A stretch of DNA of 64,000 nt from contig NC_017955.1 in NCBI RefSeq assembly GCF_000306785.1, forward strand, positions 2,294,001-2,358,000, given 5' to 3'. A model generated the notes under the pieces. It made no database searches. It worked only from the letters and a program-made list of their open reading frames with translations, and was not told the DNA's origin. Below are positions 1-64,000 of this stretch, one piece after another. The stretch comes from Modestobacter italicus (GTDB lineage Bacteria > Actinomycetota > Actinomycetes > Mycobacteriales > Geodermatophilaceae). Positions within the stretch are counted from its first letter, which is position 1; each line of letters starts with the position of its first letter. The translations under genes and the position numbers were made by a program.

Positions 1-921
1 CTCGGCCAGCCGGGCGAGGTCCCACTCGGCCACGACCGGCTGGTTGCCGTAGGCGTAGCGGCCGCCGGTGTCGATGGAGCTGTACACCGTCGCCGGGTCG
101 TAGGCCTCCATGAACGCGCACGGGCCGAAGTCGATGGTCTCGCCGGAGATGGTCATGTTGTCGGTGTTCATCACGCCGTGCACGAAGCCGACCAGCATCC
201 AGCGGGCGACCAGCTCGGCCTGGGCGGTGACCACCGCCTCGAACAGCGCCAGGGCCGGGCGCTCGGCATCGGCGGCGGCCGGGTGGTGCCGGGCGATGGC
301 GTGGTCGGCCAGCCGGCGCAGCAGGTCGACGTCCCCGGTGGCCCGGGCGTACTGGAAGCTGCCGACCCGCAGGTGGCTGCTGGCGACCCGGGTGAGCACC
401 GCACCGGGCAGCAGGGTCTCCCGCCGCACCGGGCGCCCGGTCGCCACCACGGCGAGCGAGCGGGTGGTGGGGATGCCCAGGGCGTGCATCGCCTCGCTGA
501 CCACGTACTCCCGCAGCATCGGCCCGACCGCGGCCAGCCCGTCGCCACCGCGGGCGAACGGGGTGCGACCGGAGCCCTTGAGGTGCAGGTCGCGGAGCCG
601 GCCGTCGGCGTCGACGAGCTCGCCGAGCAGCAGGGCGCGCCCGTCGCCGAGGCGGGGGACGAACCCGCCGAACTGGTGCCCGGCGTAGGCCTGGGCCACC
701 GGCGTCGCGCCGTCCGGGACGTCGTTGCCCAGCAGCAGCCGGACCCCCTCGGGGGTGCGCAGCTGCGCCGGGTCGAGGCCCAGCTCGCCGGCCAGCGGCT
801 CGTTGAGCACCAGCAGCTGCGGCGCCGGGGCCTCGTCGGCCTGCCAGGGGACGGTCAGCTCCGGGAGCTCGCGGGCGAACCGGTTGCCGAGGCGGACGCT
901 CAGGTGCGGGGCGACGGTCAC
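1..921 (-). CDS. selO: SelO (YdiU) protein adenylyltransferase, C-terminus cut by window edge
   Basis: N-terminal 307 codons of a SelO/UPF0061 pseudokinase, which AMPylates Ser/Thr/Tyr residues of target proteins using ATP. Family hallmarks are visible: a GHQFGG...LGDGRA stretch near residue 80, an [16 protein letters not shown] loop, and HGVMNTDNM with ETIDFGP, which carry the metal-binding Asn and Asp. The family is usually about 480-500 residues, so roughly a third lies outside the window. The GTG start at 921 overlaps the stop of the upstream glycosyltransferase-like gene (GTGA), suggesting translational coupling. Nothing looks broken in the visible part. Confidence 0.93.
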
Positions 922-1886
922 CCCTCGAGGGTAGGAGCCGTCGCGCGTCCCCGCGCCCGCTCGCGGGCCCGGCGCATCGCGCGGCGGCGGACGGCCCGCT
1001 GCACGCGGCGCACGTAGAGGCCGACCAGCTCCGGGCCGCGCGGGACCCGGGCGGCCCGGACCGCCCACGGCGACACCCCGCGCTGGACGGCGAAGCCGTT
1101 GGCGTCGATCCAGTACCGGTCCGCGGCGAGCACCTCGGCCGAGGGCGCCCGCATCACCCGCTTCTGCAGGTGCACCAGCAGCGCGGTGCGCCGGACGACC
1201 TGCCCGTGCTCGAGCCGGTACTCGCAGACCTCACCGTCCTCCCAGGCGTAGCGCCGGGGGTCCCGCCCAGGCGGGTGCTCCGCCCGGGTCCGGTAGCGCG
1301 CGAAGGAGAGGTCGAAGATCGTCTGCTCCTGCCAGATCGGCACGCCCAGGTCCCGCAGCAGGAGGTAGATGCCCGCCCACTCGTCGAAGTGCCGGGCCGC
1401 CGGGTCGGTCAGCACGTCGCGGTGGCTGACCCCGTCGATCTCGTGGCGCCACCAGCCGGCGGCGGCGGGGGTGTTCCGGTAGAGCGCGAAGTTGCCCTGC
1501 ACGAGCACCTTGTCGGCGGAGAAGGCCTCGGGTGGGAGGTGGTCGCGGATCCGGCCGAACACGACGTCGAGGTCGCAGTGCCCCCAGAAGTCGCAGCCGG
1601 CCAGCTCGTCGGCGAGGACCTCGCCGAACGCCGGCCGGAGGTCGCACAGCTTGTACGGGCCCTCGACCGCCAGCGGGACGTCGACGTGCCGCTGGAAGCG
1701 CGCCACCAGGTCGGCCAGCTCCCACCGCTGGACGGTCAGGTTGGCCGAGGCCCCCGGCACCGGCGCGTCGGTCAGCATCAGCCACTCGACGTCGGGGTTG
1801 GCCGCCATGCTGCGCACGACGAGCGGGAAGTACGACGGCCGCGCCCCGAAGTAGGGGACGACCAGTCTGATCGAGGGTCCGGCCAC
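918..1886 (-). CDS. DUF6625 glycosyltransferase-like protein
   Basis: 322-residue protein matching what I know of the DUF6625 family, found in capsule and cell-envelope sugar clusters and thought to be glycosyltransferases. It opens with a VVPYFG segment (residues ~8-13) and has a LLTDAP-like strand, a [14 protein letters not shown] block and a [15 protein letters not shown] block. The last contains the D-x-D type motif expected to bind a metal/sugar nucleotide. Chosen start is GTG 1886, just before the conserved first strand; the open frame continues upstream without conserved features. The C-terminal 40 residues are Arg-rich. It overlaps selO by 4 bp. The sugar donor and acceptor cannot be told. 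Confidence 0.75.
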
Positions 1887-2006
1887 CCGCCGGACCGTAG
1901 CGACCGCCGGCCGCTCGCGGGACCCGCCCGGCAGCGCGGCCGTTTTGCCCGCCCCCGGTGGGGGGACCACCCGGTCGTGCCCCCTCCCTCCCTGCGCCCG
2001 ACCACC

Positions 2007-2615
2007 GTGCCCCCGACCTACGTCGACGCCAACCGGCTGTGGGTGGACTCCCGCCCGCGCGCGGCGGTGCAGCGGCGGTTCGAGGCCCCGGTGCTGCTCC
2101 GGCTGGGCGGCCCGGTGGCCGGCGGCCAGGCCCTGGAGCTGGGCACCGGCCGCCGCGGCACCGGCCTCCGGCTCGCCGTGGAGCTGTTCGGCGCCGCCCG
2201 GGTCGAGGGCGTCGAGCTGCACCCGGCGAGCGTGGCGGCCTGCGCGACGGCGGTGCGCGACCTCGGCGACCGGGTCGGGGTGCAGGCCGGTGACGCGACC
2301 GCGCTGACCGCGGCGGACGCCTCCTACGACGCGGTGTTCGGCTACCACGTGCTGCACCACGCCCCGGCCTGGCGGGACGTCGTCCGGGAGGCGGCGCGCG
2401 TCCTGCGCCCCGGCGGGCGGCTGTACTCCTGCGAGATGACCGCACGGATCGTGGACAGCCGGCCGCTGCGCGCGGTCTCCCGGCACCCGACCGACGGCGA
2501 CCGGCCCACCCCGGCCGGGCTCGCGGCCGTCTGCTCCGCCGCCGGGCTCACCGTCACCGGGCAGGAGACCCGGTTCGCGGGGTGCTGGACCGCCCTGGTG
2601 GCGACCAAGCCGTGA
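2007..2615 (+). CDS. Class I SAM-dependent methyltransferase
   Basis: About 202 residues. A Rossmann methyltransferase fold is indicated by LELGTGRRGTG (SAM-binding motif I, residues ~44-54), an acidic VEGVEL strand end, GDAT, and YDAVFGYHVLHHA followed by RVLRPGGRLY (motifs II-III). The HVLHH and LRPGG patterns are typical of small-molecule methyltransferases. GTG 2007 is preferred, though GTG 1977 is also in frame. The stop overlaps the GTG of the next gene. The substrate is unknown. Confidence 0.8.
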   Translation: MPPTYVDANRLWVDSRPRAAVQRRFEAPVLLRLGGPVAGGQALELGTGRRGTGLRLAVELFGAARVEGVELHPASVAACATAVRDLGDRVGVQAGDATALTAADASYDAVFGYHVLHHAPAWRDVVREAARVLRPGGRLYSCEMTARIVDSRPLRAVSRHPTDGDRPTPAGLAAVCSAAGLTVTGQETRFAGCWTALVATKP

Positions 2616-3184
2616 GCGCCGCCGGGCGGTCGGTCCCCGGCGTGCTGCGTGCGGCGGTGCAGCTGCTGCGCCGGCACGCGCGGGTGGCGTTCCTGACCTC
2701 GCTGGCGGCCACCCTGGTCAACACGGTGCCCGACGTGCTGCGCCAGGTGCTGGTGTGGGACGACCCGCGGGTGGCGGCCGCCGTCGCGGTCGACGTGCTG
2801 GGGTTCGCCACCGCGCTGGTCGCCCAGCTGTGGGTGACCGGCGCGCTGGCCGAGCTGCCCGCGACGGGGCGGTCGGCGCCGGCCGGCGCGCTGCGCCGGG
2901 GTACGGGTCTGGCCTGGCGCGCCGTCCGCACGTCCCCGGCGGCGGTGCTCGCCGGCGTCGTCTGCGGCGGGGCGGTGTCCGCGCTGCTGACCGTGCCGGC
3001 CTCGGTCGCCGCCCTGGGCCTGCACCGGGTGCTCGGCCCGCTGGACGCACCCGGCGTCGGGGCGTTCACCGTCGCCACCGTCAGCGACCTGGTGGCCAGC
3101 GCGGTGACGTTGCCGTTCCTGGCCCTGGTGCTGGTCCTCACCGCCGCCGGCGGCAGGTTGAGCGCGGCCCCGGCCGGGCAGTGA
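2612..3184 (+). CDS. Hypothetical polytopic membrane protein
   Basis: 190 residues starting at a GTG that overlaps the stop of the methyltransferase gene (GTGA), so probably co-translated. The protein has about four to five hydrophobic segments rich in Ala, Val and Leu (around residues 28-45, 58-80, 107-135 and 155-180) separated by short Arg-rich loops. I recognise no family motif. The length and helix pattern resemble small integral membrane proteins of unknown function. Confidence 0.6.
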   Translation: MSAAGRSVPGVLRAAVQLLRRHARVAFLTSLAATLVNTVPDVLRQVLVWDDPRVAAAVAVDVLGFATALVAQLWVTGALAELPATGRSAPAGALRRGTGLAWRAVRTSPAAVLAGVVCGGAVSALLTVPASVAALGLHRVLGPLDAPGVGAFTVATVSDLVASAVTLPFLALVLVLTAAGGRLSAAPAGQ

Positions 3185-3190
3185 CCGGCC

Positions 3191-3568
3191 ATGGCCGGCG
3201 AATGGGACTACACCCGCACGAGCATCGGGACGCTGTCGATCTGGTTGGGCACCGGGGCGCTGTTCGCGCCCCGCGCGATCACCGGCGTCCTCGGGGTCGA
3301 CGGCACCGCGGCGCAGACCGACCGCGCGCTGCCGCTGCTGGTCCGGCTGATCGCAGCCCGCAACATCGCGATGGGCGCCGCGCTGCTGGCCACCCCGACG
3401 CCGCAGGCGCGCCGCACCACCGAGGTGACGCTGCTGCTCACCCTGCTCGACGCCGCCGCCGTGCTGGTGGCCCGCCGCGGCGGGGACGTCGCACCGCGCA
3501 GCGCCGGCCTCTCGCTGGCCGTGCTGGCCACGACGGCGGTGGGCACGCTGCGCTGGCACCGGCGCTGA
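3191..3568 (+). CDS. Small membrane protein, DUF4267-like
   Basis: 125 residues with about four transmembrane segments. The pattern GTGALFAPRAITGVLGV followed by RLIAARNIAMGAALL resembles the DUF4267 type of small four-helix membrane protein, in which an R-x-x-A-x-R-N segment follows the first helix. It starts at ATG 3191, 6 bp after the preceding membrane-protein gene, so the two are likely one transcript. The function is unknown; the family call is from pattern memory only. Confidence 0.55.
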   Translation: MAGEWDYTRTSIGTLSIWLGTGALFAPRAITGVLGVDGTAAQTDRALPLLVRLIAARNIAMGAALLATPTPQARRTTEVTLLLTLLDAAAVLVARRGGDVAPRSAGLSLAVLATTAVGTLRWHRR

Positions 3569-3572
3569 CCGC

Positions 3573-4394
3573 TCAGCGACCGTCGAAGGTGGCCCTCCCC
3601 GGCCCGTCCCGCAGGAAGCTCGCGACCGCCCCGCGCAGGTCGGCGGTGGCGAACAGCGCGCCGGACACCGCCGGGGTGAGGTCGTCGGCGGCCCGCACCC
3701 CGTCCCGGACGGCGGTGGTCACCAGCCGCTTGGTCACCGCGTGGGCCAGCGTCGGGCCGGCGGCCAGGTCGCGGACGTAGCTCCGGACGGCCTCGGCGAA
3801 GCCCTCCTCGGGCAGCACCTCGGTGACCACGTCCCACCGCTCCAGGGTGGCCGCCGGGTACCGCTTCCCGGTGTAGACCAGCTCCTTGGCCCGCGCCGGG
3901 CCGGCGCGCTCGGCCAGCCGCTGCGGGCCGCCCATCGAGGGGGAGAGGCCGACGACCCGCTCCACCAGGCCGAAGGACGCCCGCTCGGTGGCCAGCAGCA
4001 GGTCGCAGGCCAGCGCGAGCTCGAACGCCGCGGTCAGGGTGAGGCCCTGGGCGGCGAACACGGTCGGGACCGGCAGGTCCTCGACCGCCTGGGTGATCCG
4101 CAGCAGCCGCCGCCAGAGCGCCGCGCCGTGCTGGGCGGCGTCCGCGCCCTCGGCGATGTCGGCGAACAGCGCGACGTCGACCCCGCCGGAGACCACCTTC
4201 CCGCGGGCCTCGACGAGCACCGCGCGGGCCCGGTCGGGCGCACCCGGGCCGGTCAGCCGACCCAGCTGGGCCACCACGTCCTCGAGCCCGGCGAACACCG
4301 CCTCGTCGAAGAGGTTGAGCGGCGGGTGGTCCAGCACGACCACGGCGACGTCCCCGTCGCGCTCGAGCCGGACGGGGGAGCGGTCACTGGTCAT
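3573..4394 (-). CDS. Enoyl-CoA hydratase/isomerase (crotonase) family protein
   Basis: 273 residues. The crotonase fold is recognisable from LDHPPLNLFD at the N-terminus, the oxyanion-hole region SGGVDVALF, the helix AAFELALACDLLLATERASFG, and SMGGPQRLAERAG. The usual GG(G)ELAL entry is TAAFELAL here, and the first oxyanion segment reads GG in place of the common AG. Hydration versus isomerisation therefore cannot be settled by eye. Start ATG 4394. It faces the small membrane gene tail to tail with 4 bp between and stands alone on this strand. Most likely fatty-acid or acyl-CoA metabolism. Confidence 0.85.
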   Translation of the reverse strand: MTSDRSPVRLERDGDVAVVVLDHPPLNLFDEAVFAGLEDVVAQLGRLTGPGAPDRARAVLVEARGKVVSGGVDVALFADIAEGADAAQHGAALWRRLLRITQAVEDLPVPTVFAAQGLTLTAAFELALACDLLLATERASFGLVERVVGLSPSMGGPQRLAERAGPARAKELVYTGKRYPAATLERWDVVTEVLPEEGFAEAVRSYVRDLAAGPTLAHAVTKRLVTTAVRDGVRAADDLTPAVSGALFATADLRGAVASFLRDGPGRATFDGR

Positions 4395-4432
4395 CTGGGC
4401 ATCCTGCTCCTCCCGGACGACGGGCGAGGACC

Positions 4433-5017
4433 TCAGCCGTCGGCCTGCTCGTCGGCCGCGCGCTGCCGCTCGACCTCCGCCAGCACGGTCTTCCGCCCCT
4501 TCCCGAGCTCCCGCTCGGCCCGCTCGGCGCGGTCGAGCTGCGCCTCCCCGTGCATCGACCGCACCTTCTCGCGGGCCTCCGGCGCGGGGGCGTCGACCAG
4601 CTCGGCGGCGCGGCGCGCCTCCTGGGCCGCCGCGGTGTTGGGCACGTGCTGGGTGTCGCCCTGCCGCTTCTGGCGGTCGGTGGCCCGCTGCTCCTCCTCG
4701 CTCAGCAGCTGCCAGGCCGCGTCGGGCAGGTAGCGCTCCGTGCCGCCGTCGCCGCGGGCGTCGGTGCCGCCGTCGGCGGTGTGCCAGTCCTGCTTCGTCC
4801 ACTCGGCGAGGTGCTGCTGGGACGCGGTGCGCTCGCCCTCGTGCCGGTAACCGCCGCCGGCCGCCTCGTACTCGTGGGTCAGCAGCTGGCTCTTCCGGGC
4901 GCTCCACTGACCGGGCCGGCCGCCCCGGTCCCCGGCCCGGATCTCGTCCTTGAGCCGGGCGCGCAGCTCCGGGTCGGTGTAGTCGTCCGCGTAGTCCGCC
5001 GCCGTCTTGCCGCTCAT
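4433..5017 (-). CDS. DUF5872 domain protein
   Basis: 194 residues, very hydrophilic. The first ~70 residues match my recollection of DUF5872: YTDPELRARLKDEIRAGDRG, then GGRPGQWSARKSQLL, EYEAAGGGYRH and a Trp-rich LAEWTKQDW segment. The rest is Arg/Glu/Ala-rich and probably helical or disordered. DUF5872 is found patchily in bacteria, algae and large viruses, and its function is unknown. The gene stands alone between a crotonase gene and an ABC permease. Confidence 0.7.
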   Translation of the reverse strand: MSGKTAADYADDYTDPELRARLKDEIRAGDRGGRPGQWSARKSQLLTHEYEAAGGGYRHEGERTASQQHLAEWTKQDWHTADGGTDARGDGGTERYLPDAAWQLLSEEEQRATDRQKRQGDTQHVPNTAAAQEARRAAELVDAPAPEAREKVRSMHGEAQLDRAERAERELGKGRKTVLAEVERQRAADEQADG

Positions 5018-5065
5018 GCCGGTGCGCTACCCGCGCCGGCGGCCGCACACGCGCCCCGCCGCGCC

Positions 5066-5920
5066 CTAGAGGTCGCGGCGGAGGAAGGCCACCGCGGCCA
5101 GGCCCCACACCATGGCGGTCCACAGCGCGGCCCAGGCCAGGTAGGCCGGGGTGAGCGGGGCCTCGCTCAGGAACGGGAAGCCGTCGAAGGCCGGGCCCAG
5201 CTGGGTCAGCACCGACGGGTCCTGGAAGGCGTGCATGGCCCCGCGCCACAGCCCGTCGGTGGGCAGCAGCACCCGGGAGATCGTGCCCACCCGGGCCACC
5301 CCGTCGTTGCCCAGCGCCTCGCCGATGCCGCCGACCACGCCGGCGATCCAGGTGGCCCCGAACAGCCCCACCGCGACCACGCCGGAGGCCATCGGCGAGA
5401 TGACGGTGGACAGCAGCAGCCCCAGCGTGAGCAGCACGACCGTCTGGGCGGCCAGCAGCGCCAGGGCGCCGGCCGGCTGCGGCGGCCAGTAGTCGACGGT
5501 CAGCCGGACGACGAGGCACAGCGACAGCCCGGCGACCACGACGAACCCGGCGCCGAACGCGACCAGCCCGAGCCACTTGCCCAGCAGCACCGTCGACCGG
5601 CGGACCGGCCGGGCGAGCACCGACAGCGCGATGCCGGACTCGACCTCGCCGGACAGCGTCGGCCCGGCGAGGAACGCCGTGCCGAGCGCGGCGATCAGGC
5701 TGAGCCCGAACATCACCAGGTTGAGCAGCTGGGAGGCGACCAGCCGCGCCTCACCGCTGGTCAGCGTGCCGAAGTCGCTGGTCGCGGTGAGCCGGGAGAA
5801 CCCCCAGGCGCTGAGCCCGAGCAGGGCGAGGGTGAGCACCGCCAGCGCCCGCAGCACCCGCCGCCGGGCGGCCTCCCGCAGCGTGAGCCCGGCGATGGTG
5901 AGCACCACCCGGGCGGTCAC
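5066..5920 (-). CDS. ABC-2 type exporter permease
   Basis: 284 residues with six predicted membrane segments. Between the first and second lie a cytoplasmic-type LSGEVESGIALSVLARPVRR segment and GKWLGL, typical of ABC-2 permeases of the Nos/gliding type, where the coupling helix contacts the ATPase. The start ATG 5920 overlaps the stop of the ATPase gene (ATGA). It is the last gene of the module sigma - anti-sigma - ATPase - permease. The transported substrate is unknown. Confidence 0.85.
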   Translation of the reverse strand: MTARVVLTIAGLTLREAARRRVLRALAVLTLALLGLSAWGFSRLTATSDFGTLTSGEARLVASQLLNLVMFGLSLIAALGTAFLAGPTLSGEVESGIALSVLARPVRRSTVLLGKWLGLVAFGAGFVVVAGLSLCLVVRLTVDYWPPQPAGALALLAAQTVVLLTLGLLLSTVISPMASGVVAVGLFGATWIAGVVGGIGEALGNDGVARVGTISRVLLPTDGLWRGAMHAFQDPSVLTQLGPAFDGFPFLSEAPLTPAYLAWAALWTAMVWGLAAVAFLRRDL

Positions 5921-6918
5921 CGGGGCTCCTCGGCGCCGGTGCGCAGGATGCCGAGCAGCCGTTCCTCCAGGCTGATCCGCCCGGGCTCGACCGCGTGCAC
6001 CCGGACGCCGAGCGCGACCAGGTCGGCGACCAGGTCGGGCACCGCCGTCCCGTCGTCGTCGGCGGGCAGCGCGACGGTGACCCAGTCGCCGGCGGCGTCG
6101 ACGACCCCCGCGGCGGCCAGCCGGTCCTGCGCCGCGGGCGGCACCGCGGTCAGCTCCAGCCGCACCTCGCGCTGCCCGAGCAGCTCGGCGAGGCTGCCGG
6201 CGGCCGCGACCCGGCCGCGGTCCAGGATCACCACCCGGTCGCAGACCCGCTCGACCTCCCCGATCAGGTGCGAGTTGAGCAGCACCGCCACCCCGCGGGC
6301 CTTGAGCGCGAGCACCAGGTCCCGGACGTCGACCCGGCCCAGCGGGTCCAGCGCGCTGGTCGGCTCGTCGAGGACGACGAACTCCGGCCGGGCGACGAGC
6401 GCGACGGCGAGGCCCAGCCGCTGCTGCATGCCCTTGGAGAACCCGCCCACCCGGTCACCGGCGCGCTCGGCCGCGTGCGCGGCCAGGCCCACCAGCGCCA
6501 GGCACTCCCGCTGCTCGGCCACCGGCACCCGGAGGCCGGCCAGCCGGACGTGCAGCGCCAGCACCTCGGTGGCGGTCAGCCACGGCTGGTAGCGGAACAG
6601 CTCGGGCAGGTAGCCGACCCGGACCCGCGCGCGGGGGTCACCGGCCGGGCGCCCGAGCAGCATGACCTCACCGGCGTCGGGGCGGACCAGGCCCAGCAGC
6701 ATCTTGATGACGGTCGTCTTGCCGGCGCCGTTCGGGCCGAGCAGCCCCAGCACCTCGCCGCGGCCGACCTGGAAGGACACCCCGTCGACGGCCTGGTGCC
6801 GCCCGTACCGCTTGCGCAGCCCGGTGCACCAGACCGCCGCCGTCGGCGGCAGCCCGGCCACCAGGTCCGCTGCGGCGCGGACGTCGCCCTCGCCGAGGGT
6901 CGTGGGTTCGGTGGCCAC
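5917..6918 (-). CDS. ABC transporter ATP-binding protein
   Basis: 333 residues. Walker A GPNGAGKTT (near residue 55), Q-loop region in GYLPELFRYQ, signature FSKGMQQRL, Walker B FVVLDEPTSALD, and an H-loop His in LLNSHLIGEVERV. The extended C-terminal ~100 residues match CcmA-type exporter ATPases. The chosen GTG at 6918 lies 3 bp past the stop of the anti-sigma gene; the open frame runs further up but over conserved anti-sigma sequence. It pairs with the downstream ABC-2 permease. Confidence 0.9.
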   Translation of the reverse strand: MATEPTTLGEGDVRAAADLVAGLPPTAAVWCTGLRKRYGRHQAVDGVSFQVGRGEVLGLLGPNGAGKTTVIKMLLGLVRPDAGEVMLLGRPAGDPRARVRVGYLPELFRYQPWLTATEVLALHVRLAGLRVPVAEQRECLALVGLAAHAAERAGDRVGGFSKGMQQRLGLAVALVARPEFVVLDEPTSALDPLGRVDVRDLVLALKARGVAVLLNSHLIGEVERVCDRVVILDRGRVAAAGSLAELLGQREVRLELTAVPPAAQDRLAAAGVVDAAGDWVTVALPADDDGTAVPDLVADLVALGVRVHAVEPGRISLEERLLGILRTGAEEPR

Positions 6919-6920
6919 GG

Positions 6921-8015
6921 TCAGCCGAGGTCCTCGGCGACCGCGAGCACCTCGTCCGGTCCGAGCGACCCGGCGACGACGGTGACCACGCCGTCGGAGA
7001 CCCACAGCACGGCGGCGAGCGCCTGGTCCCGGGTCTCCAGCACGGTGGCCGGCACCCCGTCGACCTCGGCGGGGGTGGTGGTGACCCGGTCCTCGGGCAC
7101 CGGCAGCGGCAGCGTCGACCCGTCGGCGGCGAAGGTGCGCAGCTGCGCCGCGACGTCGTCCGGCAGCCCGGGCAGGGAGAGCAGGTAGTCCCGCATCGTC
7201 TCGAACGGGACGCCGGCGGAGCTGTAGGCGGTCGGCGCCACGGCCCGGCCCACGACGAGCGCCGGGACCCCGGCGGACTGCTCCCAGATCGCAGCGACCC
7301 CGGGGCCGGCCACCAGGCGGACCTGGCTGCCGTCGAGCCCGGCCGGTGCCGGCGGCGCCGGCTCCCCGCTCGCGGCGGTGGCCTGCGCGGCCCGGTCGGC
7401 GTCGAAGGTGAACGTGGCGCTCAGCTCGCCGACCACCTGGTACTCGGGGTCGCCGGTGACCCCGCGGGGCAGCGTGTCCACCGCCGGGACGTCCAGCCCG
7501 CTCTGCGCCGCCGCGGCGGCCGCGTCGGCGGCCTGCTGCGGGCCGTCGCCGCCGGTGACCTCGAGGTCGCCGTAGGCGCTCAGGTCGGGGAGGGCGACCA
7601 GGTCCGCGGTGTCCAGGCCGATCGGCTGCACCTGCTCGGTGCGGAACACCTGCAGCCAGTCGTTGGCGGCCGCGGTGCCGGCGCCGGCCAGCACCACGGC
7701 GAAGGCCACTGCGGCGACGACCGGACGGCGGAGCACCGCCCGGGCCCGCCGGGCGCGGGCGGGCGCCCGGTCCGGGGAGCGGTCGGGGGTCGCCGCGGGG
7801 AGGGCGGCGGACAGCCGCTGCCAGGCGGCGGGCAGGTCGACGGTCGCCGGGCCGGCCGGCTGCAGGGCGCGGTCGACGACGGCGGCGTCCTGACGGGCGG
7901 CGGCCAGGCCGTCCAGGCAGACCGGGCAGCCGGCGACGTGGGCCCGGTCGGGCTCGGAGACGCCGGCCGGCTCGTCGAGCAGCCGGCGCAGCACGCCCTC
8001 AGTCGGATGACGCAT
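6921..8015 (-). CDS. Membrane-anchored anti-sigma factor (ZAS type)
   Basis: 364 residues. An N-terminal zinc-binding anti-sigma motif HVAGCPVC (H-x3-C-x2-C, residues ~26-33) is followed by a basic linker and one transmembrane helix around residues 93-112. A ~250-residue extracytoplasmic domain follows with VEDR..TTPAEVDGVPATVLETRD near its end, resembling MucB/RsgI-like sensor tails of actinobacteria. The start overlaps the sigma gene end by 17 bp. It probably holds the upstream-encoded ECF sigma factor inactive and may sense envelope signals for the downstream ABC exporter. Confidence 0.82.
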   Translation of the reverse strand: MRHPTEGVLRRLLDEPAGVSEPDRAHVAGCPVCLDGLAAARQDAAVVDRALQPAGPATVDLPAAWQRLSAALPAATPDRSPDRAPARARRARAVLRRPVVAAVAFAVVLAGAGTAAANDWLQVFRTEQVQPIGLDTADLVALPDLSAYGDLEVTGGDGPQQAADAAAAAAQSGLDVPAVDTLPRGVTGDPEYQVVGELSATFTFDADRAAQATAASGEPAPPAPAGLDGSQVRLVAGPGVAAIWEQSAGVPALVVGRAVAPTAYSSAGVPFETMRDYLLSLPGLPDDVAAQLRTFAADGSTLPLPVPEDRVTTTPAEVDGVPATVLETRDQALAAVLWVSDGVVTVVAGSLGPDEVLAVAEDLG

Positions 8016-8628
8016 GACGGATCAGCTCCTTGCGCAGGGCGGCCTCGGCACGACGGACGGTCGTGCCGATGCTGCCGGGGGACAGGTCGAGTGCCGCGGC
8101 CACCTCGGCGTAGCTCAGGCCGCTGTGCCGCAGCACGAGGGCCACGGCCTGGGTGCGGGGCAGCCCGGCGAGCGCGGCGCGCACCCGGCTGCGGTCCTCA
8201 CGGGTCAGCACGGTCTCCGCGACGTCGGGTGCGACGACCTCCGCGGTCGCGGCGACGGTCTCCTCCCGGGACGCGCGCCGGCGCCCCGAGCGGATGAGGT
8301 TCAGCGCGGTGTGGGCCGCGGCGACCGACAGCCAGCCGGGCGCCTCACCGGCCGGGACGGCGGACCGCCCGAAGGCCAGGAAGACCTCCTGGGCGACGTC
8401 CTCGGCCTCGTCCCGGGAGCCGAGCACCCGGGCGGCCACCCCGACGACCCGCTGGTAGTCGCGGCGGAACACCTCGGCCAGGTCGGCCCGCACGGCGTCC
8501 TGCGTCGCCCGACCCCGCACCGCCACGACCGTCCTCCCCGCCCGCGCCGGTGCACGTCCGGTCACCGACCCGGGCCGTGGCAGCTCCATCGCGGCCGCGG
8601 CCGCGGGCCGTCCGTGCTGCAGGTCCAT
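7999..8628 (-). CDS. ECF-type RNA polymerase sigma factor
   Basis: 209 residues from ATG 8628; an internal ATG at 8589 would give 196. Sigma region 2 is visible as FRRDYQRVVGVAARVLGSRD with EAEDVAQEVFLAFGR. Region 4 is LPRTQAVALVLRHSGLSYAE with LDLSPGSIGTTVRRAEAAL, a helix-turn-helix for -35 recognition. It overlaps the anti-sigma gene by 17 bp, the usual cis-encoded inhibitor layout. The operon continues into an ABC ATPase and permease, so it probably autoregulates this export module. Confidence 0.88.
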   Translation of the reverse strand: MDLQHGRPAAAAAMELPRPGSVTGRAPARAGRTVVAVRGRATQDAVRADLAEVFRRDYQRVVGVAARVLGSRDEAEDVAQEVFLAFGRSAVPAGEAPGWLSVAAAHTALNLIRSGRRRASREETVAATAEVVAPDVAETVLTREDRSRVRAALAGLPRTQAVALVLRHSGLSYAEVAAALDLSPGSIGTTVRRAEAALRKELIRHASSD

Positions 8629-8755
8629 GTCCAGAGAGCACCGCCGCCGTCCCGGATGTGACACCCGGCGTCCACCGTCCTCCCCGACGACCTTGATCCG
8701 GCCGCCGGGAGGGCGCAGAGTCGGGGGTCCACCCCCGAACCCCGTGGAGCGCCGG

Positions 8756-9349
8756 ATGCTCGAGTTCCTGATCGTCGTCGCGCTCGTCGGCCTCCTCCTC
8801 ACCGGGGTCCTGGTCGGCACCGCGGTGCTGCTGCTGCGCCGGCTGCTGCGCAGCCGGCTGGTCCTCACCGCCACCGACCTGGTCACCGACGGCGTGCTCG
8901 CGGTCAGCGCGTGCCGCCCGCGGGCCACGCCGAACCGGGCCGCCGCGCTCCGGGCGCTGCGGGTGTCCCGGGCCCACCGGCTGCTCCGGGAGCGGGTCGC
9001 CCTCGCGCAGCGGGCCGGCGCGCACCTCGGTGACGTGCCCACCGTGCTGCCCCGGCTGGAGGCCGAGGGGCGCCGGCTCCGCGTCGCCCTGGGCCGGCTC
9101 GTCGGCTCGACGGCGGCCGCCCGGGAGCTCCTGGACCGGGCCGACCGGCACCTGGCCACGCTGGCCGACCTGACCGAGGTCGTCGACGCCGCGGCCGAGG
9201 CGCCCGCCGTCGACGACCTGCTCGCCCGGGACGCCGAGGAGGCCGCCCTCGGGCTGCGGCTGCACACCGCCGCCTACACCGAGCTCATGGGCCGGGAGCC
9301 GCAGGGCGCGGAGCCGGCCGACCGCCGGCCGGGACGCGCCGCCTCCTGA
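8756..9349 (+). CDS. Hypothetical protein with N-terminal membrane anchor
   Basis: 197 residues. A single transmembrane helix spans residues ~4-27 and is followed by an Arg/Leu-rich, mostly helical cytoplasmic-looking region with long heptad-like stretches (HLATLADLTEVVDAAAE). It is divergent from the sigma gene. ATG 8756 is chosen because GGAG lies 7 nt upstream. I recognise no family; it could be a small coiled-coil scaffold. Confidence 0.6.
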   Translation: MLEFLIVVALVGLLLTGVLVGTAVLLLRRLLRSRLVLTATDLVTDGVLAVSACRPRATPNRAAALRALRVSRAHRLLRERVALAQRAGAHLGDVPTVLPRLEAEGRRLRVALGRLVGSTAAARELLDRADRHLATLADLTEVVDAAAEAPAVDDLLARDAEEAALGLRLHTAAYTELMGREPQGAEPADRRPGRAAS

Positions 9350-9368
9350 CGGCAGCCCGGCCACGTCC

Positions 9369-11768
9369 TCAGCTCGGGGACGCGCTGGTCGGGCTCGTGC
9401 TCGCCGGCGTCGTGGTCGCCGGGGGCTCGCTGCTGGGCGCCGGGACTTCGGTGCTGGGCAGCGGGGGCTCGGTGCTGGGCGGCGGGGGCTCGCTGCTGGT
9501 GGGCGGCGGCGCGCTGGTCGTGGTGGGTGGTGCGCTGGTCGTCGGGGGTGCGCTCGTCGTGGGCGGCGGTGGGGGAGCGCTGGTCGTCGTCGCGGGGGGC
9601 GGTGCGCTGCTGCTGGGCGGGGGCGCGCTGGTCGTCGGCGGTGGCGGCGCGGCGCTCGTGGTGGGTGCGGCGGTGGTGCTCGGGGCTGCGCTGGTCGTCG
9701 GAGCGGCGCTGGTCGTCGGAGCGGCGCTCGTGGTGGGCGCGGCGGTGGTGCTGGGGGCGGCGCTCGTGGTCGGTGCTGCGCTCGTGCTCGGCGCGGTGCT
9801 GGTGCTCGGTGCGGCGCTGGTGCTCGGGGCAGCGCTGGTGCTCGGCGCGGCGCTCGTGCTCGGTGCTGCAGTGGTCGGCGCGGGGGGCGCGGGCGGCGCG
9901 GGGGGCGCGATCGCCGTCGGCGGGCGCTGGGGGGTGGCCTCGTCGCGGGGGGTGGCGGGGGTGGTCGCGGCCAGGACCGTCTCCTCGGGGCTCGGGGAGG
10001 TGGGCAGTCGGGAGAGCATCCCCGGGGCCTCGACGGGCAGCGCCGGGAGGTCCGCCGGGTCGCTGGTCCGCGTGGCGGCCCGGTCCTGCGCCAGGGCGGT
10101 CGCGGTGCCGCCGTCGTCGTCCTGGCTGAGGAGCACCTGCGGCAGCAGCCACGCACCGGCGAGGACGCCGAGGGCCAGGACGCCGGTCACCGCGACGCGC
10201 ACGGTCCAGGGCACCTGGACCGGGCGCCCTGCTGCCGCGGTCCGCAGCCGCGCCAGGACACGGCGGCGGGCGGCGGCCGCCGGGGCGCTGAGCACTGCGC
10301 AGAGCACGGCGCCGGTGAGCAGGACGGCGGCGCCGACGAGCAGCGCGGTCGCGTAGCCGGTGGCGAAGGCGTCCCGCGCGCCGGCGGCGACGGCCGCGCC
10401 CTCGGGGCCCAGCCGGGCGGACACCCCGAGGGCCTGGGCGATGCCGGACTCCGCCCGGACGGCGTCCGGGGCGGACAGCCCGGACACCGCGCCGAGCACC
10501 TGGTCGCCGTAGCCGGTGAGCAGGACGCTCGCCGCGACCGCGCCACCGAGCGCGCCGCCCACCTCGCGGGTCACGTCGTTCACCGCCGCGGCGAGGGTGC
10601 GGCGGTCGGCCGGGAGCCCGTCGATGATGAGCGTGGTGCCCGGGGTCAGCGCCAGCCCGAAGCCGATGCCGAAGACGAACAGCGCCACCCCGAACTGCCA
10701 CAGCGGCGCCCCGCCGTCCGCCTGCCAGGCCAGCAGGGCGAGGCCCACCGCCATCTGCGCCATGCCCCACGCCGCGACGGGCCGGGCGCCCAGGCGGCGC
10801 TGCAGCGCCGGTGCGGCCTGGGCGGTCGGGCCGATCCCCAGCGCCATCGGTGCCAGCCACAGCGCCGCCTGCAGCGGGGAGAGGCCGTGCACGTACTGCA
10901 GCCACTGCGGGGCCAGGAAGAACAGCCCGAACGCGGCGAAGAACTGCAGGAAGACCACGGCGCTGCCCGCCGACAGCCCGGGGGAGCGGAACAGCCGCAC
11001 GTCCAGCATCGGGTGCGGGTTGCGCAGCTCGGCCAGCACGAACGCCACCAGCACCGCGACCCCGCCGGCCAGCGCGGTGACGGTGAGCCCGTCGGTCCAG
11101 CCGCGCTCGGGGCCCTCGATGACCCCGTAGACCACGCCGGCGAGGCCGACCAGCGCCAGCAGGCCGCCGACCGGGTCCAGCGACAGGTGCGGGTCCGCCG
11201 ACGGCGGGACGACCGCGACGCACAACCCCAGGACGACGGCCGACAGCACCCCGAAGGCGATCTGGACGCTGCCCCACCAGGCGAACTCCAGCAGCACGCC
11301 GGCGATCAGCAGCCCGAGCAGCGCGCCCGCGCCGGAGACCGCGGCCCACACCCCGATCGCCGAGGACCGGCGTTCCAGCGGGTAGGCGTCGACCAGCACC
11401 GACAGGGTCGCCGGCATGACCGCCGCCGCCCCGGCCCCGGCCAGCGCCCGCAGCACGATCAGCTGGGTCGGGTCGGTGACCAGCCCCGAGGCGAGGCTGC
11501 ACACGGCGAAGACGCCGAGCCCGAGCAGCAGCGCGCTGCGGCGGCCGTACTTGTCCGCGGCGATGCCCAGCGGCAGCAGCAGCGCGGCGAAGACCAGGGC
11601 GTAGACGTTCACCACCCAGGTCAGCTCGGTCTGCGAGGCCCCGGTCGAGCGGGCGAGCTCGGGCATGGCCAGCGCCAGCGACGAGCCGGCGCCGATCACC
11701 AGGGCCAGGGCTGCGCACATCACGGCCAGCAGCGCGCCGAGCCTCCGGTGCGTCGTCCGCTGGGGCAT
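9369..11768 (-). CDS. MFS drug-resistance transporter (DHA2-like) with long Pro/Ser/Thr/Ala tail
   Basis: 799 residues. Residues ~1-500 are a 14-helix EmrB/QacA-type MFS transporter: motif A GIAADKYGRRS, the helix-5 glycine/alanine antiporter region, and LTPGTTLIIDGLP. A further hydrophobic helix near residues 520-540 is followed by ~250 residues made of APSTSAAPTTSAAP-type repeats (DNA 9440-9890) and PPSTEPP repeats. ATG 11768 is chosen, with GGAG 6 nt upstream; an in-frame ATG at 11792 sits inside the operator. The neighbouring tetR is divergent. If helix 15 is real, the tail is outside the cell. Substrate unknown. Confidence 0.85.
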   Translation of the reverse strand: MPQRTTHRRLGALLAVMCAALALVIGAGSSLALAMPELARSTGASQTELTWVVNVYALVFAALLLPLGIAADKYGRRSALLLGLGVFAVCSLASGLVTDPTQLIVLRALAGAGAAAVMPATLSVLVDAYPLERRSSAIGVWAAVSGAGALLGLLIAGVLLEFAWWGSVQIAFGVLSAVVLGLCVAVVPPSADPHLSLDPVGGLLALVGLAGVVYGVIEGPERGWTDGLTVTALAGGVAVLVAFVLAELRNPHPMLDVRLFRSPGLSAGSAVVFLQFFAAFGLFFLAPQWLQYVHGLSPLQAALWLAPMALGIGPTAQAAPALQRRLGARPVAAWGMAQMAVGLALLAWQADGGAPLWQFGVALFVFGIGFGLALTPGTTLIIDGLPADRRTLAAAVNDVTREVGGALGGAVAASVLLTGYGDQVLGAVSGLSAPDAVRAESGIAQALGVSARLGPEGAAVAAGARDAFATGYATALLVGAAVLLTGAVLCAVLSAPAAAARRRVLARLRTAAAGRPVQVPWTVRVAVTGVLALGVLAGAWLLPQVLLSQDDDGGTATALAQDRAATRTSDPADLPALPVEAPGMLSRLPTSPSPEETVLAATTPATPRDEATPQRPPTAIAPPAPPAPPAPTTAAPSTSAAPSTSAAPSTSAAPSTSTAPSTSAAPTTSAAPSTTAAPTTSAAPTTSAAPTTSAAPSTTAAPTTSAAPPPPTTSAPPPSSSAPPPATTTSAPPPPPTTSAPPTTSAPPTTTSAPPPTSSEPPPPSTEPPLPSTEVPAPSSEPPATTTPASTSPTSASPS

Positions 11769-11777
11769 GCTGACTCC

Positions 11778-11804
11778 AGACGTTCGTCTCATACGCCCGT
11801 CTCA
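11778..11804. promoter_or_regulatory. Probable TetR operator between MFS and tetR genes
   Basis: The 62-bp divergent gap holds AGACGTTCGTCT (11778-11789), a palindrome with a 2-bp centre. It also holds two direct copies of CGTCTCA, at 11785-11791 and 11798-11804, 13 bp apart. This arrangement would let TetR cover both promoters and the MFS ribosome-binding region. Confidence 0.6.
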
Positions 11805-11830
11805 AGGGCAGGCACCAGCATGGAGGTCCG

Positions 11831-12439
11831 GTGACGCAGACCGCTACCCCTTCCCGGCTGCTGGACGCCGCGGAGGAGCTGCTGGCCCAGCACGGTCCGG
11901 CGGGCACCTCGGTGCGGGACGTGCTGCGGCTGGCCGGGGTCGCCAACGCCGCCGCGGTCGGCTACCACTTCGGCGGCAAGGCAGCGCTCGTCGCCGCGGT
12001 GGAGCGCCGGGTGGTCGACCAGGTGGTCGCCGACCGGGAGCGGTCCCTGCAGCCGCTGGTCGACGCCCCCGACGTCGAGGGGCTGGTGGACGGCTGGGTG
12101 CGGCCGATCGTGACCCTCCGGTGCGCGGGCCGGGGCCGGTACGCCGCCCGGGTGTTCACCCGGATCTTCGACCAGCCGCCGGCCCGGTGGGAGGCCAACG
12201 GCGCGGCCGCGATCCGCGCCATGGCCGGCCGGTACTGCGCCGTCCTGGCCCCGCTGCTGCCGCATCTGGACGCCGCCGAGCTGACCTGGCGCTGGCAGTC
12301 GGTCACCGCGACCACGGACTTCTACGCCATCGGCGCGCTCGACTTCGGTGCGCCCGACCCCGGCCCGGACGACGTCGAGCGGCACGTCCGCCGGCTCGTC
12401 GTCCCCGGCAGCGCCCTGCTCCGGGCCGCGGCGAGCTGA
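11831..12439 (+). CDS. TetR/AcrR family repressor
   Basis: 202 residues. The N-terminal helix-turn-helix is clear: RLLDAAEELLAQHGPAGTSV, then IAxxAGV-like DVLRLAGVANAAAVGYHFGGKAAL (Y-H-F-G-x-K hallmark, residues ~43-48). The C-terminal ~140 residues are the ligand-binding and dimerisation domain, ending with a WRWQSVTATTDFYAIG segment as in TetR_C-type domains. GTG 11831 has GGAGG 5 nt upstream. It is divergent from the MFS transporter and most likely represses it and itself. Confidence 0.9.
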   Translation: MTQTATPSRLLDAAEELLAQHGPAGTSVRDVLRLAGVANAAAVGYHFGGKAALVAAVERRVVDQVVADRERSLQPLVDAPDVEGLVDGWVRPIVTLRCAGRGRYAARVFTRIFDQPPARWEANGAAAIRAMAGRYCAVLAPLLPHLDAAELTWRWQSVTATTDFYAIGALDFGAPDPGPDDVERHVRRLVVPGSALLRAAAS

Positions 12440-12455
12440 CCGGCGCCTGGCCCGG

Positions 12456-13097
12456 TCACGGACGGCGTGCGCCGGTGACCAGGGCACCGGGACGGCGTCG
12501 CGACCACGCCAGGAGGCCGATGTAACCGACGTCGAGGACGAGGCAGAGCAGACCGAGCGTCAGGACGAACGCCGAGTGCTCGCCGATGCCGAAGACGATC
12601 GTGGGGGCGGCGGTGCCGATGCACTTCGCCACCGCGATGGTCATCGACTGCCCCCGTGGCCCCCGCCGCGCGAGGAACATCGCGATGAACAGCCCGGACA
12701 TCAGCAGGTTCTGCAGGAACGCGGTGTACCGGGCGGCCTGCGCGTAGCCGAACTCGACGACGAAGGCCCACTGCACCGCGTAGGCGGCGGCGAAGAGCCC
12801 GATACAACCCGCGACGAACCAGCTCCGGGGGAGGGGACCCGGGAACTCGCTGCGGCCGTACCGGACGAAGGTGGCCACGATGAGGAGGTCGGCCAGCAAC
12901 CACGCCAGGTTCACCGACGCCTGCAGGCCCGGTTCGGTGGCCAGCCCCCAGACCGAGTAGATCGACTCCCAGGCGAGGTTCAGCGCGAGGGCGGCCACGG
13001 GCAGCGCGTACGTCCGCTGCGTGAACCCGATGCGGATGGCCGCGACGTAGACGACGGTCCAGGCGATGCCGCTGAGTGCGGTGAGGAACGTGGTCAT
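12456..13097 (-). CDS. Polytopic membrane protein resembling Pyr4/PaxB-type terpene cyclases
   Basis: 213 residues with about seven transmembrane helices. The segment LNLAWESIYSVWG (residues ~39-51), with a W-E pair, and NLAWLLADLLIVATFVRYG (residues ~63-81) look like the conserved W-E and W-x-x-x-D blocks of the Pyr4/PaxB transmembrane terpene cyclases known from fungal meroterpenoid pathways. Actinobacterial homologues exist with unclear roles. No terpene synthase or prenyltransferase gene is near. Start ATG 13097. If the family call is wrong, it remains a 7-TM protein of unknown function. Confidence 0.55.
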   Translation of the reverse strand: MTTFLTALSGIAWTVVYVAAIRIGFTQRTYALPVAALALNLAWESIYSVWGLATEPGLQASVNLAWLLADLLIVATFVRYGRSEFPGPLPRSWFVAGCIGLFAAAYAVQWAFVVEFGYAQAARYTAFLQNLLMSGLFIAMFLARRGPRGQSMTIAVAKCIGTAAPTIVFGIGEHSAFVLTLGLLCLVLDVGYIGLLAWSRRRPGALVTGARRP

Positions 13098-13248
13098 CGG
13101 TCCTCCCGGGCGCCGGTGCGCAGCTGCAGGACAGCGCCCAGGGTGGCAGCCGTCCGCCCGCAGCGGAGCACCTTCCCACCGGCTGGAGCGGCCGCGACAA
13201 TCCAGCGGCGCCGGCCGCGCGAGCACCTCAGTCCGACGGGAGGGCCGG

Positions 13249-14460
13249 GTGGACGACGTCGTGTCGCTCGACACCCTGGCCGCCGTGGCCGGGGTGTCGC
13301 TGGTCGCCGCCCTCGTCGTCGGCCTGTTCCCGCGGCTCCCGGTGCCCCAGGTGGTGCTGCTGCTGGCCGGCGGGATCCTCATCGGCCCGGACGTGCTGGC
13401 CATCGGTGCAGCCCACGACGTGCGGGTGCTGGCCGACGTCGGTCTGGGCTTCGTGTTCCTGCTCGCCGGCTACGAGGTCGACCTGCGACTGGTGCGCGAG
13501 GACGCCGGCCGGCGCGCGGTGGTCTCCTGGGGGGTGTCCCTGCTGCTGGCGGCCGGCGTGGTCGGCGCGCTGGACGCCGCCGGGGTCGTCGAGGCGTACC
13601 TGCCGGTGTCCCTGGGGCTGACCACCACGGCGCTGGGCACCCTGCTCCCGGTCCTGCGGGACAAGGGGCTGCTGCGCGGTCCGCTGGGCCGCCACCTGCT
13701 GGCCACGGGGGCGGTCGGCGAGCTGTTCCCGGTGCTGGCGATCGCGGTGTTCCTGGGCACCCAGGGCCGGCTCGCCGCACTGGCCTCGCTGGCCGCGGTG
13801 GGGCTGCTCGCCGTCGTCCTGGCCCGGCTGCGGCGCGGGGTCAGCGGGGGCGGCCGGCTGGCCGGCGTGCTCGGGAGGGGGCAGGGCGAGACCGCACAGA
13901 TCACCCTGCGCGGCACGATCCTGCTGCTCCTCACCCTGGTCGCGGTGACCGACCGCTTCCACCTCGACGCCGTGCTCGGCGCCTTCCTCGCCGGCATGGT
14001 GCTGCGGCGTTGGGTGGGGGACGCCGACCCGGTGCTGGAGTCGAAGCTCGACGCCATCGGCTACGGGTTCTTCGTCCCGCTGTTCTTCGTGTACTCGGGG
14101 ATGGGCCTGGACCTGCACTCCATCGGGGAGGCCCCGCTGCGGCTGCTGCTGTTCCTCGTGCTGATGCTGCTCGTCCGGGGCGGCCCGGTCCTGCTGGTCT
14201 ACCGCGGGGTGCTCCCCGCGCGCCAGCGGGGCCAGGTCGCACTCGTCGGCGCGACGGCGCTGCCCGTCCTGGTGGCGCTGGCCGAGATCGGTCTGCGCAG
14301 CGGCACGATGCTGCCGGAGAACGCCGCGGCCCTGGTCGGTGCCGGCGCGGTGACGGTGCTGCTGTTCCCCGCGCTGGCCGTGGCCCTGGACCGGCGGCCG
14401 CCGCGGTCAGCGGCTCACTCGGTCGCCGGTCCGGTGGGCACCCCGCCGCCCACCACGTAG
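13249..14460 (+). CDS. Cation:proton antiporter, CPA2 (KefB/NapA-like) family
   Basis: 403 residues with about 12 transmembrane helices. Visible CPA2 features are VLLLAGGILIGPDVLA near residue 40, DVGLGFVFLLAGYEVDL (residues ~65-81), and LDAVLGAFLAGMVLRR with FFVPLFFVYSGMGLDL in the second half. These match NapA/KefB-type Na+/H+ or K+/H+ exchangers. It lacks a C-terminal TrkA-N/RCK domain. GTG 13249 has GGAGG 5 nt before it. Its 3' end overlaps the convergent dehydrogenase gene by 46 bp. Confidence 0.88.
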   Translation: MDDVVSLDTLAAVAGVSLVAALVVGLFPRLPVPQVVLLLAGGILIGPDVLAIGAAHDVRVLADVGLGFVFLLAGYEVDLRLVREDAGRRAVVSWGVSLLLAAGVVGALDAAGVVEAYLPVSLGLTTTALGTLLPVLRDKGLLRGPLGRHLLATGAVGELFPVLAIAVFLGTQGRLAALASLAAVGLLAVVLARLRRGVSGGGRLAGVLGRGQGETAQITLRGTILLLLTLVAVTDRFHLDAVLGAFLAGMVLRRWVGDADPVLESKLDAIGYGFFVPLFFVYSGMGLDLHSIGEAPLRLLLFLVLMLLVRGGPVLLVYRGVLPARQRGQVALVGATALPVLVALAEIGLRSGTMLPENAAALVGAGAVTVLLFPALAVALDRRPPRSAAHSVAGPVGTPPPTT

Positions 14461-15827
14461 GTCCGGGCGTTGGTGAACTCCAGCGCCCCGGCCGCGCCCA
14501 GCTCACGGCCGTAGCCGCTGCGCTTGGTCCCGCCGAAAGGCAGCCGCGGGTCGGAGGCGACCACGGCGTTGACGAACAGCGCGCCGGAGGTGATCCGCCG
14601 GCCGACCGCGAGCGCGTGCTCGGGGTCGGCGCTCCACACGCTGGCGCCCAGCCCGTACCGGGTGGCGTTCGCCGCCTGCACCGCCTCGTCGTCGTCGGCG
14701 ACCGCGAGCACCGCCGCCACCGGGCCGAAGGTCTCCTCGGCCATCACCGGCATGTCCAGGGTGACGCCGGCCAGCACGGTCGGTGCGAAGAAGGCGCCGG
14801 GGCCCTCCAGCGGGCCACCGCCGGTGAGCACGGTCGCGCCGGCCTCCACCGAGGTGCGCACCTGCCGCAGCAGGCCCTCGCGCAGGTCGGCGCGGGCCAG
14901 CGGGCCGACCGCCGTCGCCTCGTCGCGCGGGTCGCCGACCCGCAGCGCGGTCACGGCCGCGGCGAAGCGGGCGGTGAACTCCTCGGCGACGTCCCGGTGC
15001 ACCACGAAGCGCTTGGCCGCCAGGCAGCTCTGGCCGGAGTTGATGAACCGGCTGCGCACCGCGCCGGCCACGGCGAGCTCCACGTCGGCGTCGGCCAGCA
15101 CGACGAACGGGTCGGAGCCGCCGAGCTCCAGCAGGCTCTTCTTCACCGCCCGGCCGGCCGCCGCGGCGACGGCCGCACCGGCCCGCTCGCTGCCGGTGAG
15201 GCTGACCGCGGCGACCCGGTCGTCCTCGATCAGCGCCCGGCTGACCTCCGGCACCTCGGCCTCGGCGACGACGATGCTGCGGAACACGTCCTCGGGCACG
15301 CCGGCGTCGCGGAGCACCCGCTCGATGGCCAGCGCGCAGCCGGTGACGTTGGGGGAGTGCTTGAGCACGGCGGTGTTGCCGGCCAGCAGGGTCGGCGCGG
15401 CGAACCGCAGCACCTGCCAGAACGGGAAGTTCCACGGCATGACGGCGAGGACGACGCCGAGCGGCTCATGACCCACCCAGCTGCGCTGACCGGCGCCGGT
15501 GTCGACCTGCTGCGGGGCGAGGAAGCCGGGCCCGTGCTCGGCGTAGTACTCGCACGCGGTGGCCGACTTCGCCACCTCGGCGCGGGCCTCGCCGATCGGC
15601 TTGCCCATCTCCGCCGTCATCAGCGCGGCGAGCTCGTCGGCCTCCTCCCGCAGCCGGTCTCCGACCGCGCTCACCAGCTCGTCGCGCTTGTTGACCGGGC
15701 GGGCCGCCCAGCCGGGTTGGGGGGGTTGCCCCGGGGCCAGCACCGCGCGGACGGCGTCGACGTCCGCCGCCGGGTAGGTGGCCAGCACCTGCCCGGTCGA
15801 CGGGTCGACCGTGCTGACCTCAGGCAT
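14415..15827 (-). CDS. NAD(P)-dependent succinate-semialdehyde-type aldehyde dehydrogenase
   Basis: 470 residues of the ALDH superfamily, GabD/SSADH subgroup. VMPWNFPFWQVLRF, ELGGSDPFVVLADAD and the catalytic block NSGQSCLAAKRF (Cys268) are all present, as is EETFGPVAAV. It would oxidise a semialdehyde such as succinate semialdehyde to the acid. It is the last gene of the five-gene operon that starts with the split dikinase, overlapping the ABM gene by 8 bp. The context suggests it handles a C4 aldehyde at the end of a ring-cleavage route (inference). Confidence 0.9.
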   Translation of the reverse strand: MPEVSTVDPSTGQVLATYPAADVDAVRAVLAPGQPPQPGWAARPVNKRDELVSAVGDRLREEADELAALMTAEMGKPIGEARAEVAKSATACEYYAEHGPGFLAPQQVDTGAGQRSWVGHEPLGVVLAVMPWNFPFWQVLRFAAPTLLAGNTAVLKHSPNVTGCALAIERVLRDAGVPEDVFRSIVVAEAEVPEVSRALIEDDRVAAVSLTGSERAGAAVAAAAGRAVKKSLLELGGSDPFVVLADADVELAVAGAVRSRFINSGQSCLAAKRFVVHRDVAEEFTARFAAAVTALRVGDPRDEATAVGPLARADLREGLLRQVRTSVEAGATVLTGGGPLEGPGAFFAPTVLAGVTLDMPVMAEETFGPVAAVLAVADDDEAVQAANATRYGLGASVWSADPEHALAVGRRITSGALFVNAVVASDPRLPFGGTKRSGYGRELGAAGALEFTNARTYVVGGGVPTGPATE

Positions 15828-16113
15828 CGATCGTTTCGTACGTCTTCACGCTGCGCTCGGCCAGGTACGCCAGGATGTAACCGAACACGTTCTCCTGGAA
15901 GTGCGGCGTGGCCTTGTGGTCCTCGTAGGCCTGCGCGTCGGTGTACTGCTCGTAGAGGAAGAACGTCTCCGGGTCCTCGGGGTTGACCTGGGCCTGGTAG
16001 AAGACGTTGCCCGGCTCCGCGCGGGACAGCGGGGTCATCTTCCTGATCACCTCGGTGACCCGCTCGGCCTCCCCGGGCTTGGCCTTCCAGGTGGCTGCGA
16101 CGACGAACGCCAT
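15820..16113 (-). CDS. ABM-family (YgiN-like) monooxygenase-type protein
   Basis: 97 residues with the size and pattern of antibiotic-biosynthesis-monooxygenase domains: an N-terminal strand ending in W-K-A-K-P-G, a helix with VIRKMTPLSRAEPG, then FFLYEQYTDAQAYEDHKATPHF. These dimeric ferredoxin-like proteins oxidise quinols or phenolic intermediates without cofactors, or act as small isomerases. It lies between the FAH hydrolase and the SSADH-type gene in one operon, consistent with aromatic catabolism. Confidence 0.85.
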   Translation of the reverse strand: MAFVVAATWKAKPGEAERVTEVIRKMTPLSRAEPGNVFYQAQVNPEDPETFFLYEQYTDAQAYEDHKATPHFQENVFGYILAYLAERSVKTYETIDA

Positions 16114-16114
16114 G

Positions 16115-16978
16115 TCAGTGGTCCTTCCGTTGCGTGGGTGGGGCAGTGGGTATGCCGACTGTGTTGCGCAGGACGCCGATCGGGCCGGCCTCCATCTCGA
16201 TGACGTCCCCGGGCTGGATCCAGCGGTCCAGCTCGAGCCCCGACCCGCCGGTGGCGGTGCCCGAGCCGAGCACCTCGCCGGGGAGCAGGGTCTGGTCCTG
16301 GGACGCGTAGGCGACCAGCGCGCCGAACGAGTGGTGCATGGCGGAGACGCGGTCACCGCCCCACCGCTCGCCGTTGACCCGGACCTCGAGCTCGAGGGTG
16401 TCCAGGTCGACCTCGTCGGGGGTGACGATGCACGGGCCCAGCACGTTGGACCCGTCCCACTCCTTGGCCTTGGCCGGGCCCATGCCGACCGGCAGCTCGC
16501 GGCGCTGCACGTCGCGGGCGGACATGTCGTTCCAGATCGTGAAGCCGAAGACGACGTCCAGCCAGTCCTCGGCGGGCACGTCCCGGGCGGCCCGGCCGAT
16601 CACCACGGCCAGCTCCAGCTCGTGGTCGAGCTGGGCGCTGTAGGAGGGCCACGGCAGCACCGTGTCCGGGCCGGTGACCGTCGTCCCCATGCTGCGGTAG
16701 AAGACCGGCACCTCGTACCACTCGGCCGGGACCTCCCGCCCCAGGTTGCGGTAGGCGTTGAGCAGGTGCCCCTCGAAGGCGAGGAAGTCCCGGAACGAGC
16801 GGGGGACGAGCGGCGCGAGCAGCCGGGCGCCCGGCACGGGCCGCTCGGTGCCGGTCGGGGCGCCGGCCTCGATGAAGGCGACCATGTCGCCGTCGAAGCC
16901 GACGTCCAGGACGGTGTCGCCGTCCAGCCGGCCCACGCGCGGGGGGCCGGCCGGCGGCTCGTAGGTGACGAACCTCAA
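16115..16978 (-). CDS. Fumarylacetoacetate hydrolase family protein
   Basis: 287 residues. The catalytic FAH domain is clear: DHELELAVVIGRAARDV supplies the two metal-binding Glu residues, FTIWNDMSARDVQ supplies the Asp, and LLPGEVLGSGTATGGSG is the late family block. Members hydrolyse C-C bonds of acylpyruvates or decarboxylate and hydrate oxo-acids in aromatic degradation. The best start is TTG 16978 (reads L-R-F-V-T-Y-E), 4 bp after the dikinase subunit stop. The frame is open to 17026, but over coding sequence of the neighbour. It belongs to the operon 19630-14415. Confidence 0.88.
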   Translation of the reverse strand: MRFVTYEPPAGPPRVGRLDGDTVLDVGFDGDMVAFIEAGAPTGTERPVPGARLLAPLVPRSFRDFLAFEGHLLNAYRNLGREVPAEWYEVPVFYRSMGTTVTGPDTVLPWPSYSAQLDHELELAVVIGRAARDVPAEDWLDVVFGFTIWNDMSARDVQRRELPVGMGPAKAKEWDGSNVLGPCIVTPDEVDLDTLELEVRVNGERWGGDRVSAMHHSFGALVAYASQDQTLLPGEVLGSGTATGGSGLELDRWIQPGDVIEMEAGPIGVLRNTVGIPTAPPTQRKDH

Positions 16979-16982
16979 CGGG

Positions 16983-17852
16983 CTAGATCGTGGTGATCGG
17001 TCGGGACTGCAGCAGGTACAGGTCACCGGCGGCGTCGAAGGCCCACTCGATGTCCTGCGGCTGCCCGTGCAGGCCGGCGAGCGTGGAGCCCATCTGCGCC
17101 AGCGCGACGCACTCGGCGTCGCTGAGCACGCGCTCGGCGTCGACGATCTTGGACCTCTTCACGTCACCGGCGCGGGAGAGCGTGTAGTTGTCCGGGGTGG
17201 TCTCGCCGGAGACGACGGCCTCGCCGAGCCCGCGGGCCGCCTCGACGACCATCCGGTCCTTGCGGCCGTGCACCGGGTCGACGGTGAACATGACGCCGGA
17301 CTTCTGGCTGTCCACCATCTGCTGCACGACGACGGCCATGGCGACGTCCTCCAGCGAGCCCTTCTCCTGCCGGTAGAACACCGCGCGGTCGGTGAAGAAG
17401 GACAGCCAGCACTCGACGACGTAGTGCAGCACCGCCTCGAGGCCCTCGGTGTTGAGGAAGGTCTCCTGCTGGCCGGCGTAGCTGGCACCCGCCGAGTCCT
17501 CGGCGCACGCCGAGGACCGGACGGCGACCAGCCCGGTGAGCTTCGCGTACTCGGCCTCGATCAGCTCGCGCGGCGGCTGTGCGGCCGCGACGAGCGCCCG
17601 GGCGGTCTCGACGTCCTTGGCCCGCATCGCCTCGCGCAGGGCCTCGGAGTCGACCGCGGCCTCGAACGCCGCCGAGGTGATGACGAACCCCGGTGGGACG
17701 GGCAGCCCCTCGGCGGTCATGGTGGCGAGGCTGGCGCCCTTGCCGCCGGTGAGCTCCACCTGCTGGCAGCGGGGGTCGGCGAACGGCAGCACCAGCGGGG
17801 CATCCGTCGGCACGGTGGTCTCCTCGGTCGGGGTGGGGAGGGTGGCGGTCAT
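16983..17852 (-). CDS. PEP-synthase-like ATP-grasp subunit (PpsB/CreH-like) of a split dikinase
   Basis: 289 residues equal to the N-terminal PEP/pyruvate-dikinase ATP-binding domain only. Visible blocks are GGKGASLATM (residues ~36-45), VAVRSSACAEDSAGASYAGQ with QETFLN, MVDSQKSGVMFTVDP, and DIEWAFDAAGDLYLLQSRPI at the C-terminus. In phenylphosphate synthase (PpsAB) and in Corynebacterium CreHI, such a subunit makes the phosphohistidine intermediate from ATP. The start ATG overlaps the stop of the swivelling-domain subunit (ATGA). A full PEP synthase would be about 800 residues in one chain, so the split supports an aryl-kinase-like role (inference). Confidence 0.85.
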   Translation of the reverse strand: MTATLPTPTEETTVPTDAPLVLPFADPRCQQVELTGGKGASLATMTAEGLPVPPGFVITSAAFEAAVDSEALREAMRAKDVETARALVAAAQPPRELIEAEYAKLTGLVAVRSSACAEDSAGASYAGQQETFLNTEGLEAVLHYVVECWLSFFTDRAVFYRQEKGSLEDVAMAVVVQQMVDSQKSGVMFTVDPVHGRKDRMVVEAARGLGEAVVSGETTPDNYTLSRAGDVKRSKIVDAERVLSDAECVALAQMGSTLAGLHGQPQDIEWAFDAAGDLYLLQSRPITTI

Positions 17853-19630
17853 CAGAGGGCACCGACCGGGGCCGGCGCCGGGACGTCGCTGAGGATCTCG
17901 ACGCGGCCGGTGGAGCCGTTGACCCGTACGCGGTCGCCGGTCTTGATCCGGCGGGTCGCGTCGGAGGTGCCGACGACGGCGGGGATGCCGAACTCGCGGG
18001 AGACGACGGCGGGGTGCGAGGCCATGCCGCCGGCGTCGGTGACCAGGCCGGAGATCTTGGTGAACAGCACGACCCAGGACGGGCTGGTCATCCGGCAGAC
18101 GATGATCTCGTCGCGCTGCACCTCGCCGAACTGCTCGGCCGACAGCACCACGCGGGCGGTGCCCTCGATGATGCCGGCCGAGGCGGGCAGGCCCGGGATC
18201 TCGGCGTCGTGCGAGGGCGCCGGCCGGTTCAGCTTCTCCGGGAACGCCCACAGCGACCAGTACGGGAAGCCGACCTGGGACTCGGTGGCCGTGCCGATCC
18301 AGTCCCGCGGCCGCACCTCGTAGGCGTCCTCGCGGGCGTCCCGGCGGTCGCCGACGAGCTCCTGGGCGTCGAAGGAGTTGCTGCCGGCCATCAGCCGGCG
18401 CAGCTCGTTGTACTTCAGGTACATGACGTCCTCGGCGTCGTCGAGCCGGCCCTCCTCGACCAGCTTGCGGCCGATCGCCACGAGCACCAGCCGCACCCGG
18501 GCGTTGGTGCCCTGGTCGATGTAGAAGTGGTGGTCGGGGGTCAGCGGGTTCATCCGCAGGCTCAGCTCGAGCGCCCGGGCCAGCTCGTCGCGCGCCGGGC
18601 CCTCCTCGACGCCCTCGAAGACCTCCGCCTTGGCCTTCGCCAGGTCGTCGGCGACGGCCTGCAGCTCGGCGGGGTAGTCGTAGTCGCTCTCCAGGTAGCC
18701 GCGGATCGCCTCGACGATCGGCGCCGGGTCCTCCCGCCAGGTCCGGAAGGAGAACTCGTGGGCGTACATCGACTTGTAGCCGAAGGTCTGCTGGTAGGGC
18801 TCGATGTGCTCGGCGAGGAACGCTCGGCCGGCGTCGGTGCCCTCCAGGGCGCGGATCACGTCGCCGGCGGTGGCCTTCTCGAAGGCCCGGGCGACCTCGC
18901 CCTGCTCCTTCGCCACCAGCTCCTTGATCTTCCAGAGCTCCTCGATGGAGTCCCAGTTGCGGTTCTCCGTCGAGCTCTGCAGCCGGCCCATCAGCGCGGA
19001 GTGGTCACCCTCGCCCTTCGCGGCGGCGACGGCGGCGTTGAGCGCGAGGGTGGAGGAGAACTGGGCGAAGTTGAGCACCCAGTGGATCTGCCAGTGCCGG
19101 TCGTGCATGTCGATCGCGTCCTCGAGCAGGATCGCGAGCTCGACCAGGCTGGCGGCGTCGTGTTCGTAGGTGTCGAAGCGGACGAAGTTGCGCTCCATCT
19201 CCGGGCGCAGCCGGTCGCGCCACCAGACGAGGAAGTGCTCGGCGTAGTACGGCAGCGTCCAGCCCATGTAGGCGCCGAGCTCGGCCGGGTCGCCGGCGTC
19301 CAGCGGCACCCGCGGGGTGTACCGGGCGCCGTACTCCGAGGCCTCCGCCGACAGCCCCGGGGTCGCCGGGATGGCCGCGGTGTACACGTAGCCGTTGACG
19401 ACCTTGGAGATCCAGTCGGAGGCGAACGGCGTGCCGAAGCGCCGGAACATGTAGTCGCACTTGAGCCACCAGCCGCCGATGTCGGCGTACATGGGCGAGA
19501 TCGGGTTGGGGATGTGCAGGTCGTCGTGCACCCAGAAGAGCTCGCGCTGGCCCTCCTCCCACTGCACCGGGAAGTCGTCGTCCCCGTGGAAGGTCGCCAG
19601 GACTGTGTCGTCGACGCTGTCGTCGCTCAT
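17852..19630 (-). CDS. PEP-utilising phosphohistidine (mobile-domain) subunit of a split dikinase, PpsA/CreI-like
   Basis: 592 residues. The C-terminal ~80 residues are the swivelling phosphohistidine domain: TDAGGMASHPAVVSREFG, with the phosphorylatable His at residue 539, followed by GIPAVVGT. The first ~480 residues (WEEGQRELFWVHDDLHIPNP near the start, LRMNPLTPDHHFYIDQG later) are not PEP-synthase catalytic barrel. They resemble the substrate-handling part of phenylphosphate synthase alpha and CreI-like proteins. Overlaps the ATP-grasp subunit by 4 bp. It heads a five-gene operon behind a TCGATNATCGA-like operator at 19706-19722. Predicted job: ATP-dependent phosphorylation of a hydroxylated aromatic or similar substrate. 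Confidence 0.82.
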   Translation of the reverse strand: MSDDSVDDTVLATFHGDDDFPVQWEEGQRELFWVHDDLHIPNPISPMYADIGGWWLKCDYMFRRFGTPFASDWISKVVNGYVYTAAIPATPGLSAEASEYGARYTPRVPLDAGDPAELGAYMGWTLPYYAEHFLVWWRDRLRPEMERNFVRFDTYEHDAASLVELAILLEDAIDMHDRHWQIHWVLNFAQFSSTLALNAAVAAAKGEGDHSALMGRLQSSTENRNWDSIEELWKIKELVAKEQGEVARAFEKATAGDVIRALEGTDAGRAFLAEHIEPYQQTFGYKSMYAHEFSFRTWREDPAPIVEAIRGYLESDYDYPAELQAVADDLAKAKAEVFEGVEEGPARDELARALELSLRMNPLTPDHHFYIDQGTNARVRLVLVAIGRKLVEEGRLDDAEDVMYLKYNELRRLMAGSNSFDAQELVGDRRDAREDAYEVRPRDWIGTATESQVGFPYWSLWAFPEKLNRPAPSHDAEIPGLPASAGIIEGTARVVLSAEQFGEVQRDEIIVCRMTSPSWVVLFTKISGLVTDAGGMASHPAVVSREFGIPAVVGTSDATRRIKTGDRVRVNGSTGRVEILSDVPAPAPVGAL

Positions 19631-19705
19631 GCCCACTCCGTCGTGAGTCGGTGTCTGGTGCCGTGCCGGCGCGGTCACCGGCGGCCGTTGCCGGCCCGCG
19701 CGGCG

Positions 19706-19722
19706 AACAATCGATAATCAAG
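19706..19722. promoter_or_regulatory. Regulon operator site A (dikinase operon)
   Basis: ATCGATAATCAA sits about 80 bp upstream of the dikinase operon start. It matches the shared palindrome TCGATNATCGA at 10 of 11 positions, and its GATTATCG core on the minus strand is the same as at the livK site. Confidence 0.7.
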
Positions 19723-19836
19723 CAGATGGGTGTGACGCGCGTCAACCCTCTGTGGTGACGCAGGTCGCAGGACGCTCGCCGGGCCCCGGCCGGGCGGGGT
19801 AGCGGCTTGACAGCGTCCGGATCCGGAGGGCTCACT

Positions 19837-19875
19837 ATCGATGAGCGCGCCGTCCCAGCGCCGGCGATCGATGAG
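19837..19875. promoter_or_regulatory. Putative autoregulatory repeats at gntR1
   Basis: ATCGATGAG occurs at 19837-19845 and again at 19867-19875, exactly 30 bp apart (about three helical turns), between a TTGACA-like -35 element (19807-19812) and the chosen gntR start at 19886. These are half-matches to the regulon palindrome and could be a weak autoregulatory operator. Confidence 0.45.
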
Positions 19876-19885
19876 AGGGGCCCGC

Positions 19886-20584
19886 ATGGCATCGGCGCCG
19901 CAGCGTCCCGTCCTGCTCCGCGAGGAGATCAAGGAGCGCATCGTCGAGCGGATCCTCGACGGCACGTACGGGCCGGGCGAGCGGATCGTGGAGAGCGCGG
20001 TGGCCGCGGAGTTCGGCGTGAGCCAGGCGCCGGTCCGGGAGGCGCTGCGCGACCTGGAGGCCATGCGCTTCGTCGAGAGCCAGCCGCACCGCGGCGCGCG
20101 GGTGCGCGAGGTGAGCACCGAGGAGCTCGTGCAGATCTACCCGGTGCGGGCGGCGCTGGAGGAGGTCGCCGGCCGGGAGGCGGCGCCGCGGATCACCGAC
20201 GAGCAGCTCGGGCTGCTGGCCGAGGAGCTGGCCGGCATGCGCCGGGCCGCCGACGCCGGCGACCTGCACGCGCTGATGGTCCACGACACCCGCTTCCACG
20301 AGGTCATCGTCGAGGCCGCCGGCAACCAGGTGCTGCTCGACGTCTGGCGCTCCCTGCGGGTGGAGGCCCGCAGCCTGGTCAGCGCGCTCAAGAGCCACTC
20401 CGACCTGCACTCGATCGCGGAGCTGCACCGGCCGGTGCTGCAGGCCGTGCAGTTCCGCGACCCCGACTTCCTCGGCCGGGAGATGCGCGCCCACATCGAG
20501 TTCTTCGGCGCCTCGGTCATCTCCCACCTCCGCCGGGACGCCGTCGCGGTCCCTCACGCCACGGAGGGCTCCACCCCGAGGTAG
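19886..20584 (+). CDS. GntR family regulator 1 (FadR/VanR-like)
   Basis: 232 residues. The winged-helix DNA-binding domain reads LREEIKERIVERILDG, RIVESAVAAEFGVSQAPVRE and ALRDLEAMRFVE, with HRGARVRE as the wing. The C-terminal FCD domain has VRAALEEVAGREAA and metal-ligand-type D-x-x-F-H (DTRFHEVIVEAAGN) and later His residues, so it likely binds a carboxylate ligand with a metal. ATG 19886 is preferred because GAGAGGGG is 5 nt upstream. It is divergent from the dikinase operon and convergent (31-bp overlap) with livF. It is 1 of 3 closely related GntR proteins in this window. Confidence 0.88.
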   Translation: MASAPQRPVLLREEIKERIVERILDGTYGPGERIVESAVAAEFGVSQAPVREALRDLEAMRFVESQPHRGARVREVSTEELVQIYPVRAALEEVAGREAAPRITDEQLGLLAEELAGMRRAADAGDLHALMVHDTRFHEVIVEAAGNQVLLDVWRSLRVEARSLVSALKSHSDLHSIAELHRPVLQAVQFRDPDFLGREMRAHIEFFGASVISHLRRDAVAVPHATEGSTPR

Positions 20585-21279
20585 CGGCGCTGGGCGTCGG
20601 GGTCGGCGAGCAGCTCGGCCGACGTGGTCTCCAGCGCGACCTCGCCGTGCACCATCACCAGCAGCCGGTCGGCCACCGCCGTGGCCATGCCGAGGTTCTG
20701 CTCGACCAGCAGCAGGGTGAGCCCCTCGGCGACCAGCGTCCGGCAGGTCTCGGTCAGCTGCTCCACGATCGTCGGCGCCAGCCCCTCCGACGGCTCGTCC
20801 ATCAGCAGCAGCTTGGGGTTGGTCAGCAGCGCCCGGCCGATCGCGAGCATCTGCTGCTCGCCACCGGACAGCATCGCCGCGCTCACCTTCCGCCGCTCGG
20901 CCAGCCGCGGGTACAGGTCGTAGACGGCGTCGACGTCCCACTGCCCGCGGCCGACGAGCGAGCGGCTGAGCATCCGCAGGTGCTCGTCGGTGGTCAGCGA
21001 GGGGAAGATCCGCCGGCCCTGCGGGACGTAGGCGATGCCCCGGCGGCAGATGTCGTAGGACGGCCGGCCGAGGATCTCCTCGCCGTCCAGTCGGATCGAC
21101 CCGCGGGCGCGCGGTGGCGTGATGCCCATGATCGCCTTGCACAGGGTCGACTTCCCCATGCCGTTGCGGCCGACGATGCCGGTCGAGCGCTGCCCGACGG
21201 AGGCCGACAGCGCGTGCAGCACGTGCGCGCTGCCGTAGTGGGCGTCGAGGCCGGAGATCTCCAGCACCTGCTCAGACAT
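20554..21279 (-). CDS. livF: Branched-chain-amino-acid-type ABC transporter ATPase LivF
   Basis: 241 residues. Walker A GRNGMGKST, signature LSGGEQQMLAIGRAL, Walker B LLLMDEPSEGLAP and the LivF-specific stretch TLLLVEQNLGMATAVADR. It is the last gene of livH-livM-livG-livF, each overlapping the next by 4-8 bp. Liv-type importers in actinobacterial catabolic clusters often carry aromatic acids or amides rather than leucine. The surrounding regulon suggests that here (inference). Confidence 0.93.
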   Translation of the reverse strand: MSEQVLEISGLDAHYGSAHVLHALSASVGQRSTGIVGRNGMGKSTLCKAIMGITPPRARGSIRLDGEEILGRPSYDICRRGIAYVPQGRRIFPSLTTDEHLRMLSRSLVGRGQWDVDAVYDLYPRLAERRKVSAAMLSGGEQQMLAIGRALLTNPKLLLMDEPSEGLAPTIVEQLTETCRTLVAEGLTLLLVEQNLGMATAVADRLLVMVHGEVALETTSAELLADPDAQRRYLGVEPSVA

Positions 21280-22036
21280 GGGCCTTCCCCAGGTAGAGGT
21301 CGTGGACGCGCTGGTCGGCCCGGATCTCGGCCGGTGTGCCCTCGACGATCACGACCCCGTCGTGCATCATCGTCACCCGCTCGGCCACGGTCAGGGCCAC
21401 GTCCATGTCGTGCTCGATCAGCAGCAGGGTCACGTCCCGGTCCAGGGAGAGCAGGAGCGCGGTCAGCAGCTGCCGCTCGGACCGGGAGAGCCCCGCCGCC
21501 GGTTCGTCCAGCAGCAGCATCCGCGGCTCGGCGACCAGCGCCAGGCCGATCTCCAGCTGCCGCTGCTCCCCGTGCGACAGGTCGCCGGCGAGGGTGTCCA
21601 GCCGGTCGGTCATGCCGACGCTGGCCGCCGTCGCGCGGGCGCGCTCCCGCGCCGTCCGGTCGCGTGCGCTGCGCAGCAACCGGAACCGGCCGCCGTCGAC
21701 GCCCACGGCGGCCAGGTAGAGGTTGTCCTCGACGGTGAGCCCGGTGAGCAGCCGCGAGGTCTGGAACGTCCGGGACAGGCCGGCGCGGGTGCGCTGCCGG
21801 GCACCCAGCCGGGTGGCCTCCGCGCCGAACAGCTCGATGCTGCCCGAGGTGGGGGTGTCCGCCCCGGCGATCAGGTTGAACAGCGTGGACTTGCCCGCGC
21901 CGTTGGGGCCCAGCACCGCCCGGCGCTCGCCGGGGGCGATGTCCAGGTCGACGTCGCGGACGGCGACCACGCCGCCGAAGCGCCGGGTCACCCCCCGCAC
22001 GCGCAGCACCGGCTCGGGGTGGACGGCGTCGGTCAC
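21272..22036 (-). CDS. livG: Branched-chain-amino-acid-type ABC transporter ATPase LivG
   Basis: 254 residues. Walker A GPNGAGKST, the LivG hallmark RTRAGLSRTFQTSRLLTGLT, signature LSHGEQRQLEIGLAL, Walker B LLLDEPAAGLS and IEHDMDVALTVAERV. GTG 22036 overlaps the livM stop (GTGA). Energises import through LivH and LivM together with LivF. The binding protein is not in this operon; the likely partner is encoded at 28910-30295. Confidence 0.93.
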   Translation of the reverse strand: MTDAVHPEPVLRVRGVTRRFGGVVAVRDVDLDIAPGERRAVLGPNGAGKSTLFNLIAGADTPTSGSIELFGAEATRLGARQRTRAGLSRTFQTSRLLTGLTVEDNLYLAAVGVDGGRFRLLRSARDRTARERARATAASVGMTDRLDTLAGDLSHGEQRQLEIGLALVAEPRMLLLDEPAAGLSRSERQLLTALLLSLDRDVTLLLIEHDMDVALTVAERVTMMHDGVVIVEGTPAEIRADQRVHDLYLGKAHV

Positions 22037-23073
22037 AGGGCGCTCCTCGAGGACACCGGGACGGGGGCGGCGGGCGCGCTCGGGACGGTCGGCGCCGGCG
22101 GCGGACCGGCCAGGTGCCGGCGGATCCAGGTGCCCGCGCTGCCGAGCAGGCCGACCACGCCGCCGGGGGAGACCAGCACGATGACCAGGAAGACCACGCC
22201 CAGCCAGGTGGTGAAGCGGTCGGTCCACCCGCGCAGGTAGGTGTCGCAGAGCGTGTAGAGCAACGCCCCGACCCAGGCCCCCTCGAGCCGGTTGAGCCCG
22301 CCGATGACGGCGGTGGTGAGCACCAGGATGGCTATGCCCAGCGAGATCGAGCCGGCCGACATGCGGGTGTTCGACCACGCCGAGAGGACCCCGGCGGCGC
22401 CGGCGACCGGTGCGGCGAGCGTGAAGCCGAGCGTGCGGTGCAGCCGGACGTTGTAGCCCAGCGCGGCCATCCGGACCGGGTCGTCGCGGACGCCCTGCAG
22501 CGCCAGCCCGAACGCCGTCCGGGAGACGTGCCGGAGGCCCAGGAAGACCAGCACCGACACGGCCAGCAGGAAGTAGTACATCCGGGCCGGGTCCTGCACC
22601 GGGTCGCCGATCAGGTCCGGCGGCGGGACGCCGTTGATGCCCTCGTGCGCCCCGAAGGTGGGCACTGCGGCGAAGTAGAAGTACGTCACCTGGGCGAACG
22701 CCAGGGTGATGATCAGGAAGTAGATGCCCTGGCTGCCGCTGGCCACGGCGCCGAAGAGCAGGCCGACGGCGGTGGCGGCGAGGATCCCGGCCAGCGCGGC
22801 CGCCCAGGGGTTCCACCCCGCCTCGACGGAGAGCTTGGCGGCGATCAGCCCGGCCACGCCGAACAGCGCCGTCTGGGCCAGCGACACCATGCCGCCGTAG
22901 CCGGACAGGAAGGTCAGGCTGACCGCCACGATCCCGAGCCACAGCGAGGTCAGGCCGACCTGGCTGGTGACGAAGGTGGAGAACAGCAGCGGTACCAGGG
23001 CGACCAGCAGGAGCAGGGCCGCGAGCACGCCGCGGGTGCCGAGGGTCAGCCATCGGTCCATCGCGCGGGTCAT
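22033..23073 (-). CDS. livM: Branched-chain-amino-acid-type ABC permease LivM
   Basis: 346 residues with about nine to ten transmembrane helices. LivM features: TFLSGYGGMVSLAQTALFGV (cytoplasmic loop contacting LivG), the GINGVPPPDL region, a RTAFGLALQGVRDDPVRM coupling segment, and GGLNRLEGAWVGA. The C-terminus is a Pro/Ala-rich cytoplasmic tail. The start ATG 23073 overlaps the livH stop. It forms the heterodimeric channel with LivH. Confidence 0.92.
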   Translation of the reverse strand: MTRAMDRWLTLGTRGVLAALLLLVALVPLLFSTFVTSQVGLTSLWLGIVAVSLTFLSGYGGMVSLAQTALFGVAGLIAAKLSVEAGWNPWAAALAGILAATAVGLLFGAVASGSQGIYFLIITLAFAQVTYFYFAAVPTFGAHEGINGVPPPDLIGDPVQDPARMYYFLLAVSVLVFLGLRHVSRTAFGLALQGVRDDPVRMAALGYNVRLHRTLGFTLAAPVAGAAGVLSAWSNTRMSAGSISLGIAILVLTTAVIGGLNRLEGAWVGALLYTLCDTYLRGWTDRFTTWLGVVFLVIVLVSPGGVVGLLGSAGTWIRRHLAGPPPAPTVPSAPAAPVPVSSRSAL

Positions 23074-24095
23074 CGCGCCTTCCCGAAGAGTCCGGTCGGC
23101 CGCACCGCGAGGATCGCGGCGAGCAGCACGAAGGTGAGCAGGGCGGAGAGATTGGCGTACTCGGCCGGCAGGTACGCGCTGGCGTACTGGTCGACCAGGC
23201 CCAGCAGCAGGGCGCCGATGGCGGCGCCGCCGAGGCTGCCCATGCCGCCGACGATGACCACGACGAGGGCGCTGACCAGGAACGACTGGTCCTGGCCGGG
23301 CGCCAGCGAGAGCGCGGTGCCGGCGAAGGCGCCGCCCAGGCCGGCCAGCGCGGAGCCGACGAAGAACGCGCCGGCGAACACCAGCTGGACGTTCACCCCG
23401 AGCGCCGAGGTCATCTGCGTGTCGTCGACGCCGGCGCGCACCACCATCCCCACCCGGGTGCGGGTGTAGACCAGCCAGAACAGCACGCCCACGAGCAGGG
23501 CGGCCACCAGCATCGCGATGCGGAAGGTCGGGTAGGAGAGGTCGTAGACACCGAGGGGCAGCGGCTGGGCCAGGGACTCCGGCGGCGCGATGGCCGTCGG
23601 GGTCGCCCCGAAGTAGGCGAGCATCTGGTCGGCCAGGATCAGCGAGACCGCGATGGTGATCAGCGCCTGGCGCAGGTCCTGCCCCTGGTTCCAGCGCAGG
23701 AAGAGCTGGTGCATGACCAGCCCGACGCCGCCGCTGACGAGCATCGCCAGCGCCGCGGCCAGCCACCAGGACATGCCGGCGTCCTGCACCAGGGTCAGCG
23801 CCACGTACCCGCCGAGCAGGAACAGCGCGCCGTGGGCCAGGTTGGTGACCCGCAGCAGGCCGAAGATCAGCGTCAGCCCGCTGGCGCTGATGAAGTACAG
23901 ACCGGCGAGGGTGAGCCCGTTGAGCGTGATGAGGATGAACGTCGGGACGTTGCCCGTGCTCCCCAGGCCCTTCTCGAAGGCCTGCCACAGCACCCCGAGG
24001 AGTCCGAGGACGCCGATCACCACCGCGGCGGTCGCGGCCACCGGGAGGTGCGGTCGGGGTGCCGAGCGGCGCACCGCTGTCGTCTGTGTGGCCAT
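23070..24095 (-). CDS. livH: Branched-chain-amino-acid-type ABC permease LivH
   Basis: 341 residues, about eight to nine helices. LivH hallmarks: GLTLAGLYFISASGLTLIFG, RVTNLAHGALFLLGGY, and RAGVDDTQMTSALGVNV followed by GGMGSLGGAAIGALLLG. ATG 24095 is chosen over the in-frame codon at 24158, which would place the operator at 24130 inside the gene. First gene of livHMGF and divergent from the Tm-1-like gene; both share the operator at 24130-24146. Confidence 0.92.
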   Translation of the reverse strand: MATQTTAVRRSAPRPHLPVAATAAVVIGVLGLLGVLWQAFEKGLGSTGNVPTFILITLNGLTLAGLYFISASGLTLIFGLLRVTNLAHGALFLLGGYVALTLVQDAGMSWWLAAALAMLVSGGVGLVMHQLFLRWNQGQDLRQALITIAVSLILADQMLAYFGATPTAIAPPESLAQPLPLGVYDLSYPTFRIAMLVAALLVGVLFWLVYTRTRVGMVVRAGVDDTQMTSALGVNVQLVFAGAFFVGSALAGLGGAFAGTALSLAPGQDQSFLVSALVVVIVGGMGSLGGAAIGALLLGLVDQYASAYLPAEYANLSALLTFVLLAAILAVRPTGLFGKAR

Positions 24096-24129
24096 GCAAC
24101 GCACCGAGCCCTTCGCGCCCTTGCGGGGG

Positions 24130-24146
24130 AACCGATAATCGATTAG
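24130..24146. promoter_or_regulatory. Regulon operator site C (livHMGF / Tm-1-like divergent promoter)
   Basis: AACCGATAATCGATT (24130-24144) lies between divergent livH and the UPF0261 gene. Its reverse complement is identical over 15 bp to the livK site at 28843-28857. It matches TCGATNATCGA at 10 of 11 positions. Confidence 0.8.
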
Positions 24147-24186
24147 GCATGTGACCACATGACCTGGATCACGTCAAGGAGCTGAA

Positions 24187-25398
24187 GTGAGTCCTCCGAC
24201 CGTCGTCCTCGTGGGCACCCTGGACACCAAGGGCGACGAGTACGCGTTCCTGCGCGCACGGCTGCACCAGGCCGGCGTCGCCACCCTGCTGGTGGACGTC
24301 GGCACGCAGGGGCCGCCGCGCACCTCGCCCGACGTGCCGCGGGAGGAGGTGGCCGCCGCGGGCGGGTTCGACCTCGCCGACCTGACCGACCGGGGGGCCG
24401 CCGTGGCGGCCATGTGCGCGGCCGCGCCGCTGGTGGTCCGCCGGCTCTTCGACGAGGGCCGCTGCCAGGGGGTGCTGGCCGCCGGCGGGTCGGGCAACAC
24501 CGCCATCGCGACCGCGGCCATGCGGGCGCTGCCGGTGGGGGTGCCCAAGCTGGTGGTCTCCACGATGGCCTCCGGCGACACCGCGGCCTACGTCGACGTC
24601 AGCGACGTGACGATGATGCCGGCCGTCACCGACGTCGCCGGGCTCAACTCGGTCTCCGCGCGCATCCTCGCCAACGCCGCGGCCGCGGTGGCCGGCATGG
24701 TCAGCGCGCCGCCGGTCGAGCTGGACTCGTCCCGCCCGGTCGTCGCGGCGACGATGTTCGGCGTCACCACCGCGGCGGTCACCACCGCGCGGCAGGAGCT
24801 GGAGCGCCGCGGCTACGAGGTGCTCGTCTTCCACGCGACCGGCACCGGCGGGCGCAGCATGGAGAGCCTGGTCGAGTCCGGGTTCGTCACCGGCGTGCTG
24901 GACCTGACGACGACGGAGCTCGCCGACGACCTGGTCGGCGGGGTGCTGTCGGCCGGGCCGCATCGGCTGGAGGCGGCCGGCCGGGCAGGCGTGCCGCAGG
25001 TCGTCTCGCTCGGTGCGCTGGACATGGTCAACTTCGGCCCGCGCGCGTCGGTGCCCGACCGGTTCGCCGACCGGCAGCTCTACGTGCACAACCCGAGCAT
25101 CACGCTGATGCGCACCACGTTGGAGGAGTGCGCCGAGCTCGGCCGCCGGGTGGGTGCCAAGCTCAGCGCGGCCACCGGGCCGGTCGCGCTCTTCGTCCCG
25201 CTGCGGGGCGTCTCGGCGATCTCCGGCGAGGGTGGCCCGTTCGCCGACCCGGAGGCCGACGCCGCGCTGCTGGCCGGGCTGCGCGAGACGCTCGCGCCGT
25301 CGGTCGAGGTGCACGAGGTCGACACGGACGTGAACGACCCCGCGTTCGCCGTGGCCATGGCGGCGCGGCTCGACGAGTTCCTGGGAGGCGCACGATGA
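24187..25398 (+). CDS. UPF0261 / Tm-1-like ATP-binding domain protein (copy 1)
   Basis: 403 residues. The family signature [17 protein letters not shown] is at residues ~10-26, with [49 protein letters not shown] and [13 protein letters not shown] further on. This is the N-terminal half of the tomato antiviral Tm-1 protein and of fungal homologues. The bacterial function is unknown. GTG 24187 has AAGGAG 4 nt upstream. Its stop overlaps the ATG of the TIM-barrel gene, which corresponds to the C-terminal half of Tm-1, so the pair is a two-gene form of a fused eukaryotic protein. Under the shared operator at 24130. Confidence 0.88.
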
Positions 25399-26222
25399 AC
25401 GGTGAGCAGGCGCGGCAGCGGCTGCGGGAGACCCGCGCGGCCGGCGGCACGATCGTCGGGGCCGGCGCGGGCACCGGGCTGTCCGCGAAGTGCGCGGAGG
25501 CCGGTGGCGCCGACCTGATCATCATCTACAACTCCGGCCGCTACCGGATGGCCGGCTGCGGCTCCCTCGCCGGACTGATGCCCTACGGCGACGCCAACGC
25601 GATCGTGCTGGACATGGCCGCGGAGGTGTTGCCGGTGGTCCGGGAGACCCCGGTGCTCGCCGGGGTCTGCGGCACCGACCCCTTCCGGCTGATGGACCGG
25701 TTCCTGCGCCAGGTCGAGGACACCGGCTTCGCCGGGGTGCAGAACTTCCCGACGGTCGGGCTCATCGACGGGGTCTTCCGGGCCAACCTCGAGGAGACCG
25801 GGATGAGCTACGCGCAGGAGGTCGAGATGATCGGCCTGGCCGCCGAGCGCGGGCTGCTCACCGCGCCGTACGTGTTCGACGTCGCCTCCACCGAGGCCAT
25901 GACCCGGGCCGGGGCCGACGTGCTGGTCCCGCACATGGGGCTGACCACGAAGGGCAGCATCGGGGCGCAGACCGCGCGGACGCTCGACGACTGCGTGGCG
26001 CTGGTCCAGGAGATGCACGACGCGGCGGTGGCGATCAACCCCGACGTCATCGTGCTGTGCCACGGCGGGCCGATCGCCGAGCCGGACGACGCGCAGTACG
26101 TCCTGGAGCGCACCCGCGGGGTGGTCGGCTTCTTCGGCGCCTCCAGCATGGAGCGCCTGCCGACCGAGGTGGCGATCACCGAGAACATGCGGCGGTTCAA
26201 GCAGGTCCGCACCGCTCCTTGA
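25395..26222 (+). CDS. PEP-hydrolase-like TIM-barrel protein (Tm-1 C-terminal half)
   Basis: 275 residues. Typical of the TIM-barrel family often annotated phosphoenolpyruvate hydrolase: [72 protein letters not shown], and [17 protein letters not shown] at the end. It overlaps the UPF0261 gene by 4 bp. The enzymatic activity of the family is not settled; a lyase or hydrolase on a phosphorylated or C3 keto-acid substrate is possible. Context: same regulon as a PEP-synthase-like dikinase and a phosphatase. Confidence 0.85.
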
Positions 26223-26251
26223 CGGGCGGTCCGCGTCACCGTAGCTTCCTC

Positions 26252-26267
26252 ATCGATCATCGATGAT
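26252..26267. promoter_or_regulatory. Regulon operator site D (gntR2 promoter)
   Basis: ATCGATCATCGAT (26252-26264) is a perfect palindrome around one base and an exact match to TCGATNATCGA. It lies 118 bp upstream of the gntR2 start, with a further overlapping ATCGATGATC. A likely autoregulatory site. Confidence 0.75.
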
Positions 26268-26381
26268 CCAGACGGTGATGCGGACCTCCCGGTGTCCGGC
26301 GGAGTGACCCCGGGGGCACCGGGATCATGGGCGGGGGCGCGCGCACGTGCGCCCCTCGACCCGCCAGAACTGGAGGTGGCC

Positions 26382-27086
26382 ATGTCCGGCCCCGACGCCC
26401 TCACCCGCAGCGTGCTCGCCGACCAGGTCAAGGAGCGGCTGCTGGAGGCGATCCTCGACGGGTCGTACCCGCCCGACTCGCGCATCGTCGAGACCGCCGT
26501 GGCCAAGGAGCTCGGCACCAGCCAGGCGCCCGTCCGCGAGGCGCTGCGCGGCCTTGAGGCGCTGGGCATCGTCGAGATCACCCCGTTCCGCGGGGCGCGG
26601 GTGCGCCGGCTGGACGTCGCCGAGCTGCTCGAGGCCTACGTCGTCCGCTCGGCGATCGAGGTCCTGGGCGCGCGGCTGGCGGTGGCCCGGCTGACCGACG
26701 ACGACGTCGCGGCGATCGCCCGGATCGGCGAAGACATGCGCCGCGTGGCCGACGCCGCCGACGGCCGCGCGCTGGCCATCGTGGACGCCAGCTTCCACGA
26801 GAAGATCATGTCCCTGTCGGGCAACAGCACCCTGCTGCGCGTCTGGCGCTCGCTGGAGCCGATGTCGCGCACCTACATCACCCTGGTCGGACCCAACTCC
26901 GACCCGCAGTGGACCTGCGGTCTGCACGACCCGATCCTCGAGGGCATCCACCGCCGGGACGCCGACGCGGTCGTGGCGGCGATCGAGCGCCACTTCGACC
27001 AGGTGCGCGAACGGCTGGCCGGCTCGCTGGCCGGCGTCGCCGAGCAGCAGGACTCCGCAGCGCAGCCGGCCACCGGGACCTCCTGA
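26382..27086 (+). CDS. GntR family regulator 2 (FadR/VanR-like)
   Basis: 234 residues. Winged helix: LADQVKERLLEAILDG, RIVETAVAKELGTSQAPVRE, ALRGLEALGIVE and FRGARVRR. The FCD domain has VRSAIEVLGARLAV and DASFHEKIMSLSGN. It is highly similar to GntR 1 at the recognition helix (SQAPVREALR), which supports overlapping operator specificity. ATG 26382 has GGAGG 6 nt upstream. It is followed 65 bp later by mmsA on the same strand. Confidence 0.88.
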   Translation: MSGPDALTRSVLADQVKERLLEAILDGSYPPDSRIVETAVAKELGTSQAPVREALRGLEALGIVEITPFRGARVRRLDVAELLEAYVVRSAIEVLGARLAVARLTDDDVAAIARIGEDMRRVADAADGRALAIVDASFHEKIMSLSGNSTLLRVWRSLEPMSRTYITLVGPNSDPQWTCGLHDPILEGIHRRDADAVVAAIERHFDQVRERLAGSLAGVAEQQDSAAQPATGTS

Positions 27087-27151
27087 CCCGGCCGCCCCAC
27101 CACCTGGGCAGAGACCCCTGCCCGGCCCACCCCGATGACGAGGGAGACCAC

Positions 27152-28642
<1,491 letters not shown>

Positions 28643-28678
28643 CCCGGGTCGTCCCGACCGCTCCTGCGCCGTTCGACC

Positions 28679-28704
28679 GACGGCGGGCCCCTGGGCCCGC
28701 CGTC
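28679..28704 (+). terminator. Hairpin terminator after mmsA
   Basis: GACGGCGGGCCC (28679-28690) pairs perfectly with GGGCCCGCCGTC (28693-28704). This is a 12-bp GC-rich stem 37 bp after the mmsA stop, with no clear U-tract, as is common in actinobacteria. Confidence 0.75.
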
Positions 28705-28842
28705 CCTCGGCGTGCGCGCGTTCCGCCCCTGGTCAGGGCTCCGTGGAGGGGTCGGCAGGCCTCCGGAGACGTTTCGGCAACGGCCTGCCCGCGACCCCTT
28801 GACGGCCGCAAAATGTGATCTCTACCATCCGCGTTGATCGTC

Positions 28843-28857
28843 AATCGATTATCGGTT
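28843..28857. promoter_or_regulatory. Regulon operator site E (livK / transaldolase)
   Basis: AATCGATTATCGGTT is identical, in inverted orientation, to 15 bp of the livH/Tm-1 operator. It lies about 55 bp upstream of the binding-protein start, with an additional TTGATCGTCAA just before it (28834-28844). Confidence 0.8.
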
Positions 28858-28909
28858 GAGTTGATGGGAGCGGCTCCTGCCGTTCCCCAGCCAGGGAGCA
28901 GGAGAGTCA

Positions 28910-30295
28910 ATGAGGAACTCCAGGAGCCGGCTGAGCGGAGCGGGGAGGCTCGCGGCGGTCACGACCGTCGCGGTGCTCGGCCTCGTCGCATGCGGCGGGA
29001 GCAGCGGGGGCGGCAATGATGCGGCCGACACCGGGTCGGAGACCGCCGCCGCGCCGGCCGACGCCCCCGAGGGCGCCATCAAGATCGGTGTGCTGACCAC
29101 CTGCGGCGGTCCGTTCGCCACGTTCGAGGCGCAGTCGCTGTCCGGCGCCAAGTACGCCCTGATCAAGGAGGCCGGCGGCAAGGCCGACGGCACCGACCCG
29201 CAGGACCAGGTGACCGGTGCGACCGTCGGGGACACCCCGGTCGCGGTGAGCTACGGCTGCTCGGACGCCACGCCGGACAAGGCCGTGGCCGAGGCGCGCC
29301 GCCTCGTCGAGCAGGTGGGCGTGCAGATCCTGCTCGGCCCGCTGTCCGGTGACGAGGGCGTCGCCGTCGCGGAGTACGCCAAGAGCCAGCCCGACGTCAC
29401 GTTCGTCAACGGCACCTCCGGTGCGCAGTCCACGACGCTGCAGGTGAAGGCACCCAACTTCTTCCGCTTCGGTGGGGACGGCGCGCAGTGGCTGGCCGGT
29501 CTGGGCACCTACGCCTACAAGGAGAAGGGCTGGCGCAAGGTCGCCATCCTCGGCGAGGACTACTCCTTCCCGTACACCCAGGCGGCCGGCTTCGTCAGCG
29601 AGTTCACCTCGCTCGGCGGTGAGGTGACGGCGCGCAGCTGGGTGCCGCTCACGCAGACCGACTGGTCGTCCCCGGTGGCGCAGCTGCCCCGCGACGTCGA
29701 CGGCGTGCTGCTGCTGACCGGTGGGACGAACACCATCGCGGCGGAGAAGGCGTTCATCCAGATCGGCAAGAAGCCCGGCGACTTCCTGCTCGGCGGCGCG
29801 GTCGTCATGGACCCGACGTCCTTCACCGTGGGTGACCAGCTCGACGGGCTCGTCGGTGCCTCGCCGGTGCCGGTGGGCAGTGACGAGGCGGCCTGGCAGG
29901 AGTACCTCGACGGGTTCGCCGGGGAGTTCCCGGACGTCGACGCGCAGAGCCTGTTCACCGCGCTCTACTACGACGGCATGCAGGCGATCCTCGAGGCGCT
30001 GGAGCAGACCGGCGGCACGCTCGACGACCCGGCCGCGTTCCAGCAGGCCCTCGGCGCGCTGGCACCGACGTTCCCGCGCGGTGCGGTCACCCTGGACGAG
30101 AACCGCAACTCGGTGCAGCCGAACTACGTCGTCCAGATCGTCTCGGACGGCGGGGAGCTGACGTTCAAGCTGATCTCGACGATCGACGACGTCGACCAGA
30201 CCTTCGGCGGTCTGTTCGGCCCGGACTCGCCGGACCCGAGCCGCGACGAGCCGGAGAAGGCCACCGGCAACCCGCCGCCGTGGGCGAACGACTGA
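28910..30295 (+). CDS. livK: Liv-type ABC transporter substrate-binding lipoprotein
   Basis: 461 residues. The signal peptide ends in the lipobox LVAC, followed by a Gly/Ser-rich linker and an Asp/Ala-rich spacer. The mature part is a type-I periplasmic-binding fold: IKIGVLTTCGGPFATFEAQS, AVAEARRLVEQVGVQILLGP, EYAKSQPDVTFVNGTSG and KVAILGEDYSFPYTQAAGF. It is probably the partner of LivHMGF, which has no binding protein of its own and shares a 15-bp identical operator. Cys residues in the mature N-terminus (TTCGG, YGCSD) could form a disulphide. Ligand unknown. Confidence 0.9.
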   Translation: MRNSRSRLSGAGRLAAVTTVAVLGLVACGGSSGGGNDAADTGSETAAAPADAPEGAIKIGVLTTCGGPFATFEAQSLSGAKYALIKEAGGKADGTDPQDQVTGATVGDTPVAVSYGCSDATPDKAVAEARRLVEQVGVQILLGPLSGDEGVAVAEYAKSQPDVTFVNGTSGAQSTTLQVKAPNFFRFGGDGAQWLAGLGTYAYKEKGWRKVAILGEDYSFPYTQAAGFVSEFTSLGGEVTARSWVPLTQTDWSSPVAQLPRDVDGVLLLTGGTNTIAAEKAFIQIGKKPGDFLLGGAVVMDPTSFTVGDQLDGLVGASPVPVGSDEAAWQEYLDGFAGEFPDVDAQSLFTALYYDGMQAILEALEQTGGTLDDPAAFQQALGALAPTFPRGAVTLDENRNSVQPNYVVQIVSDGGELTFKLISTIDDVDQTFGGLFGPDSPDPSRDEPEKATGNPPPWAND

Positions 30296-30309
30296 CCGGC
30301 TGACCCATC

Positions 30310-30350
30310 CCCGTCGGCACGGTGCGCGCACAGCGCACCGTGCCGACGGG
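30310..30350 (+). terminator. Strong intercistronic hairpin between livK and transaldolase genes
   Basis: An 18-bp perfect stem (30310-30327 with 30333-30350) with a 5-nt loop starts 15 bp after the livK stop and ends 23 bp before the next ATG. It could be a partial terminator or an RNA-stabilising stem that lets the binding protein be made in excess of the transaldolase-like enzyme. Confidence 0.75.
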
Positions 30351-30373
30351 CACGTGCACCCCCAGGAGGAACG

Positions 30374-31489
30374 ATGACCGAGCTGGCTGACCTGCACACG
30401 ACGGACGAGACCGGGGCCTCCGTCCCGCCCCTCCTGCGGATGGCCCGGGAGACCCCGACCCGGCTGTGGAACGACTCGGCGACCCCCGCCGAGCTGTCGG
30501 CCGCGATCGGCTGGGGGGCGGTGGGCGCCACCTGCAACCCGGTCATCGCCCTGGCCGCCCTGCGCAGTGACCTGCCCCGCTGGCGGCAGCGGATCCGGGC
30601 GTACGCCGAGGAGCACCCGACCGCGTCGGAGTCCGACATCGGTTGGGCGATGGTGCAGGAGCTCTCGGTCGAGGCGGCCGCGCTGCTGGCCGACGCGTTC
30701 GCCGAGCACCGCGGGCGCAACGGCCGGCTGTCGGTGCAGACCGACCCGCGGCTCTACCGCGACGCCGACGCGCTGGTCGCGCAGTCGGTCGCCTTCGACG
30801 CGCTCGCCCCCAACGTCATCGTGAAGATCCCGGCCACCGAGACCGGCATCCGGGCGATGGAGGAGGCCACCTACCGCGGCGTCAGCATCAACGCGACCGT
30901 CTCCTTCACCGTCCCGCAGGCGGTCGCGGTGGCCGAGGCGATCGAGCGGGGGCTGCAGCGGCGGGAGGCCGAGGGTCACGACGTCAGCGCGATGGGCCCG
31001 GTCTGCACGATCATGGTCGGCCGCCTCGACGACTGGCTGAAGGCGGTGGCCAAGCGGGACGTCGTGACCGTCGACCCCGGCGTCCTGGAGTGGGCCGGTG
31101 TCGCGGTGTTCAAGCGGGCGTACCAGGTGTTCGGGGAGCGCGGCTTCCGGACCCGGCTGCTGTCGGCGGCCTTCCGCAACCACATGCACTGGAGCCAGCT
31201 CGTCGGCGGCGACGTGGTCATCTCGCCGCCGTTCGAGTGGCAGGTCCGGCTCAACGCCAGCGGGATCGAGCCGCTCTCCCGGATCGACGAGCCGGTGGCC
31301 GCTGACGTCCTGGAGACGCTGTACACGCGGTTCCCGGAGTTCCGGCGGGCCTACGACACCGACGGCATGACGCCGGCCGAGTTCCAGGACTTCGGCGCCA
31401 CCCGCAAGACGCTGCGCCAGTTCCTGGCCGCGGACGCCGAGCTGGAGGCGCTGGTCCGCGACGTGCTGCTGCCGGACCCGGAGAAGTAG
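30374..31489 (+). CDS. Transaldolase family protein
   Basis: 371 residues. Transaldolase-type barrel: TRLWNDSATPAELSAAIGWG, GAVGATCNPVIALAAL, RLSVQTDPRLYRD, the Schiff-base Lys in NVIVKIPATETG, and GVSINATVSFTVPQAVAV. ISPPFEWQVRLNASG replaces the usual T-x-P-x-x-T-L block, so the substrate may differ from sedoheptulose-7-phosphate. AGGAGG is 5 nt before ATG 30374. It lies downstream of livK and under the same operator, so it is probably an aldolase step of the regulon pathway. Confidence 0.8.
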   Translation: MTELADLHTTDETGASVPPLLRMARETPTRLWNDSATPAELSAAIGWGAVGATCNPVIALAALRSDLPRWRQRIRAYAEEHPTASESDIGWAMVQELSVEAAALLADAFAEHRGRNGRLSVQTDPRLYRDADALVAQSVAFDALAPNVIVKIPATETGIRAMEEATYRGVSINATVSFTVPQAVAVAEAIERGLQRREAEGHDVSAMGPVCTIMVGRLDDWLKAVAKRDVVTVDPGVLEWAGVAVFKRAYQVFGERGFRTRLLSAAFRNHMHWSQLVGGDVVISPPFEWQVRLNASGIEPLSRIDEPVAADVLETLYTRFPEFRRAYDTDGMTPAEFQDFGATRKTLRQFLAADAELEALVRDVLLPDPEK

Positions 31490-31499
31490 CGGGTCTGAT

Positions 31500-31537
31500 C
31501 AGCTGACCTACGAGCCCAGGCGCTCGTAGGTCAGCTG
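31500..31537. terminator. Bidirectional hairpin at convergent gene ends
   Basis: A perfect 16-bp inverted repeat (31500-31515 with 31522-31537) with a 6-nt loop lies 10 bp after the transaldolase stop. Its right arm is the last codons of the convergent DUF1579 gene, whose stop (31508-31510) is inside the left arm. It can terminate both transcripts. Confidence 0.75.
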
Positions 31538-31975
31538 CAGGTCGTCCTCCCACGGGCCGCCGTCGCGGGACATGGTGCCCCGGGCGTCGAGCCGGGTGCC
31601 GTTGCCGGCGACGGTGAGCACCATGCGCTGGGCGAACCCCGCCTCGTCGCGGTGCCACGACACCTCGCCGTCGCCGACCTCGACGGTGTACCGGCGGGAG
31701 ACCTCGCGCTCGTCGAAGTAGACCATCGTGACGGTTCCGGCGGCGTCGTCCGAGCCGATCACCGCCACGGCGCTGGGGACCTCCGGCTCGTCGATCTCCG
31801 AGCGCATCAGCACGAAGGCGCCGCCCTCGTGCCACGCGAACGAGGTGCGGCCGTGGAAGGTCGTGCCCGGGACCATCGGGTGGGTCCCGGTCGTGCGCCA
31901 CTCGCCGAGCAACGGGGCCAGCGGTGCGAGTGCGGGGTTGGGTCGCTGCGCCTCCGCGCCGATCGGTGTCGTCAT
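31508..31975 (-). CDS. DUF1579-like lipocalin-type protein
   Basis: 155 residues. The pattern LAPLAPLLGEWRTTGTHPM, GTTFHGRTSFAWHEGGAFVL, MVYFDEREVSRRYTVEVG and GTMSRDGGPWEDDLQLTYER is that of DUF1579-like proteins, small beta-barrels of unknown function. Start ATG 31975. A single gene; its last ten codons form half of a hairpin shared with the convergent transaldolase gene. Confidence 0.7.
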   Translation of the reverse strand: MTTPIGAEAQRPNPALAPLAPLLGEWRTTGTHPMVPGTTFHGRTSFAWHEGGAFVLMRSEIDEPEVPSAVAVIGSDDAAGTVTMVYFDEREVSRRYTVEVGDGEVSWHRDEAGFAQRMVLTVAGNGTRLDARGTMSRDGGPWEDDLQLTYERLGS

Positions 31976-32044
31976 CCCCGGGATGCTCGCAGGCCCGGCC
32001 CCTCTAAGGTCAGCTGCCGGCCACGGACGGCGGAACTCGTCGGG

Positions 32045-32740
32045 CTACGCCGTCGAAGCGCCATCGGGGGGATCGACGGTTCCCGGTGGCTGGCGGCTCG
32101 CGCGCGGTGCGATGGCACCTGCACGCCAGGCCCGGGCTCGGGTCAGGACGTCGTGGACGAGCTCGGTCTTGGCGTCGGCGTAGTCGTTCATGTCGTCCCA
32201 CTGCTGCTCGGCCAGCGTCCGTTTCGTCGCGGCGTAGAGCTCGCGGTCCGCCGCGTCCACGCGCAGCCAGTCCCGCAGGTCGAGGTAGTCCCGCACCTCC
32301 TGCCGGCCGGGCTCGTACACGTGCACGTGGACGTCGCGGGTGGGCGTCCGCACCATCCGGTGCCCCGGCTCGCGCACCCGGAGCAGGAAGCCCGCCGACT
32401 CCAGCGCGGGTACGTACGCCGCCTCGTCGTCCACGTCGGCGACGGTGAGCAGCACGTCGATGATCGGCTTCGCGGCCAGACCGGGCACCGAGGTGGACCC
32501 GATGTGCTCGACGCCCACGACGTCCCCCGTCAGGGCTCGGCGGAGGCGCTCAGCGATCTCACGGAAGCGCGTGGGCCACCGCGCGTCGTAGTCCACCACC
32601 GAGATCTGGGCAGGCTCGCGACCGCCGATCAGCACCCTGTCCAGGTAGGCGGCGCGCTCCTCGTCCACCTGTCGAGCGTCCCATCGCGGGATCGCGCAGG
32701 TTGCTCCGACCAGGACCTCGTCGGCCGCAGATGCCGTCAC
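32045..32740 (-). CDS. GrpB family (nucleotidyltransferase-like) protein
   Basis: 231 residues. The GrpB/UPF0157 domain is unmistakable at residues ~75-100: GVEHIGSTSVPGLAAKPIID with D-V-L-L, plus ISVVDYDARWPTRFREIAER before it and RDYLDLRDWLRVD after it. The ~50-residue N-terminal extension, with DERAAYLDRVLIGG, and the disordered C-terminus add to the usual ~170 residues. The G-S-x-x-x-P-G-L and D-x-x-L pattern resembles nucleotidyltransferase active sites; biological role unknown. Confidence 0.88.
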   Translation of the reverse strand: MTASAADEVLVGATCAIPRWDARQVDEERAAYLDRVLIGGREPAQISVVDYDARWPTRFREIAERLRRALTGDVVGVEHIGSTSVPGLAAKPIIDVLLTVADVDDEAAYVPALESAGFLLRVREPGHRMVRTPTRDVHVHVYEPGRQEVRDYLDLRDWLRVDAADRELYAATKRTLAEQQWDDMNDYADAKTELVHDVLTRARAWRAGAIAPRASRQPPGTVDPPDGASTA

Positions 32741-32781
32741 GGCACGCTAACTTCGGCGCACCCGAAGGGGAGGAGAGCGCC

Positions 32782-33363
32782 GTGGGCAAGGTGGTCATGT
32801 ACGGCTCGGTGTCGGTGGACGGGTTCGTCGCGGACGAGGACGACCAGCCCGGACCGCTGTTCGACTGGTTGACCAGCGGTGACGTCCCGCTGGACGGGAG
32901 CGGCGCACTGAAGGTCTCCCAGACGTCCTACGACCACACCCGGCCGTACTGGGACTCGATCGGGGTGACCGTCACCGGCCGACACGTCTTCGACATGACG
33001 GACGGCTGGGACGGGACGCCCCCGAGCGGGATCGACCACGTGGTCGTCGTGACGCACCGGCCGGCGCCCGAGGGCTGGGACCCCGAGGCGCCGTTCCACT
33101 TCGTCGCCGGCGTGGAGGCGGCCGTGGCCAGGGCGCAGGAGCTCGCGGGCGACCGTGTGGTCGAGGTCGCCGCGGGCGACGTCGGTGGCCAGGCGCTCGC
33201 CGCGGGCCTGGTCGACGAGGTGCGCATGGACGTCGTGCCGGTCGTGCTCGGGTCCGGCAAGCGCTACTTCGGGTCGGTCGACGCGCAGCACCTGTTGGAG
33301 GACCCCGACGTGGTGCTGCAGGGCAACCGGGTGCTCCACCTGCGCTATCGAGTCAGCCGTTGA
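32782..33363 (+). CDS. Dihydrofolate-reductase-like (RibD C-terminal) protein
   Basis: 193 residues. YGSVSVDGFVADEDDQPGPL at the N-terminus, TVTGRHVFDMTDGWDG, and VEVAAGDVGGQALAAGLVDE with VRMDVVPVVLGSGKRYF are typical of the RibD_C / dihydrofolate reductase family seen as stand-alone proteins in actinobacteria. They bind NADPH; the substrates are usually unknown. GTG 32782 is favoured by GGGGAGGAGAG upstream. It is divergent from grpB with a 41-bp gap. Confidence 0.85.
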   Translation: MGKVVMYGSVSVDGFVADEDDQPGPLFDWLTSGDVPLDGSGALKVSQTSYDHTRPYWDSIGVTVTGRHVFDMTDGWDGTPPSGIDHVVVVTHRPAPEGWDPEAPFHFVAGVEAAVARAQELAGDRVVEVAAGDVGGQALAAGLVDEVRMDVVPVVLGSGKRYFGSVDAQHLLEDPDVVLQGNRVLHLRYRVSR

Positions 33364-33555
33364 CCTGAGCCGGCTCGAAAGCTCGGCTCAGGAGCCGTGG
33401 AGGGACGAGGCACGGCCGACCTCAACGGCCCGTCCGTCTCCATGCGGCCCGTCGAGGAACAGGTCTGCGCTCGGCGCCGGCGTTCTGGAGTCCACCGTGG
33501 GGCTACCGTTCGTCCACTTCGCCGTCGGGCAGCCTGCACACAGGAGAACGAGACG

Positions 33556-34356
33556 ATGGACGCAAGCGAGCGGGTCAGCTGGGCGGACTGCCCCAACTGC
33601 GGCGGCCTCGTGGCCGTCAGCTGGCGTGACGGGGACGCCATCGCGGTCGACTGCGTGGGTGGCTGCCGATTGCGGCTGGAACGCGGCCGGATCTCCGCCG
33701 TCATCCGAGACCCTGCCGGCGTGCTCGGTGATGCCGAGCAGATGGCCTCCCTCCTGGAGGACGCGGTCGTCGAAGCGTCGGAGGCCTACGGGCTGAGCGA
33801 CTTCCGGGTGGCCGCCGGTCTCGTGGCCGACACGTGGGCGGACATCCTGCGTGAGGAGGGACGGTCACTCCGGCTCACCGCGCTGGCCACCGCTGCTGTC
33901 CGAGAGGTCGGCGCCCGACTGCACCGTCAACAGATCTCGGTCCGGCCGCGGAACTCCCGCAACGCCTCGACGGACATCCGCGTCCTCGTCGTCGACGATC
34001 ATCCGTTGGCCCGGGTGAGGCTGACCGAGATGCTCGCCGGTGAAGCCGACATCAGCGTCGTCGGCGAGTGCGGACTCGGCTCGCAGGTCGTCGAGGCCGC
34101 TGCCCGCCTGCGTCCGCACATCGTGTGCCTGGACCGGTCGATGCCGGCTGAGGATGCCCTCGCCGCGACACGCGCTCTCCGGGCGGCTGATCCCGGGGTA
34201 CGGATCGTCCTGGTGAGCAGCGGCGGTGAGGCACGGCTCGACGTCGCGCTCGCCGGCGCTGACGCACTCGTGCCGACGGACGCCGGTCGGCATGCGCTGC
34301 TCCGCTGCCTCCGCACGGTCGCCAGCAGGGGCACGGAATGCCCCTACTGCCTGTGA
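33556..34356 (+). CDS. Zinc-ribbon plus stand-alone receiver domain protein
   Basis: 266 residues. Residues 1-40 hold a zinc-ribbon-like Cys set (CPNCGG then CVGGC). Residues ~60-125 are helical. Residues ~139-260 are a response-regulator receiver: IRVLVVDDHPLARVRL, phospho-acceptor Asp193 in VCLDRSMP, VLVSSGG and ADALVPTDAG. There is no DNA-binding output domain; the protein ends with another Cys pair, CPYCL. It may work by protein-protein contact, for example as an anti-terminator-like or phospho-relay partner. ATG 33556 has AGGAG 10 nt upstream. No histidine kinase is nearby. Confidence 0.72.
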   Translation: MDASERVSWADCPNCGGLVAVSWRDGDAIAVDCVGGCRLRLERGRISAVIRDPAGVLGDAEQMASLLEDAVVEASEAYGLSDFRVAAGLVADTWADILREEGRSLRLTALATAAVREVGARLHRQQISVRPRNSRNASTDIRVLVVDDHPLARVRLTEMLAGEADISVVGECGLGSQVVEAAARLRPHIVCLDRSMPAEDALAATRALRAADPGVRIVLVSSGGEARLDVALAGADALVPTDAGRHALLRCLRTVASRGTECPYCL

Positions 34357-34538
34357 ACGACGATCCCGACGCGACGCGCAACTCTCCGCAGACAGCGACA
34401 CCGGGTCCCGGAGCGGCTCACCGGTGGACAGCGGCGGCAGAGCCCGATCGGCTGCCGGACCCACGCTCCTGAGGCGGGTCGTCCGCGGACGGGGGAGTGC
34501 CGCGAACACCTCGGGGCACCCAGAGCTACAGGGAGAGC

Positions 34539-35084
34539 ATGAGCACCCCGGAGCCGCGCTCGGACGGCGAGCTGCTGCGGGCGGTGGCTGATCGTGACCG
34601 CGGGGCGCTGCGGGAGCTCTACGACCGGCACGCGTCCTGGCTCCGGGCGCGGCTGGCCCGGCGGTGCAGTGACCGGGAGGTGGTCGAGGAGGTCCTGCAG
34701 GACACGTTCCTCGCCGTCTGGCGCGATCCGAAGGGCTACCGCGGCACCGGCGACGTGCCGGCCTGGCTCTGGGGCATCGGAATCCGTCGCCTCCTGAGCG
34801 CCGTTCGCCCGCGTCGTCCGCTGCCCCTCCGGCTGCTGGTGGCACCGCCGGCCCCGTCGGCCGAGGACGTCGTCCTGCTGGGCGTGGAGCACGGGGACCT
34901 CGCGGCCGCCGTCGACGGGCTCTCCCCGGAGCTGCGCGCCGTCGTCCGGGCCTGCGTGCTCGACGGCCTGACCAGCCGCGAGGCGGGGCGGCTGCTCGGC
35001 CTGCCGGCCGGCACGGTGCGCACCCGGATGTCGCGCGCACGCACCCAACTGCACGAGGCCCTCACCCGGGAGGCGTGGACATGA
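34539..35084 (+). CDS. ECF-type RNA polymerase sigma factor (second module)
   Basis: 181 residues. Region 2: ALRELYDRHASWLRARLARR then EVLQDTFLAVWRDP with W-L-W-G-I. Region 4: LRAVVRACVLDGLTSREAGR then LLGLPAGTVRTRMSRAR. GGGAG lies 4 nt before ATG 34539. It overlaps the anti-sigma gene by 4 bp and begins the operon sigma - anti-sigma - ABC ATPase - two membrane proteins. Confidence 0.9.
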   Translation: MSTPEPRSDGELLRAVADRDRGALRELYDRHASWLRARLARRCSDREVVEEVLQDTFLAVWRDPKGYRGTGDVPAWLWGIGIRRLLSAVRPRRPLPLRLLVAPPAPSAEDVVLLGVEHGDLAAAVDGLSPELRAVVRACVLDGLTSREAGRLLGLPAGTVRTRMSRARTQLHEALTREAWT

Positions 35085-35932
35085 CCTGGCACCTGGAACC
35101 CGTCCTGATCGACCACTACCTCGGCGGCCGGCTGCACGAGGCTCGCGCCAGCTCGGTGGAGACCCACCTGATGACGTGCGCCGACTGCCGTGGGCAGGTC
35201 GCGGCAGCCGACCGCACTCCAGCCCAGGTGCACGAACGCAGCTGGGCCGCCGTGGCCGCGGCCGTCGACGAGGAGCCCGCCGGGGCGGTGGAACGCGCGC
35301 TCGGGCGGTGGCTGCGGCCCGACGTCGTCCGGCTGGTCGCCGCCGCACCCGTCATGCGGCGGGCCTGGTGGTCTGCCGGCGCGCTGCTGCTCGTCACCGC
35401 GCTCGTCGCCGCCCAGCTGGGTGGCACGGGGTACGGGACGTTGCTGTTCGTCGTCACCGCGCCGCTGGTACCGCTGGCCGGGGTCGCGCTGGCGTACGCC
35501 GGCAGCGACGACCTGGTGGGCGAGGTCGCCGTGACCACGCCCTACTCACGGTTCCGCCTGCTCCTGCTCCGCACCGGAGCGGTGGTGACGGCGACGCTCC
35601 CGGTGATCGCGGTGCTGGCGGCAGCGTTGCCGGTCGACGCCCGGCTCGCCACCGTCTGGCTGGCCCCCACCGCCGCGCTCTGCGCCACGACCTTGCTGCT
35701 GTCGGCCCGCTGGAGCACCCGCCGCGTCGCTGCCGTCCTCGGGCTGGCGTGGCTCAGCGCCTCGTGGCTGACGCTCCGGCCGCCGCGCGCCGCGCCAGCC
35801 GTGGCGGAGCTCCTCGACCAGTCGGCCCTGTTCCGGCCCGCCGGTCAGCTGGCGTTCGGGCTGGTCGCGGCGCTCGCCCTCGCCGTCGCCGTCATCCGCC
35901 GGGCGTCGTTCGAGGACAGGAGGACGGCATGA
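35081..35932 (+). CDS. Anti-sigma factor with zf-HC2 motif and six membrane helices
   Basis: 283 residues. The ZAS motif HLMTCADC (H-x3-C-x2-C) is at residues ~29-36. About six transmembrane helices follow in residues 85-275, instead of the single helix usual for anti-sigma factors. ATG 35081 overlaps the sigma stop (ATGA). The stop overlaps the ATPase start. Probably retains the cognate sigma factor at the membrane; the polytopic part may talk to the ABC proteins downstream. Confidence 0.82.
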   Translation: MTWHLEPVLIDHYLGGRLHEARASSVETHLMTCADCRGQVAAADRTPAQVHERSWAAVAAAVDEEPAGAVERALGRWLRPDVVRLVAAAPVMRRAWWSAGALLLVTALVAAQLGGTGYGTLLFVVTAPLVPLAGVALAYAGSDDLVGEVAVTTPYSRFRLLLLRTGAVVTATLPVIAVLAAALPVDARLATVWLAPTAALCATTLLLSARWSTRRVAAVLGLAWLSASWLTLRPPRAAPAVAELLDQSALFRPAGQLAFGLVAALALAVAVIRRASFEDRRTA

Positions 35933-36789
35933 CCACGATCTCGCTGCGGGAGGTGGGGAAGCGGTTCCGCTCCTCCGTGGCCCTCGCTGACGTCTCCGTG
36001 GACATCGGGCCCGGGGTCACCGGTCTGCTGGGGCCCAACGGGGCAGGGAAGACCACCCTGCTGCGGATCGTGAGCACCGCCCTCGGCCAGGACTCCGGCA
36101 CCGTCCGGGTGTTCGGCCAGGACCCCGGCGACCCCGCCGGCCGGCTGGAGATCCGCCGGAGCCTGGGCTACCTGCCGCAGGACCCCTCGACCTACCGCAC
36201 CTTCACCGCGTTCGCGTTCGTCGACTACGTCGCCGTGCTCAAGGAGATGACCGACCGCCGGGCCCGCCACGAGGAGGTGCGGCGGGTGCTCGACGTGGTC
36301 GGCCTGGGCGACCGCGCGCACCAGCGCATCCGCGCGCTCTCCGGTGGCATGCGCCGGCGCCTCGGACTGGCCCAGGCGCTGCTCGGCCGGCCGCGGCTCC
36401 TGGTGCTCGACGAGCCCACCGTCGGCCTGGACCCCGAGCAGCGGCTGCGCTTCCGGGAGATCCTGGGCGGCCTCGCCCCCGAGACGACCGTGCTGCTCTC
36501 CACCCACCTCACCGAGGACGTCACCGCACTGTGCCCCCGGGTCGTCGTCCTGGACCGCGGCCGCGTGCGGTTCGACGGGCCGACCGCCGAGCTCGCCGCG
36601 CTCGCCGGCGGCCGGGTCTGGGACGCCGCCGAGCCCGCCGTCGGAGCCGCCGTCACCTGGCGGACGCCGGAGGGTCGCTACCGCAACGTCGGCGACCCAC
36701 CGCCGGGCGCCGCCCTCGTCGACGCGGGACCCGAGCACGGGTACCTCCTGCTCACCGGCGGCTCGGCACGGGACGGGGTCGGGTCGTGA
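35929..36789 (+). CDS. ABC transporter ATP-binding protein (second module)
   Basis: 286 residues. Walker A GPNGAGKTT, Q-loop in GYLPQDPSTYRTFTAFAF, signature LSGGMRRRLGLAQALL, Walker B LLVLDEPTVGLDP, and the H-loop STHLTEDVTALC. The C-terminal extension reads TWRTPEGRYRNVGDPPPGA, as in bacitracin/NatA-like exporters. Co-translated with both neighbours through 4-bp overlaps. Confidence 0.9.
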   Translation: MTTISLREVGKRFRSSVALADVSVDIGPGVTGLLGPNGAGKTTLLRIVSTALGQDSGTVRVFGQDPGDPAGRLEIRRSLGYLPQDPSTYRTFTAFAFVDYVAVLKEMTDRRARHEEVRRVLDVVGLGDRAHQRIRALSGGMRRRLGLAQALLGRPRLLVLDEPTVGLDPEQRLRFREILGGLAPETTVLLSTHLTEDVTALCPRVVVLDRGRVRFDGPTAELAALAGGRVWDAAEPAVGAAVTWRTPEGRYRNVGDPPPGAALVDAGPEHGYLLLTGGSARDGVGS

Positions 36790-37745
36790 CGACGACGGGG
36801 GCGACCGCGCGCCCGACGGCCGTCGAGCCCCGCACCGTGGCCGGGCTGGCACGCCTCGAGATGCGCTACACGTCCCGCAGCCCGCTCCTGTGGCTCGGCG
36901 CCGTGGTCACCGCCCTGCTGTCGTGGCAGCCCCTCCTCGACGGCACGGCCGAGCCGGCGACGGCACCGGAGGACCCCAGCTTCCGGTTGGACCTGGCCCT
37001 CGGCCCGCTCGCCCTGGCCGCGTCCGTCGTGGCCGACTGGGCAGCCCTGCGGGAACGTCCCACGACGACGGAGGAGCTCTTCGGGACGACGTCCGCGCGC
37101 CGGTGGGAGCGGACGGCCGGCCTGCTCGGTGCCGCCGCCGTCCCGGCGCTCCTCGCCGCCGTGGTCACCGGGGTCCGGTTCGTCCTGCTGCTCCGGACCG
37201 ACGGCGTGCCGATCGGGGCCGGCCCGTGGACGGCGACGCTCGCGCCCACCCCGGTCGAGGCGCTCGGTGGGCCGCTGGCGGTCGGCTGCGTCTTCGTCGC
37301 CGGTGTCGCCTTCGCGCGTGTGGTCCGGTCCAGGACGCTCGGCGCGGTCGTCGGCTTCCTGGGCTACGCCCTGCCCTTCGTCGTCCCGGCGCTCTGGGTC
37401 AGCGCACCGTTCGCGTTCTTCGCCGTCTCCCGGACGGCGGCGTCCGCGACCGACCTGGGCCCCGCGGTCTCCCCGGGCGAGGAAGGCCGGTGGAGCGCGA
37501 TCTACCCGCCAGGGGACTTCGCCACCAGCTACGTCGCGATCGACAGGGACCTCGGGCTGTACGCCGCGCACCTGGTCGCCGTCGGGGGGATCGCGCTCGC
37601 CCTCGCCGGGCTCGCTCTGGTCCGCAGTGGTCAGGACAGCCGATCGCGGGCCATCCTCCTCGGCGGGGTGGCAATGGCGGTCGCGGGGATCGTGACCCAG
37701 CTGCTCCTCCACGAGGGCGCGAGGCAGTGGCTGGGACCGGTGTGA
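36786..37745 (+). CDS. ABC-exporter membrane subunit
   Basis: 319 residues from GTG 36786, which overlaps the ATPase stop. About six transmembrane helices: an N-terminal one (LLWLGAVVTALLSW), a pair in the middle, and two near the C-terminus. The cytoplasmic stretch RERPTTTEELFGTTSARRWERT is the kind of loop that contacts the ATPase. No family named with certainty; position and topology make it the permease of this module. Confidence 0.72.
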   Translation: MTTTGATARPTAVEPRTVAGLARLEMRYTSRSPLLWLGAVVTALLSWQPLLDGTAEPATAPEDPSFRLDLALGPLALAASVVADWAALRERPTTTEELFGTTSARRWERTAGLLGAAAVPALLAAVVTGVRFVLLLRTDGVPIGAGPWTATLAPTPVEALGGPLAVGCVFVAGVAFARVVRSRTLGAVVGFLGYALPFVVPALWVSAPFAFFAVSRTAASATDLGPAVSPGEEGRWSAIYPPGDFATSYVAIDRDLGLYAAHLVAVGGIALALAGLALVRSGQDSRSRAILLGGVAMAVAGIVTQLLLHEGARQWLGPV

Positions 37746-38350
37746 GCGGTGGGCACGGCCCGGGCTGGCCGTTGCTGCTGGCGGCCGGCCTGCCCACCGT
37801 CCCCTGGGCGACGGTGCTGACGACGGTCGGCCTGGCCGCCGGCCTGAGCCTGCTGCTCCCCGTCCTCCCCGCACCGGCGGACGGGTTGCTGCCACCGCTC
37901 GCTGTCGTCGTGGTGGCCTGCGGGTGCGCCGCTGCGGCCGACGACGCGACCGCCGCGGTCACCGAGGCCGTCCCGGTGACGGTGCGCCGCCGACTGCTGG
38001 CGCGGGTGCTGCTGGTGGTGCCGCTGTCGGCGCTGGGGGCGGTCGGGGTCGCGCTCGGGTCCGCGTGGGCGGGAGCGACCCCCGGCGCCGGCCTGGCGGG
38101 ACTGTGGGCCGGCACGGGTGCGCTGGGCCTGGCGTCCGGTGCTGCTGTCCGGAGGGTGGCGGACCTGCCCGCCGTGGCTGCGGCTGCGGTCCTCGCCGGG
38201 GGTGGGCTGGTCGTGGTCACGACCGTGCCTCCGGAGGTCCTCGAGGTGGCTGCCTGGGACTCGGTTTCCGAGCGGACCGCGCTGGCCCTGGTCGTCGCAG
38301 TCGCCGTGCTCAGCCGGGTCACCCGGGACCCGGCTACCCGCCGGACCTAG
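37742..38350 (+). CDS. Membrane protein, last gene of the second sigma/ABC module
   Basis: 202 residues from GTG 37742, overlapping the previous stop. Nearly all hydrophobic, with about six short helices separated by Asp/Arg loops (AAAADDATAAVTEAVPVTVR and ERTALALVVAVAVLSRVTRD). No recognisable motif. It probably forms part of the export complex with the preceding membrane subunit. Confidence 0.68.
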   Translation: MSGGHGPGWPLLLAAGLPTVPWATVLTTVGLAAGLSLLLPVLPAPADGLLPPLAVVVVACGCAAAADDATAAVTEAVPVTVRRRLLARVLLVVPLSALGAVGVALGSAWAGATPGAGLAGLWAGTGALGLASGAAVRRVADLPAVAAAAVLAGGGLVVVTTVPPEVLEVAAWDSVSERTALALVVAVAVLSRVTRDPATRRT

Positions 38351-38589
38351 GTCCCTTCGATCGGGTGGCTGCCGCGCCCGTCCCGAGACCGCCTCGGCCT
38401 CCGAAGGGTTGAGGAACCCGTCGGCCCGCAGGCTGGGTGCCTTGCCCACATGTCATGTTCTGGGTCCGGCTGCGCGGAGGCTTGAGCGGCTTGGCCGATC
38501 GGTCGAGGCACGGCGGGTCAGCAGGGCTTGTGCAGCTCTGGTGTCCTCGAGCGGCCCACCATGGGACCCGCCGACCCATCTCCCCTCGT
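38351..38589. other. Short intergenic stretch
   Basis: Contains no gene I can support. One palindromic repeat copy is at 38541-38569. Base composition becomes less GC-extreme from here, marking the left edge of the accessory patch. Confidence 0.5.
38541..38569. repeat. Palindromic intergenic repeat, copy 1
   Basis: GTGTCC-TCGAGCGGCCCACCATGGGACCC: fits the local consensus GTCCCTGAGCGGCCCACTATGGGAC with a few differences. Confidence 0.55.
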
Positions 38590-39354
38590 TCATCGACTTT
38601 GGGGGAAGAACGGGCGGAGAGGGGCTGGCGGCTTGAAGGCTCTCCAGGACCCCTCAGCCATCCCGAGCCGGTCGGCCAGCAACCACGGCACGGCAGGGTT
38701 GTAACCGAGGCCCAGGTGACTACCACGAACCTCTACGTTCTCCCGACGAGCCCGGGACTCGTACCTGCATGACGACCACGGCACGATGCCGTCCGACCGG
38801 CTGTACACCGACGTCGCAGGCACGCGAAGTGAGCCGCGCTCGGCCCAGGGCCGAGGCAAGGCGTCGACCCCGCGGGGTAGGCGAGGGCCGCGGTCCACCA
38901 TGCCCGAGGCGCTCCGCATCCACGGGGCCTGCCGCGTCACTGGGCTGCCCAGCGTGACGATTCCGCGGACGCTGGCCGGCGCGGCCCTGGCCAACTCCTG
39001 GGCGTACAGCCCCCCGAGACTCCACCCGACCAGGCTGACTCGCCGTCCCGAGCTCCGGTGCAACCGGTCAAGGCGCGAGCGCAGTTCCTCTACGACCCGC
39101 CCGGTGGGACCGCGGTTCCTGCCGAGGCTCCACGCGGACACGTCATGTCCGAGAGCTCGCAGAGCGGTGCGGAGAGGCATCGTGGCGGCATCGCCGGTCA
39201 ACCATCCCGGCAGCACCAGCACGGCGTGGCCGTCACCGCGGCGCGCTGTCGTGAGCATCGGCCACACCGCCGCGAGGGCGGCGACGTCCAACGCGGCTCG
39301 CGGCGGTTCAGTCGCGAGCCGGGCCAGGGAGCGGACGCGCGTGGTCGTGAGCAC
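38590..39354 (-). CDS. Alpha/beta hydrolase (lipase-like)
   Basis: 254 residues. HAVLVLPGWLTGDAATMPLR is the oxyanion strand region, GWSLGGLYAQELA the nucleophile elbow (G-x-S-x-G, Ser around residue 117), SRSDGIVPW the acid loop and GSHLGLGYNP the catalytic His. GTG 39354 is chosen since the fold begins soon after; the frame is open to 39444. Similar enzymes are esterases or lipases acting on the envelope. Stands alone on its strand. Confidence 0.82.
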   Translation of the reverse strand: MLTTTRVRSLARLATEPPRAALDVAALAAVWPMLTTARRGDGHAVLVLPGWLTGDAATMPLRTALRALGHDVSAWSLGRNRGPTGRVVEELRSRLDRLHRSSGRRVSLVGWSLGGLYAQELARAAPASVRGIVTLGSPVTRQAPWMRSASGMVDRGPRLPRGVDALPRPWAERGSLRVPATSVYSRSDGIVPWSSCRYESRARRENVEVRGSHLGLGYNPAVPWLLADRLGMAEGSWRAFKPPAPLRPFFPQSR

Positions 39355-39720
39355 CTGGCCAGCATCCCCTGGCTGGCAGCAGTCGCGCCTCACGTGAGGC
39401 CCTCGCTGACAGGAGCTCGCGGCGTCGCCCGCGTCCGCGTGCACTCGCTCCGTCCCCGGAGCCGCCCTCCGGGCGAGCCACCGGTGTCTCCGAGCGGCCC
39501 ACTATGGGGCAGCTTGAGTACAACCGCAGACTTAGGGCGCGGCCTCAGCTGCCCGGCGTGGGGGCTTGGCCCTGGCAGGCTTGCCGTCATGAAGCGCGCC
39601 GGGGTGAACCCCCGGGATCGGGAAACGGCCGCAGGCCCGGCCGCCAGCCTCCGGACACCTTGGGGACACCCGTGGCTTCGCGGCTGTGTTAGGTGGGCAG
39701 ACTCGCTCTAGGCTGAGAGC
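39355..39720. other. Gene-free stretch of 366 bp
   Basis: I see no convincing gene. It contains a two-part repeat copy at 39451-39513 and a promoter region for the following small gene (GAGAGC is just upstream of ATG 39721). Confidence 0.5.
39451..39513. repeat. Palindromic intergenic repeat, copy 2 (two-part form)
   Basis: Two linked half-elements: CGTCCCCGGAGCCGCCCTCC with GGGCGAG, then GTGTCTCCGAGCGGCCCACT with ATGGGGCAGC. The same two-part arrangement is at 41991-42054 and 42946-43010. Confidence 0.6.
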
Positions 39721-40227
39721 ATGACGGACCGAGTGCTACGGGTAGTCGCGCTCGCGTCTGTCGCGGGCGGGGTTGCGATCGTTGTCGTCGTTTTGGCCGC
39801 TGTTGGAGCGGCGGACGAGTGGTCGACGCAGGCAGTCGTCTCGGTCGTGTCAGTAGCGGTGGGCGCGATCGCCGCTGCCCTGACGCTGTCGCAGTCCGTT
39901 GGCCAGAGCAGGGAAGCGCAGCGCCAGAGCCTGAAGAGCGACGCAAGACGTGACTACCTGTTGAAGGCGCAAGCTCGAGACATCCTGACCCTGTTGCAAT
40001 TTGAAGCAACGGTTAATGGCCCGGAGCATCCGGCGGAACCTACGGCTGCTGCTAAATCAAATATCCATGGCCTTATGACGATCCGCGACCGCCTGCTCGC
40101 GCAAGGGTCAGTGGAAGAAGCTGAAGAGTTGGACGAGCAGTTGCGCGCAACCTTGTCTGCACTCCCGGCGTGGCTCGTGTGGAAATCGGCGGAGGGACTC
40201 GACTTCCTCGCCGAGCGCAAGCAGTGA
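39721..40227 (+). CDS. Hypothetical small membrane protein with cytoplasmic coiled region
   Basis: 168 residues. Two N-terminal transmembrane helices (residues ~8-30 and 38-58) are followed by a charged region with coiled-coil character (SREAQRQSLKSDARRDYLLK, then VEEAEELDEQLRATLSALP). Its codon use is less GC-extreme than flanking chromosomal genes, consistent with an acquired region. The stop overlaps the GTG of the next gene, so the two form a pair. No family recognised. Confidence 0.6.
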   Translation: MTDRVLRVVALASVAGGVAIVVVVLAAVGAADEWSTQAVVSVVSVAVGAIAAALTLSQSVGQSREAQRQSLKSDARRDYLLKAQARDILTLLQFEATVNGPEHPAEPTAAAKSNIHGLMTIRDRLLAQGSVEEAEELDEQLRATLSALPAWLVWKSAEGLDFLAERKQ

Positions 40228-40511
40228 GCCCGAAGAACAAGCAACCACCACCGGAACCGAAGACTCCTCTCTGGAAGACGTTCCTGGCTGGGCTGGCTGT
40301 GGTTGCCACTGCGCTGGGTGGGGGTGCAGGCGCAGCTGCCGTGATCGATGCGTTCCAAGGACCCAAGCCGACCCCGCAGGTTTGTACGGACTACTGGGAG
40401 ACCATCGGTGACCTCAAAGAGGACGGTTTTGCTGCCTTCGAACTACTTCGCGACGCCGAGCTTGAGGAACGCTGCGGGGACGCTGGAGATGTAGCGGATG
40501 GGTGGAACTAG
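40224..40511 (+). CDS. Hypothetical membrane-anchored small protein
   Basis: 95 residues from GTG 40224, overlapping the stop of the preceding gene (GTGA). A Pro/Lys-rich N-terminus is followed by a single transmembrane helix (TFLAGLAVVATALGGGAGAA) and a ~50-residue outer part with two Cys (VCTDYWETIGDLK ... ERCGDAG). Probably works with the preceding gene product. Confidence 0.55.
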   Translation: MSPKNKQPPPEPKTPLWKTFLAGLAVVATALGGGAGAAAVIDAFQGPKPTPQVCTDYWETIGDLKEDGFAAFELLRDAELEERCGDAGDVADGWN

Positions 40512-40720
40512 GGCCACCTCTGCACCGAAATTCTAAGCTGCTTGGTACGCGGCGACTCCCCTTGGATACGGGCGCGGAGTCGCTGCGCATGCGTAAACCC
40601 AGCACGCTCGACTGGACATGCGCCACGACCTGCTAGCTCCGCTTCCTCCAGGCGGACGCGAGTCTTCGGAATAGGGGCAGTCCCCGGCTTTGCGGCCAGG
40701 GCTTCGAGGGGTTGGGCATG

Positions 40721-40736
40721 GTGTCCCCAAGCGGCC
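40721..40736. repeat. Palindromic intergenic repeat, copy 3 (left half, cut by IS30 remnant)
   Basis: GTGTCCCCAAGCGGCC ends exactly where IS30 end sequence begins. The right half of the repeat is missing. Confidence 0.55.
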
Positions 40737-40806
40737 GGCGCGTTCAGGCGGTCGTCGCAACACCCCTGTGAGCGCGAGGTGTTGTGGTGGTTTCGGAGTG
40801 GCGGCA
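40737..40806 (+). mobile_element. IS30 end remnant
   Basis: About 70 bp closely matching, in opposite orientation, the transposase-5' end of the IS30 copy at 44100-45362. TTCAGGCGGTCGTCGCAACA is shared with the inverted repeat, then GAGGTGTTGTGGTGGTTTCG covers the start of the transposase gene. The rest of the element is gone. Confidence 0.7.
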
Positions 40807-40837
40807 GTCGCGATCAGCACTCCCATCAACTGGGCCG

Positions 40838-41399
40838 GTGGACGTCGAGGGCATCAAGGCGTTGATCACGGAGGTCTTGGCAACCCTCTCCGCCTGGAGC
40901 GGGTCACCTGGAGGAGAGCCGTGAACGGCTCCGGCAGTACCGGGAGACACCCGAACACGATTTGGACTACCTGCGGCTGCGGGTCACTCCCCGCACATCC
41001 GACGCTCTAGACGTCGCGATCGATGTCTATGAGGCGCAGGGCGTGGTCAACGTCTTCATCGGCGACTTCCTGCCGATCGAACTGACAGCGCCGATCAACA
41101 TCAACAGCGAACCGCCAGGACCTTCCATGGACGTGATCCGAGCAGCCCTGTCGAGGCCACCACCGGTCTTGTTGACGGCAAACAAGCCGCACCGCCTTGG
41201 TCCTGAGCCTGATGTGTCGCTGTCCCTGATGCCGCCCGGTGCCCCAGAGCGGCCCTCTACCGGGCACTTGGTGCCGGCGGCCCAGCAGGCACTATGCGGC
41301 TGTGCAACGAGTCGACGTCGGGGTTTTCCCTGTTGCGCCCGATCGCTGGGTCGCGGTGATCGAGACTCCCAACGGGCCGTTCTCGACCGAAGCGCCTAG
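40838..41399 (+). pseudogene. Possible degraded, frameshifted gene
   Basis: Two protein-like pieces lie in different frames. One is VDVEGIKALITEVLATLSAW (from GTG 40838, stop 40922-40924). The other begins near 40905 and reads RERLRQYRETPEHDLDYLRL onward to VVNVFIGDFLPIELTAPINI and about 40 more residues. A single frameshift would join them into one hypothetical protein of about 150 residues. I recognise no family. It lies directly after the IS30 remnant, consistent with decay. Confidence 0.35.
41221..41271. repeat. Palindromic intergenic repeat, copy 4 (divergent)
   Basis: TGTCCCTGATGCCGCCCGGT followed by CAGAGCGGCCCTCTACCGGG. The two-part layout is present, but the sequence is more diverged than other copies. 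Confidence 0.4.
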
Positions 41400-41547
41400 C
41401 CCGCTGCGAGTCGAGGCCGAAGCTCGCCTGGCCGTCGTGCACGTCCTCGGGTGGAGTGAGTTCGAGCTGACTTTGGTCGACGACCTTGGTGACCCGTGGT
41501 CTCCCGCTGCGGCGGATGCGCAGGCCGTACGGCTACTCGCCCCATAG
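41302..41547 (+). CDS. Hypothetical small protein
   Basis: 81 residues from GTG 41302. Sequence runs VQRVDVGVFPVAPDRWVAVI, then EAEARLAVVHVLGWSEFELT. It looks like a compact alpha/beta protein without membrane segments. Its stop codon (41545-41547) lies inside a palindromic repeat copy. No family recognised; start and reality uncertain. Confidence 0.4.
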   Translation: MQRVDVGVFPVAPDRWVAVIETPNGPFSTEAPSPLRVEAEARLAVVHVLGWSEFELTLVDDLGDPWSPAAADAQAVRLLAP

Positions 41548-41566
41548 CGGCCCACTCTGGGTCACC
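41539..41566. repeat. Palindromic intergenic repeat, copy 5
   Basis: GCCCCATAGCGGCCCACTCT then GGGTCAC. It overlaps the stop of the preceding small gene. Confidence 0.55.
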
Positions 41567-41628
41567 TTGCCCAACGCTCCAGCAGGTCGACATCCGAGGG
41601 CTCGCGCGGCTCAAGGCACGATGCGGTC

Positions 41629-41988
41629 ATGTCTCAGTCGGTCCCAGCAGAGTCCCTCGGCGACCAGGTGCCCTTTCACAGTGAGCGAGCCTTCCAAGTT
41701 TGGCGCTACGACGTCGGGCATGGGCTCTTGCTGCTTCGCAGCGTGAAAGGCGGCCAGCACTCCTTTCGGATCGACGTGCTGTTCTCCGACACGAAGACCA
41801 TCAATCTGCCGACATCGTTCGTTGGCCTTCGAATTCACCTCGGGGCGGACGGCAGTTACCTCCTCAGTGGAGACGGCTGGACAGGTGAGGTCCGGGCAGC
41901 CAGCGTCGCCGACCGCGAAGATAACGGCGAGTACTTCGAGGAGGGCCCTTCGAAAATGCCTTCCTTCGACGGAACGCCTAGGGCCTAG
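41629..41988 (+). CDS. Hypothetical protein, 119 residues
   Basis: A soluble, beta-rich looking protein: VPFHSERAFQVWRYDVGHGL, then LLLRSVKGGQHSFRIDVLFS and FVGLRIHLGADGSYLLSGDG. The composition is balanced and the frame is clean with an ATG start, which argues for a real gene. Strong Phe/Tyr/Trp content near the start resembles small immunity-type or unknown beta proteins, but I cannot place it in a family. It lies between two repeat copies. Confidence 0.55.
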   Translation: MSQSVPAESLGDQVPFHSERAFQVWRYDVGHGLLLLRSVKGGQHSFRIDVLFSDTKTINLPTSFVGLRIHLGADGSYLLSGDGWTGEVRAASVADREDNGEYFEEGPSKMPSFDGTPRA

Positions 41989-41990
41989 CT

Positions 41991-42054
41991 GTCTCCTAGG
42001 CCGCCCCATGAGACGCCGCGGCGAGTCGCCCTGAGCGGCCCACTATGGGATAGC
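41991..42054. repeat. Palindromic intergenic repeat, copy 6 (two-part form)
   Basis: GTCTCCTAGGCCGCCCCATG with AGAC, then CGCCCTGAGCGGCCCACTAT with GGGATAGCC. It lies 3 bp after the stop of the preceding gene. Confidence 0.6.
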
Positions 42055-42127
42055 CCGTCAACAGCCAGGCGGGTCATCCCCTGTCTAGGCGTTGGCGAAC
42101 GTCGGGGGCGGCAGTCTGGCGTCAGCC

Positions 42128-42823
42128 TTAGGGTTGTACGTGAATCTGACCGAGTATGTCGGCGAGCGCGTCGGGCATCGATGTCATGGCCTGGTGCGAT
42201 GACGGGAGCCGGCGTTTGTGGTCGGCGGCAGCGGCCATCTGCTCTTGAGCGGCGGGGGGAATGGCCTGGTCCTTCTCGCAGATGATGTAGGTCGTGGGGT
42301 GGCCACGGTCAGGCGCGGTGCTGGGGGCGGTTGCGCTGGAGATCGACTGAGGCAGGAGCCGACGCAGGTTGGCGTAGGCGCGCTGCTCGTCGACGTCGGC
42401 GCACAGCGTCTGCCGGAGCAGCGCCAGATCGTCGGTGGTCCTGAGCGTTCCGTCGTCGTGCGGTGACATCCATGTCGGCGGCGGCCCCGCCCCGAGCAAT
42501 TCCATCGCCGACTGCCCCCGCTGCGGCCAGAACGCGGCGAGGTAGACGCTGTGGGCGACCGCGGGATGATCGGCGAGCTCGGTGATCGCCATCCCGCCAC
42601 CGGAATGACCCACCAGGACGACGGGTTCCCCGACGCGGTCCACGGTCTGCTTCACCGCCTCAGCGTCGGCTGCTAGATCGCCTAGTGCTGCCGGATCGGT
42701 CCCCGCGCTTGGCAGCTGCTCTATCACCTCGACGCGATGTCCGGCCCTCCTCAGCCGGTCGGCGACCTCACTCCAGTACCAGCCCCCGACGAAACCGCCG
42801 TGCACGAGTACGAAGGTCGTCAT
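42128..42823 (-). CDS. Alpha/beta hydrolase (salicylate-esterase/EstC-like)
   Basis: 231 residues. TTFVLVHGGFVGGWYWSEVA is the oxyanion region, VVLVGHSGGGMAITELA the nucleophile elbow (Ser in G-H-S-G-G), and SVYLAAFWPQRGQS the strand after it. YIICEKDQAIPP carries the acid, and LPSSHQAMTSMPDALADIL carries the His. The H-G-G-x-x-G-x-W and E-K-D-Q-A-I patterns are those of small actinobacterial esterases related to plant methylesterases. Single gene; substrate unknown. Confidence 0.85.
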   Translation of the reverse strand: MTTFVLVHGGFVGGWYWSEVADRLRRAGHRVEVIEQLPSAGTDPAALGDLAADAEAVKQTVDRVGEPVVLVGHSGGGMAITELADHPAVAHSVYLAAFWPQRGQSAMELLGAGPPPTWMSPHDDGTLRTTDDLALLRQTLCADVDEQRAYANLRRLLPQSISSATAPSTAPDRGHPTTYIICEKDQAIPPAAQEQMAAAADHKRRLPSSHQAMTSMPDALADILGQIHVQP

Positions 42824-42945
42824 AGCCCGAGTGTGATGCCCCCACTCGCAGCAGAACAGAGCGGACGGGCCCTGGTCTCGATGGCCCGGCTTGACGCCCG
42901 CAGGGATCGCCGCTGATGCCGTACGAGGAAGACCTGCGCTGACCC

Positions 42946-43010
42946 GTCCCATAGGCCGCCTTCCGGGCGAGACCGGCATCGGTGTCCCCGAGCGGCCCGC
43001 TCAGGGACGG
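42946..43010. repeat. Palindromic intergenic repeat, copy 7 (two-part form)
   Basis: GTCCCATAGGCCGCCTTCCG with GGCGAGAC, then GGTGTCCCCGAGCGGCCCGC with TCAGGGAC. It occupies much of the gap upstream of the esterase gene. Confidence 0.6.
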
Positions 43011-43063
43011 CCCTCTTTCGAGGTGCTGACCTGACACGGGCGTGGTGTCCAGCCTCTTGTGGC

Positions 43064-43303
43064 ATGCAAGCTGCGCGTATGAGGCCGGGGCTCAAGTTCG
43101 CTCGTCGGAGCAGGCGGGATCAGCGCGGTCTGTCCCTTGCCTGGCTGACCTGCGTGCTGGCTCTAGGGGTAGTCGGCTGGCTGAGGATCGGTGCATCACA
43201 GACCCCAGAGTGGCTCGTCGTGATGTGGCCGCTCTGTTGGGTCGCGGTCTTTTCGCTGTACGTCCTCTTGGTCCGGCGAGATGAGCCGCCGGACGGCTGG
43301 TGA
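43064..43303 (+). CDS. Small two-helix membrane protein
   Basis: 79 residues from ATG 43064 (74 from ATG 43079). A basic N-terminus (KFARRSRRDQRG) precedes two hydrophobic helices (LAWLTCVLALGVVGWL and LVVMWPLCWVAVFSLYVLLV), ending in RRDEPPDGW. Clean composition and topology support a real gene; function unknown. Confidence 0.5.
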   Translation: MQAARMRPGLKFARRSRRDQRGLSLAWLTCVLALGVVGWLRIGASQTPEWLVVMWPLCWVAVFSLYVLLVRRDEPPDGW

Positions 43304-43324
43304 CGGGGTTCCGCTGCGACCTCC

Positions 43325-43355
43325 GTGTGACCCTGAGCGGCCCACTCGGAAGCAA
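43325..43355. repeat. Palindromic intergenic repeat, copy 8
   Basis: GTGTGACCCTGAGCGGCCCA then CTCGGAAGC. It sits just after the preceding small gene. Confidence 0.5.
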
Positions 43356-43533
43356 CCCGCTACGTAGGCGTCGCAGCGCCAGCGACCTTGCGGTCAACGC
43401 GACGAACCACCAAGATCACGAGGCCGTCCGGCGAGGCGAGACGCCGGGCGACTGACGCACACGGGCAGCGAGTCGCCGGAAGACCGTTGCAAGGCTGAGA
43501 TGCGCTGGACAGGAGGGAGGCTATGAGGTCGCG

Positions 43534-43788
43534 GTGGCATTCGCTTGGTTCGACAAAATGAAGAGCGACTTGGTGAGAGAAGATCCCAACTATCCCTCGG
43601 TCAGGACACGATATCGCGCGTCCCTGCTGGCCACATGCCTGGGACTCGCCGTGACGATAGGACCTTGGATCGACACCGGCCTGCCTTTGGCTGACCGGGC
43701 GATTTATTCGACTGCTGGCCTGGTTGTGTTTCTCATTGCCTTCTGGTCTTGGCGCTTGTTCAAGAAGGCGTTGGCTAGACAGCAGTGA
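43534..43788 (+). CDS. Small two-helix membrane protein
   Basis: 84 residues from GTG 43534. An N-terminal amphipathic part (FAWFDKMKSDLVREDPNYPS) is followed by two helices (LATCLGLAVTIGPWI and IYSTAGLVVFLIAFWSW), then a basic tail LFKKALARQQ. The stop overlaps a GTG that could start the next gene. No family recognised. Confidence 0.5.
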   Translation: MAFAWFDKMKSDLVREDPNYPSVRTRYRASLLATCLGLAVTIGPWIDTGLPLADRAIYSTAGLVVFLIAFWSWRLFKKALARQQ

Positions 43789-43817
43789 CGCCCTCAAAGG
43801 TTGGCGGTAGATCGAGC

Positions 43818-44003
43818 ATGGGAAAGGGGGGCGGCGGGAAGATGGGTCGGGCCGCGAGTTTGTTGGGGTCGATCGTAGGCGTGCTCTTGGTCGTGGCCGG
43901 ATTGATTGTTGGGGTCGAATGGTGGTACATCACTCTCGGCGTGATTGCCATCCTCGCGTTCTCGATATCTATCACTGTCGCTCGTCGTCGCGGGTCGCAA
44001 TAA
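43818..44003 (+). CDS. Small two-helix membrane protein
   Basis: 61 residues from ATG 43818 (72 from GTG 43785, which overlaps the previous stop). A Gly/Lys-rich N-terminus is followed by two helices (LGSIVGVLLVVAGLIVG and YITLGVIAILAFSISITV) and a basic end. Typical of very small membrane proteins of unknown function. Confidence 0.45.
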   Translation: MGKGGGGKMGRAASLLGSIVGVLLVVAGLIVGVEWWYITLGVIAILAFSISITVARRRGSQ

Positions 44004-44046
44004 GCCCAACTGTCAGGCGCGCCCGCAGTCATGGCGGGCCTGGCTA

Positions 44047-44099
44047 TGTCCCCAAAGCCACCCTCTGGGCGGAACGGGCGTTGCTGTCCCTGAGCAGCC
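44047..44099. repeat. Palindromic intergenic repeat, copy 9, left part (split by IS30)
   Basis: TGTCCCCAAAGCCACCCTCT with GGGCGG, then TGTCCCTGAGCAGCC ending at 44099. The right part, GCCCACTATGGGAC, resumes at 45363 after the IS30 element; GCC is duplicated on both sides. Confidence 0.65.
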
Positions 44100-45362
44100 G
44101 GCGGTTTCAAGCGGTCGTCGCAACGACTGGCTTTTCGGGGTCGGACAGTAGCCGCTGCATGGCTTGCGCTGGGGTGATGAACCCGAGGGTCTGGCGGGGT
44201 CTGCCATTGAGTTCAGCAGCGACGGCCTCGAGGTCCTCAGCGCTGTGAACGGAGAGGTCGGTGCCCTTCGGAAAATATTGGCGCAGCAGGCCGTTGGTGT
44301 TCTCGTTGCTGCCGCGTTGCCAGGGCGAGTGCGGATCGCAGAAGTAGATCGCCATGTCAGTAGCCAGCGTGATGGCCTGGTGTTGAGCCAGCTCGGTGCC
44401 CTGGTCCCAGGTCAATGAGCGACGCAGCTGCTCGGGCAGGGTCGTGATCGCTGCGACCAACCGGTCGCGGACGGTCTGGGCGCCGTGCCCGTCGGGCAGG
44501 TGCACCAGCAGGCAGAAGCGAGTCGTGGCGTTCGACCAGGGTGGCGATCCCCGACCGGCAGTGCTGGCCCAGGATCAGGTCGCCCTCCCAGTGGCCGGGC
44601 ACCGCCCGGTCGGCGGCTTCAGCCGGCCGTTCGCTGATCGACACCATGCCGGAGATCTTCGCCGTGGTCGGGCTAGAGAACCCGTGGGGCCGGCGCCAGG
44701 CCCGACCGGTGCGCAGATGCCGGTGCAGCTCGGTGCGCAGCTGGCCGCGGCCCTGCACGAACAGCGCCTGATAGATGGTCTCGTGGCTCACCCGCATCGC
44801 CGCCTCGTCGCCGTGCTCGCCGGCCAGGTGCGCGCTGATCTGGGCCGGGCTCCACTTCAGGCACAGCTTGGCCTGGACCGCCAGGGCCAGCCGTGCGTCC
44901 TCCAGCTTGAACGGCTTGGGCCGTCGCGCCCGCAGCCCGGCGCGTTTGTGCGCCGCGTACGGCGCGTAATTCGCCCGCCTCGCCCGTCCGGCCGCCGGCA
45001 CGGGCCCGTTGCGGCCCAGCTCGCGACTGATCGTCGACGGGGCGCGGCCGAGCCGGGCAGCGATCGCGCGCATCGACGCGCCGTCCAGGTGCAGGTCGGC
45101 GATCTGCAGCCGTTCCTCCAGCGACAGATATCTCGCCGACACCACCCGCGGTGCCGCCGGCGGTCGACCGCTCGAGTCGCGTCGCCACCGATATCCCTGC
45201 CGCCGATCCACGCCGACAGCCTCACAGGCCTGCGAAGAGGACGATCCCGCCGTCACCAGCTCCCAGAACCGCTCCTGCCGCTCATCCAGAACCCGCCGCC
45301 ATTCCGAAACCACCACAACACCTCACGCCGAAAGGGTGTTGCGACGACCGCCTGAGTCCGCC
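44100..45362 (-). mobile_element. IS30 family insertion sequence
   Basis: About 1.26 kb. Terminal inverted repeats: the left end GGCGGTTTCAAGCGGTCGTC (from 44100) matches the reverse complement of the right end, GGCGGACTCAGGCGGTCGTC (ending 45362), with few mismatches. Flanked by a 3-bp direct repeat GCC (44097-44099 and 45363-45365). Contains one transposase gene on the minus strand, broken by a frameshift. Confidence 0.88.
44107..45316 (-). pseudogene. IS30 transposase, single-base frameshift
   Basis: The start ATG 45316 opens a frame with the N-terminal HTH (LSLEERLQIADLHLDGASMR, RAPSTISRELGRNG) and HWEGDLILG, the first DDE Asp. After IATLVERH it shifts near 44524 (an extra base in CACGACTCG). 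Removing one base restores H-T-R-F-C-L-L-V-H-L-P-D-G and the continuation ending at 44107, with TWDQGTELAQH (second Asp) and SNENTNGLLRQYFP (Glu). So all catalytic residues are encoded but in two frames; probably inactive, unless this is a sequencing error. Confidence 0.88.
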
Positions 45363-45377
45363 GCCCACTATGGGACT
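45363..45377. repeat. Palindromic intergenic repeat, copy 9, right part
   Basis: GCCCACTATGGGACT directly abuts the IS30 right end. Joined to 44099 after removing one GCC, it restores TGAGCAGCCCACTATGGGAC. Confidence 0.65.
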
Positions 45378-45397
45378 CCCGGCGGGACGGGGGACGT

Positions 45398-45622
45398 CTA
45401 CTGCAGGCCGGTCACCTCAACCGCCTTCGGACGGTCCTTGGCTGCAAGGGCCACCACGCCCGGCTCGAGAGCGTGAGGCCAGAACCCATCGCAAGCAATC
45501 TGCCTAGACGGATCGATAAGCTTCGCGGCTTCGTTGACGATCGCTATCAGCCGATTTGCCTGTTCTGTTGTACCGGTGAACGTGACGGCGATGGTGCGCT
45601 GGAGGGGCTTGCTGGCGGGCAT
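45398..45622 (-). CDS. Hypothetical small protein
   Basis: 74 residues. MPASKPLQRTIAVTFTGTTE begins an alpha/beta-type sequence: a TIAVTFTG strand, a QANRLIAIVNEAAKLID helix and a closing VVALAAKDRPKAVEV strand. Compact and plausible but without a recognised family. Neighbours are the IS30 element and another repeat copy. Confidence 0.4.
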   Translation of the reverse strand: MPASKPLQRTIAVTFTGTTEQANRLIAIVNEAAKLIDPSRQIACDGFWPHALEPGVVALAAKDRPKAVEVTGLQ

Positions 45623-45778
45623 GGGCGGACGCTAGCGGAGGCGATCGTGCGCCGTCGCGGAAGCTGGCCGTCAGTTATCTACACAACGCGTCTGTGACAT
45701 TCGGCCAGACGCGACCACCGTAAATCAGCCTCGGCACGGAGTATTTCTGAATCCGCCCTCGCGCCGAGCCTGCCGGCT

Positions 45779-45803
45779 GTCCCGTAGCGGCCCACTTAGG
45801 GAC
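45779..45803. repeat. Palindromic intergenic repeat, copy 10
   Basis: GTCCCGTAGCGGCCCACTTA then GGGAC. The GTCCC and GGGAC ends form the complete short palindrome in its clearest form. Confidence 0.65.
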
Positions 45804-45837
45804 ACGTGCGAGCTCGCGTTGGAACGAAGCGCCGTGC

Positions 45838-46245
45838 TCAGGTGCGGCGGCTGACTGCCGCCGTGAGGCCGCAGGCGGCCCCAGTTGCGAGAAGGAGAAG
45901 CACTGGGTGGAGGTAACTAAGGCCCTCAAGGCCGTCGCTCCAGCCCGAGGCCCGATATCGGGCTACGCAGACCGCAGCTGCGATGAACTGGGGCAGTACA
46001 AGCGCTACCGCCGCGACAGTGGCTGTTGCGATTCGGCGGCGCACGAGGGCTGCTGGAAGCGGAGCGAGCAAAAACGCCAGCCACCACCAACCACTGATGA
46101 ACTCAGTGGAGTAGGTGATGGCGTTCTCCTGGACGACGCCGCGTGCGGTGGTCAGTGCCAGCACAGCCACGGCCGTGGAGAGCAGCCCGATGCCCAGGAC
46201 GGCGACGCAGTCGCCGCGGAGACCTGAACTCTGAGGGTTGCTCAC
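45838..46245 (-). CDS. Small four-helix membrane protein
   Basis: 135 residues from GTG 46245; the frame is open to 46332 but over repeat DNA. Four hydrophobic helices with VLGIGLLSTAVAVLALTTA, FISGWWWLAFLLAPLPAALV, ATVAAVALVLPQFIAAAVCV and HPVLLLLATGAACGLTAAV. YSTEFISGWWW and WSDGLEGLSYLHP are aromatic loops. No family recognised. Confidence 0.55.
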   Translation of the reverse strand: MSNPQSSGLRGDCVAVLGIGLLSTAVAVLALTTARGVVQENAITYSTEFISGWWWLAFLLAPLPAALVRRRIATATVAAVALVLPQFIAAAVCVARYRASGWSDGLEGLSYLHPVLLLLATGAACGLTAAVSRRT

Positions 46246-46302
46246 ACAGGCTTCATCGGCATGTCGGTCGCGATCGTGAAGTCGCCCGGAGATTGACGCC
46301 CA

Positions 46303-46333
46303 CGTCGCCCTGAGCGGCCCACTAGGAGACACC
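46303..46333. repeat. Palindromic intergenic repeat, copy 11
   Basis: CGTCGCCCTGAGCGGCCCAC then TAGGAGACACC, between two convergently decoded small membrane genes on the minus strand. Confidence 0.55.
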
Positions 46334-46356
46334 GCATCACCTCCGGTGGTGCCCTT

Positions 46357-46569
46357 CTACCCGTGCGGCCCATGGGGTGGCTTAGTCCAGAAGTGACGCG
46401 CCATCAGGGCGAAGGGGATGCCCACCAGGACGGCGACGCCTCCTCCGATGTTCGCCCCCTGGTCCCGCCAGAGGATCGACGTGACGATGAAGAACGCAAA
46501 GAGACCGCCGGCTATGACGGCACAGATGATGGCCGGGGCGCGGTGGTTGTACTGGTAGTCCTCGCTCAT
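46357..46569 (-). CDS. Small two-helix membrane protein
   Basis: 70 residues. A hydrophilic start, MSEDYQYNHRAP, then two helices (IICAVIAGGLFAFFIVTSIL and GGGVAVLVGIPFALMARHFW), ending in TKPPHGPHG. Plausible gene; unknown function. Confidence 0.5.
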   Translation of the reverse strand: MSEDYQYNHRAPAIICAVIAGGLFAFFIVTSILWRDQGANIGGGVAVLVGIPFALMARHFWTKPPHGPHG

Positions 46570-46651
46570 GCTGCCTCAGAACCTCCGGCTTGCTGCCCGA
46601 CCATGCTCGTGATCATGCGGCGGACAGGCGCAATCGCACCAGCCCAAGCGT

Positions 46652-46671
46652 CCCTGAAGCCGCCTTCAGGG
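46652..46671. repeat. Palindromic repeat half-element, copy 12
   Basis: CCCTGAAG (46652-46659) and CTTCAGGG (46664-46671) form a perfect 8-bp stem. It corresponds to the first half-element of the two-part repeats. It may also serve as a terminator at the right edge of the accessory patch. Confidence 0.55.
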
Positions 46672-46737
46672 CGCCTTCCGAGGAGTCGTTAGCAGTACCG
46701 GGGACGAGCCGCAGTACGCGCTGCCGAAACGGTGGGC

Positions 46738-47850
46738 TCAGGCCGTCGGCATGAGCACGACGGGCTTGACGACGTCGCCGGTCTCGGTGTCCGCGGCGGC
46801 CTGGTTGATCTCGTCGAGCCGGTAGTGGGTGATCAGCCGGTCGTAGGGGAGCAGGCCGCGCTGGTGCAGGTCCCACAGCCGCGGGATCGTCCGGCTCGGT
46901 GTGCTGTCGCCCTGCAGCACCCCGCGCACGGTCAGCCCCTTCGTCATCGCCTCGAGCATCGGGATGCCGCCCAGCTCACCGGGCGCAGCCGTGCCGACGT
47001 AGGCGCAGGTGCCCAGTGAGTCCAGCGACCGCACCGCCTGGGTCAGCACGGCCGGCACGCCGGTGGTCTCGAACGCGAAGTCGACGCCCCGGCCGCCGGT
47101 GGCCTCCCGGACAGCCTCGACCGGGTCGGCGTCCAGCGGGCTGACCAGGTGGGTCGCGCCGAACTCGGCGGCCAGCGCCAGCCGCGAGGCCCGCCGGTTG
47201 ACCGCGACGATCGTCGTGGCGCCGCACAGCTTCGCCGCCATGACCGCGCACAGCCCCACCGAGCCGGCCCCGAACACGGCGATGGACGACCCCGGCGGCA
47301 CCCGCAGCACGTCCAGCACGGTGCCGGCGCCGGTCTGCACCCCGCAGGCGAGCGGACCGGCGATGGTCAGGTCGACGTCGTCCGGGAGCTTCACGACGCT
47401 GCGGGCGTAGGCGACCGCGAGGGTGCCGAACGACGACTGCCCGAAGAAGTGGTCACCGACCGGCGAGCCCTGCGCGTCCGTGGTGGCGACCGACCCGTCC
47501 GGCCGGGCACAGCGGAACTTCAGCGCGGCGATGCTGTCGCAGTACGCCGAGCGCCCGGTCCGGCAGCGGACGCAGGCCCCGCACGACGGGAAGCTCAGCA
47601 CCACCTTGTCCCCGGCGGCCAGGCCGCGGACCTCGCTGCCGACCTCACGCACGACGCCGGCGCCCTCGTGGCCCAGCACGGCGGGCAGCGAGTCCGGGCG
47701 CGAGTCGCGCACCAGGAGGTCGGTGTGGCACATGCCCGAGGCCACGACCTCGACGAGGACCTCGTCGGGCCGCGGCCCGGACAGCTCGACCTGCTCGAGC
47801 CGGAACGGGCCGCCCGGCTCCCGCACCACCGCGCAGGTCGCGGCGGTCAC
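46738..47850 (-). CDS. Zinc-dependent aryl/benzyl-alcohol-type dehydrogenase
   Basis: 370 residues. Medium-chain zinc ADH: catalytic-zinc Cys in GMCHTDLLVRD, GHEGAGVVREVG, structural-zinc Cys set CGACVRCRTGRSAYC, AGPLACGVQTGAGTVLDVL and the NAD-binding GAGSVG. The Q-T-G-A-G-T/A-V-L-x-V-L block and overall length resemble benzyl-alcohol dehydrogenases (XylB-like). GTG 47850 overlaps the SDR stop. Third gene of the MBL - SDR - ADH operon behind operator site F. It likely oxidises an aromatic or allylic alcohol of the regulon pathway. Confidence 0.88.
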   Translation of the reverse strand: MTAATCAVVREPGGPFRLEQVELSGPRPDEVLVEVVASGMCHTDLLVRDSRPDSLPAVLGHEGAGVVREVGSEVRGLAAGDKVVLSFPSCGACVRCRTGRSAYCDSIAALKFRCARPDGSVATTDAQGSPVGDHFFGQSSFGTLAVAYARSVVKLPDDVDLTIAGPLACGVQTGAGTVLDVLRVPPGSSIAVFGAGSVGLCAVMAAKLCGATTIVAVNRRASRLALAAEFGATHLVSPLDADPVEAVREATGGRGVDFAFETTGVPAVLTQAVRSLDSLGTCAYVGTAAPGELGGIPMLEAMTKGLTVRGVLQGDSTPSRTIPRLWDLHQRGLLPYDRLITHYRLDEINQAAADTETGDVVKPVVLMPTA

Positions 47851-48647
47851 TGGGTCGCCGTCAGGCCGCCGTCCAGCGTGAGCACCTGGCCCGTGACGAA
47901 CGAGGACGCGTCGGAGCAGAAGAACAGCAGCGCGCCGACCAGGTCGTCGGGGTCGGCGATCCGGCGCAGCGGGATGCGGCTCACCAGGTTGTCGTAGAAC
48001 CCGGGCTGGGCGAGCAGCGACGCCGCCTGCGGGGTCCGGACGAAGGTGGGGGAGATGGCGTTGACCCGGATGCCGTGCTTGGCCCACTCGGTGGCGTGCT
48101 GCCGGGTGAGCGCGTCCATCGCGCCCTTGGCGGCGACGTAGGCGGAGTAGCCGGCGTCGATCCCCAGCTGCCCGCGCACCGAGCTGACGTTGAGCACCGA
48201 GCCGCCGCGGCCGCCGGAGATCATCGCCCGGGCAGCGGCCTGCGAGACCAGCAGCGCGGTCGTCAGGTTCAGGTCGAGGATCCGGTCCCACTCCGCCTGC
48301 GGGTACTCCTCCGCGGGGTACAGCGCCGTGCCCGCCCCGCCGCCGATGCCGTTGACCAGGACGTCGACCCGCCCGAACGCGTCCAGCGTCTGCTGCACCG
48401 CGTCGTCCGCGGCGGCCTTGTCGGCCATGTCGCCGGGGATCACCAGGGCCTCGCTGCCGGCGTCCTCCACCGCCTTGCGGGCCTCGGCGAGCCGCTCCTC
48501 GGAGCGGCCGATGACGGCCACCTTGGCGCCGACGGCGGCCAGCGCGGCGCAGGTGCGGACGCCGACGCCGCCGGAGCCGCCGGCGACGACGGCGACCCGG
48601 TCGCGGAGGGTGAAGCGCTGCAGTTCCTCGGTGCTGGGGCTGGTCAT
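47847..48647 (-). CDS. Short-chain dehydrogenase/reductase
   Basis: 266 residues, classical SDR. Cofactor motif VVAGGSGGVGVRTCAAL (T-G-x-x-x-G-x-G variant with A-G-G), VNGIGGGAG, NVSSVRGQLG with the catalytic Ser, and YSAYVAAKGA with catalytic Tyr and Lys; it ends with VTGQVLTLDGGLTATQ. Between the MBL hydrolase and the zinc ADH genes. GSGG in place of the more usual TGAS/G start suggests nothing abnormal. Probably NAD-linked oxidation of a ring alcohol (inference). Confidence 0.88.
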   Translation of the reverse strand: MTSPSTEELQRFTLRDRVAVVAGGSGGVGVRTCAALAAVGAKVAVIGRSEERLAEARKAVEDAGSEALVIPGDMADKAAADDAVQQTLDAFGRVDVLVNGIGGGAGTALYPAEEYPQAEWDRILDLNLTTALLVSQAAARAMISGGRGGSVLNVSSVRGQLGIDAGYSAYVAAKGAMDALTRQHATEWAKHGIRVNAISPTFVRTPQAASLLAQPGFYDNLVSRIPLRRIADPDDLVGALLFFCSDASSFVTGQVLTLDGGLTATQ

Positions 48648-48685
48648 GACGTGCGGGACCTCCGGGCCGTGGGGGAGTGGGTGCG

Positions 48686-49558
48686 TCAGCGGACGGGTGC
48701 GCGCTTGGCGGTGTACTTGTCCCACAGCGAGGCCGCGTTGAGCGTCTGGATGTGGTCCATCATGTAGCCCTGGCCGACGTCGACCGGGCCGAACCGGTCG
48801 CGGAAGTCGACCCGCGCGACGGTCTCCTCGCGCGACCAGCCCTGGGCCACCGCGTCGGCGACCGCGCTGGTCCACGCCAGCAGCACCGACCGCTGGGTGG
48901 CCAGGTAGGCCGGGGTCGTGACCGGGCCGTGGCCGGGGACGACCGTGTCGACGTCCAGGCTGCTGATCACGTCCAGGGCGCCGATCCACTGGTCGATGTC
49001 GCTGGTCATCAGCCAGGTCTGGCACTCGGAGAAGACGGTGTCGCCGGTGAAGACGACCCGCTGCTCGGGCACGTAGACGGCGACCTGCCCGGGGGTGTGG
49101 CCCGGGGTGTGGATCAGGTGGAAGGTCGTGTCGCCGACCTTCATCTCCAGGTCCCCGGTGAACACCAGGTCGCCGGCGTTCGGGTCCTCGTAGTAGGTGT
49201 CCCGGTCCGGCACGATGCCGGCCGCGTCGGGGTCGTCGGTCGGGATGGCCTCGAGCGCGTAGGCGAACGGGTCCAGGTCGGGCGTCGGCACCATGAAGTT
49301 GTCCGCGACGCCGCGGTGGTGGACCACCTCACCGGCGCCCTTGAACCAGTAGTTGCCGAAGATGTGGTCGACGTGGTGCTCGGTGTTGACCACGTACCGG
49401 ATCGGGCCGTGCTCCTCGGCCTGGCGGCGCATCGCCACGGCCTTGGTCGGCAGCTGCGGCGTGTCGATGACGACCACCCCTGCCGACGTCACGACGTAGC
49501 TGGGGTTGCAGCCACGGATCTCGGTGGACGTGAAGACGTGGGGCGTCACGCGCTGCAC
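48686..49558 (-). CDS. Metallo-beta-lactamase fold hydrolase
   Basis: 290 residues. YVVNTEHHVDHIFGNY holds the metal-binding box, but in the place of the first His of H-x-H-x-D-H there is a Glu (E-H-H-V-D-H). HTPGHTPGQVAVYVPEQRVV, FTGDTVF and TVVPGHGPV supply the other ligands. GTG 49558 is the first start after operator F (49657-49670). The family includes lactonases and glyoxalases; opening of a lactone would suit the pathway. First gene of a three-gene operon. Confidence 0.85.
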   Translation of the reverse strand: MQRVTPHVFTSTEIRGCNPSYVVTSAGVVVIDTPQLPTKAVAMRRQAEEHGPIRYVVNTEHHVDHIFGNYWFKGAGEVVHHRGVADNFMVPTPDLDPFAYALEAIPTDDPDAAGIVPDRDTYYEDPNAGDLVFTGDLEMKVGDTTFHLIHTPGHTPGQVAVYVPEQRVVFTGDTVFSECQTWLMTSDIDQWIGALDVISSLDVDTVVPGHGPVTTPAYLATQRSVLLAWTSAVADAVAQGWSREETVARVDFRDRFGPVDVGQGYMMDHIQTLNAASLWDKYTAKRAPVR

Positions 49559-49656
49559 GAAGGGACCTCCCTGGAGCCTCGGCGGCCGGGCCGTCCCCGG
49601 CGCCACGGACCCGGCGCGACGAGGACCGTCTGGTCGGCGCTGACCGGTCCTCACAT

Positions 49657-49670
49657 AATCGATTCTCGAT
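49657..49670. promoter_or_regulatory. Regulon operator site F (MBL-SDR-ADH operon)
   Basis: AATCGATTCTCGAT lies about 100 bp upstream of the MBL gene. Matches TCGATNATCGA at 10 of 11 positions. Confidence 0.72.
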
Positions 49671-49713
49671 CCCTCGCCTGTCAACCACCGGAGCGACCCG
49701 GGTCACATCTGCG

Positions 49714-50370
49714 TCAGGGCGCCTCGGGCAGCAGCTGGAGCCGCACCGAGCGGTCGGCGGAGACCTCCGCCTCCAGTCCGGCGAGCCACCGCGGCTCCCC
49801 GATGTCGCCACCGGTCACCTCGACGGCGCAGGCGCGCAGCACGGGGGAGTGGGTGACCGCGACGGTGAAGGCCGTGGCGTCGTCCCGGTCGGCGAGGCTG
49901 GCGGCGAACGTGCGGATCCGGTCGGCCACGGCGGTGGCGTCGTCACCGGGCGGCTCGGGGTGCCGCACCCACCAGCCGACGCGGTCGGGGGCGGTGAGCC
50001 ACTCGGCGAAGAAGGACACCTTGGCGACGTCGGCCTCGGTGAACCCCGGGATCTGGGCGGCGAAGGCGGCCTCGCTGCTGACCATGTCGACGCGGACGCC
50101 GGCGAGGTACAGGTCGGGGTTGCGGAGCGCGAAGGCCACGCCGTCCTCGAGCACCTCGGCGCCGGCCTCGCGGGCGCCCCGGGCGACGGCGGCGGCGGTG
50201 TCCCGGGTGCGGCGGGTCTCGCCGCTGATCACCCGGATCGGGCCGTCGGCGCGGGCGGCGAGCCGGCGGCCCACCTGCTCGGCCGTCTGCAGCCCCTTCT
50301 CGGTCACCGGGACGTCACCGCGGTGCGAGGTGACCTCACCGTGGCGGAGCAGGAACAGGCGCTGGGTCAT
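49714..50370 (-). CDS. Histidine phosphatase family protein
   Basis: 218 residues. RLFLLRHGEVTSHRGDVPVT carries the R-H-G active-site motif at residues ~10-12. VISGETRRTRDTAAAV holds the second Arg, and FTVAVTHSPVLRAC the second catalytic His. EKGLQTAEQVGRRLAA is the usual helix. It is the last gene of the operon starting at the ADH (56575), together with a Mo hydroxylase and a UPF0261 protein. In a regulon that also has an ATP-dependent small-molecule phosphorylating enzyme, it may remove the phosphate (inference). Confidence 0.85.
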   Translation of the reverse strand: MTQRLFLLRHGEVTSHRGDVPVTEKGLQTAEQVGRRLAARADGPIRVISGETRRTRDTAAAVARGAREAGAEVLEDGVAFALRNPDLYLAGVRVDMVSSEAAFAAQIPGFTEADVAKVSFFAEWLTAPDRVGWWVRHPEPPGDDATAVADRIRTFAASLADRDDATAFTVAVTHSPVLRACAVEVTGGDIGEPRWLAGLEAEVSADRSVRLQLLPEAP

Positions 50371-50451
50371 GCGGGACCTCCGGGTCGGGAGAACGCGCCG
50401 GGACGCCACCGCGGCGGTGGCGTCCCGGCGTACGGGTGGGAAGGGGGTGCG

Positions 50452-51738
50452 TCAGCCGGCGGTCGTCACGCTGGCGACCGGGATGCCGGCCTCCTTGCGC
50501 TGCTCCCACTGCTTGACGAACAGCTGGTAGACGGCGTCGGCGAACGCGGTGTCGTTGATGTTGGCGTCCATCTCGACCACCTCGACGGCCGGGTCGAGCG
50601 CCTCCCGCAGCGTGTCCAGCAGGGGCGACACGTCGACGCCGTGCCACTGGCTGCCGGCCTTGAAGTAGTTGTCCAGCCCGCCGAGGGGCAGGGCGACGGC
50701 CTTCGGGCCGGGAGCGCGGTTGACGTGGTCGGCGATGTAGGCGCCCAGCCGGCGCATCTCGTCCGGGGTGGCCAGCAGCGAGGTGATGTTGGGGTTGTGG
50801 ATGATGATGTTGCGCTCGTCGGTGTCGAACTCCGCCGGGATGGTGTCGCGGGCACCGAAGTTGAAGCACTCGGCCGCGCCGGGGGCCACGACCAGCGGGA
50901 TGCCGGTGCGGATCGCCGCCTCCATGCGGTCGATGCCCGGGTCGAAGATGCCCTTGTTCCAGTGGTTGATGATCTCCGGCAGCGTGTAGTCGATGAGCCC
51001 GTCGATGGCACCGGTGTCGATCAGGTGCTCCATCCCCGCGCCCTCGCCGACCGCGTGGAAGGTGACGACCTCGAAGCCGTTCTCCTCCAGCTGCTCGCGG
51101 ATGCGCATGACGCCCGGCGTGGTGACCCCGAACATCGAGATCGCGATCAGCGGCTTGCTGGCCTCGGCCTGCGACTTGGTGGTCTCGTAGCCCCGCGCCA
51201 GGCCGGCGGCCGCGTGCGCGGCGTTGCTCAGCACCTGCTTGGAGATCCGGTTGAGCCCGGCGATGTCGGTGACGGCGTTCATCATCATCATGTCCGAGTG
51301 CCCGACGTAGGGCCGGGTGTTGTTCGAGGCCATGGTGCTGACGATCAGCTTGGGCACGCCGATGCCGAGGTTCTGCAGCGCACCGCCCAGCAGGTCGGTG
51401 CCGCCGGTGCCGCCGAGCCCGAGGACGGCGTCGATCCGGCCCTGCTCGCACAGCTCGGCGAGGACCTGCCGCAGCCCCTCGCTCATCTTCGTGATGGCCA
51501 CGTTGCGGCCCCCGGCCCCGCCCTCCACGCCGGCGGCGAAGTCGGCGAGCTGCACGCCGGCTCGCGCGGCCACCTCGGCGGCGGGGATGTCCGGCGGGAA
51601 GTACGGCTCGCCGAGGACACCGCAGTCGACCACCAGGACGTCGACGTCCTGGGCGAGCAGGGCGTCGCGGACGTACTCGTACTCGGTGCCCTTGGTGTCC
51701 AGGGTGCCGGCGAGGCAGACGACGGGCTTGCGGGACAT
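50452..51738 (-). CDS. UPF0261 / Tm-1-like ATP-binding domain protein (copy 2)
   Basis: 428 residues. Signature GTLDTKGTEYEYVRDALL at residues ~11-28, then VLGLGGTGGTDLLGGALQNL, VPKLIVSTMASNNTRPYVGH, MMMNAVTDIAGLNRISKQVL, MFGVTTPGVMRIREQL, and HNPNITSLLATPDEMRRLGA. Slightly longer than copy 1 and only moderately similar, so not a recent duplication. Here it has no adjacent TIM-barrel partner. In the Mo hydroxylase operon, 66 bp after the large subunit. Confidence 0.88.
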   Translation of the reverse strand: MSRKPVVCLAGTLDTKGTEYEYVRDALLAQDVDVLVVDCGVLGEPYFPPDIPAAEVAARAGVQLADFAAGVEGGAGGRNVAITKMSEGLRQVLAELCEQGRIDAVLGLGGTGGTDLLGGALQNLGIGVPKLIVSTMASNNTRPYVGHSDMMMMNAVTDIAGLNRISKQVLSNAAHAAAGLARGYETTKSQAEASKPLIAISMFGVTTPGVMRIREQLEENGFEVVTFHAVGEGAGMEHLIDTGAIDGLIDYTLPEIINHWNKGIFDPGIDRMEAAIRTGIPLVVAPGAAECFNFGARDTIPAEFDTDERNIIIHNPNITSLLATPDEMRRLGAYIADHVNRAPGPKAVALPLGGLDNYFKAGSQWHGVDVSPLLDTLREALDPAVEVVEMDANINDTAFADAVYQLFVKQWEQRKEAGIPVASVTTAG

Positions 51739-51803
51739 GGTCACTCCTTCGTGACGGGGAACGGGAGGGTGGTGCTGGCGCCGGGTCCTGGCGGACCGGC
51801 GTC

Positions 51804-54131
51804 CTACTGCGCGGCCTCGGCCGCCTGGATCGCCGCCCACACCCGCTCGGGGGTCAGCGGCAGCTCGCGGATGACCACCCCGGCGGCGTCGGCGACCGCC
51901 GCGCCGAGCGCGCCGGCGGTGCACAGCAGGGCGCCCTCGCTGATCCCCTTCGAGCCGTACGGGCCCGGGCCGTCGTGGTTCTCCACGGCGGCGCTGACCA
52001 GCTCCAGCGGGACGTCCTTGAAGGTGGGGATCCGGTAGTCCAGCGCACCCAGGTTGCGGATCCGGCCGTGCTCGTCGAGCAGCAGCTGCTCCATCTGGCT
52101 GTGCCCCAGGCCCATGATCGCCGCACCCTCGTCCTGGGAGACGACCTGCAGCGGGTTGAGCTCGGTGCCCACGTCGCTGACCGTCACGTGCCGGGTGAGC
52201 AGCAGCTCGCCGGTCTCCCGGTCGACCTCGACCTCGATCGCGGTGGCGTTGAACTCGTAGAAGGCCGCGTCGCCACCCAGCGGGTGCTTGCTCTTGCCGC
52301 GCAGCCGCCGGGTGCCCTGGCCGATGAACTCACCGCGCAGCGACCCGAGGGCCACCCGCGCCGCCTCGGGCAGCGGGAGCTCGCCGTCCGGGGTGACCAG
52401 CACCCCGGGCCGCTCGCCCAGCTCCTCCTCCGCGACGCCGGTGGACTCGGCGTAGAGCGCGAGCACCCGCTGGCGCACGTCCTTGCAGGCCTCGAGCACC
52501 GCCGAGCCCATGAACACCGTGGAGCGGCTGGCCGAGGTCTGCAGGTCGAACGGCACGGTGCCGGTGTCCCCGCTGACCACGCTGACCTGCTCCAGCGGCG
52601 CACCCAGCTCGTCGGCGACGATCTGCTGCCACAGCGTGCGGGCGCCCTGGCCCATGTCCGAGGTGCCGGCGTAGACGATCGCGCTGCCGTCGGCCAGCAG
52701 CCGGACCAGGCTCTGCGAGAGCCCGGAGGTGGCCCCGGGCTTGATGCCCACGGCGATGCCCCGGCCCCGGCCCGGCGGCAGCGGCGTGCCCCAGCCGATC
52801 AGCTCGGCGGCCTTCTCCAGGCTCTGGTGCCACTCACCGTCGGCCGCCGCGGCCGACTCGCCGCGCACGAACGCCTCGCCCTTGCCCACCAGGTTGCGGC
52901 GGCGGATCTCCAGCCCGTCCAGGCCGAGCCGCCGGGCGCCGGCGTCCAGCTGCGACTCCAGCGCCCAGGAGACCTGCGGGCTGCCGAAGCCGCGGAACGC
53001 CGTGCTGGGCGTGGTGTTGGTCATCACCGCGCGGGCGTCGATCCGCACCCCGGGGATGCGGTACGGCCCGGCCGCGACGTAGCTGCCCTTGCCCATCACG
53101 CGGGGGGCGACGTCGGCGTAGGCGCCGATGAGGAAGTCGGCCTCGACGGAGTGGAAGGTGAGCGCGCCGTCGGCGGTGAAGCCGGTGCGGGCGGCGATCC
53201 GGCAGCCGGCCCGGCGCATGCTCTGGAAGGTCTCCTCGAGGGAGAGCACCAGCCGGCAGGTCCGCCGGGTGCGCAGCGCCAGGAAGGCCAGCAGCGGCTC
53301 GAGCTTGGGGTTCTGCTTGCCGCCGAAACCGCCGCCGGGGTCCGGGGCGAACACCCGCACCTGGTTGAGCGGCATGCCCAGCACCGAGGCGATCGTCCGC
53401 TGCAGCAGGTAGGGGTGCTGGACGGGGGAGTAGACGTCGATGCCGCCGGCGTCGGTCGGGACGGCGACGGTGCCGCCCGGTTCGATCGGGAAGTGCGTGA
53501 CCATCGGGAAGGTGTAGGTCTCCTCGACCACCACCTCGGTGCGCGCCTCCTCGGCCGCCAGGTCGCCCCAGGCGTAGTGCGCGTCCTCCAGCACGTTGGT
53601 CTCGGCGAGGGCGTGCCCCGGGCGGAGCGCGGGCTCCTGGACCAGGTGCGCGCCGGGGGCCAGGGCGTCGTCCAGGGTGTAGACCCCGGGCAGCTCCCGG
53701 TAGTCGACCTGCACGGCGCGGGCCGCGGCCTGGGCCGCGTCCAGGGTCTCCGCGACGACGGCCGCGACCGGCTCCCCGTGGTAGTTGACCCGGCCGTCGG
53801 CGAGCACCGGCCGGTCGGTGTGCGAGACGCCGAAGCGCGGCATCGGGGAGGGCAGGTCGGCGGCGGTCAGCACGTCGACGACACCCGGGATCGCCCGGGC
53901 GGCCGTGGTGTCGACCCCGAGGACCTCGGCGCAGCCGACCGGCACCGACACCAGCGCGACCTGCAGCGAGCCGGGGAAGCGCAGGTCGGCGACGAAGCGC
54001 TGGGCGCCCGACGTCCGGTCGCCGCCGCCGTAGCGGAGCACCGGCCGGCCGACCTGGCCCTGCGGGTAGGGGTCCGACGGCTCGCCGAGCGCGTCGCGCT
54101 GCTCGATGGCGCGTTCCGGGGCCGTGGTCAC
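51804..54131 (-). CDS. Xanthine-dehydrogenase-family molybdopterin-binding (large) subunit
   Basis: 775 residues. Mo-hydroxylase blocks: GEPVAAVVAETLDAAQAAAR, PDPGGGFGGKQNPKLEPLLA, TAFRGFGSPQVSWALESQLD, SDMGQGARTLWQQIVADELG, and the catalytic Glu region PYGSKGISEGALL. The CO-dehydrogenase AYRCSFR loop is absent, so this is a hydroxylase, not CO dehydrogenase. It would add a water-derived OH to an aromatic, heteroaromatic or aldehyde carbon. GTG 54131 overlaps the 2Fe-2S subunit stop. The order FAD - FeS - Mo follows the M-S-L style. Confidence 0.92.
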   Translation of the reverse strand: MTTAPERAIEQRDALGEPSDPYPQGQVGRPVLRYGGGDRTSGAQRFVADLRFPGSLQVALVSVPVGCAEVLGVDTTAARAIPGVVDVLTAADLPSPMPRFGVSHTDRPVLADGRVNYHGEPVAAVVAETLDAAQAAARAVQVDYRELPGVYTLDDALAPGAHLVQEPALRPGHALAETNVLEDAHYAWGDLAAEEARTEVVVEETYTFPMVTHFPIEPGGTVAVPTDAGGIDVYSPVQHPYLLQRTIASVLGMPLNQVRVFAPDPGGGFGGKQNPKLEPLLAFLALRTRRTCRLVLSLEETFQSMRRAGCRIAARTGFTADGALTFHSVEADFLIGAYADVAPRVMGKGSYVAAGPYRIPGVRIDARAVMTNTTPSTAFRGFGSPQVSWALESQLDAGARRLGLDGLEIRRRNLVGKGEAFVRGESAAAADGEWHQSLEKAAELIGWGTPLPPGRGRGIAVGIKPGATSGLSQSLVRLLADGSAIVYAGTSDMGQGARTLWQQIVADELGAPLEQVSVVSGDTGTVPFDLQTSASRSTVFMGSAVLEACKDVRQRVLALYAESTGVAEEELGERPGVLVTPDGELPLPEAARVALGSLRGEFIGQGTRRLRGKSKHPLGGDAAFYEFNATAIEVEVDRETGELLLTRHVTVSDVGTELNPLQVVSQDEGAAIMGLGHSQMEQLLLDEHGRIRNLGALDYRIPTFKDVPLELVSAAVENHDGPGPYGSKGISEGALLCTAGALGAAVADAAGVVIRELPLTPERVWAAIQAAEAAQ

Positions 54132-54640
54132 CGCTCGCTCCGCCGGGCCGCCGTGGCCTGCACCGCGCGGACGATGCGCTGGTAGCCGGCGCAGCGGCAC
54201 AGGTTGCCCGACAGCGCCTCGCGGATCTGCGTCTCGTCGGGGGAGGGGTTGGTGCGCAGCAGGTACTCCGCGGACACCACCTGGCCGGGGATGCAGAAGC
54301 CGCACTGCACGGCCCCGGCGGCGAGGAACTCCTCCTGCAGGTCGGTCAGCCCGTCGGCGGAGAGCCCCTCGACGGTGGTGACCTCGTGCCCCTCGGCCTC
54401 GACGCACAGCACCAGGCAGGAGTTCACCGCCTTGCCGTCGAGCAGCACCGTGCACGCCCCGCACTCGCCCTCGGCGCAACAGCTCTTGGTGCCGGGCAGC
54501 CCGACCTCCTCGCGGAGGCCGTCGAGCAGGGTGCGGTGGGTGGGGACGGCGACGGTGCGCTGGCTGCCGTTGACGGTCAGCGTGACCGTCTGCAGCGCGT
54601 CGTCGTCGAGGTGGTCGGGCACGCGGGCGGTGCTGGTCAC
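54128..54640 (-). CDS. Mo-hydroxylase 2Fe-2S small subunit
   Basis: 170 residues. N-terminal plant-ferredoxin-like cluster: SCCAEGECGACTVLLDGKAV with NSCL (C-x4-C-x2-C-xn-C). C-terminal all-helical cluster: GAVQCGFCIPGQVVSAEYLL and GNLCRCAGYQRIVRAV (C-x2-C ... C-x-C). It passes electrons from the Mo centre to FAD. GTG 54640 overlaps the FAD subunit stop. Standard length for the family. Confidence 0.94.
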   Translation of the reverse strand: MTSTARVPDHLDDDALQTVTLTVNGSQRTVAVPTHRTLLDGLREEVGLPGTKSCCAEGECGACTVLLDGKAVNSCLVLCVEAEGHEVTTVEGLSADGLTDLQEEFLAAGAVQCGFCIPGQVVSAEYLLRTNPSPDETQIREALSGNLCRCAGYQRIVRAVQATAARRSER

Positions 54641-55491
54641 GACGCCATCTCCCTGGGGTCCCGGCGGTCCGCCGCAGCGAGGACCGCACGCTTGGTCAGT
54701 ACTCGGAGCGTGGCCAGCCGGTACTCCCGGCTGCCCCGCACGTCGGAGATCGGGGTGGCGACCGCCACCAGCTGGTCCAGCGCCCGGTCGAGGGCGGCCG
54801 GGTCGGTGAGGTCCACCGGACCGGGGACCTCGGAGCGCAGCGGCCGGGGGCCGACCGCGCCCATCGCGGCCACCAGCGCGCCGTCCGGGCCGACGCCGGC
54901 GGCGACGCTGACCGTCGCCAGGTCCACCCCGCGCCGCCGGGTGAGCCGGCGGAAGGCGGAACCGGACCCCGGGGCGGGCCGGGGCAGCTCGAGCCGGGTC
55001 ACCAGCTCGCCGGGTCCGCACAGCGTGCGGCGCGGGCCGAGGAAGAACTCGTCCAGCGTCGCCGTCCGGTCGCCGTCCAGGGACGAGATCGTCACCCGGG
55101 CGCCGTGCACCAGCAGCGGGGGAGCGGTGTCCGCGGCCGGGGAGGCGTTGCACGAGTTGCCGATCAGGCTGGCCCGGTTGCGGATCGCCACCGAGCCGAC
55201 GGTGAGCGCGGCCTCGACCAGCGCCGGGAACCACCCGCCGACGACGGGGTGGGTGACCAGCTCGCCCATCGTGTACGTGGGGCCGATCAGCACCGCGTCG
55301 TCGGTGACGACGACCGGTTCGGGGAGGTCGGTCACGCCCTTGAGGTCGACGAGCACGTCGGCGGTGTCGTGGTGGTGCCGCAGGCCGACCAGCAGGTCGG
55401 TGCCGCCCACGAGGGCGCGGGCCCGCGGACCCCCCTCGACGAGCGCGGTGAGCGCGTCGGCGCGGTTGGTCGGCCGGTGGTACTTCGGCAT
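54637..55491 (-). CDS. Mo-hydroxylase FAD-binding medium subunit
   Basis: 284 residues. CoxM-type flavoprotein: LVGGTDLLVGLRHHHDTADV (FAD-binding A-G-G-T-D variant), TVGSVAIRNRASLIGNSCNA with SPAADT, and a CO_deh_flav_C-like end. Start ATG 55491. It accepts electrons from the FeS subunit and passes them to an unknown acceptor. Directly upstream is the zinc ADH gene, with 28 bp between. Confidence 0.93.
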   Translation of the reverse strand: MPKYHRPTNRADALTALVEGGPRARALVGGTDLLVGLRHHHDTADVLVDLKGVTDLPEPVVVTDDAVLIGPTYTMGELVTHPVVGGWFPALVEAALTVGSVAIRNRASLIGNSCNASPAADTAPPLLVHGARVTISSLDGDRTATLDEFFLGPRRTLCGPGELVTRLELPRPAPGSGSAFRRLTRRRGVDLATVSVAAGVGPDGALVAAMGAVGPRPLRSEVPGPVDLTDPAALDRALDQLVAVATPISDVRGSREYRLATLRVLTKRAVLAAADRRDPREMAS

Positions 55492-55519
55492 CGTTGCCCG
55501 TCCTTCCGGGGACGACCGG

Positions 55520-56575
55520 TCAGGGATTGATGATGATCTTGATGGCGCCGCTGGAGCGGTCGTCGAAGACGGCGAGCGCCTCGGCGTACTCCGACAGCGG
55601 GAAGTGGTGCGTGATCAGCTCGCCGACGCGCATCCGGCCGTTGGCGACGAACGGCATCACCCGGCGCATCTCGCCGGCCGAGGCGCGCGAGCCGACCAGC
55701 TCGAGCTCGTCGAGGACGAGCGGCTGCAGGCGGAGGGCGACGTCCTCGGTCGGGATGCCGACCATGGCGCAGCGGCCGCCGCGGCGCAGCATCGCCATCG
55801 CCCAGGTCAGCGTCTCCGGCACCCCGGCGCACTCCAGGACGACGTCCGCACCGAGCCCGCCGGTCAGCTCGCGGACCGCGACGACCGGGTCGCCGTCGGC
55901 GGTGTCGACGGTCTGGAACCCCATGGCCGCGGCCTTCTGCAGCCGGTGCCCGCGGCCCACGACGACCACCCGGGCGGCGCCGCAGATGGTGGCCGCGTCG
56001 CCGGCGAGCAGGCCGATCGCGCCGGCACCGGTGACCACCACGGTGTCGCCGGGCTTGATGTTGCCGCGGCGGGCGACGTGCAGGGCGATGCTGGCCGGGT
56101 CGACCACGGCGCCCTCCTCGAAGGAGACCTCGTCGGGGAGCCGGAAGATGCACTTCACGTCGTGCACGGCGTAGGTGGCGTCGCAGCCGGCCACGTTGTG
56201 CCCGTACTGGGCGTGCAGCCCGGGCTTGCCGTAGTTCTCGCAGAGGTTGTACTGCCCCTCGACGCACTTCTGGCAGGCGCCGCAGGCGTTGTGGCTGGTG
56301 CCGGCGACCCGGTCGCCGACCGCCCAGCCGAACGCCTCGGCGCCCGGCCCGAGGGCGACGATCTCCCCGGCCCACTCGTGGCCGGGGGTGAACGGGAAGG
56401 CCGGCGGCCAGAAGCCGGGGTAGTGGCCGTGGATCAGGTGGGCGTCGGTGCCGCAGATGGAGGTGGCCCGCACCCGGGCGAGCACCTCGTGCGGGCCCGG
56501 CTCGGGGACCGGCTTCTCCTGGATCTCGAGCTTGTCGGGCTCCAGGACCACCAGGGCCTGCATCGTCTCGGTCAC
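55520..56575 (-). CDS. Zinc-dependent alcohol dehydrogenase (threonine/sorbitol-type)
   Basis: 351 residues. TSICGTDAHLIHGHYPGF carries the catalytic Cys, FTPGHEWAGEIVALGPGAEA the His-Glu pair, and CGACQKCVEGQYNLCENYG the structural zinc. VTGAGAIGLLAGDAATICGA binds NAD. The I-C-G-T-D form points to the polyol/threonine dehydrogenase branch rather than benzyl-alcohol type. First gene of the operon ADH - FAD - FeS - Mo - UPF0261 - phosphatase, behind operators G and H. Confidence 0.9.
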   Translation of the reverse strand: MTETMQALVVLEPDKLEIQEKPVPEPGPHEVLARVRATSICGTDAHLIHGHYPGFWPPAFPFTPGHEWAGEIVALGPGAEAFGWAVGDRVAGTSHNACGACQKCVEGQYNLCENYGKPGLHAQYGHNVAGCDATYAVHDVKCIFRLPDEVSFEEGAVVDPASIALHVARRGNIKPGDTVVVTGAGAIGLLAGDAATICGAARVVVVGRGHRLQKAAAMGFQTVDTADGDPVVAVRELTGGLGADVVLECAGVPETLTWAMAMLRRGGRCAMVGIPTEDVALRLQPLVLDELELVGSRASAGEMRRVMPFVANGRMRVGELITHHFPLSEYAEALAVFDDRSSGAIKIIINP

Positions 56576-56656
56576 GTCGTGGTCTCCCGGTGGGTCGGAG
56601 TGCTGGTGGACGGGGAGCGCGGCGTCGGCCGCGCAGGAGGACTGTGACCCGGTTCA

Positions 56657-56667
56657 CCGATCATCGA
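56657..56667. promoter_or_regulatory. Regulon operator site G (ADH / Mo-hydroxylase operon)
   Basis: CCGATCATCGA matches TCGATNATCGA at 10 of 11 positions, 82 bp upstream of the ADH start; paired with site H 37 bp further up. Confidence 0.68.
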
Positions 56668-56700
56668 AAATCTATGACGGTGCACGGAGGGCGTCAAGTT

Positions 56701-56715
56701 CCTCTCGATAATCGA
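56701..56715. promoter_or_regulatory. Regulon operator site H (ADH / Mo-hydroxylase operon)
   Basis: CCTCTCGATAATCGA, an exact TCGATNATCGA match, is identical over 15 bp to site I (58391-58405). It lies just past the gntR3 stop and 126 bp upstream of the ADH start. Confidence 0.78.
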
Positions 56716-56718
56716 CGA

Positions 56719-57447
56719 TCAGCCGTCGGTGTCGCCGTCCTGGCCGGTGGCGGGGTCGCCGAGGGCGGCGGGGAAGTGCATCTGGAGCAGTTCGCTGACC
56801 GACAGCTGGTGCTCCCGCGCGGCGGTCGCGGCGCGCTCGGCGTCCCGGGCCCGCAGCGCGTCGAGGATGGGTCGGTGCTCGGCCACGATCCCGCGCACGT
56901 CGACCCCGGGCAGGGTCAGCGTGATGAAGGTGCGGGCGAACGGCGCGAGCTGGTCGAAGGCCCGCTGCAGGGCGTGGTTCTCCGAGGCCTCGGCGATCAG
57001 CTGGTGGAAGCGGACGTCGGCCTCGGTGACGCCGGGGAAGTCCTCGGCCTCCAGCCGCTCGAGCATCTCGGCGACGAGCCCCTCGAGGGCGTCCAGGGTG
57101 TCGTCGGCGATCCGCCCGGCCGCCAGGCGGGCGGCGAGGGCGTCGACCTCGGACCGCACCACGCTTACGTCGACCAGCTCCTTGGCGCTGGGCAGCCGGA
57201 CCCGGGCCCCGCGGCGCGGGTGGATCGTGACGATGCCGACGGCGGCCAGCTCGCGCAGCGCCTCACGCACCGGGGACTGGCTGAGCCCGAGCTCCTTGGC
57301 GAGCTTGAACTCCACGATCCGCTCACCGGGTCGGTAGTGGCCCCCGACGATCCGGTCGAGCACCAGCCGCTTCACCGTCGCCGAGAGCAGCTCGCCGCCG
57401 AAGTCGCCGCCGGCCGAGACCTCGCGCACCGCACGTGCCTCCGTCAC
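56719..57447 (-). CDS. GntR family regulator 3 (FadR/VanR-like)
   Basis: 242 residues. Winged helix: TVKRLVLDRIVGGHYRPGER, IVEFKLAKELGLSQSPVREA, LRELAAVGIVTIHPRRGARV. The FCD domain has VVRSEVDALAARLA, DVRFHQLIAEASEN (D-x-x-x-H metal-type motif) and VAEHRPILDALRARD. GTG 57447 overlaps the BKACE stop (GTGA). Third paralogue in the regulon; co-transcribed with the cleavage enzyme under site I. Confidence 0.88.
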   Translation of the reverse strand: MTEARAVREVSAGGDFGGELLSATVKRLVLDRIVGGHYRPGERIVEFKLAKELGLSQSPVREALRELAAVGIVTIHPRRGARVRLPSAKELVDVSVVRSEVDALAARLAAGRIADDTLDALEGLVAEMLERLEAEDFPGVTEADVRFHQLIAEASENHALQRAFDQLAPFARTFITLTLPGVDVRGIVAEHRPILDALRARDAERAATAAREHQLSVSELLQMHFPAALGDPATGQDGDTDG

Positions 57448-58370
57448 CGGGACCCGGAGTCCCGCAGGTCGAGACGGCGGCGGGCCTCCGCCGGGCTGGC
57501 GATCTCCCGGTGCAGCAGGCCGGCGATGGCGGTGATCCGCTCGACCTGGGCGGCGTTGGACTCGGCCAGCTTCCCCGGCCCGTCCCACAGCGAGTCCTCC
57601 AGCCCGACCCGGGCGTTGCCGCCGAGGGACAGCGCGATGGCCCCCAGCCGGATCTGCGCGGAGCCGGCGCCCAGCACCGACCACTCGAAGTCCTCGCCGA
57701 ACAGCCGGTGCGCCGTCCGGTGCATGTGCGCCAGGTCCTCGAAGTCCGCGCCGGTGCCGCCGAGCAGGCCGAAGACGGTCTGCACGAACAGCGGCGGGCG
57801 CACCAGGCCGCGGTCGAGCATGTTCGCCAGGTTGTACAGGTGGGCGGTGTCGTAGCACTCGAACTCGAAGCGGGTGCCCTGGTCGCCGCAGACCTTGAGG
57901 ATCCGCTCGATGTCGGCGTAGGTGTTCTTGAAGACGACGTCCTTGTCGGCCAGCCGCTCCCGCTCCCACTCGTGCTTGAAGGTGGGGTAGCGGTCGAGCA
58001 TCGGGAACAGCCCGAAGTTCATCGAGCCCATGTTCAGCGAGGCGAGCTCCGGGGCCAGCTGCACGGCCGGGGCGATCCGCTCGTCGACGGTCATGTGCGG
58101 GCTGCCGCCGGTGGTCAGGTTGATGACCACGTCGGAGCGGTCCTTGACGACCGCCAGGACCTCCTTGAACAGGCCCGGGTCCTGCACCGGGTGGCCGTCC
58201 TGCGGGTCGCGCACGTGCAGGTGGACGATCGCCGCACCGGCCGCGGCGGCGCCGAGGGCCGCCTCGGCGATCTCCTCCGGCGTCACCGGCAGCGCCGGGG
58301 ACATCGTGGGGGTGTGGATCGCCCCGGTGGGCGCGCACGTGATGATCGCCGACTTCGCGGACCTGGCCAT
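57444..58370 (-). CDS. Beta-keto acid cleavage enzyme (BKACE / DUF849)
   Basis: 308 residues. BKACE pattern: IITCAPTGAIHTPTMSPALP, GAAIVHLHVRDPQDGHPVQD (zinc-binding H-x-H), INLTTGGSPHMTVDERIAPA, ASLNMGSMNFG, FEFECYDTAHL and GNARVGLEDSL. These enzymes condense a beta-keto acid with acetyl-CoA to give a CoA thioester and acetoacetate. The substrate-determining residues cannot be read by eye. ATG 58370 lies 24 bp downstream of site I. Suggests the regulon pathway produces a beta-keto acid (inference). Confidence 0.9.
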   Translation of the reverse strand: MARSAKSAIITCAPTGAIHTPTMSPALPVTPEEIAEAALGAAAAGAAIVHLHVRDPQDGHPVQDPGLFKEVLAVVKDRSDVVINLTTGGSPHMTVDERIAPAVQLAPELASLNMGSMNFGLFPMLDRYPTFKHEWERERLADKDVVFKNTYADIERILKVCGDQGTRFEFECYDTAHLYNLANMLDRGLVRPPLFVQTVFGLLGGTGADFEDLAHMHRTAHRLFGEDFEWSVLGAGSAQIRLGAIALSLGGNARVGLEDSLWDGPGKLAESNAAQVERITAIAGLLHREIASPAEARRRLDLRDSGSR

Positions 58371-58390
58371 GAGAGCCTCCCTCGGTGTGT

Positions 58391-58406
58391 CCTCTCGATA
58401 ATCGAG
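58391..58406. promoter_or_regulatory. Regulon operator site I (BKACE-gntR3 / cyclase divergent promoter)
   Basis: CTCGATAATCGAG (58394-58406) is a perfect 13-bp palindrome and an exact TCGATNATCGA match. It is identical over 15 bp to site H and lies between the divergent BKACE and cyclase genes. Confidence 0.82.
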
Positions 58407-58490
58407 GGTAGCGTGCCGCTGTGGCGCCGGCCACCACGAGGTGGCCCGGCCTGGATGTCCGACCGTGCTGACCGACCGAGGAGAGCCCGC

Positions 58491-59408
58491 ATGAGCCCCG
58501 AGACAGGACCCACCGCAGCGCCCGCGGACCCGGAGCGCGGACCGGCCGCCCGGCAGCGGCCCGAGGACCTGCTGGCCGCCCTGGCGCTGCCGACGCGCGG
58601 CACCGCCTACTCGCTGTCGGTCCCGCGCTACAGCGGGATGCCGCTGTTCGGCGCCCACCCGCCCTTTCAGGTCTCGATGTCCCGGACGCCGAACGGCCTG
58701 CGCGGTGACGGCGTGGAGCCGTGGGGGCCGCGGAACGAGGTCAACCTGGGCTACATGGCCGAGGTGGTCAGCGGCACCTCGCACAGCGGCGCGCACGTCG
58801 ACGCGCTCGCGCACATGACGATCGGCGAGGACGACCACTGGTACGGCGGCGGCAACGCCCGCGAGCACCTCGGTGACCGGGGGCCCAAGCGCGGCGACGG
58901 CGCCAAGCTGCCGCACTTCGTCACCCGCGGCGTGCTGCTGGACGTGCCCGCCCACCGCGGGATCGAGGCGCTGCCGGCGCACGAGCCGGTCGGCGCCGAG
59001 GAGCTGCAGGCGGTGGCCGCGGCCCAGGGCATCGAGGTGCGCGCCGGGGACGTCGTGCTGATCCGCTCCGGCTACCTCAGCCAGTGGCCCGACCCCGAGG
59101 GCCTGGCCCGGCACGTGACGGCCGGCCCCGACATCAGCGCTGCTCAGTGGCTGCTGGACCAGGGCGTGGTGGCCGTCGGCAGCGACACCGAGACCTTCGA
59201 GGTGCAGCCGGCACCCGACCCCGGCAGCCCGGCCAACCCGCAGCCGGTGCACACGCTGCTGCTGATCGAGCACGGCATCTACCTGTTCGAGTCCATCTAC
59301 CTGGAGGAGATCTCCCGGGCCGGGGTGCACGAGTTCCTCTTCATCGCGCTGCCGCTGAAGATCGAGGGCACCACCGGCTCGATGCTCGACCCCCTCGCGG
59401 TCATCTGA
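58491..59408 (+). CDS. Cyclase family (kynurenine-formamidase-like) hydrolase
   Basis: 305 residues. The metal-binding motif is SGTSHSGAHVDALAHM (H-x-G-A-H-x-D-x3-H, residues ~95-110), followed by TRGVLLDVPAHRGIEALPAH, GDVVLIRSGYLSQWPD and VGSDTETFEVQP. The Thr of the usual H-x-G-T-H is Ala. Family members hydrolyse amides or lactones, for example N-formylkynurenine or isatin. GAGGAGAG is 5 nt before ATG 58491. It diverges from BKACE across operator I, so it is likely part of the same pathway. Confidence 0.85.
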   Translation: MSPETGPTAAPADPERGPAARQRPEDLLAALALPTRGTAYSLSVPRYSGMPLFGAHPPFQVSMSRTPNGLRGDGVEPWGPRNEVNLGYMAEVVSGTSHSGAHVDALAHMTIGEDDHWYGGGNAREHLGDRGPKRGDGAKLPHFVTRGVLLDVPAHRGIEALPAHEPVGAEELQAVAAAQGIEVRAGDVVLIRSGYLSQWPDPEGLARHVTAGPDISAAQWLLDQGVVAVGSDTETFEVQPAPDPGSPANPQPVHTLLLIEHGIYLFESIYLEEISRAGVHEFLFIALPLKIEGTTGSMLDPLAVI

Positions 59409-59505
59409 CCGCTCCGGGACGCGGCCGCGCACCCGTGGGCGGACGGGTGTGGCGGGGCCGCCGGGCGGCGTAGTGTCCGGCAGCACAGTCGTCGCGGGAG
59501 AGCCG

Positions 59506-62500
59506 ATGGCCACGCTCCGCCGGATGGGCGTCGCGCGCAGCGCGGCCCGCACCGTGGCGCGCCTGGCCGTCACCGGTGCGGGCGTCGCCGTCGTGCCCGT
59601 GGCCTTGACCGCCGGGCTGCTCGGCGAGCCTGCCCGCCGGGCGACGGACCTCGCCCGGGCCGCCGCGGACGGTGCTGCGGCGGTCGAGGGCGGCTCGCTC
59701 TCGCTCGCCCGGCAGGCCGCGCCCGAAAGGGCCCGTGCCGTCGGGACCGTCGTCACCGGGGCCGACCCGATCCCCGACGGCCACGTCCGGCACCTCGCCG
59801 ACGTCGCCCGGGGCATGTTCGAACCGCCGACGGCCCGGCACACCCGGCGGGTGTGGGCCGAGCACGGGCACGTGCACGTCGAGGTCGCCGCGCCGCCCGC
59901 CGAGGACCAGCCGGAGGTCCGCCGGGCGCTGCGCCGTCACCTGGAGCGGCTGGACGGCGTCCAGTGGGCGACGGTCAACGACCTCGTCGGCCGGGTGCTG
60001 GTCGCGTTCGACGAACGGCAGGTCTCGGTCGACCAGGTCGTCGGCGTCGTCACCGCGATCGAGCAGTCCCGTGGCGGCACGCGGGTGTTCCCCCAGCGCC
60101 TGGACCACCCGGCGGACCTGGAGCCGCTGCTGGCGGCGCTGCTCGACGCCGCCGTCGACGTCGCGGCGGTCGGGGTGGCCTTCGCCGGCAAGGTGCTGCC
60201 GATCCCGCCGCTGACCCGGCACGCGACGCTGGTCATCGCGTTCCTGGACACCCAGCAGTGGCTGAAGGCCACGCTGGAGGCCCGGCTCGGGGCGGTCGGC
60301 ACGGATCTGGTCTTCACCGGGTCCAGCGCGCTGCTGCACGCCTGCACGCAGAGCCCCTCGGTCCCGGCGATCAACGCGGCCGCCGCGCTCCAGCGGGCGC
60401 TGGAGGTCCGCGCCCGGCGGCAGGTCTGGCGGCGGCGCGAGTCCGAGCTCTGCCGGGCCGAGCCGGAGGAGGACAGCTCCACCCCGCTCGAGCCGCCGGG
60501 CGAGCGCCCCGGCCGGCTGCCGCAGGGGCCGGTCGAGGCCTACCGCGCGCGGCTCGGTCCCGCAGCCCTGGGCGGTGCGGTCGGACTGCTCCCGCTGACC
60601 CGTCGTCCCGGCCGGTCCGCGGACCTGCTCAAGGCGCTGACGCCGAAGGCCGCGGTCCTGGGCCGGGAGTCCTTCGCCGCCGTCACCGACCTCCTGATGT
60701 GCCGCCGGGGCGTGCTGCCGATGGACGGCTCGGCGTACCGCCGGCTGGACCGGGTCGACGCGGTGGTGGTCGACGGCGCGGCGCTGTGCACCGGGCCGCA
60801 GGCCGTCCTCGACGCCCGGGCGTCGGCCGAGGGCTGGGACGCCGCCGCGGTCTGGAGCGCGGCCACCCGGCTGCTCGGCGACGGTGCGCCCCCCAGCGAC
60901 GGCGCGGCCCCGCGCCTCGGGCCGCCGCGGGAGTCGCCGGACGCGCCCGGCGGCTCGGTGCGCACCCTGCTGCTGGGCCGGCGCCGGCTGGGTGAGGTCA
61001 CGGTCGCCGCCGAGCTCGACCCGTACGCGGAGGCCCTGCTCGGCGCGGTCGTGGACGCCGGGCACCGGCTCGTCCTGTCCCGCCACGTCGGGAGCCGGGA
61101 GATCGCCGGCGCGGCGGACGAGGTGCCACCGGCGGACGAGGCGCTCGTGGACACCGTGCGCCGCCTCCAGGCCGACGGCTGCGGCGTGCTCGTCGTCTCG
61201 GCCACCGACGGGCCGGCGCTGCTGGCCGGTGACGTGGCCGTGGCCCCGGTCCTGGCCGGGCGGTCCCCGGCGTGGGGGGCGGACCTGGTCACCCCGCCCG
61301 GTCTGGCCGAGGCCTGCCGGCTCGTCACGGCGACGACCGCCGCGCGCGCGGTCAGCCGGCGCTCGGTCGGCACCGCGCTCACCGGCAACGTCCTCGGCGG
61401 CCTGCTGGCCGCCGTCGGCAGCGCCCGCCGTGGGCAGCGCAAGGCCACCACCCCCGGCAAGACGGCGTGCCTCTGGAGCATGCTCGACGGCGCCGGGACG
61501 GCGTTCCGGGTGGCCCGCCGTCCGGCGCCTCCGCCGTCGGTGCACACGCCGTGGCACGCCCTCGACCCCGACGACGTCCTGCGTCGGGTGTCGGAGCTGC
61601 CCTCCGGACCGCCGCGGCGGCGGGCCGCGCCGGCCCCGGTCCGGGTGGTGACCGGGCTCCCGGTGGTCCGGGTCCCGGTCCGGTTCGCCCGGACGGTCGC
61701 CGCCGAGCTCGCCGATCCGCTCACCCCGGTTCTCGCCACCGGCGCGGCGGCGACGGCGGTGCTGGGGCAGTCGACGGACGCCGTGCTGGTCGCCAGCGTG
61801 ACGGTCGGCAACGCGCTCATCAGCGGCCTGCAGCGGCTGCGGGCCGAGACGGTGCTGGAGTCGCTGCTGCTCGAGCAGGACGTGCCCGTGCACCGGGAGA
61901 CCGACGGCGGTCGGGAGGACGTGCCGGGGACCGCGCTGCGGATCGGCGACGTGGTCCAGGTCGAGGCCGGTGACGTGCTCGCCGCGGACGCCCGGCTGCT
62001 GGAGGCGGCCGGCCTCGAGGTGGACGAGTCCGACCTGACCGGTGAGTCGCTCGCGGTGGGCAAGTCGGTGGGGGCCACGCCCGGGGCCGAGGTGGCGGAC
62101 CGCACCTGCATGCTCTTCGACGGCACCACGGTCGTCGCCGGCCGAGGTCGGGCCGTCGTCGTCGCGGTCGGGTCCGCGACGCAGGCCGGCCGTGCCTCAC
62201 GTGCCGCGGGTGGAGCGGCGCCGCCGGCCGGCGTGCAGGCGCGGCTGGGTGAGCTGACCCGGGCGGTGCTGCCGCTGACCCTCGCCGGCGGCGCGGTGGT
62301 CACCGCACTCGGCGTGCTGTGGGGCCGTCCGCTGCGCGAGGCCGTCGGCTCCGGGCTGGCCATCGCGGTGGCCGCGGTGCCGGAGGGGCTGCCGCTGGTG
62401 GCGACCGTGGCCCAGCAGGCGGCGGCCCGGCGGCTGTCCGCGCGCGGTGCGGTGGTGCGCAGCGCGCGGGTGCTGGAGGCGCTCGGCCGGGTGGACACGG

Positions 62501-64000
62501 TCTGCTTCGACAAGACCGGGACGCTGACCGAGAACCGGCTGAGCGTGGTCCGGCTCGTCCCGTTCGGGGAGTCGGGGGAGGACGACGTCCTCCGGCTGGC
62601 CGCCGCTGCGGTCGCCGACGGCGACGACCGGGCCCACGAGACCGACCGGGCGGTGGTCGACGCGGCGACCGAGCGGGAGCTCGCTGCCGACGGCGACCCG
62701 CAGGCGGGCCTGCCCTTCGCCGCCGATCGCGGGTTCTCCGCCGTCGTCCGGAACGGCCGTCTGGTGGTCAAGGGCGCCCCCGAGGTGGTCCTCCGCCGGT
62801 GCGCCGACCCCCACGGCGCGCCGGAGGCGGTGCAGGAGCTGGCGTCCGACGGCTTGCGGGTCCTGGCGGTCGCCGACCGTGCGGCGGACGGTGCGCCGGA
62901 GGACCTCGACGACGCGGCGCACGACCTCACCCTGCGCGGGCTGATCGGCCTCGCCGACACCCTGCGCGCGTCCTCCGTCGCGGCCGTCGAGCAGCTGCGC
63001 GCCGCGGGTGTCCGGGTGGTCATCGCGACCGGCGATCACCCGGAGACGGCCGCCGCGATCGCCGGGCAGGCCGGCCTCCCGGACGCCGACCGGGTGGTGA
63101 CCGGTTCCCAGCTGGCCCGGGCCTCGGAGGCCGAGCGCGCCGAGCTGGTGCGGACCGCCGCCGTCTTCGCGCGGTTCTCCCCGGAGCAGAAGGTCACCCT
63201 GGTCGCCGCCCTGCGCCGGGCCGGGGCCACCCTGGCGATGACGGGGGACGGCGTCAACGACGCCGCCGCGATCCGGCTGGCCGACGTCGGGGTCGGGGTC
63301 TCCGGCGCGGAGTCCCCGGCCGCCCGCACCGCCGCGGACCTGGTGCTGACCGACCAGGACCTGACCCGGCTGGTCGACGCCATCGCCGAGGGCCGGGCGA
63401 TGTGGTCGCGGGTCCGGGAGGCGGTGTCGGTGCTGGTGGGCGGCAACGCCGGCGAGGTCACGTTCACGGTGCTGGGGACGGTCCTCGGCGGCCGGTCGCC
63501 GCTCGGGACCCGGCAGCTGCTGCTGGTCAACCTGCTCACCGACATGTTCCCGGCACTCGCCGTGGCCGTCTCGACGCCGCGGACGGTCACCCCGGAGGTG
63601 GCGGAGGGGCCGCTCGCCGGGCACCCGCTGGCGCCGGTCCTGCTGGCCGGCCCGCAGCGGGGGTTCACCGATGCCGTCCGGCGCAGCGTGCTGGTGCGGG
63701 GGGCGGCGACCACCGTCGGGGCGACCGGGGCATGGGCGACCGGTCGGCTCACCGGCCCGTACCGGCGGGCCAGCACGATGGGCCTGGCCGCGCTCATCGG
63801 CACCCAGCTGGGCCAGACCGCGTGGTCCGGGCGCCGCAGCCCGCTCGTGCTGGCGACCGCCGCCGGCTCCCTCGCCGTGCTGGTCGCCGTCGTCCAGGTC
63901 CCCGGGCTGAGCCAGTTCTTCGGCTGCACGCCGCTGGACCCGCTGGCCTGGCTGACCGTGCTCGGCTGGGCCGCCGCCGGCACGGTGACCGCCGAGGTCG
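59506..64000 (+). CDS. Giant cation-transporting P-type ATPase (CtpI-like), 3' end outside the window
   Basis: 1,498 codons with no stop before the window end. The active ATPase half has LTGES (near residue 844), AVAAVPEGLPLVATVAQQAA, the phosphorylated Asp1002 in CFDKTGTLTEN, VVKGAPEVVLRRC, and MTGDGVNDAAAIRLADVGVG (near residue 1246). The N-terminal ~750 residues look like a degenerate ATPase copy, with RVDAVVVDGAALCTG (Asp423) and ATDGPALLAGDVAVA. This two-part layout and size fit mycobacterial CtpI-type proteins; the ion is unknown. GGGAG lies 5 nt before ATG 59506. Confidence 0.9.
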   Translation, partial: MATLRRMGVARSAARTVARLAVTGAGVAVVPVALTAGLLGEPARRATDLARAAADGAAAVEGGSLSLARQAAPERARAVGTVVTGADPIPDGHVRHLADVARGMFEPPTARHTRRVWAEHGHVHVEVAAPPAEDQPEVRRALRRHLERLDGVQWATVNDLVGRVLVAFDERQVSVDQVVGVVTAIEQSRGGTRVFPQRLDHPADLEPLLAALLDAAVDVAAVGVAFAGKVLPIPPLTRHATLVIAFLDTQQWLKATLEARLGAVGTDLVFTGSSALLHACTQSPSVPAINAAAALQRALEVRARRQVWRRRESELCRAEPEEDSSTPLEPPGERPGRLPQGPVEAYRARLGPAALGGAVGLLPLTRRPGRSADLLKALTPKAAVLGRESFAAVTDLLMCRRGVLPMDGSAYRRLDRVDAVVVDGAALCTGPQAVLDARASAEGWDAAAVWSAATRLLGDGAPPSDGAAPRLGPPRESPDAPGGSVRTLLLGRRRLGEVTVAAELDPYAEALLGAVVDAGHRLVLSRHVGSREIAGAADEVPPADEALVDTVRRLQADGCGVLVVSATDGPALLAGDVAVAPVLAGRSPAWGADLVTPPGLAEACRLVTATTAARAVSRRSVGTALTGNVLGGLLAAVGSARRGQRKATTPGKTACLWSMLDGAGTAFRVARRPAPPPSVHTPWHALDPDDVLRRVSELPSGPPRRRAAPAPVRVVTGLPVVRVPVRFARTVAAELADPLTPVLATGAAATAVLGQSTDAVLVASVTVGNALISGLQRLRAETVLESLLLEQDVPVHRETDGGREDVPGTALRIGDVVQVEAGDVLAADARLLEAAGLEVDESDLTGESLAVGKSVGATPGAEVADRTCMLFDGTTVVAGRGRAVVVAVGSATQAGRASRAAGGAAPPAGVQARLGELTRAVLPLTLAGGAVVTALGVLWGRPLREAVGSGLAIAVAAVPEGLPLVATVAQQAAARRLSARGAVVRSARVLEALGRVDTVCFDKTGTLTENRLSVVRLVPFGESGEDDVLRLAAAAVADGDDRAHETDRAVVDAATERELAADGDPQAGLPFAADRGFSAVVRNGRLVVKGAPEVVLRRCADPHGAPEAVQELASDGLRVLAVADRAADGAPEDLDDAAHDLTLRGLIGLADTLRASSVAAVEQLRAAGVRVVIATGDHPETAAAIAGQAGLPDADRVVTGSQLARASEAERAELVRTAAVFARFSPEQKVTLVAALRRAGATLAMTGDGVNDAAAIRLADVGVGVSGAESPAARTAADLVLTDQDLTRLVDAIAEGRAMWSRVREAVSVLVGGNAGEVTFTVLGTVLGGRSPLGTRQLLLVNLLTDMFPALAVAVSTPRTVTPEVAEGPLAGHPLAPVLLAGPQRGFTDAVRRSVLVRGAATTVGATGAWATGRLTGPYRRASTMGLAALIGTQLGQTAWSGRRSPLVLATAAGSLAVLVAVVQVPGLSQFFGCTPLDPLAWLTVLGWAAAGTVTAEV

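Follow-up and report, generated by a model that had tools for sequence, protein, structure and literature searches.

A conserved palindrome as a candidate operator of three FadR-type GntR paralogues in Modestobacter italicus

Does one short palindrome, recurring along a 64-kb stretch of DNA (the window, by which we mean the whole stretch analysed), act as an operator shared by the GntR paralogues encoded there? An earlier note had described eight copies of TCGATNATCGA in a single regulon of about 40 kb. In this work we regard it as quite probable, on the evidence of sequence comparison, that TCGATwATCGA is the core of a ~19-bp element, conserved at seven promoter regions, which would be the operator that three FadR-type GntR paralogues bind for repression until a pathway metabolite releases them.

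Sites and gene modules

All eight sites exist (Table 1), and only the start coordinates first given for them were 0–5 bp too low. Three (P3, P6-O1 and P7) match TCGATNATCGA exactly and the remaining five differ from it by a single base, in agreement with the earlier count; the two longer repeats were also found again, P2 and P4 having AACCGATAATCGATT in common on opposite strands, and P6-O1 and P7 having TCCTCTCGATAATCGA in common. A weaker pair, placed at 19837 and 19867, is kept in 6/6 aligned genomes, with ACTATCGAT invariant in 6/6 sequences of the first half-site, but 19867 adjoins the likely ribosome-binding site of GntR1. Instead of one 40-kb unit we observed two modules, A (14.4–31.5 kb) and B (46.7–59.4 kb), separated by about 15 kb that holds other genes. 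According to our own gene calls all eight listed sites are intergenic, the intergenic share of the window being 14.6%. Six further matches to TCGATNATCGA with at most one mismatch are present in the window: 26260 overlaps 26253, 38586 is intergenic and outside both modules, and 30176, 32457, 44631 and 59379 are located within genes.

Table 1. Genes and palindromic sites of the two modules (window coordinates)
Feature	Position	Strand	Remarks
Aldehyde dehydrogenase	14415..15827	-	end of dikinase operon
ABM-domain protein	15820..16113	-	
Fumarylacetoacetate-hydrolase-family protein	16115..16978	-	
Dikinase ATP-binding subunit (PPDK_N)	16983..17852	-	
Dikinase PEP-utiliser mobile-domain subunit	17852..19630	-	
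Operator P1 (TCGATAATCAA)	19711..19721	.	between dikinase operon (-) and GntR1 (+)
Half-site ACTATCGATGA	19834..19844	.	5' of GntR1; first site of the weaker pair (19837)
GntR1	19886..20584	+	GntR + FCD domains; ORF from 19841
Branched-chain-type ABC transporter (livF, livG, livM, livH)	20554..24041	-	
Operator P2 (CCGATAATCGA)	24132..24142	.	between livH (-) and UPF0261 (+)
UPF0261 (Tm-1-like) protein	24187..25398	+	
PEP_hydrolase-family protein	25395..26222	+	
Operator P3	26253..26270	.	two overlapping palindromes, 7 bp apart; GntR2 promoter
GntR2	26382..27086	+	GntR + FCD domains; ORF from 26292
Methylmalonate-semialdehyde dehydrogenase	27152..28642	+	TIGR01722, above cut-off
Operator P4 (TCGATTATCGG)	28845..28855	.	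5' of substrate-binding protein gene
Periplasmic substrate-binding protein	28910..30295	+	
Transaldolase-family protein	30374..31489	+	
ADH2, SDR, metallo-beta-lactamase-fold protein	46738..49558	-	
Operator P5 (TCGATTCTCGA)	49659..49669	.	promoter of metallo-beta-lactamase-fold gene
His_Phos_1 protein + second UPF0261 protein	49714..51738	-	
Three-subunit molybdenum hydroxylase	51804..55491	-	
Zinc alcohol dehydrogenase ADH1	55520..56575	-	
Operator P6-O2 (CCGATCATCGA)	56657..56667	.	promoter of ADH1/molybdenum-hydroxylase operon
Operator P6-O1 (TCGATAATCGA)	56705..56715	.	same promoter as P6-O2
GntR3	56719..57429	-	GntR + FCD domains
BKACE enzyme	57444..58370	-	NF053538, 473.9 bits, cut-off 430
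Operator P7 (TCGATAATCGA)	58395..58405	.	between BKACE (-) and cyclase (+)
'Cyclase'-family protein	58491..59408	+	PF04199

In the seven aligned promoter regions the operator is an invariant or near-invariant block, kept at the corresponding promoters of relatives with two exceptions. P1 is kept in 6/6 aligned genomes, P2 as a 22-bp block, GGGGAACCGATAATCGATTAGG, invariant in 5/5, P4 as ATCGATTATCGGTTGA in 5/5, P5 as ATCGAGAATCGATTAT in 6/6 and P6-O1 as TCGATNATCGA in 6/6; P6-O2 has at most one mismatch in 5/6 aligned genomes, differing by two bases in G007, and P7 is kept in 5/6, G002 having two one-mismatch sites there instead.

Regulators, operator architecture and mode of control

GntR1, GntR2 and GntR3 all carry the N-terminal GntR winged helix (PF00392) and the C-terminal FCD domain (PF07729) above cut-off, which confirms the three FadR-type paralogues claimed earlier, and these were the only DNA-binding regulators found by Pfam among the module proteins scanned. 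They are diverged, 39–45% identical, and fall into three groups in a tree from which L130 was left out, the placement of GntR3 being unsure because of long branches. The helix SQ(A/S)PVREALR is common to all three while the rest has diverged, and thus a single operator would be served by three sensors. In the FadR subfamily three FCD histidines hold a metal; H139, H182 and H204 are invariant in 9/9 aligned GntR sequences. The best NCBIfam model for all three is TIGR03338 phnR_burk (140.9, 104.3 and 104.5 bits), an identity rejected since the scores are below the 271.5-bit cut-off; unlike for phnR_burk regulators, no phosphonate gene was seen in the modules.

The centre of the palindrome is mostly A/T and the element extends over about 19 bp, which corrects the N-centred description. 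This extent comes from weaker preferences on both flanks of the core: in 78 pooled sites with the sides counted apart (L057, L058, L059 and L114 left out as duplicates), each side separately prefers A at positions 6 and 9 and T at position 8, counted from the centre. Position 7 differs between the sides, and within a single site agreement between them is no more frequent than independence predicts. The FadR-subfamily operator consensus, TNGTNNNACNA or TKGT-N3-ACMA in the accessible parts of PMC4494728 and PMC2230225, does not describe it, as TCGATNATCGA keeps four of the six fixed bases with -2/+2 swapped. Like FadR-subfamily operators, it is an 11-bp palindrome with a single central base, retains T at -5, G at -3 and their mirror, and is located in or beside a promoter; unlike them, it has A/T rather than T/A at -2/+2, C at -4 and no GT...AC pair. 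That consensus is typical of most, not all, members, NanR and BioR being named as exceptions (PMC4494728, accessible part), so the deviation does not remove these GntRs from the subfamily. The same part of that paper reports extra boxes beside the core, as seen here, for 13 FadR-subfamily groups, and its main text holds no word starting with TCGAT or ATCGA.

In the proposed mechanism GntR dimers would bind the operator, the bound proteins would repress transcription of both modules, and they would be freed from it by a pathway metabolite whose predicted binding place is the FCD domains. All three GntRs, not only the nearest one, would read every site, and it is likely that they bind the same ones. 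A division of labour, with each GntR binding only its own module's sites, distinguished by their flanks (for example AACCGATAATCGATT in A against CCTCTCGATAATCGA in B), is a possibility that we take seriously without expecting it. The long pairs have distinct flanks, kept in relatives, the divergence of the paralogues into three groups would suit such specialisation, and GntR3 accompanies module B genes in the window, G006, G007, G010, G024, G002 and G236; but the 78 pooled sites reveal one common preference on both flanks, TCGATNATCGA is matched in both modules, by P3 in A and by P6 and P7 in B, and GntR1-type or GntR2-type members that stand alone in their genome also have this core next to them. 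In genomes with one such member an exact or one-mismatch site adjoins its gene, namely TCGATGATCGA 45 bp upstream in G068 (GntR1 group) and a one-mismatch site 113 bp upstream in G065 (GntR2 group). A search of 249 order-level genomes at E ≤ 1e-30 found none in which GntR3 is the sole clade member.

TTGAC-type promoters accompany the operator in 4/7 promoter regions, and for this reason repression is the likely mode of control; four of the five TTGAC-N16-19-NANNNT matches in the window are at operators. P3 is just 3' of the TTGACG-N17-TAGCTT promoter of GntR2, P4 downstream of TTGACG-N18-TACCAT, and P5 overlaps the -10 of TTGACA-N18-GATTAT (- strand) of the metallo-beta-lactamase-fold gene, while at the ADH1/molybdenum-hydroxylase operon promoter (- strand) P6-O2 is just downstream of the -10 and P6-O1 just upstream of the -35. 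P1, P2 and P7 showed no promoter of the TTGAC type. Activation instead of repression, with GntRs bound upstream of the -35 recruiting RNA polymerase, would suit P6-O1 and has a precedent in the activator function assigned to Corynebacterium glutamicum GntR1/2 at ptsG (PMC2230225, accessible part); we consider it unlikely, as P3, P4, P5 and P6-O2 overlap the -10 or lie downstream, which fits blocking.

Association of the palindrome with the GntR clade

Related GntR genes were taken from 74 loci of a best-80 list, found with a pattern demanding SQ(A/S/G). In an unseeded palindrome scan 5' of them (5-bp half-sites, spacers 0–4), TCGAT-N1-ATCGA came top in 15/71 regions, against 5 for the runner-up and a maximum of 4 in ten shuffles; left out were L066, with too little upstream DNA, and L058 and L059, which nearly duplicate L057. 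Among 35 family genomes, exact A/T-centred sites are present in 6/6 with clade GntRs versus 1/29 without (P about 4e-6), and the former have 10 such sites, all at the clusters; the sites are also present in another family genome, G236, which carries all three GntRs. A further set consisted of 20 other genomes, each carrying one of the 74 loci; they were picked after seeing which loci had sites, and the set is therefore biased towards loci with sites. In it a clade GntR (at least 180 bits) stands within 25 kb of 40/53 exact A/T-centred sites, with 0.7 expected, and 13/53 are not near one; seven of these genomes (L128, L122, L118, L093, L119, L097 and L127) have no site with at most one mismatch beside the GntR. 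The earlier note had proposed to look upstream of orthologous clusters; in related clusters of Actinomycetota and Chloroflexota the motif was found, with recurring pathway genes. These data support reading the palindrome as an operator-like element that goes with this GntR clade, both at the cluster's promoters and in related clusters. The literature matches listed include no paper on the TCGATWATCGA operator.

The association has its gaps. No site with at most one mismatch occurs from 400 bp upstream to 300 bp downstream of the GntR, gene body excluded, in 50/74 related loci, and 21/74 lack an exact site outside coding DNA in the stretch retrieved. G068 and G069 have no exact A/T-centred sites, G050 (43% GntR) has one-mismatch sites only and G053 (37% GntR) coding matches only. 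One exact A/T-centred site each is held by 8/24 order-level genomes without a close clade GntR, and hence the 11-mer alone is not diagnostic. These single sites, and the fact that co-occurrence alone cannot name the protein, would suit another factor binding the palindrome, or a methylation/restriction-type motif; we find this very improbable, since the scan upstream of GntR genes alone recovers the palindrome, which follows the clade in both phyla, and non-clade GntR loci have an exact site in 0/22, though a one-mismatch match in 5.

The genome-wide one-mismatch scan proposed earlier revealed that the A/T-centred form is rare and concentrated in the window. Of 18 sites at most one mismatch from TCGATWATCGA in the 5.58-Mb genome, a search which also admits exact G/C-centred copies, 7 are within the window (P about 7e-10), as are 4 of the 8 exact CGATWATCG copies, P2 being one of the eight; a chance or coding background was rejected for this form on these two counts. 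For N-centred TCGATNATCGA with at most one mismatch, the 14 window matches compare with 0.61 expected from shuffles and 3.2 from genome density, and thus the N-centred pattern has a real background, as has the G/C-centred form. Chance, in the form of GC-rich coding repeats of GAT/ATC codons, could draw on the 281 N-centred one-mismatch matches in the genome and on exact G/C-centred matches scattered over many contigs in the genomes listed (six whole and one in part, of 15), but is refuted almost beyond doubt by CGATWATCG clustering, TCGATWATCGA enrichment and the promoter alignments, the eight sites being intergenic and conserved in position. Off-window CGATWATCG copies were rejected as extra regulon members, with no cluster gene recognised by eye nearby: 1668284 and 3084632 are inside called genes (GC 0.63 around the latter), 2607300 lies some 50 bp beyond a gene's end, and 3082062 is intergenic, with a surrounding GC of 0.69.

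Related systems and the predicted pathway

The arrangement resembles that of C. glutamicum GntR1/GntR2, FCD-type GntR paralogues acting on one catabolic regulon through the same sites, shared binding being predicted here; the regulon differs, and the C. glutamicum proteins are 78% identical and redundant, whereas here there are three, at 39–45% (PMC2230225, accessible part). If the shared-operator reading is true, A/T-centred TCGATwATCGA beside a clade GntR is a searchable mark uniting the genes of one uncharacterised catabolic pathway in two phyla, UPF0261 and PEP_hydrolase proteins included; the system would be a natural setting for testing how paralogous repressors that differ in their ligands make use of a single operator, and for comparing the recognition helix with a two-base departure from the FadR operator. 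A bolder and rather doubtful extension is an ancient three-sensor switch, in which diverged GntR repressors with own ligand pockets would use one identical altered-FadR operator, the promoter would open only with all three ligands, and the same operator would govern a widespread, unnamed ring-cleavage pathway (dikinase, molybdenum hydroxylase, cyclase, UPF0261/PEP_hydrolase) in Actinomycetota and Chloroflexota.

The function of the cluster is likely catabolic, and the pathway's probable role is the degradation of an oxygenated ring compound, a reading based on the presence of the dikinase, molybdenum hydroxylase, cyclase-family protein, BKACE, methylmalonate-semialdehyde dehydrogenase and branched-chain-type importer. 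BKACE scores above the cut-off of the triacetate (3,5-dioxohexanoate) cleaving model (Table 1), and the cyclase-family protein, a candidate for the cyclase-family hydrolase (DPGC) of a phloroglucinol degradation cluster, matches its Pfam family with no NCBIfam model at E ≤ 1e-20. The SDR and two ADH genes of module B, considered for phloroglucinol reductase and 3-hydroxy-5-oxohexanoate dehydrogenase, gave no listed NCBIfam model above its cut-off (for the SDR, among the best 25 of 165 models). Solved structures of the cyclase, BKACE, UPF0261, dikinase subunit and transaldolase offered no decisive relative for the substrate. Neither an actinobacterial phloroglucinol cluster, among the literature matches listed, nor a bacterial pathway role for UPF0261/PEP_hydrolase, in the accessible text of papers naming them, was found. 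Compared with the phloroglucinol pathway of Clostridium scatologenes, as far as the accessible part of PMC10470551 describes it, no phloroglucinol reductase was identified here; a cyclase-family enzyme next to BKACE is common to both, and the present modules add dikinase, molybdenum hydroxylase, UPF0261/PEP_hydrolase and transaldolase-family genes.

Palindromic sites at the module promoters

The eight palindromic sites described in the earlier note are all present, starting 0–5 bp from the positions named there and with the match quality reported for them (three exact, five with one mismatch); beyond this confirmation, the element was found to be common to two phyla. After revision of gene starts with a codon-usage caller, trained on long genes of the window itself, 8 of 8 sites were intergenic, the intergenic share of the window being 14.6%. 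Six more one-mismatch matches occur in the window: one overlapping the site at 26253, one intergenic but outside both modules of likely catabolic genes, and four within genes.

Features of the window and their coordinates
Feature	Position	Remarks
Module A	14.4–31.5 kb	aldehyde dehydrogenase, ABM and FAH-family proteins, split dikinase, ABC importer, UPF0261, PEP_hydrolase, methylmalonate-semialdehyde dehydrogenase, binding protein, transaldolase-family protein
Sites in module A	19711, 24132, 26253, 28845	overlapping copy at 26260
Weaker element	19837	retained in 6/6 aligned sequences
ECF sigma factor, ABC transporter, third protein	34539–37745	third protein with weak zf-HC2 (zinc-finger) match below cut-off
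Intergenic one-mismatch match	38586	outside the modules
Low-GC stretch	40000–46700	GC 0.647 at 40001–44000, 0.697 at 44001–48000
HTH_38 family protein	44357–45145	inside the low-GC stretch
Module B	46.7–59.4 kb	ADH2, SDR, MBL-fold protein, phosphatase-family protein, second UPF0261, molybdenum hydroxylase, ADH1, BKACE, cyclase-family protein
Sites in module B	49659, 56657 (O2), 56705 (O1), 58395	O1 and O2 at ADH1; 58395 at BKACE/cyclase

The 14 one-mismatch matches in the window compare with 0.61 expected from shuffling and, given 281 matches of the same kind in the whole genome (5,575,517 bp), with 3.2 expected per 64 kb. In the genomes listed (six in full and one in part, of 15), exact copies centred on G or C were spread over many contigs, while those centred on A or T were few. 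A genome-wide scan placed 7 of 18 TCGATWATCGA matches (at most one mismatch, which takes in exact G/C-centred copies too) inside the window, with P of about 7e-10, although such P values are post hoc because the motif was derived from this window; for exact CGATWATCG, 4 of the genome's 8 copies are inside. Conservation and linkage to GntR genes are less exposed to the post hoc choice of motif. An off-cluster, intergenic CCGATAATCGA lies at G000:C1:2607299-2607309 (L010:8300) of the same genome, some 50 bp beyond a gene labelled by eye as isochorismatase-like; it may be background or a distant member of the regulon.

For seven promoter regions, alignments were built with G006, G007 and G010 (same genus), G024 (a different genus) and, for the regions that allowed it, Blastococcus tunisiensis or G002. 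Every aligned region keeps the operator unchanged or almost so, including a 22-bp block at the livH/UPF0261 promoter (5/5), ATCGATTATCGGTTGA at the binding-protein gene (5/5) and ATCGAGAATCGATTAT at the metallo-beta-lactamase-fold gene (6/6). The exceptions are O2 of ADH1, with two mismatches in G007, and the BKACE/cyclase promoter of G002, where two one-mismatch sites replace one exact site. Gene starts and -35 boxes are among the other conserved blocks.

Promoters of the form TTGAC-N16-19-NANNNT were found at five places in the window (both strands), four of them at operators. The -10 precedes the operator at GntR2, ADH1 (O2) and the binding-protein gene and is overlapped by it at the metallo-beta-lactamase-fold gene; ADH1 has a second operator 48 bp from O2, directly before the -35. 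No such promoter was found on either strand at 19711, 24132 or 58395. This layout suits a repressor, and from it we infer repression.

Association with the GntR clade and shape of the element

Within the genome, the closest paralogues of GntR2, one of three FadR-type regulators in the window, are GntR1 (165 bits) and GntR3 (137 bits), the next scoring 59. Related loci were collected by a pattern-plus-tblastn scan of species genomes (best 80 matches; the pattern requires SQ), which gave 74, mostly from Actinomycetota and Chloroflexota. An unseeded palindrome scan (250 bp upstream in 71 of the 74; 5-bp half-sites, spacers 0–4) ranked TCGAT-N1-ATCGA first, in 15 of 71 regions, against 5 for the runner-up and at most 4 in ten shuffles. 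Between 400 bp before and 300 bp after the GntR gene, 17 of the 74 loci have an exact site, 7 a one-mismatch site only and 50 none; an exact non-coding site occurs somewhere in 53 of the 74 fetched loci. GntR loci outside the four orthologous clusters (25, minus three from G002, G050 and G053) gave exact sites in 0/22 and one-mismatch matches in 5/22.

Of 35 same-family genomes, exact A/T-centred sites are present in 6/6 with clade GntRs and in 1/29 without, and all 10 sites of those six lie at clusters. G236, outside this count, has all three GntRs and sites too. Beyond the family, a single exact A/T-centred site occurs in 8/24 genomes, and none in G050 and G053, whose clade-like GntRs are weaker. 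In the 20 genomes behind the loci, a set biased towards loci with sites, there are 53 exact A/T-centred sites; 40 of them are no more than 25 kb from a clade GntR (at least 180 bits), against 0.7 expected. The other 13 are in G060, G065, G066, G070, G075, G076, G077 and G078; in this set no such site is near the clade GntR of G065 or G076, and G068 and G069 lack them altogether.

The centre base is A or T in 58 of 78 distinct exact intergenic sites. Counted separately for each side, the flanking base 6 from the centre is preferentially A (62 and 39), the base at 8 preferentially T (57 and 46) and that at 9 preferentially A (50 and 43), counts that come from related rows and are not independent; as the preferences appear on both sides, the element spans about 19 bp. 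Overlapping copies 7 bp apart occur in the window and in L068, L073, L075 and L129. Compared with TNGTNNNACNA, Rigali's consensus for the FadR subfamily as given in PMC2230225, the core retains the bases at -5 (T) and -3 (G) but has A, not T, at -2. According to PMC4494728, this subfamily uses TKGT/ACMA boxes plus weaker boxes 7–12 nt from the centre; no word starting with TCGAT or ATCGA appears in the main text of that paper.

Three paralogues and one candidate operator

GntR1, GntR2 and GntR3 share 39–45% identity, and a midpoint-rooted tree of 84 rows resolves groups of 14, 48 and 3 rows, one per paralogue, on branches of at least 99/99. They are diverged paralogues rather than recent copies; the joining order of the groups is unsure because of long branches, about which the tree program warned, the GntR3 group included. 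Each group has members with exact operators within 3 kb. Among genomes with a single clade GntR (180 bits or more), several of which are metagenome assemblies that may lack genes, G068 (GntR1 group) has TCGATGATCGA 45 bp upstream, G077 and G079 have exact sites within the locus, and G065, G070 and G076 one-mismatch sites near the GntR. Among 249 order-level genomes (E <= 1e-30), none was seen with GntR3 as its only clade GntR. The element near sole members, together with exact operators near all three groups, makes one candidate operator common to GntR1, GntR2 and GntR3 the likelier arrangement. The earlier interpretation stands for the most part, with joint action of the three paralogues as its predicted component; by the unseeded scan and the conserved promoters, the palindrome is an operator-like element tied to the GntR clade.

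Gene content of the modules and the DNA between them

In Acidimicrobiia and Chloroflexota, the operator is again accompanied by many of the module genes. BKACE scores above the NF053538 (3,5-dioxohexanoate cleavage) cut-off, an assignment matching the second C-C cleavage of the Clostridium scatologenes phloroglucinol pathway; there, a cyclase-family enzyme carries out the first C-C cleavage (PMC10470551). No phloroglucinol reductase was identified among the module genes. Split transketolase genes adjoin a Chloroflexota GntR and importer of the kind seen in the window (L064:1708-3557) and, with the transaldolase-family gene, hint at sugar-type C-C cleavage in the pathway. In another Chloroflexota cluster, a 295-aa protein without match in Pfam or NCBIfam is encoded between GntR and molybdenum hydroxylase genes (L093:8753-9640); L087 and L110 encode proteins with similar starts.

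The intermodule DNA of about 15 kb holds, among others, the ECF sigma factor, the ABC transporter and the low-GC stretch, whose HTH_38 protein is presumably a transposase fragment. In B. tunisiensis, the transaldolase-family gene adjoins ADH2 without this DNA between them.
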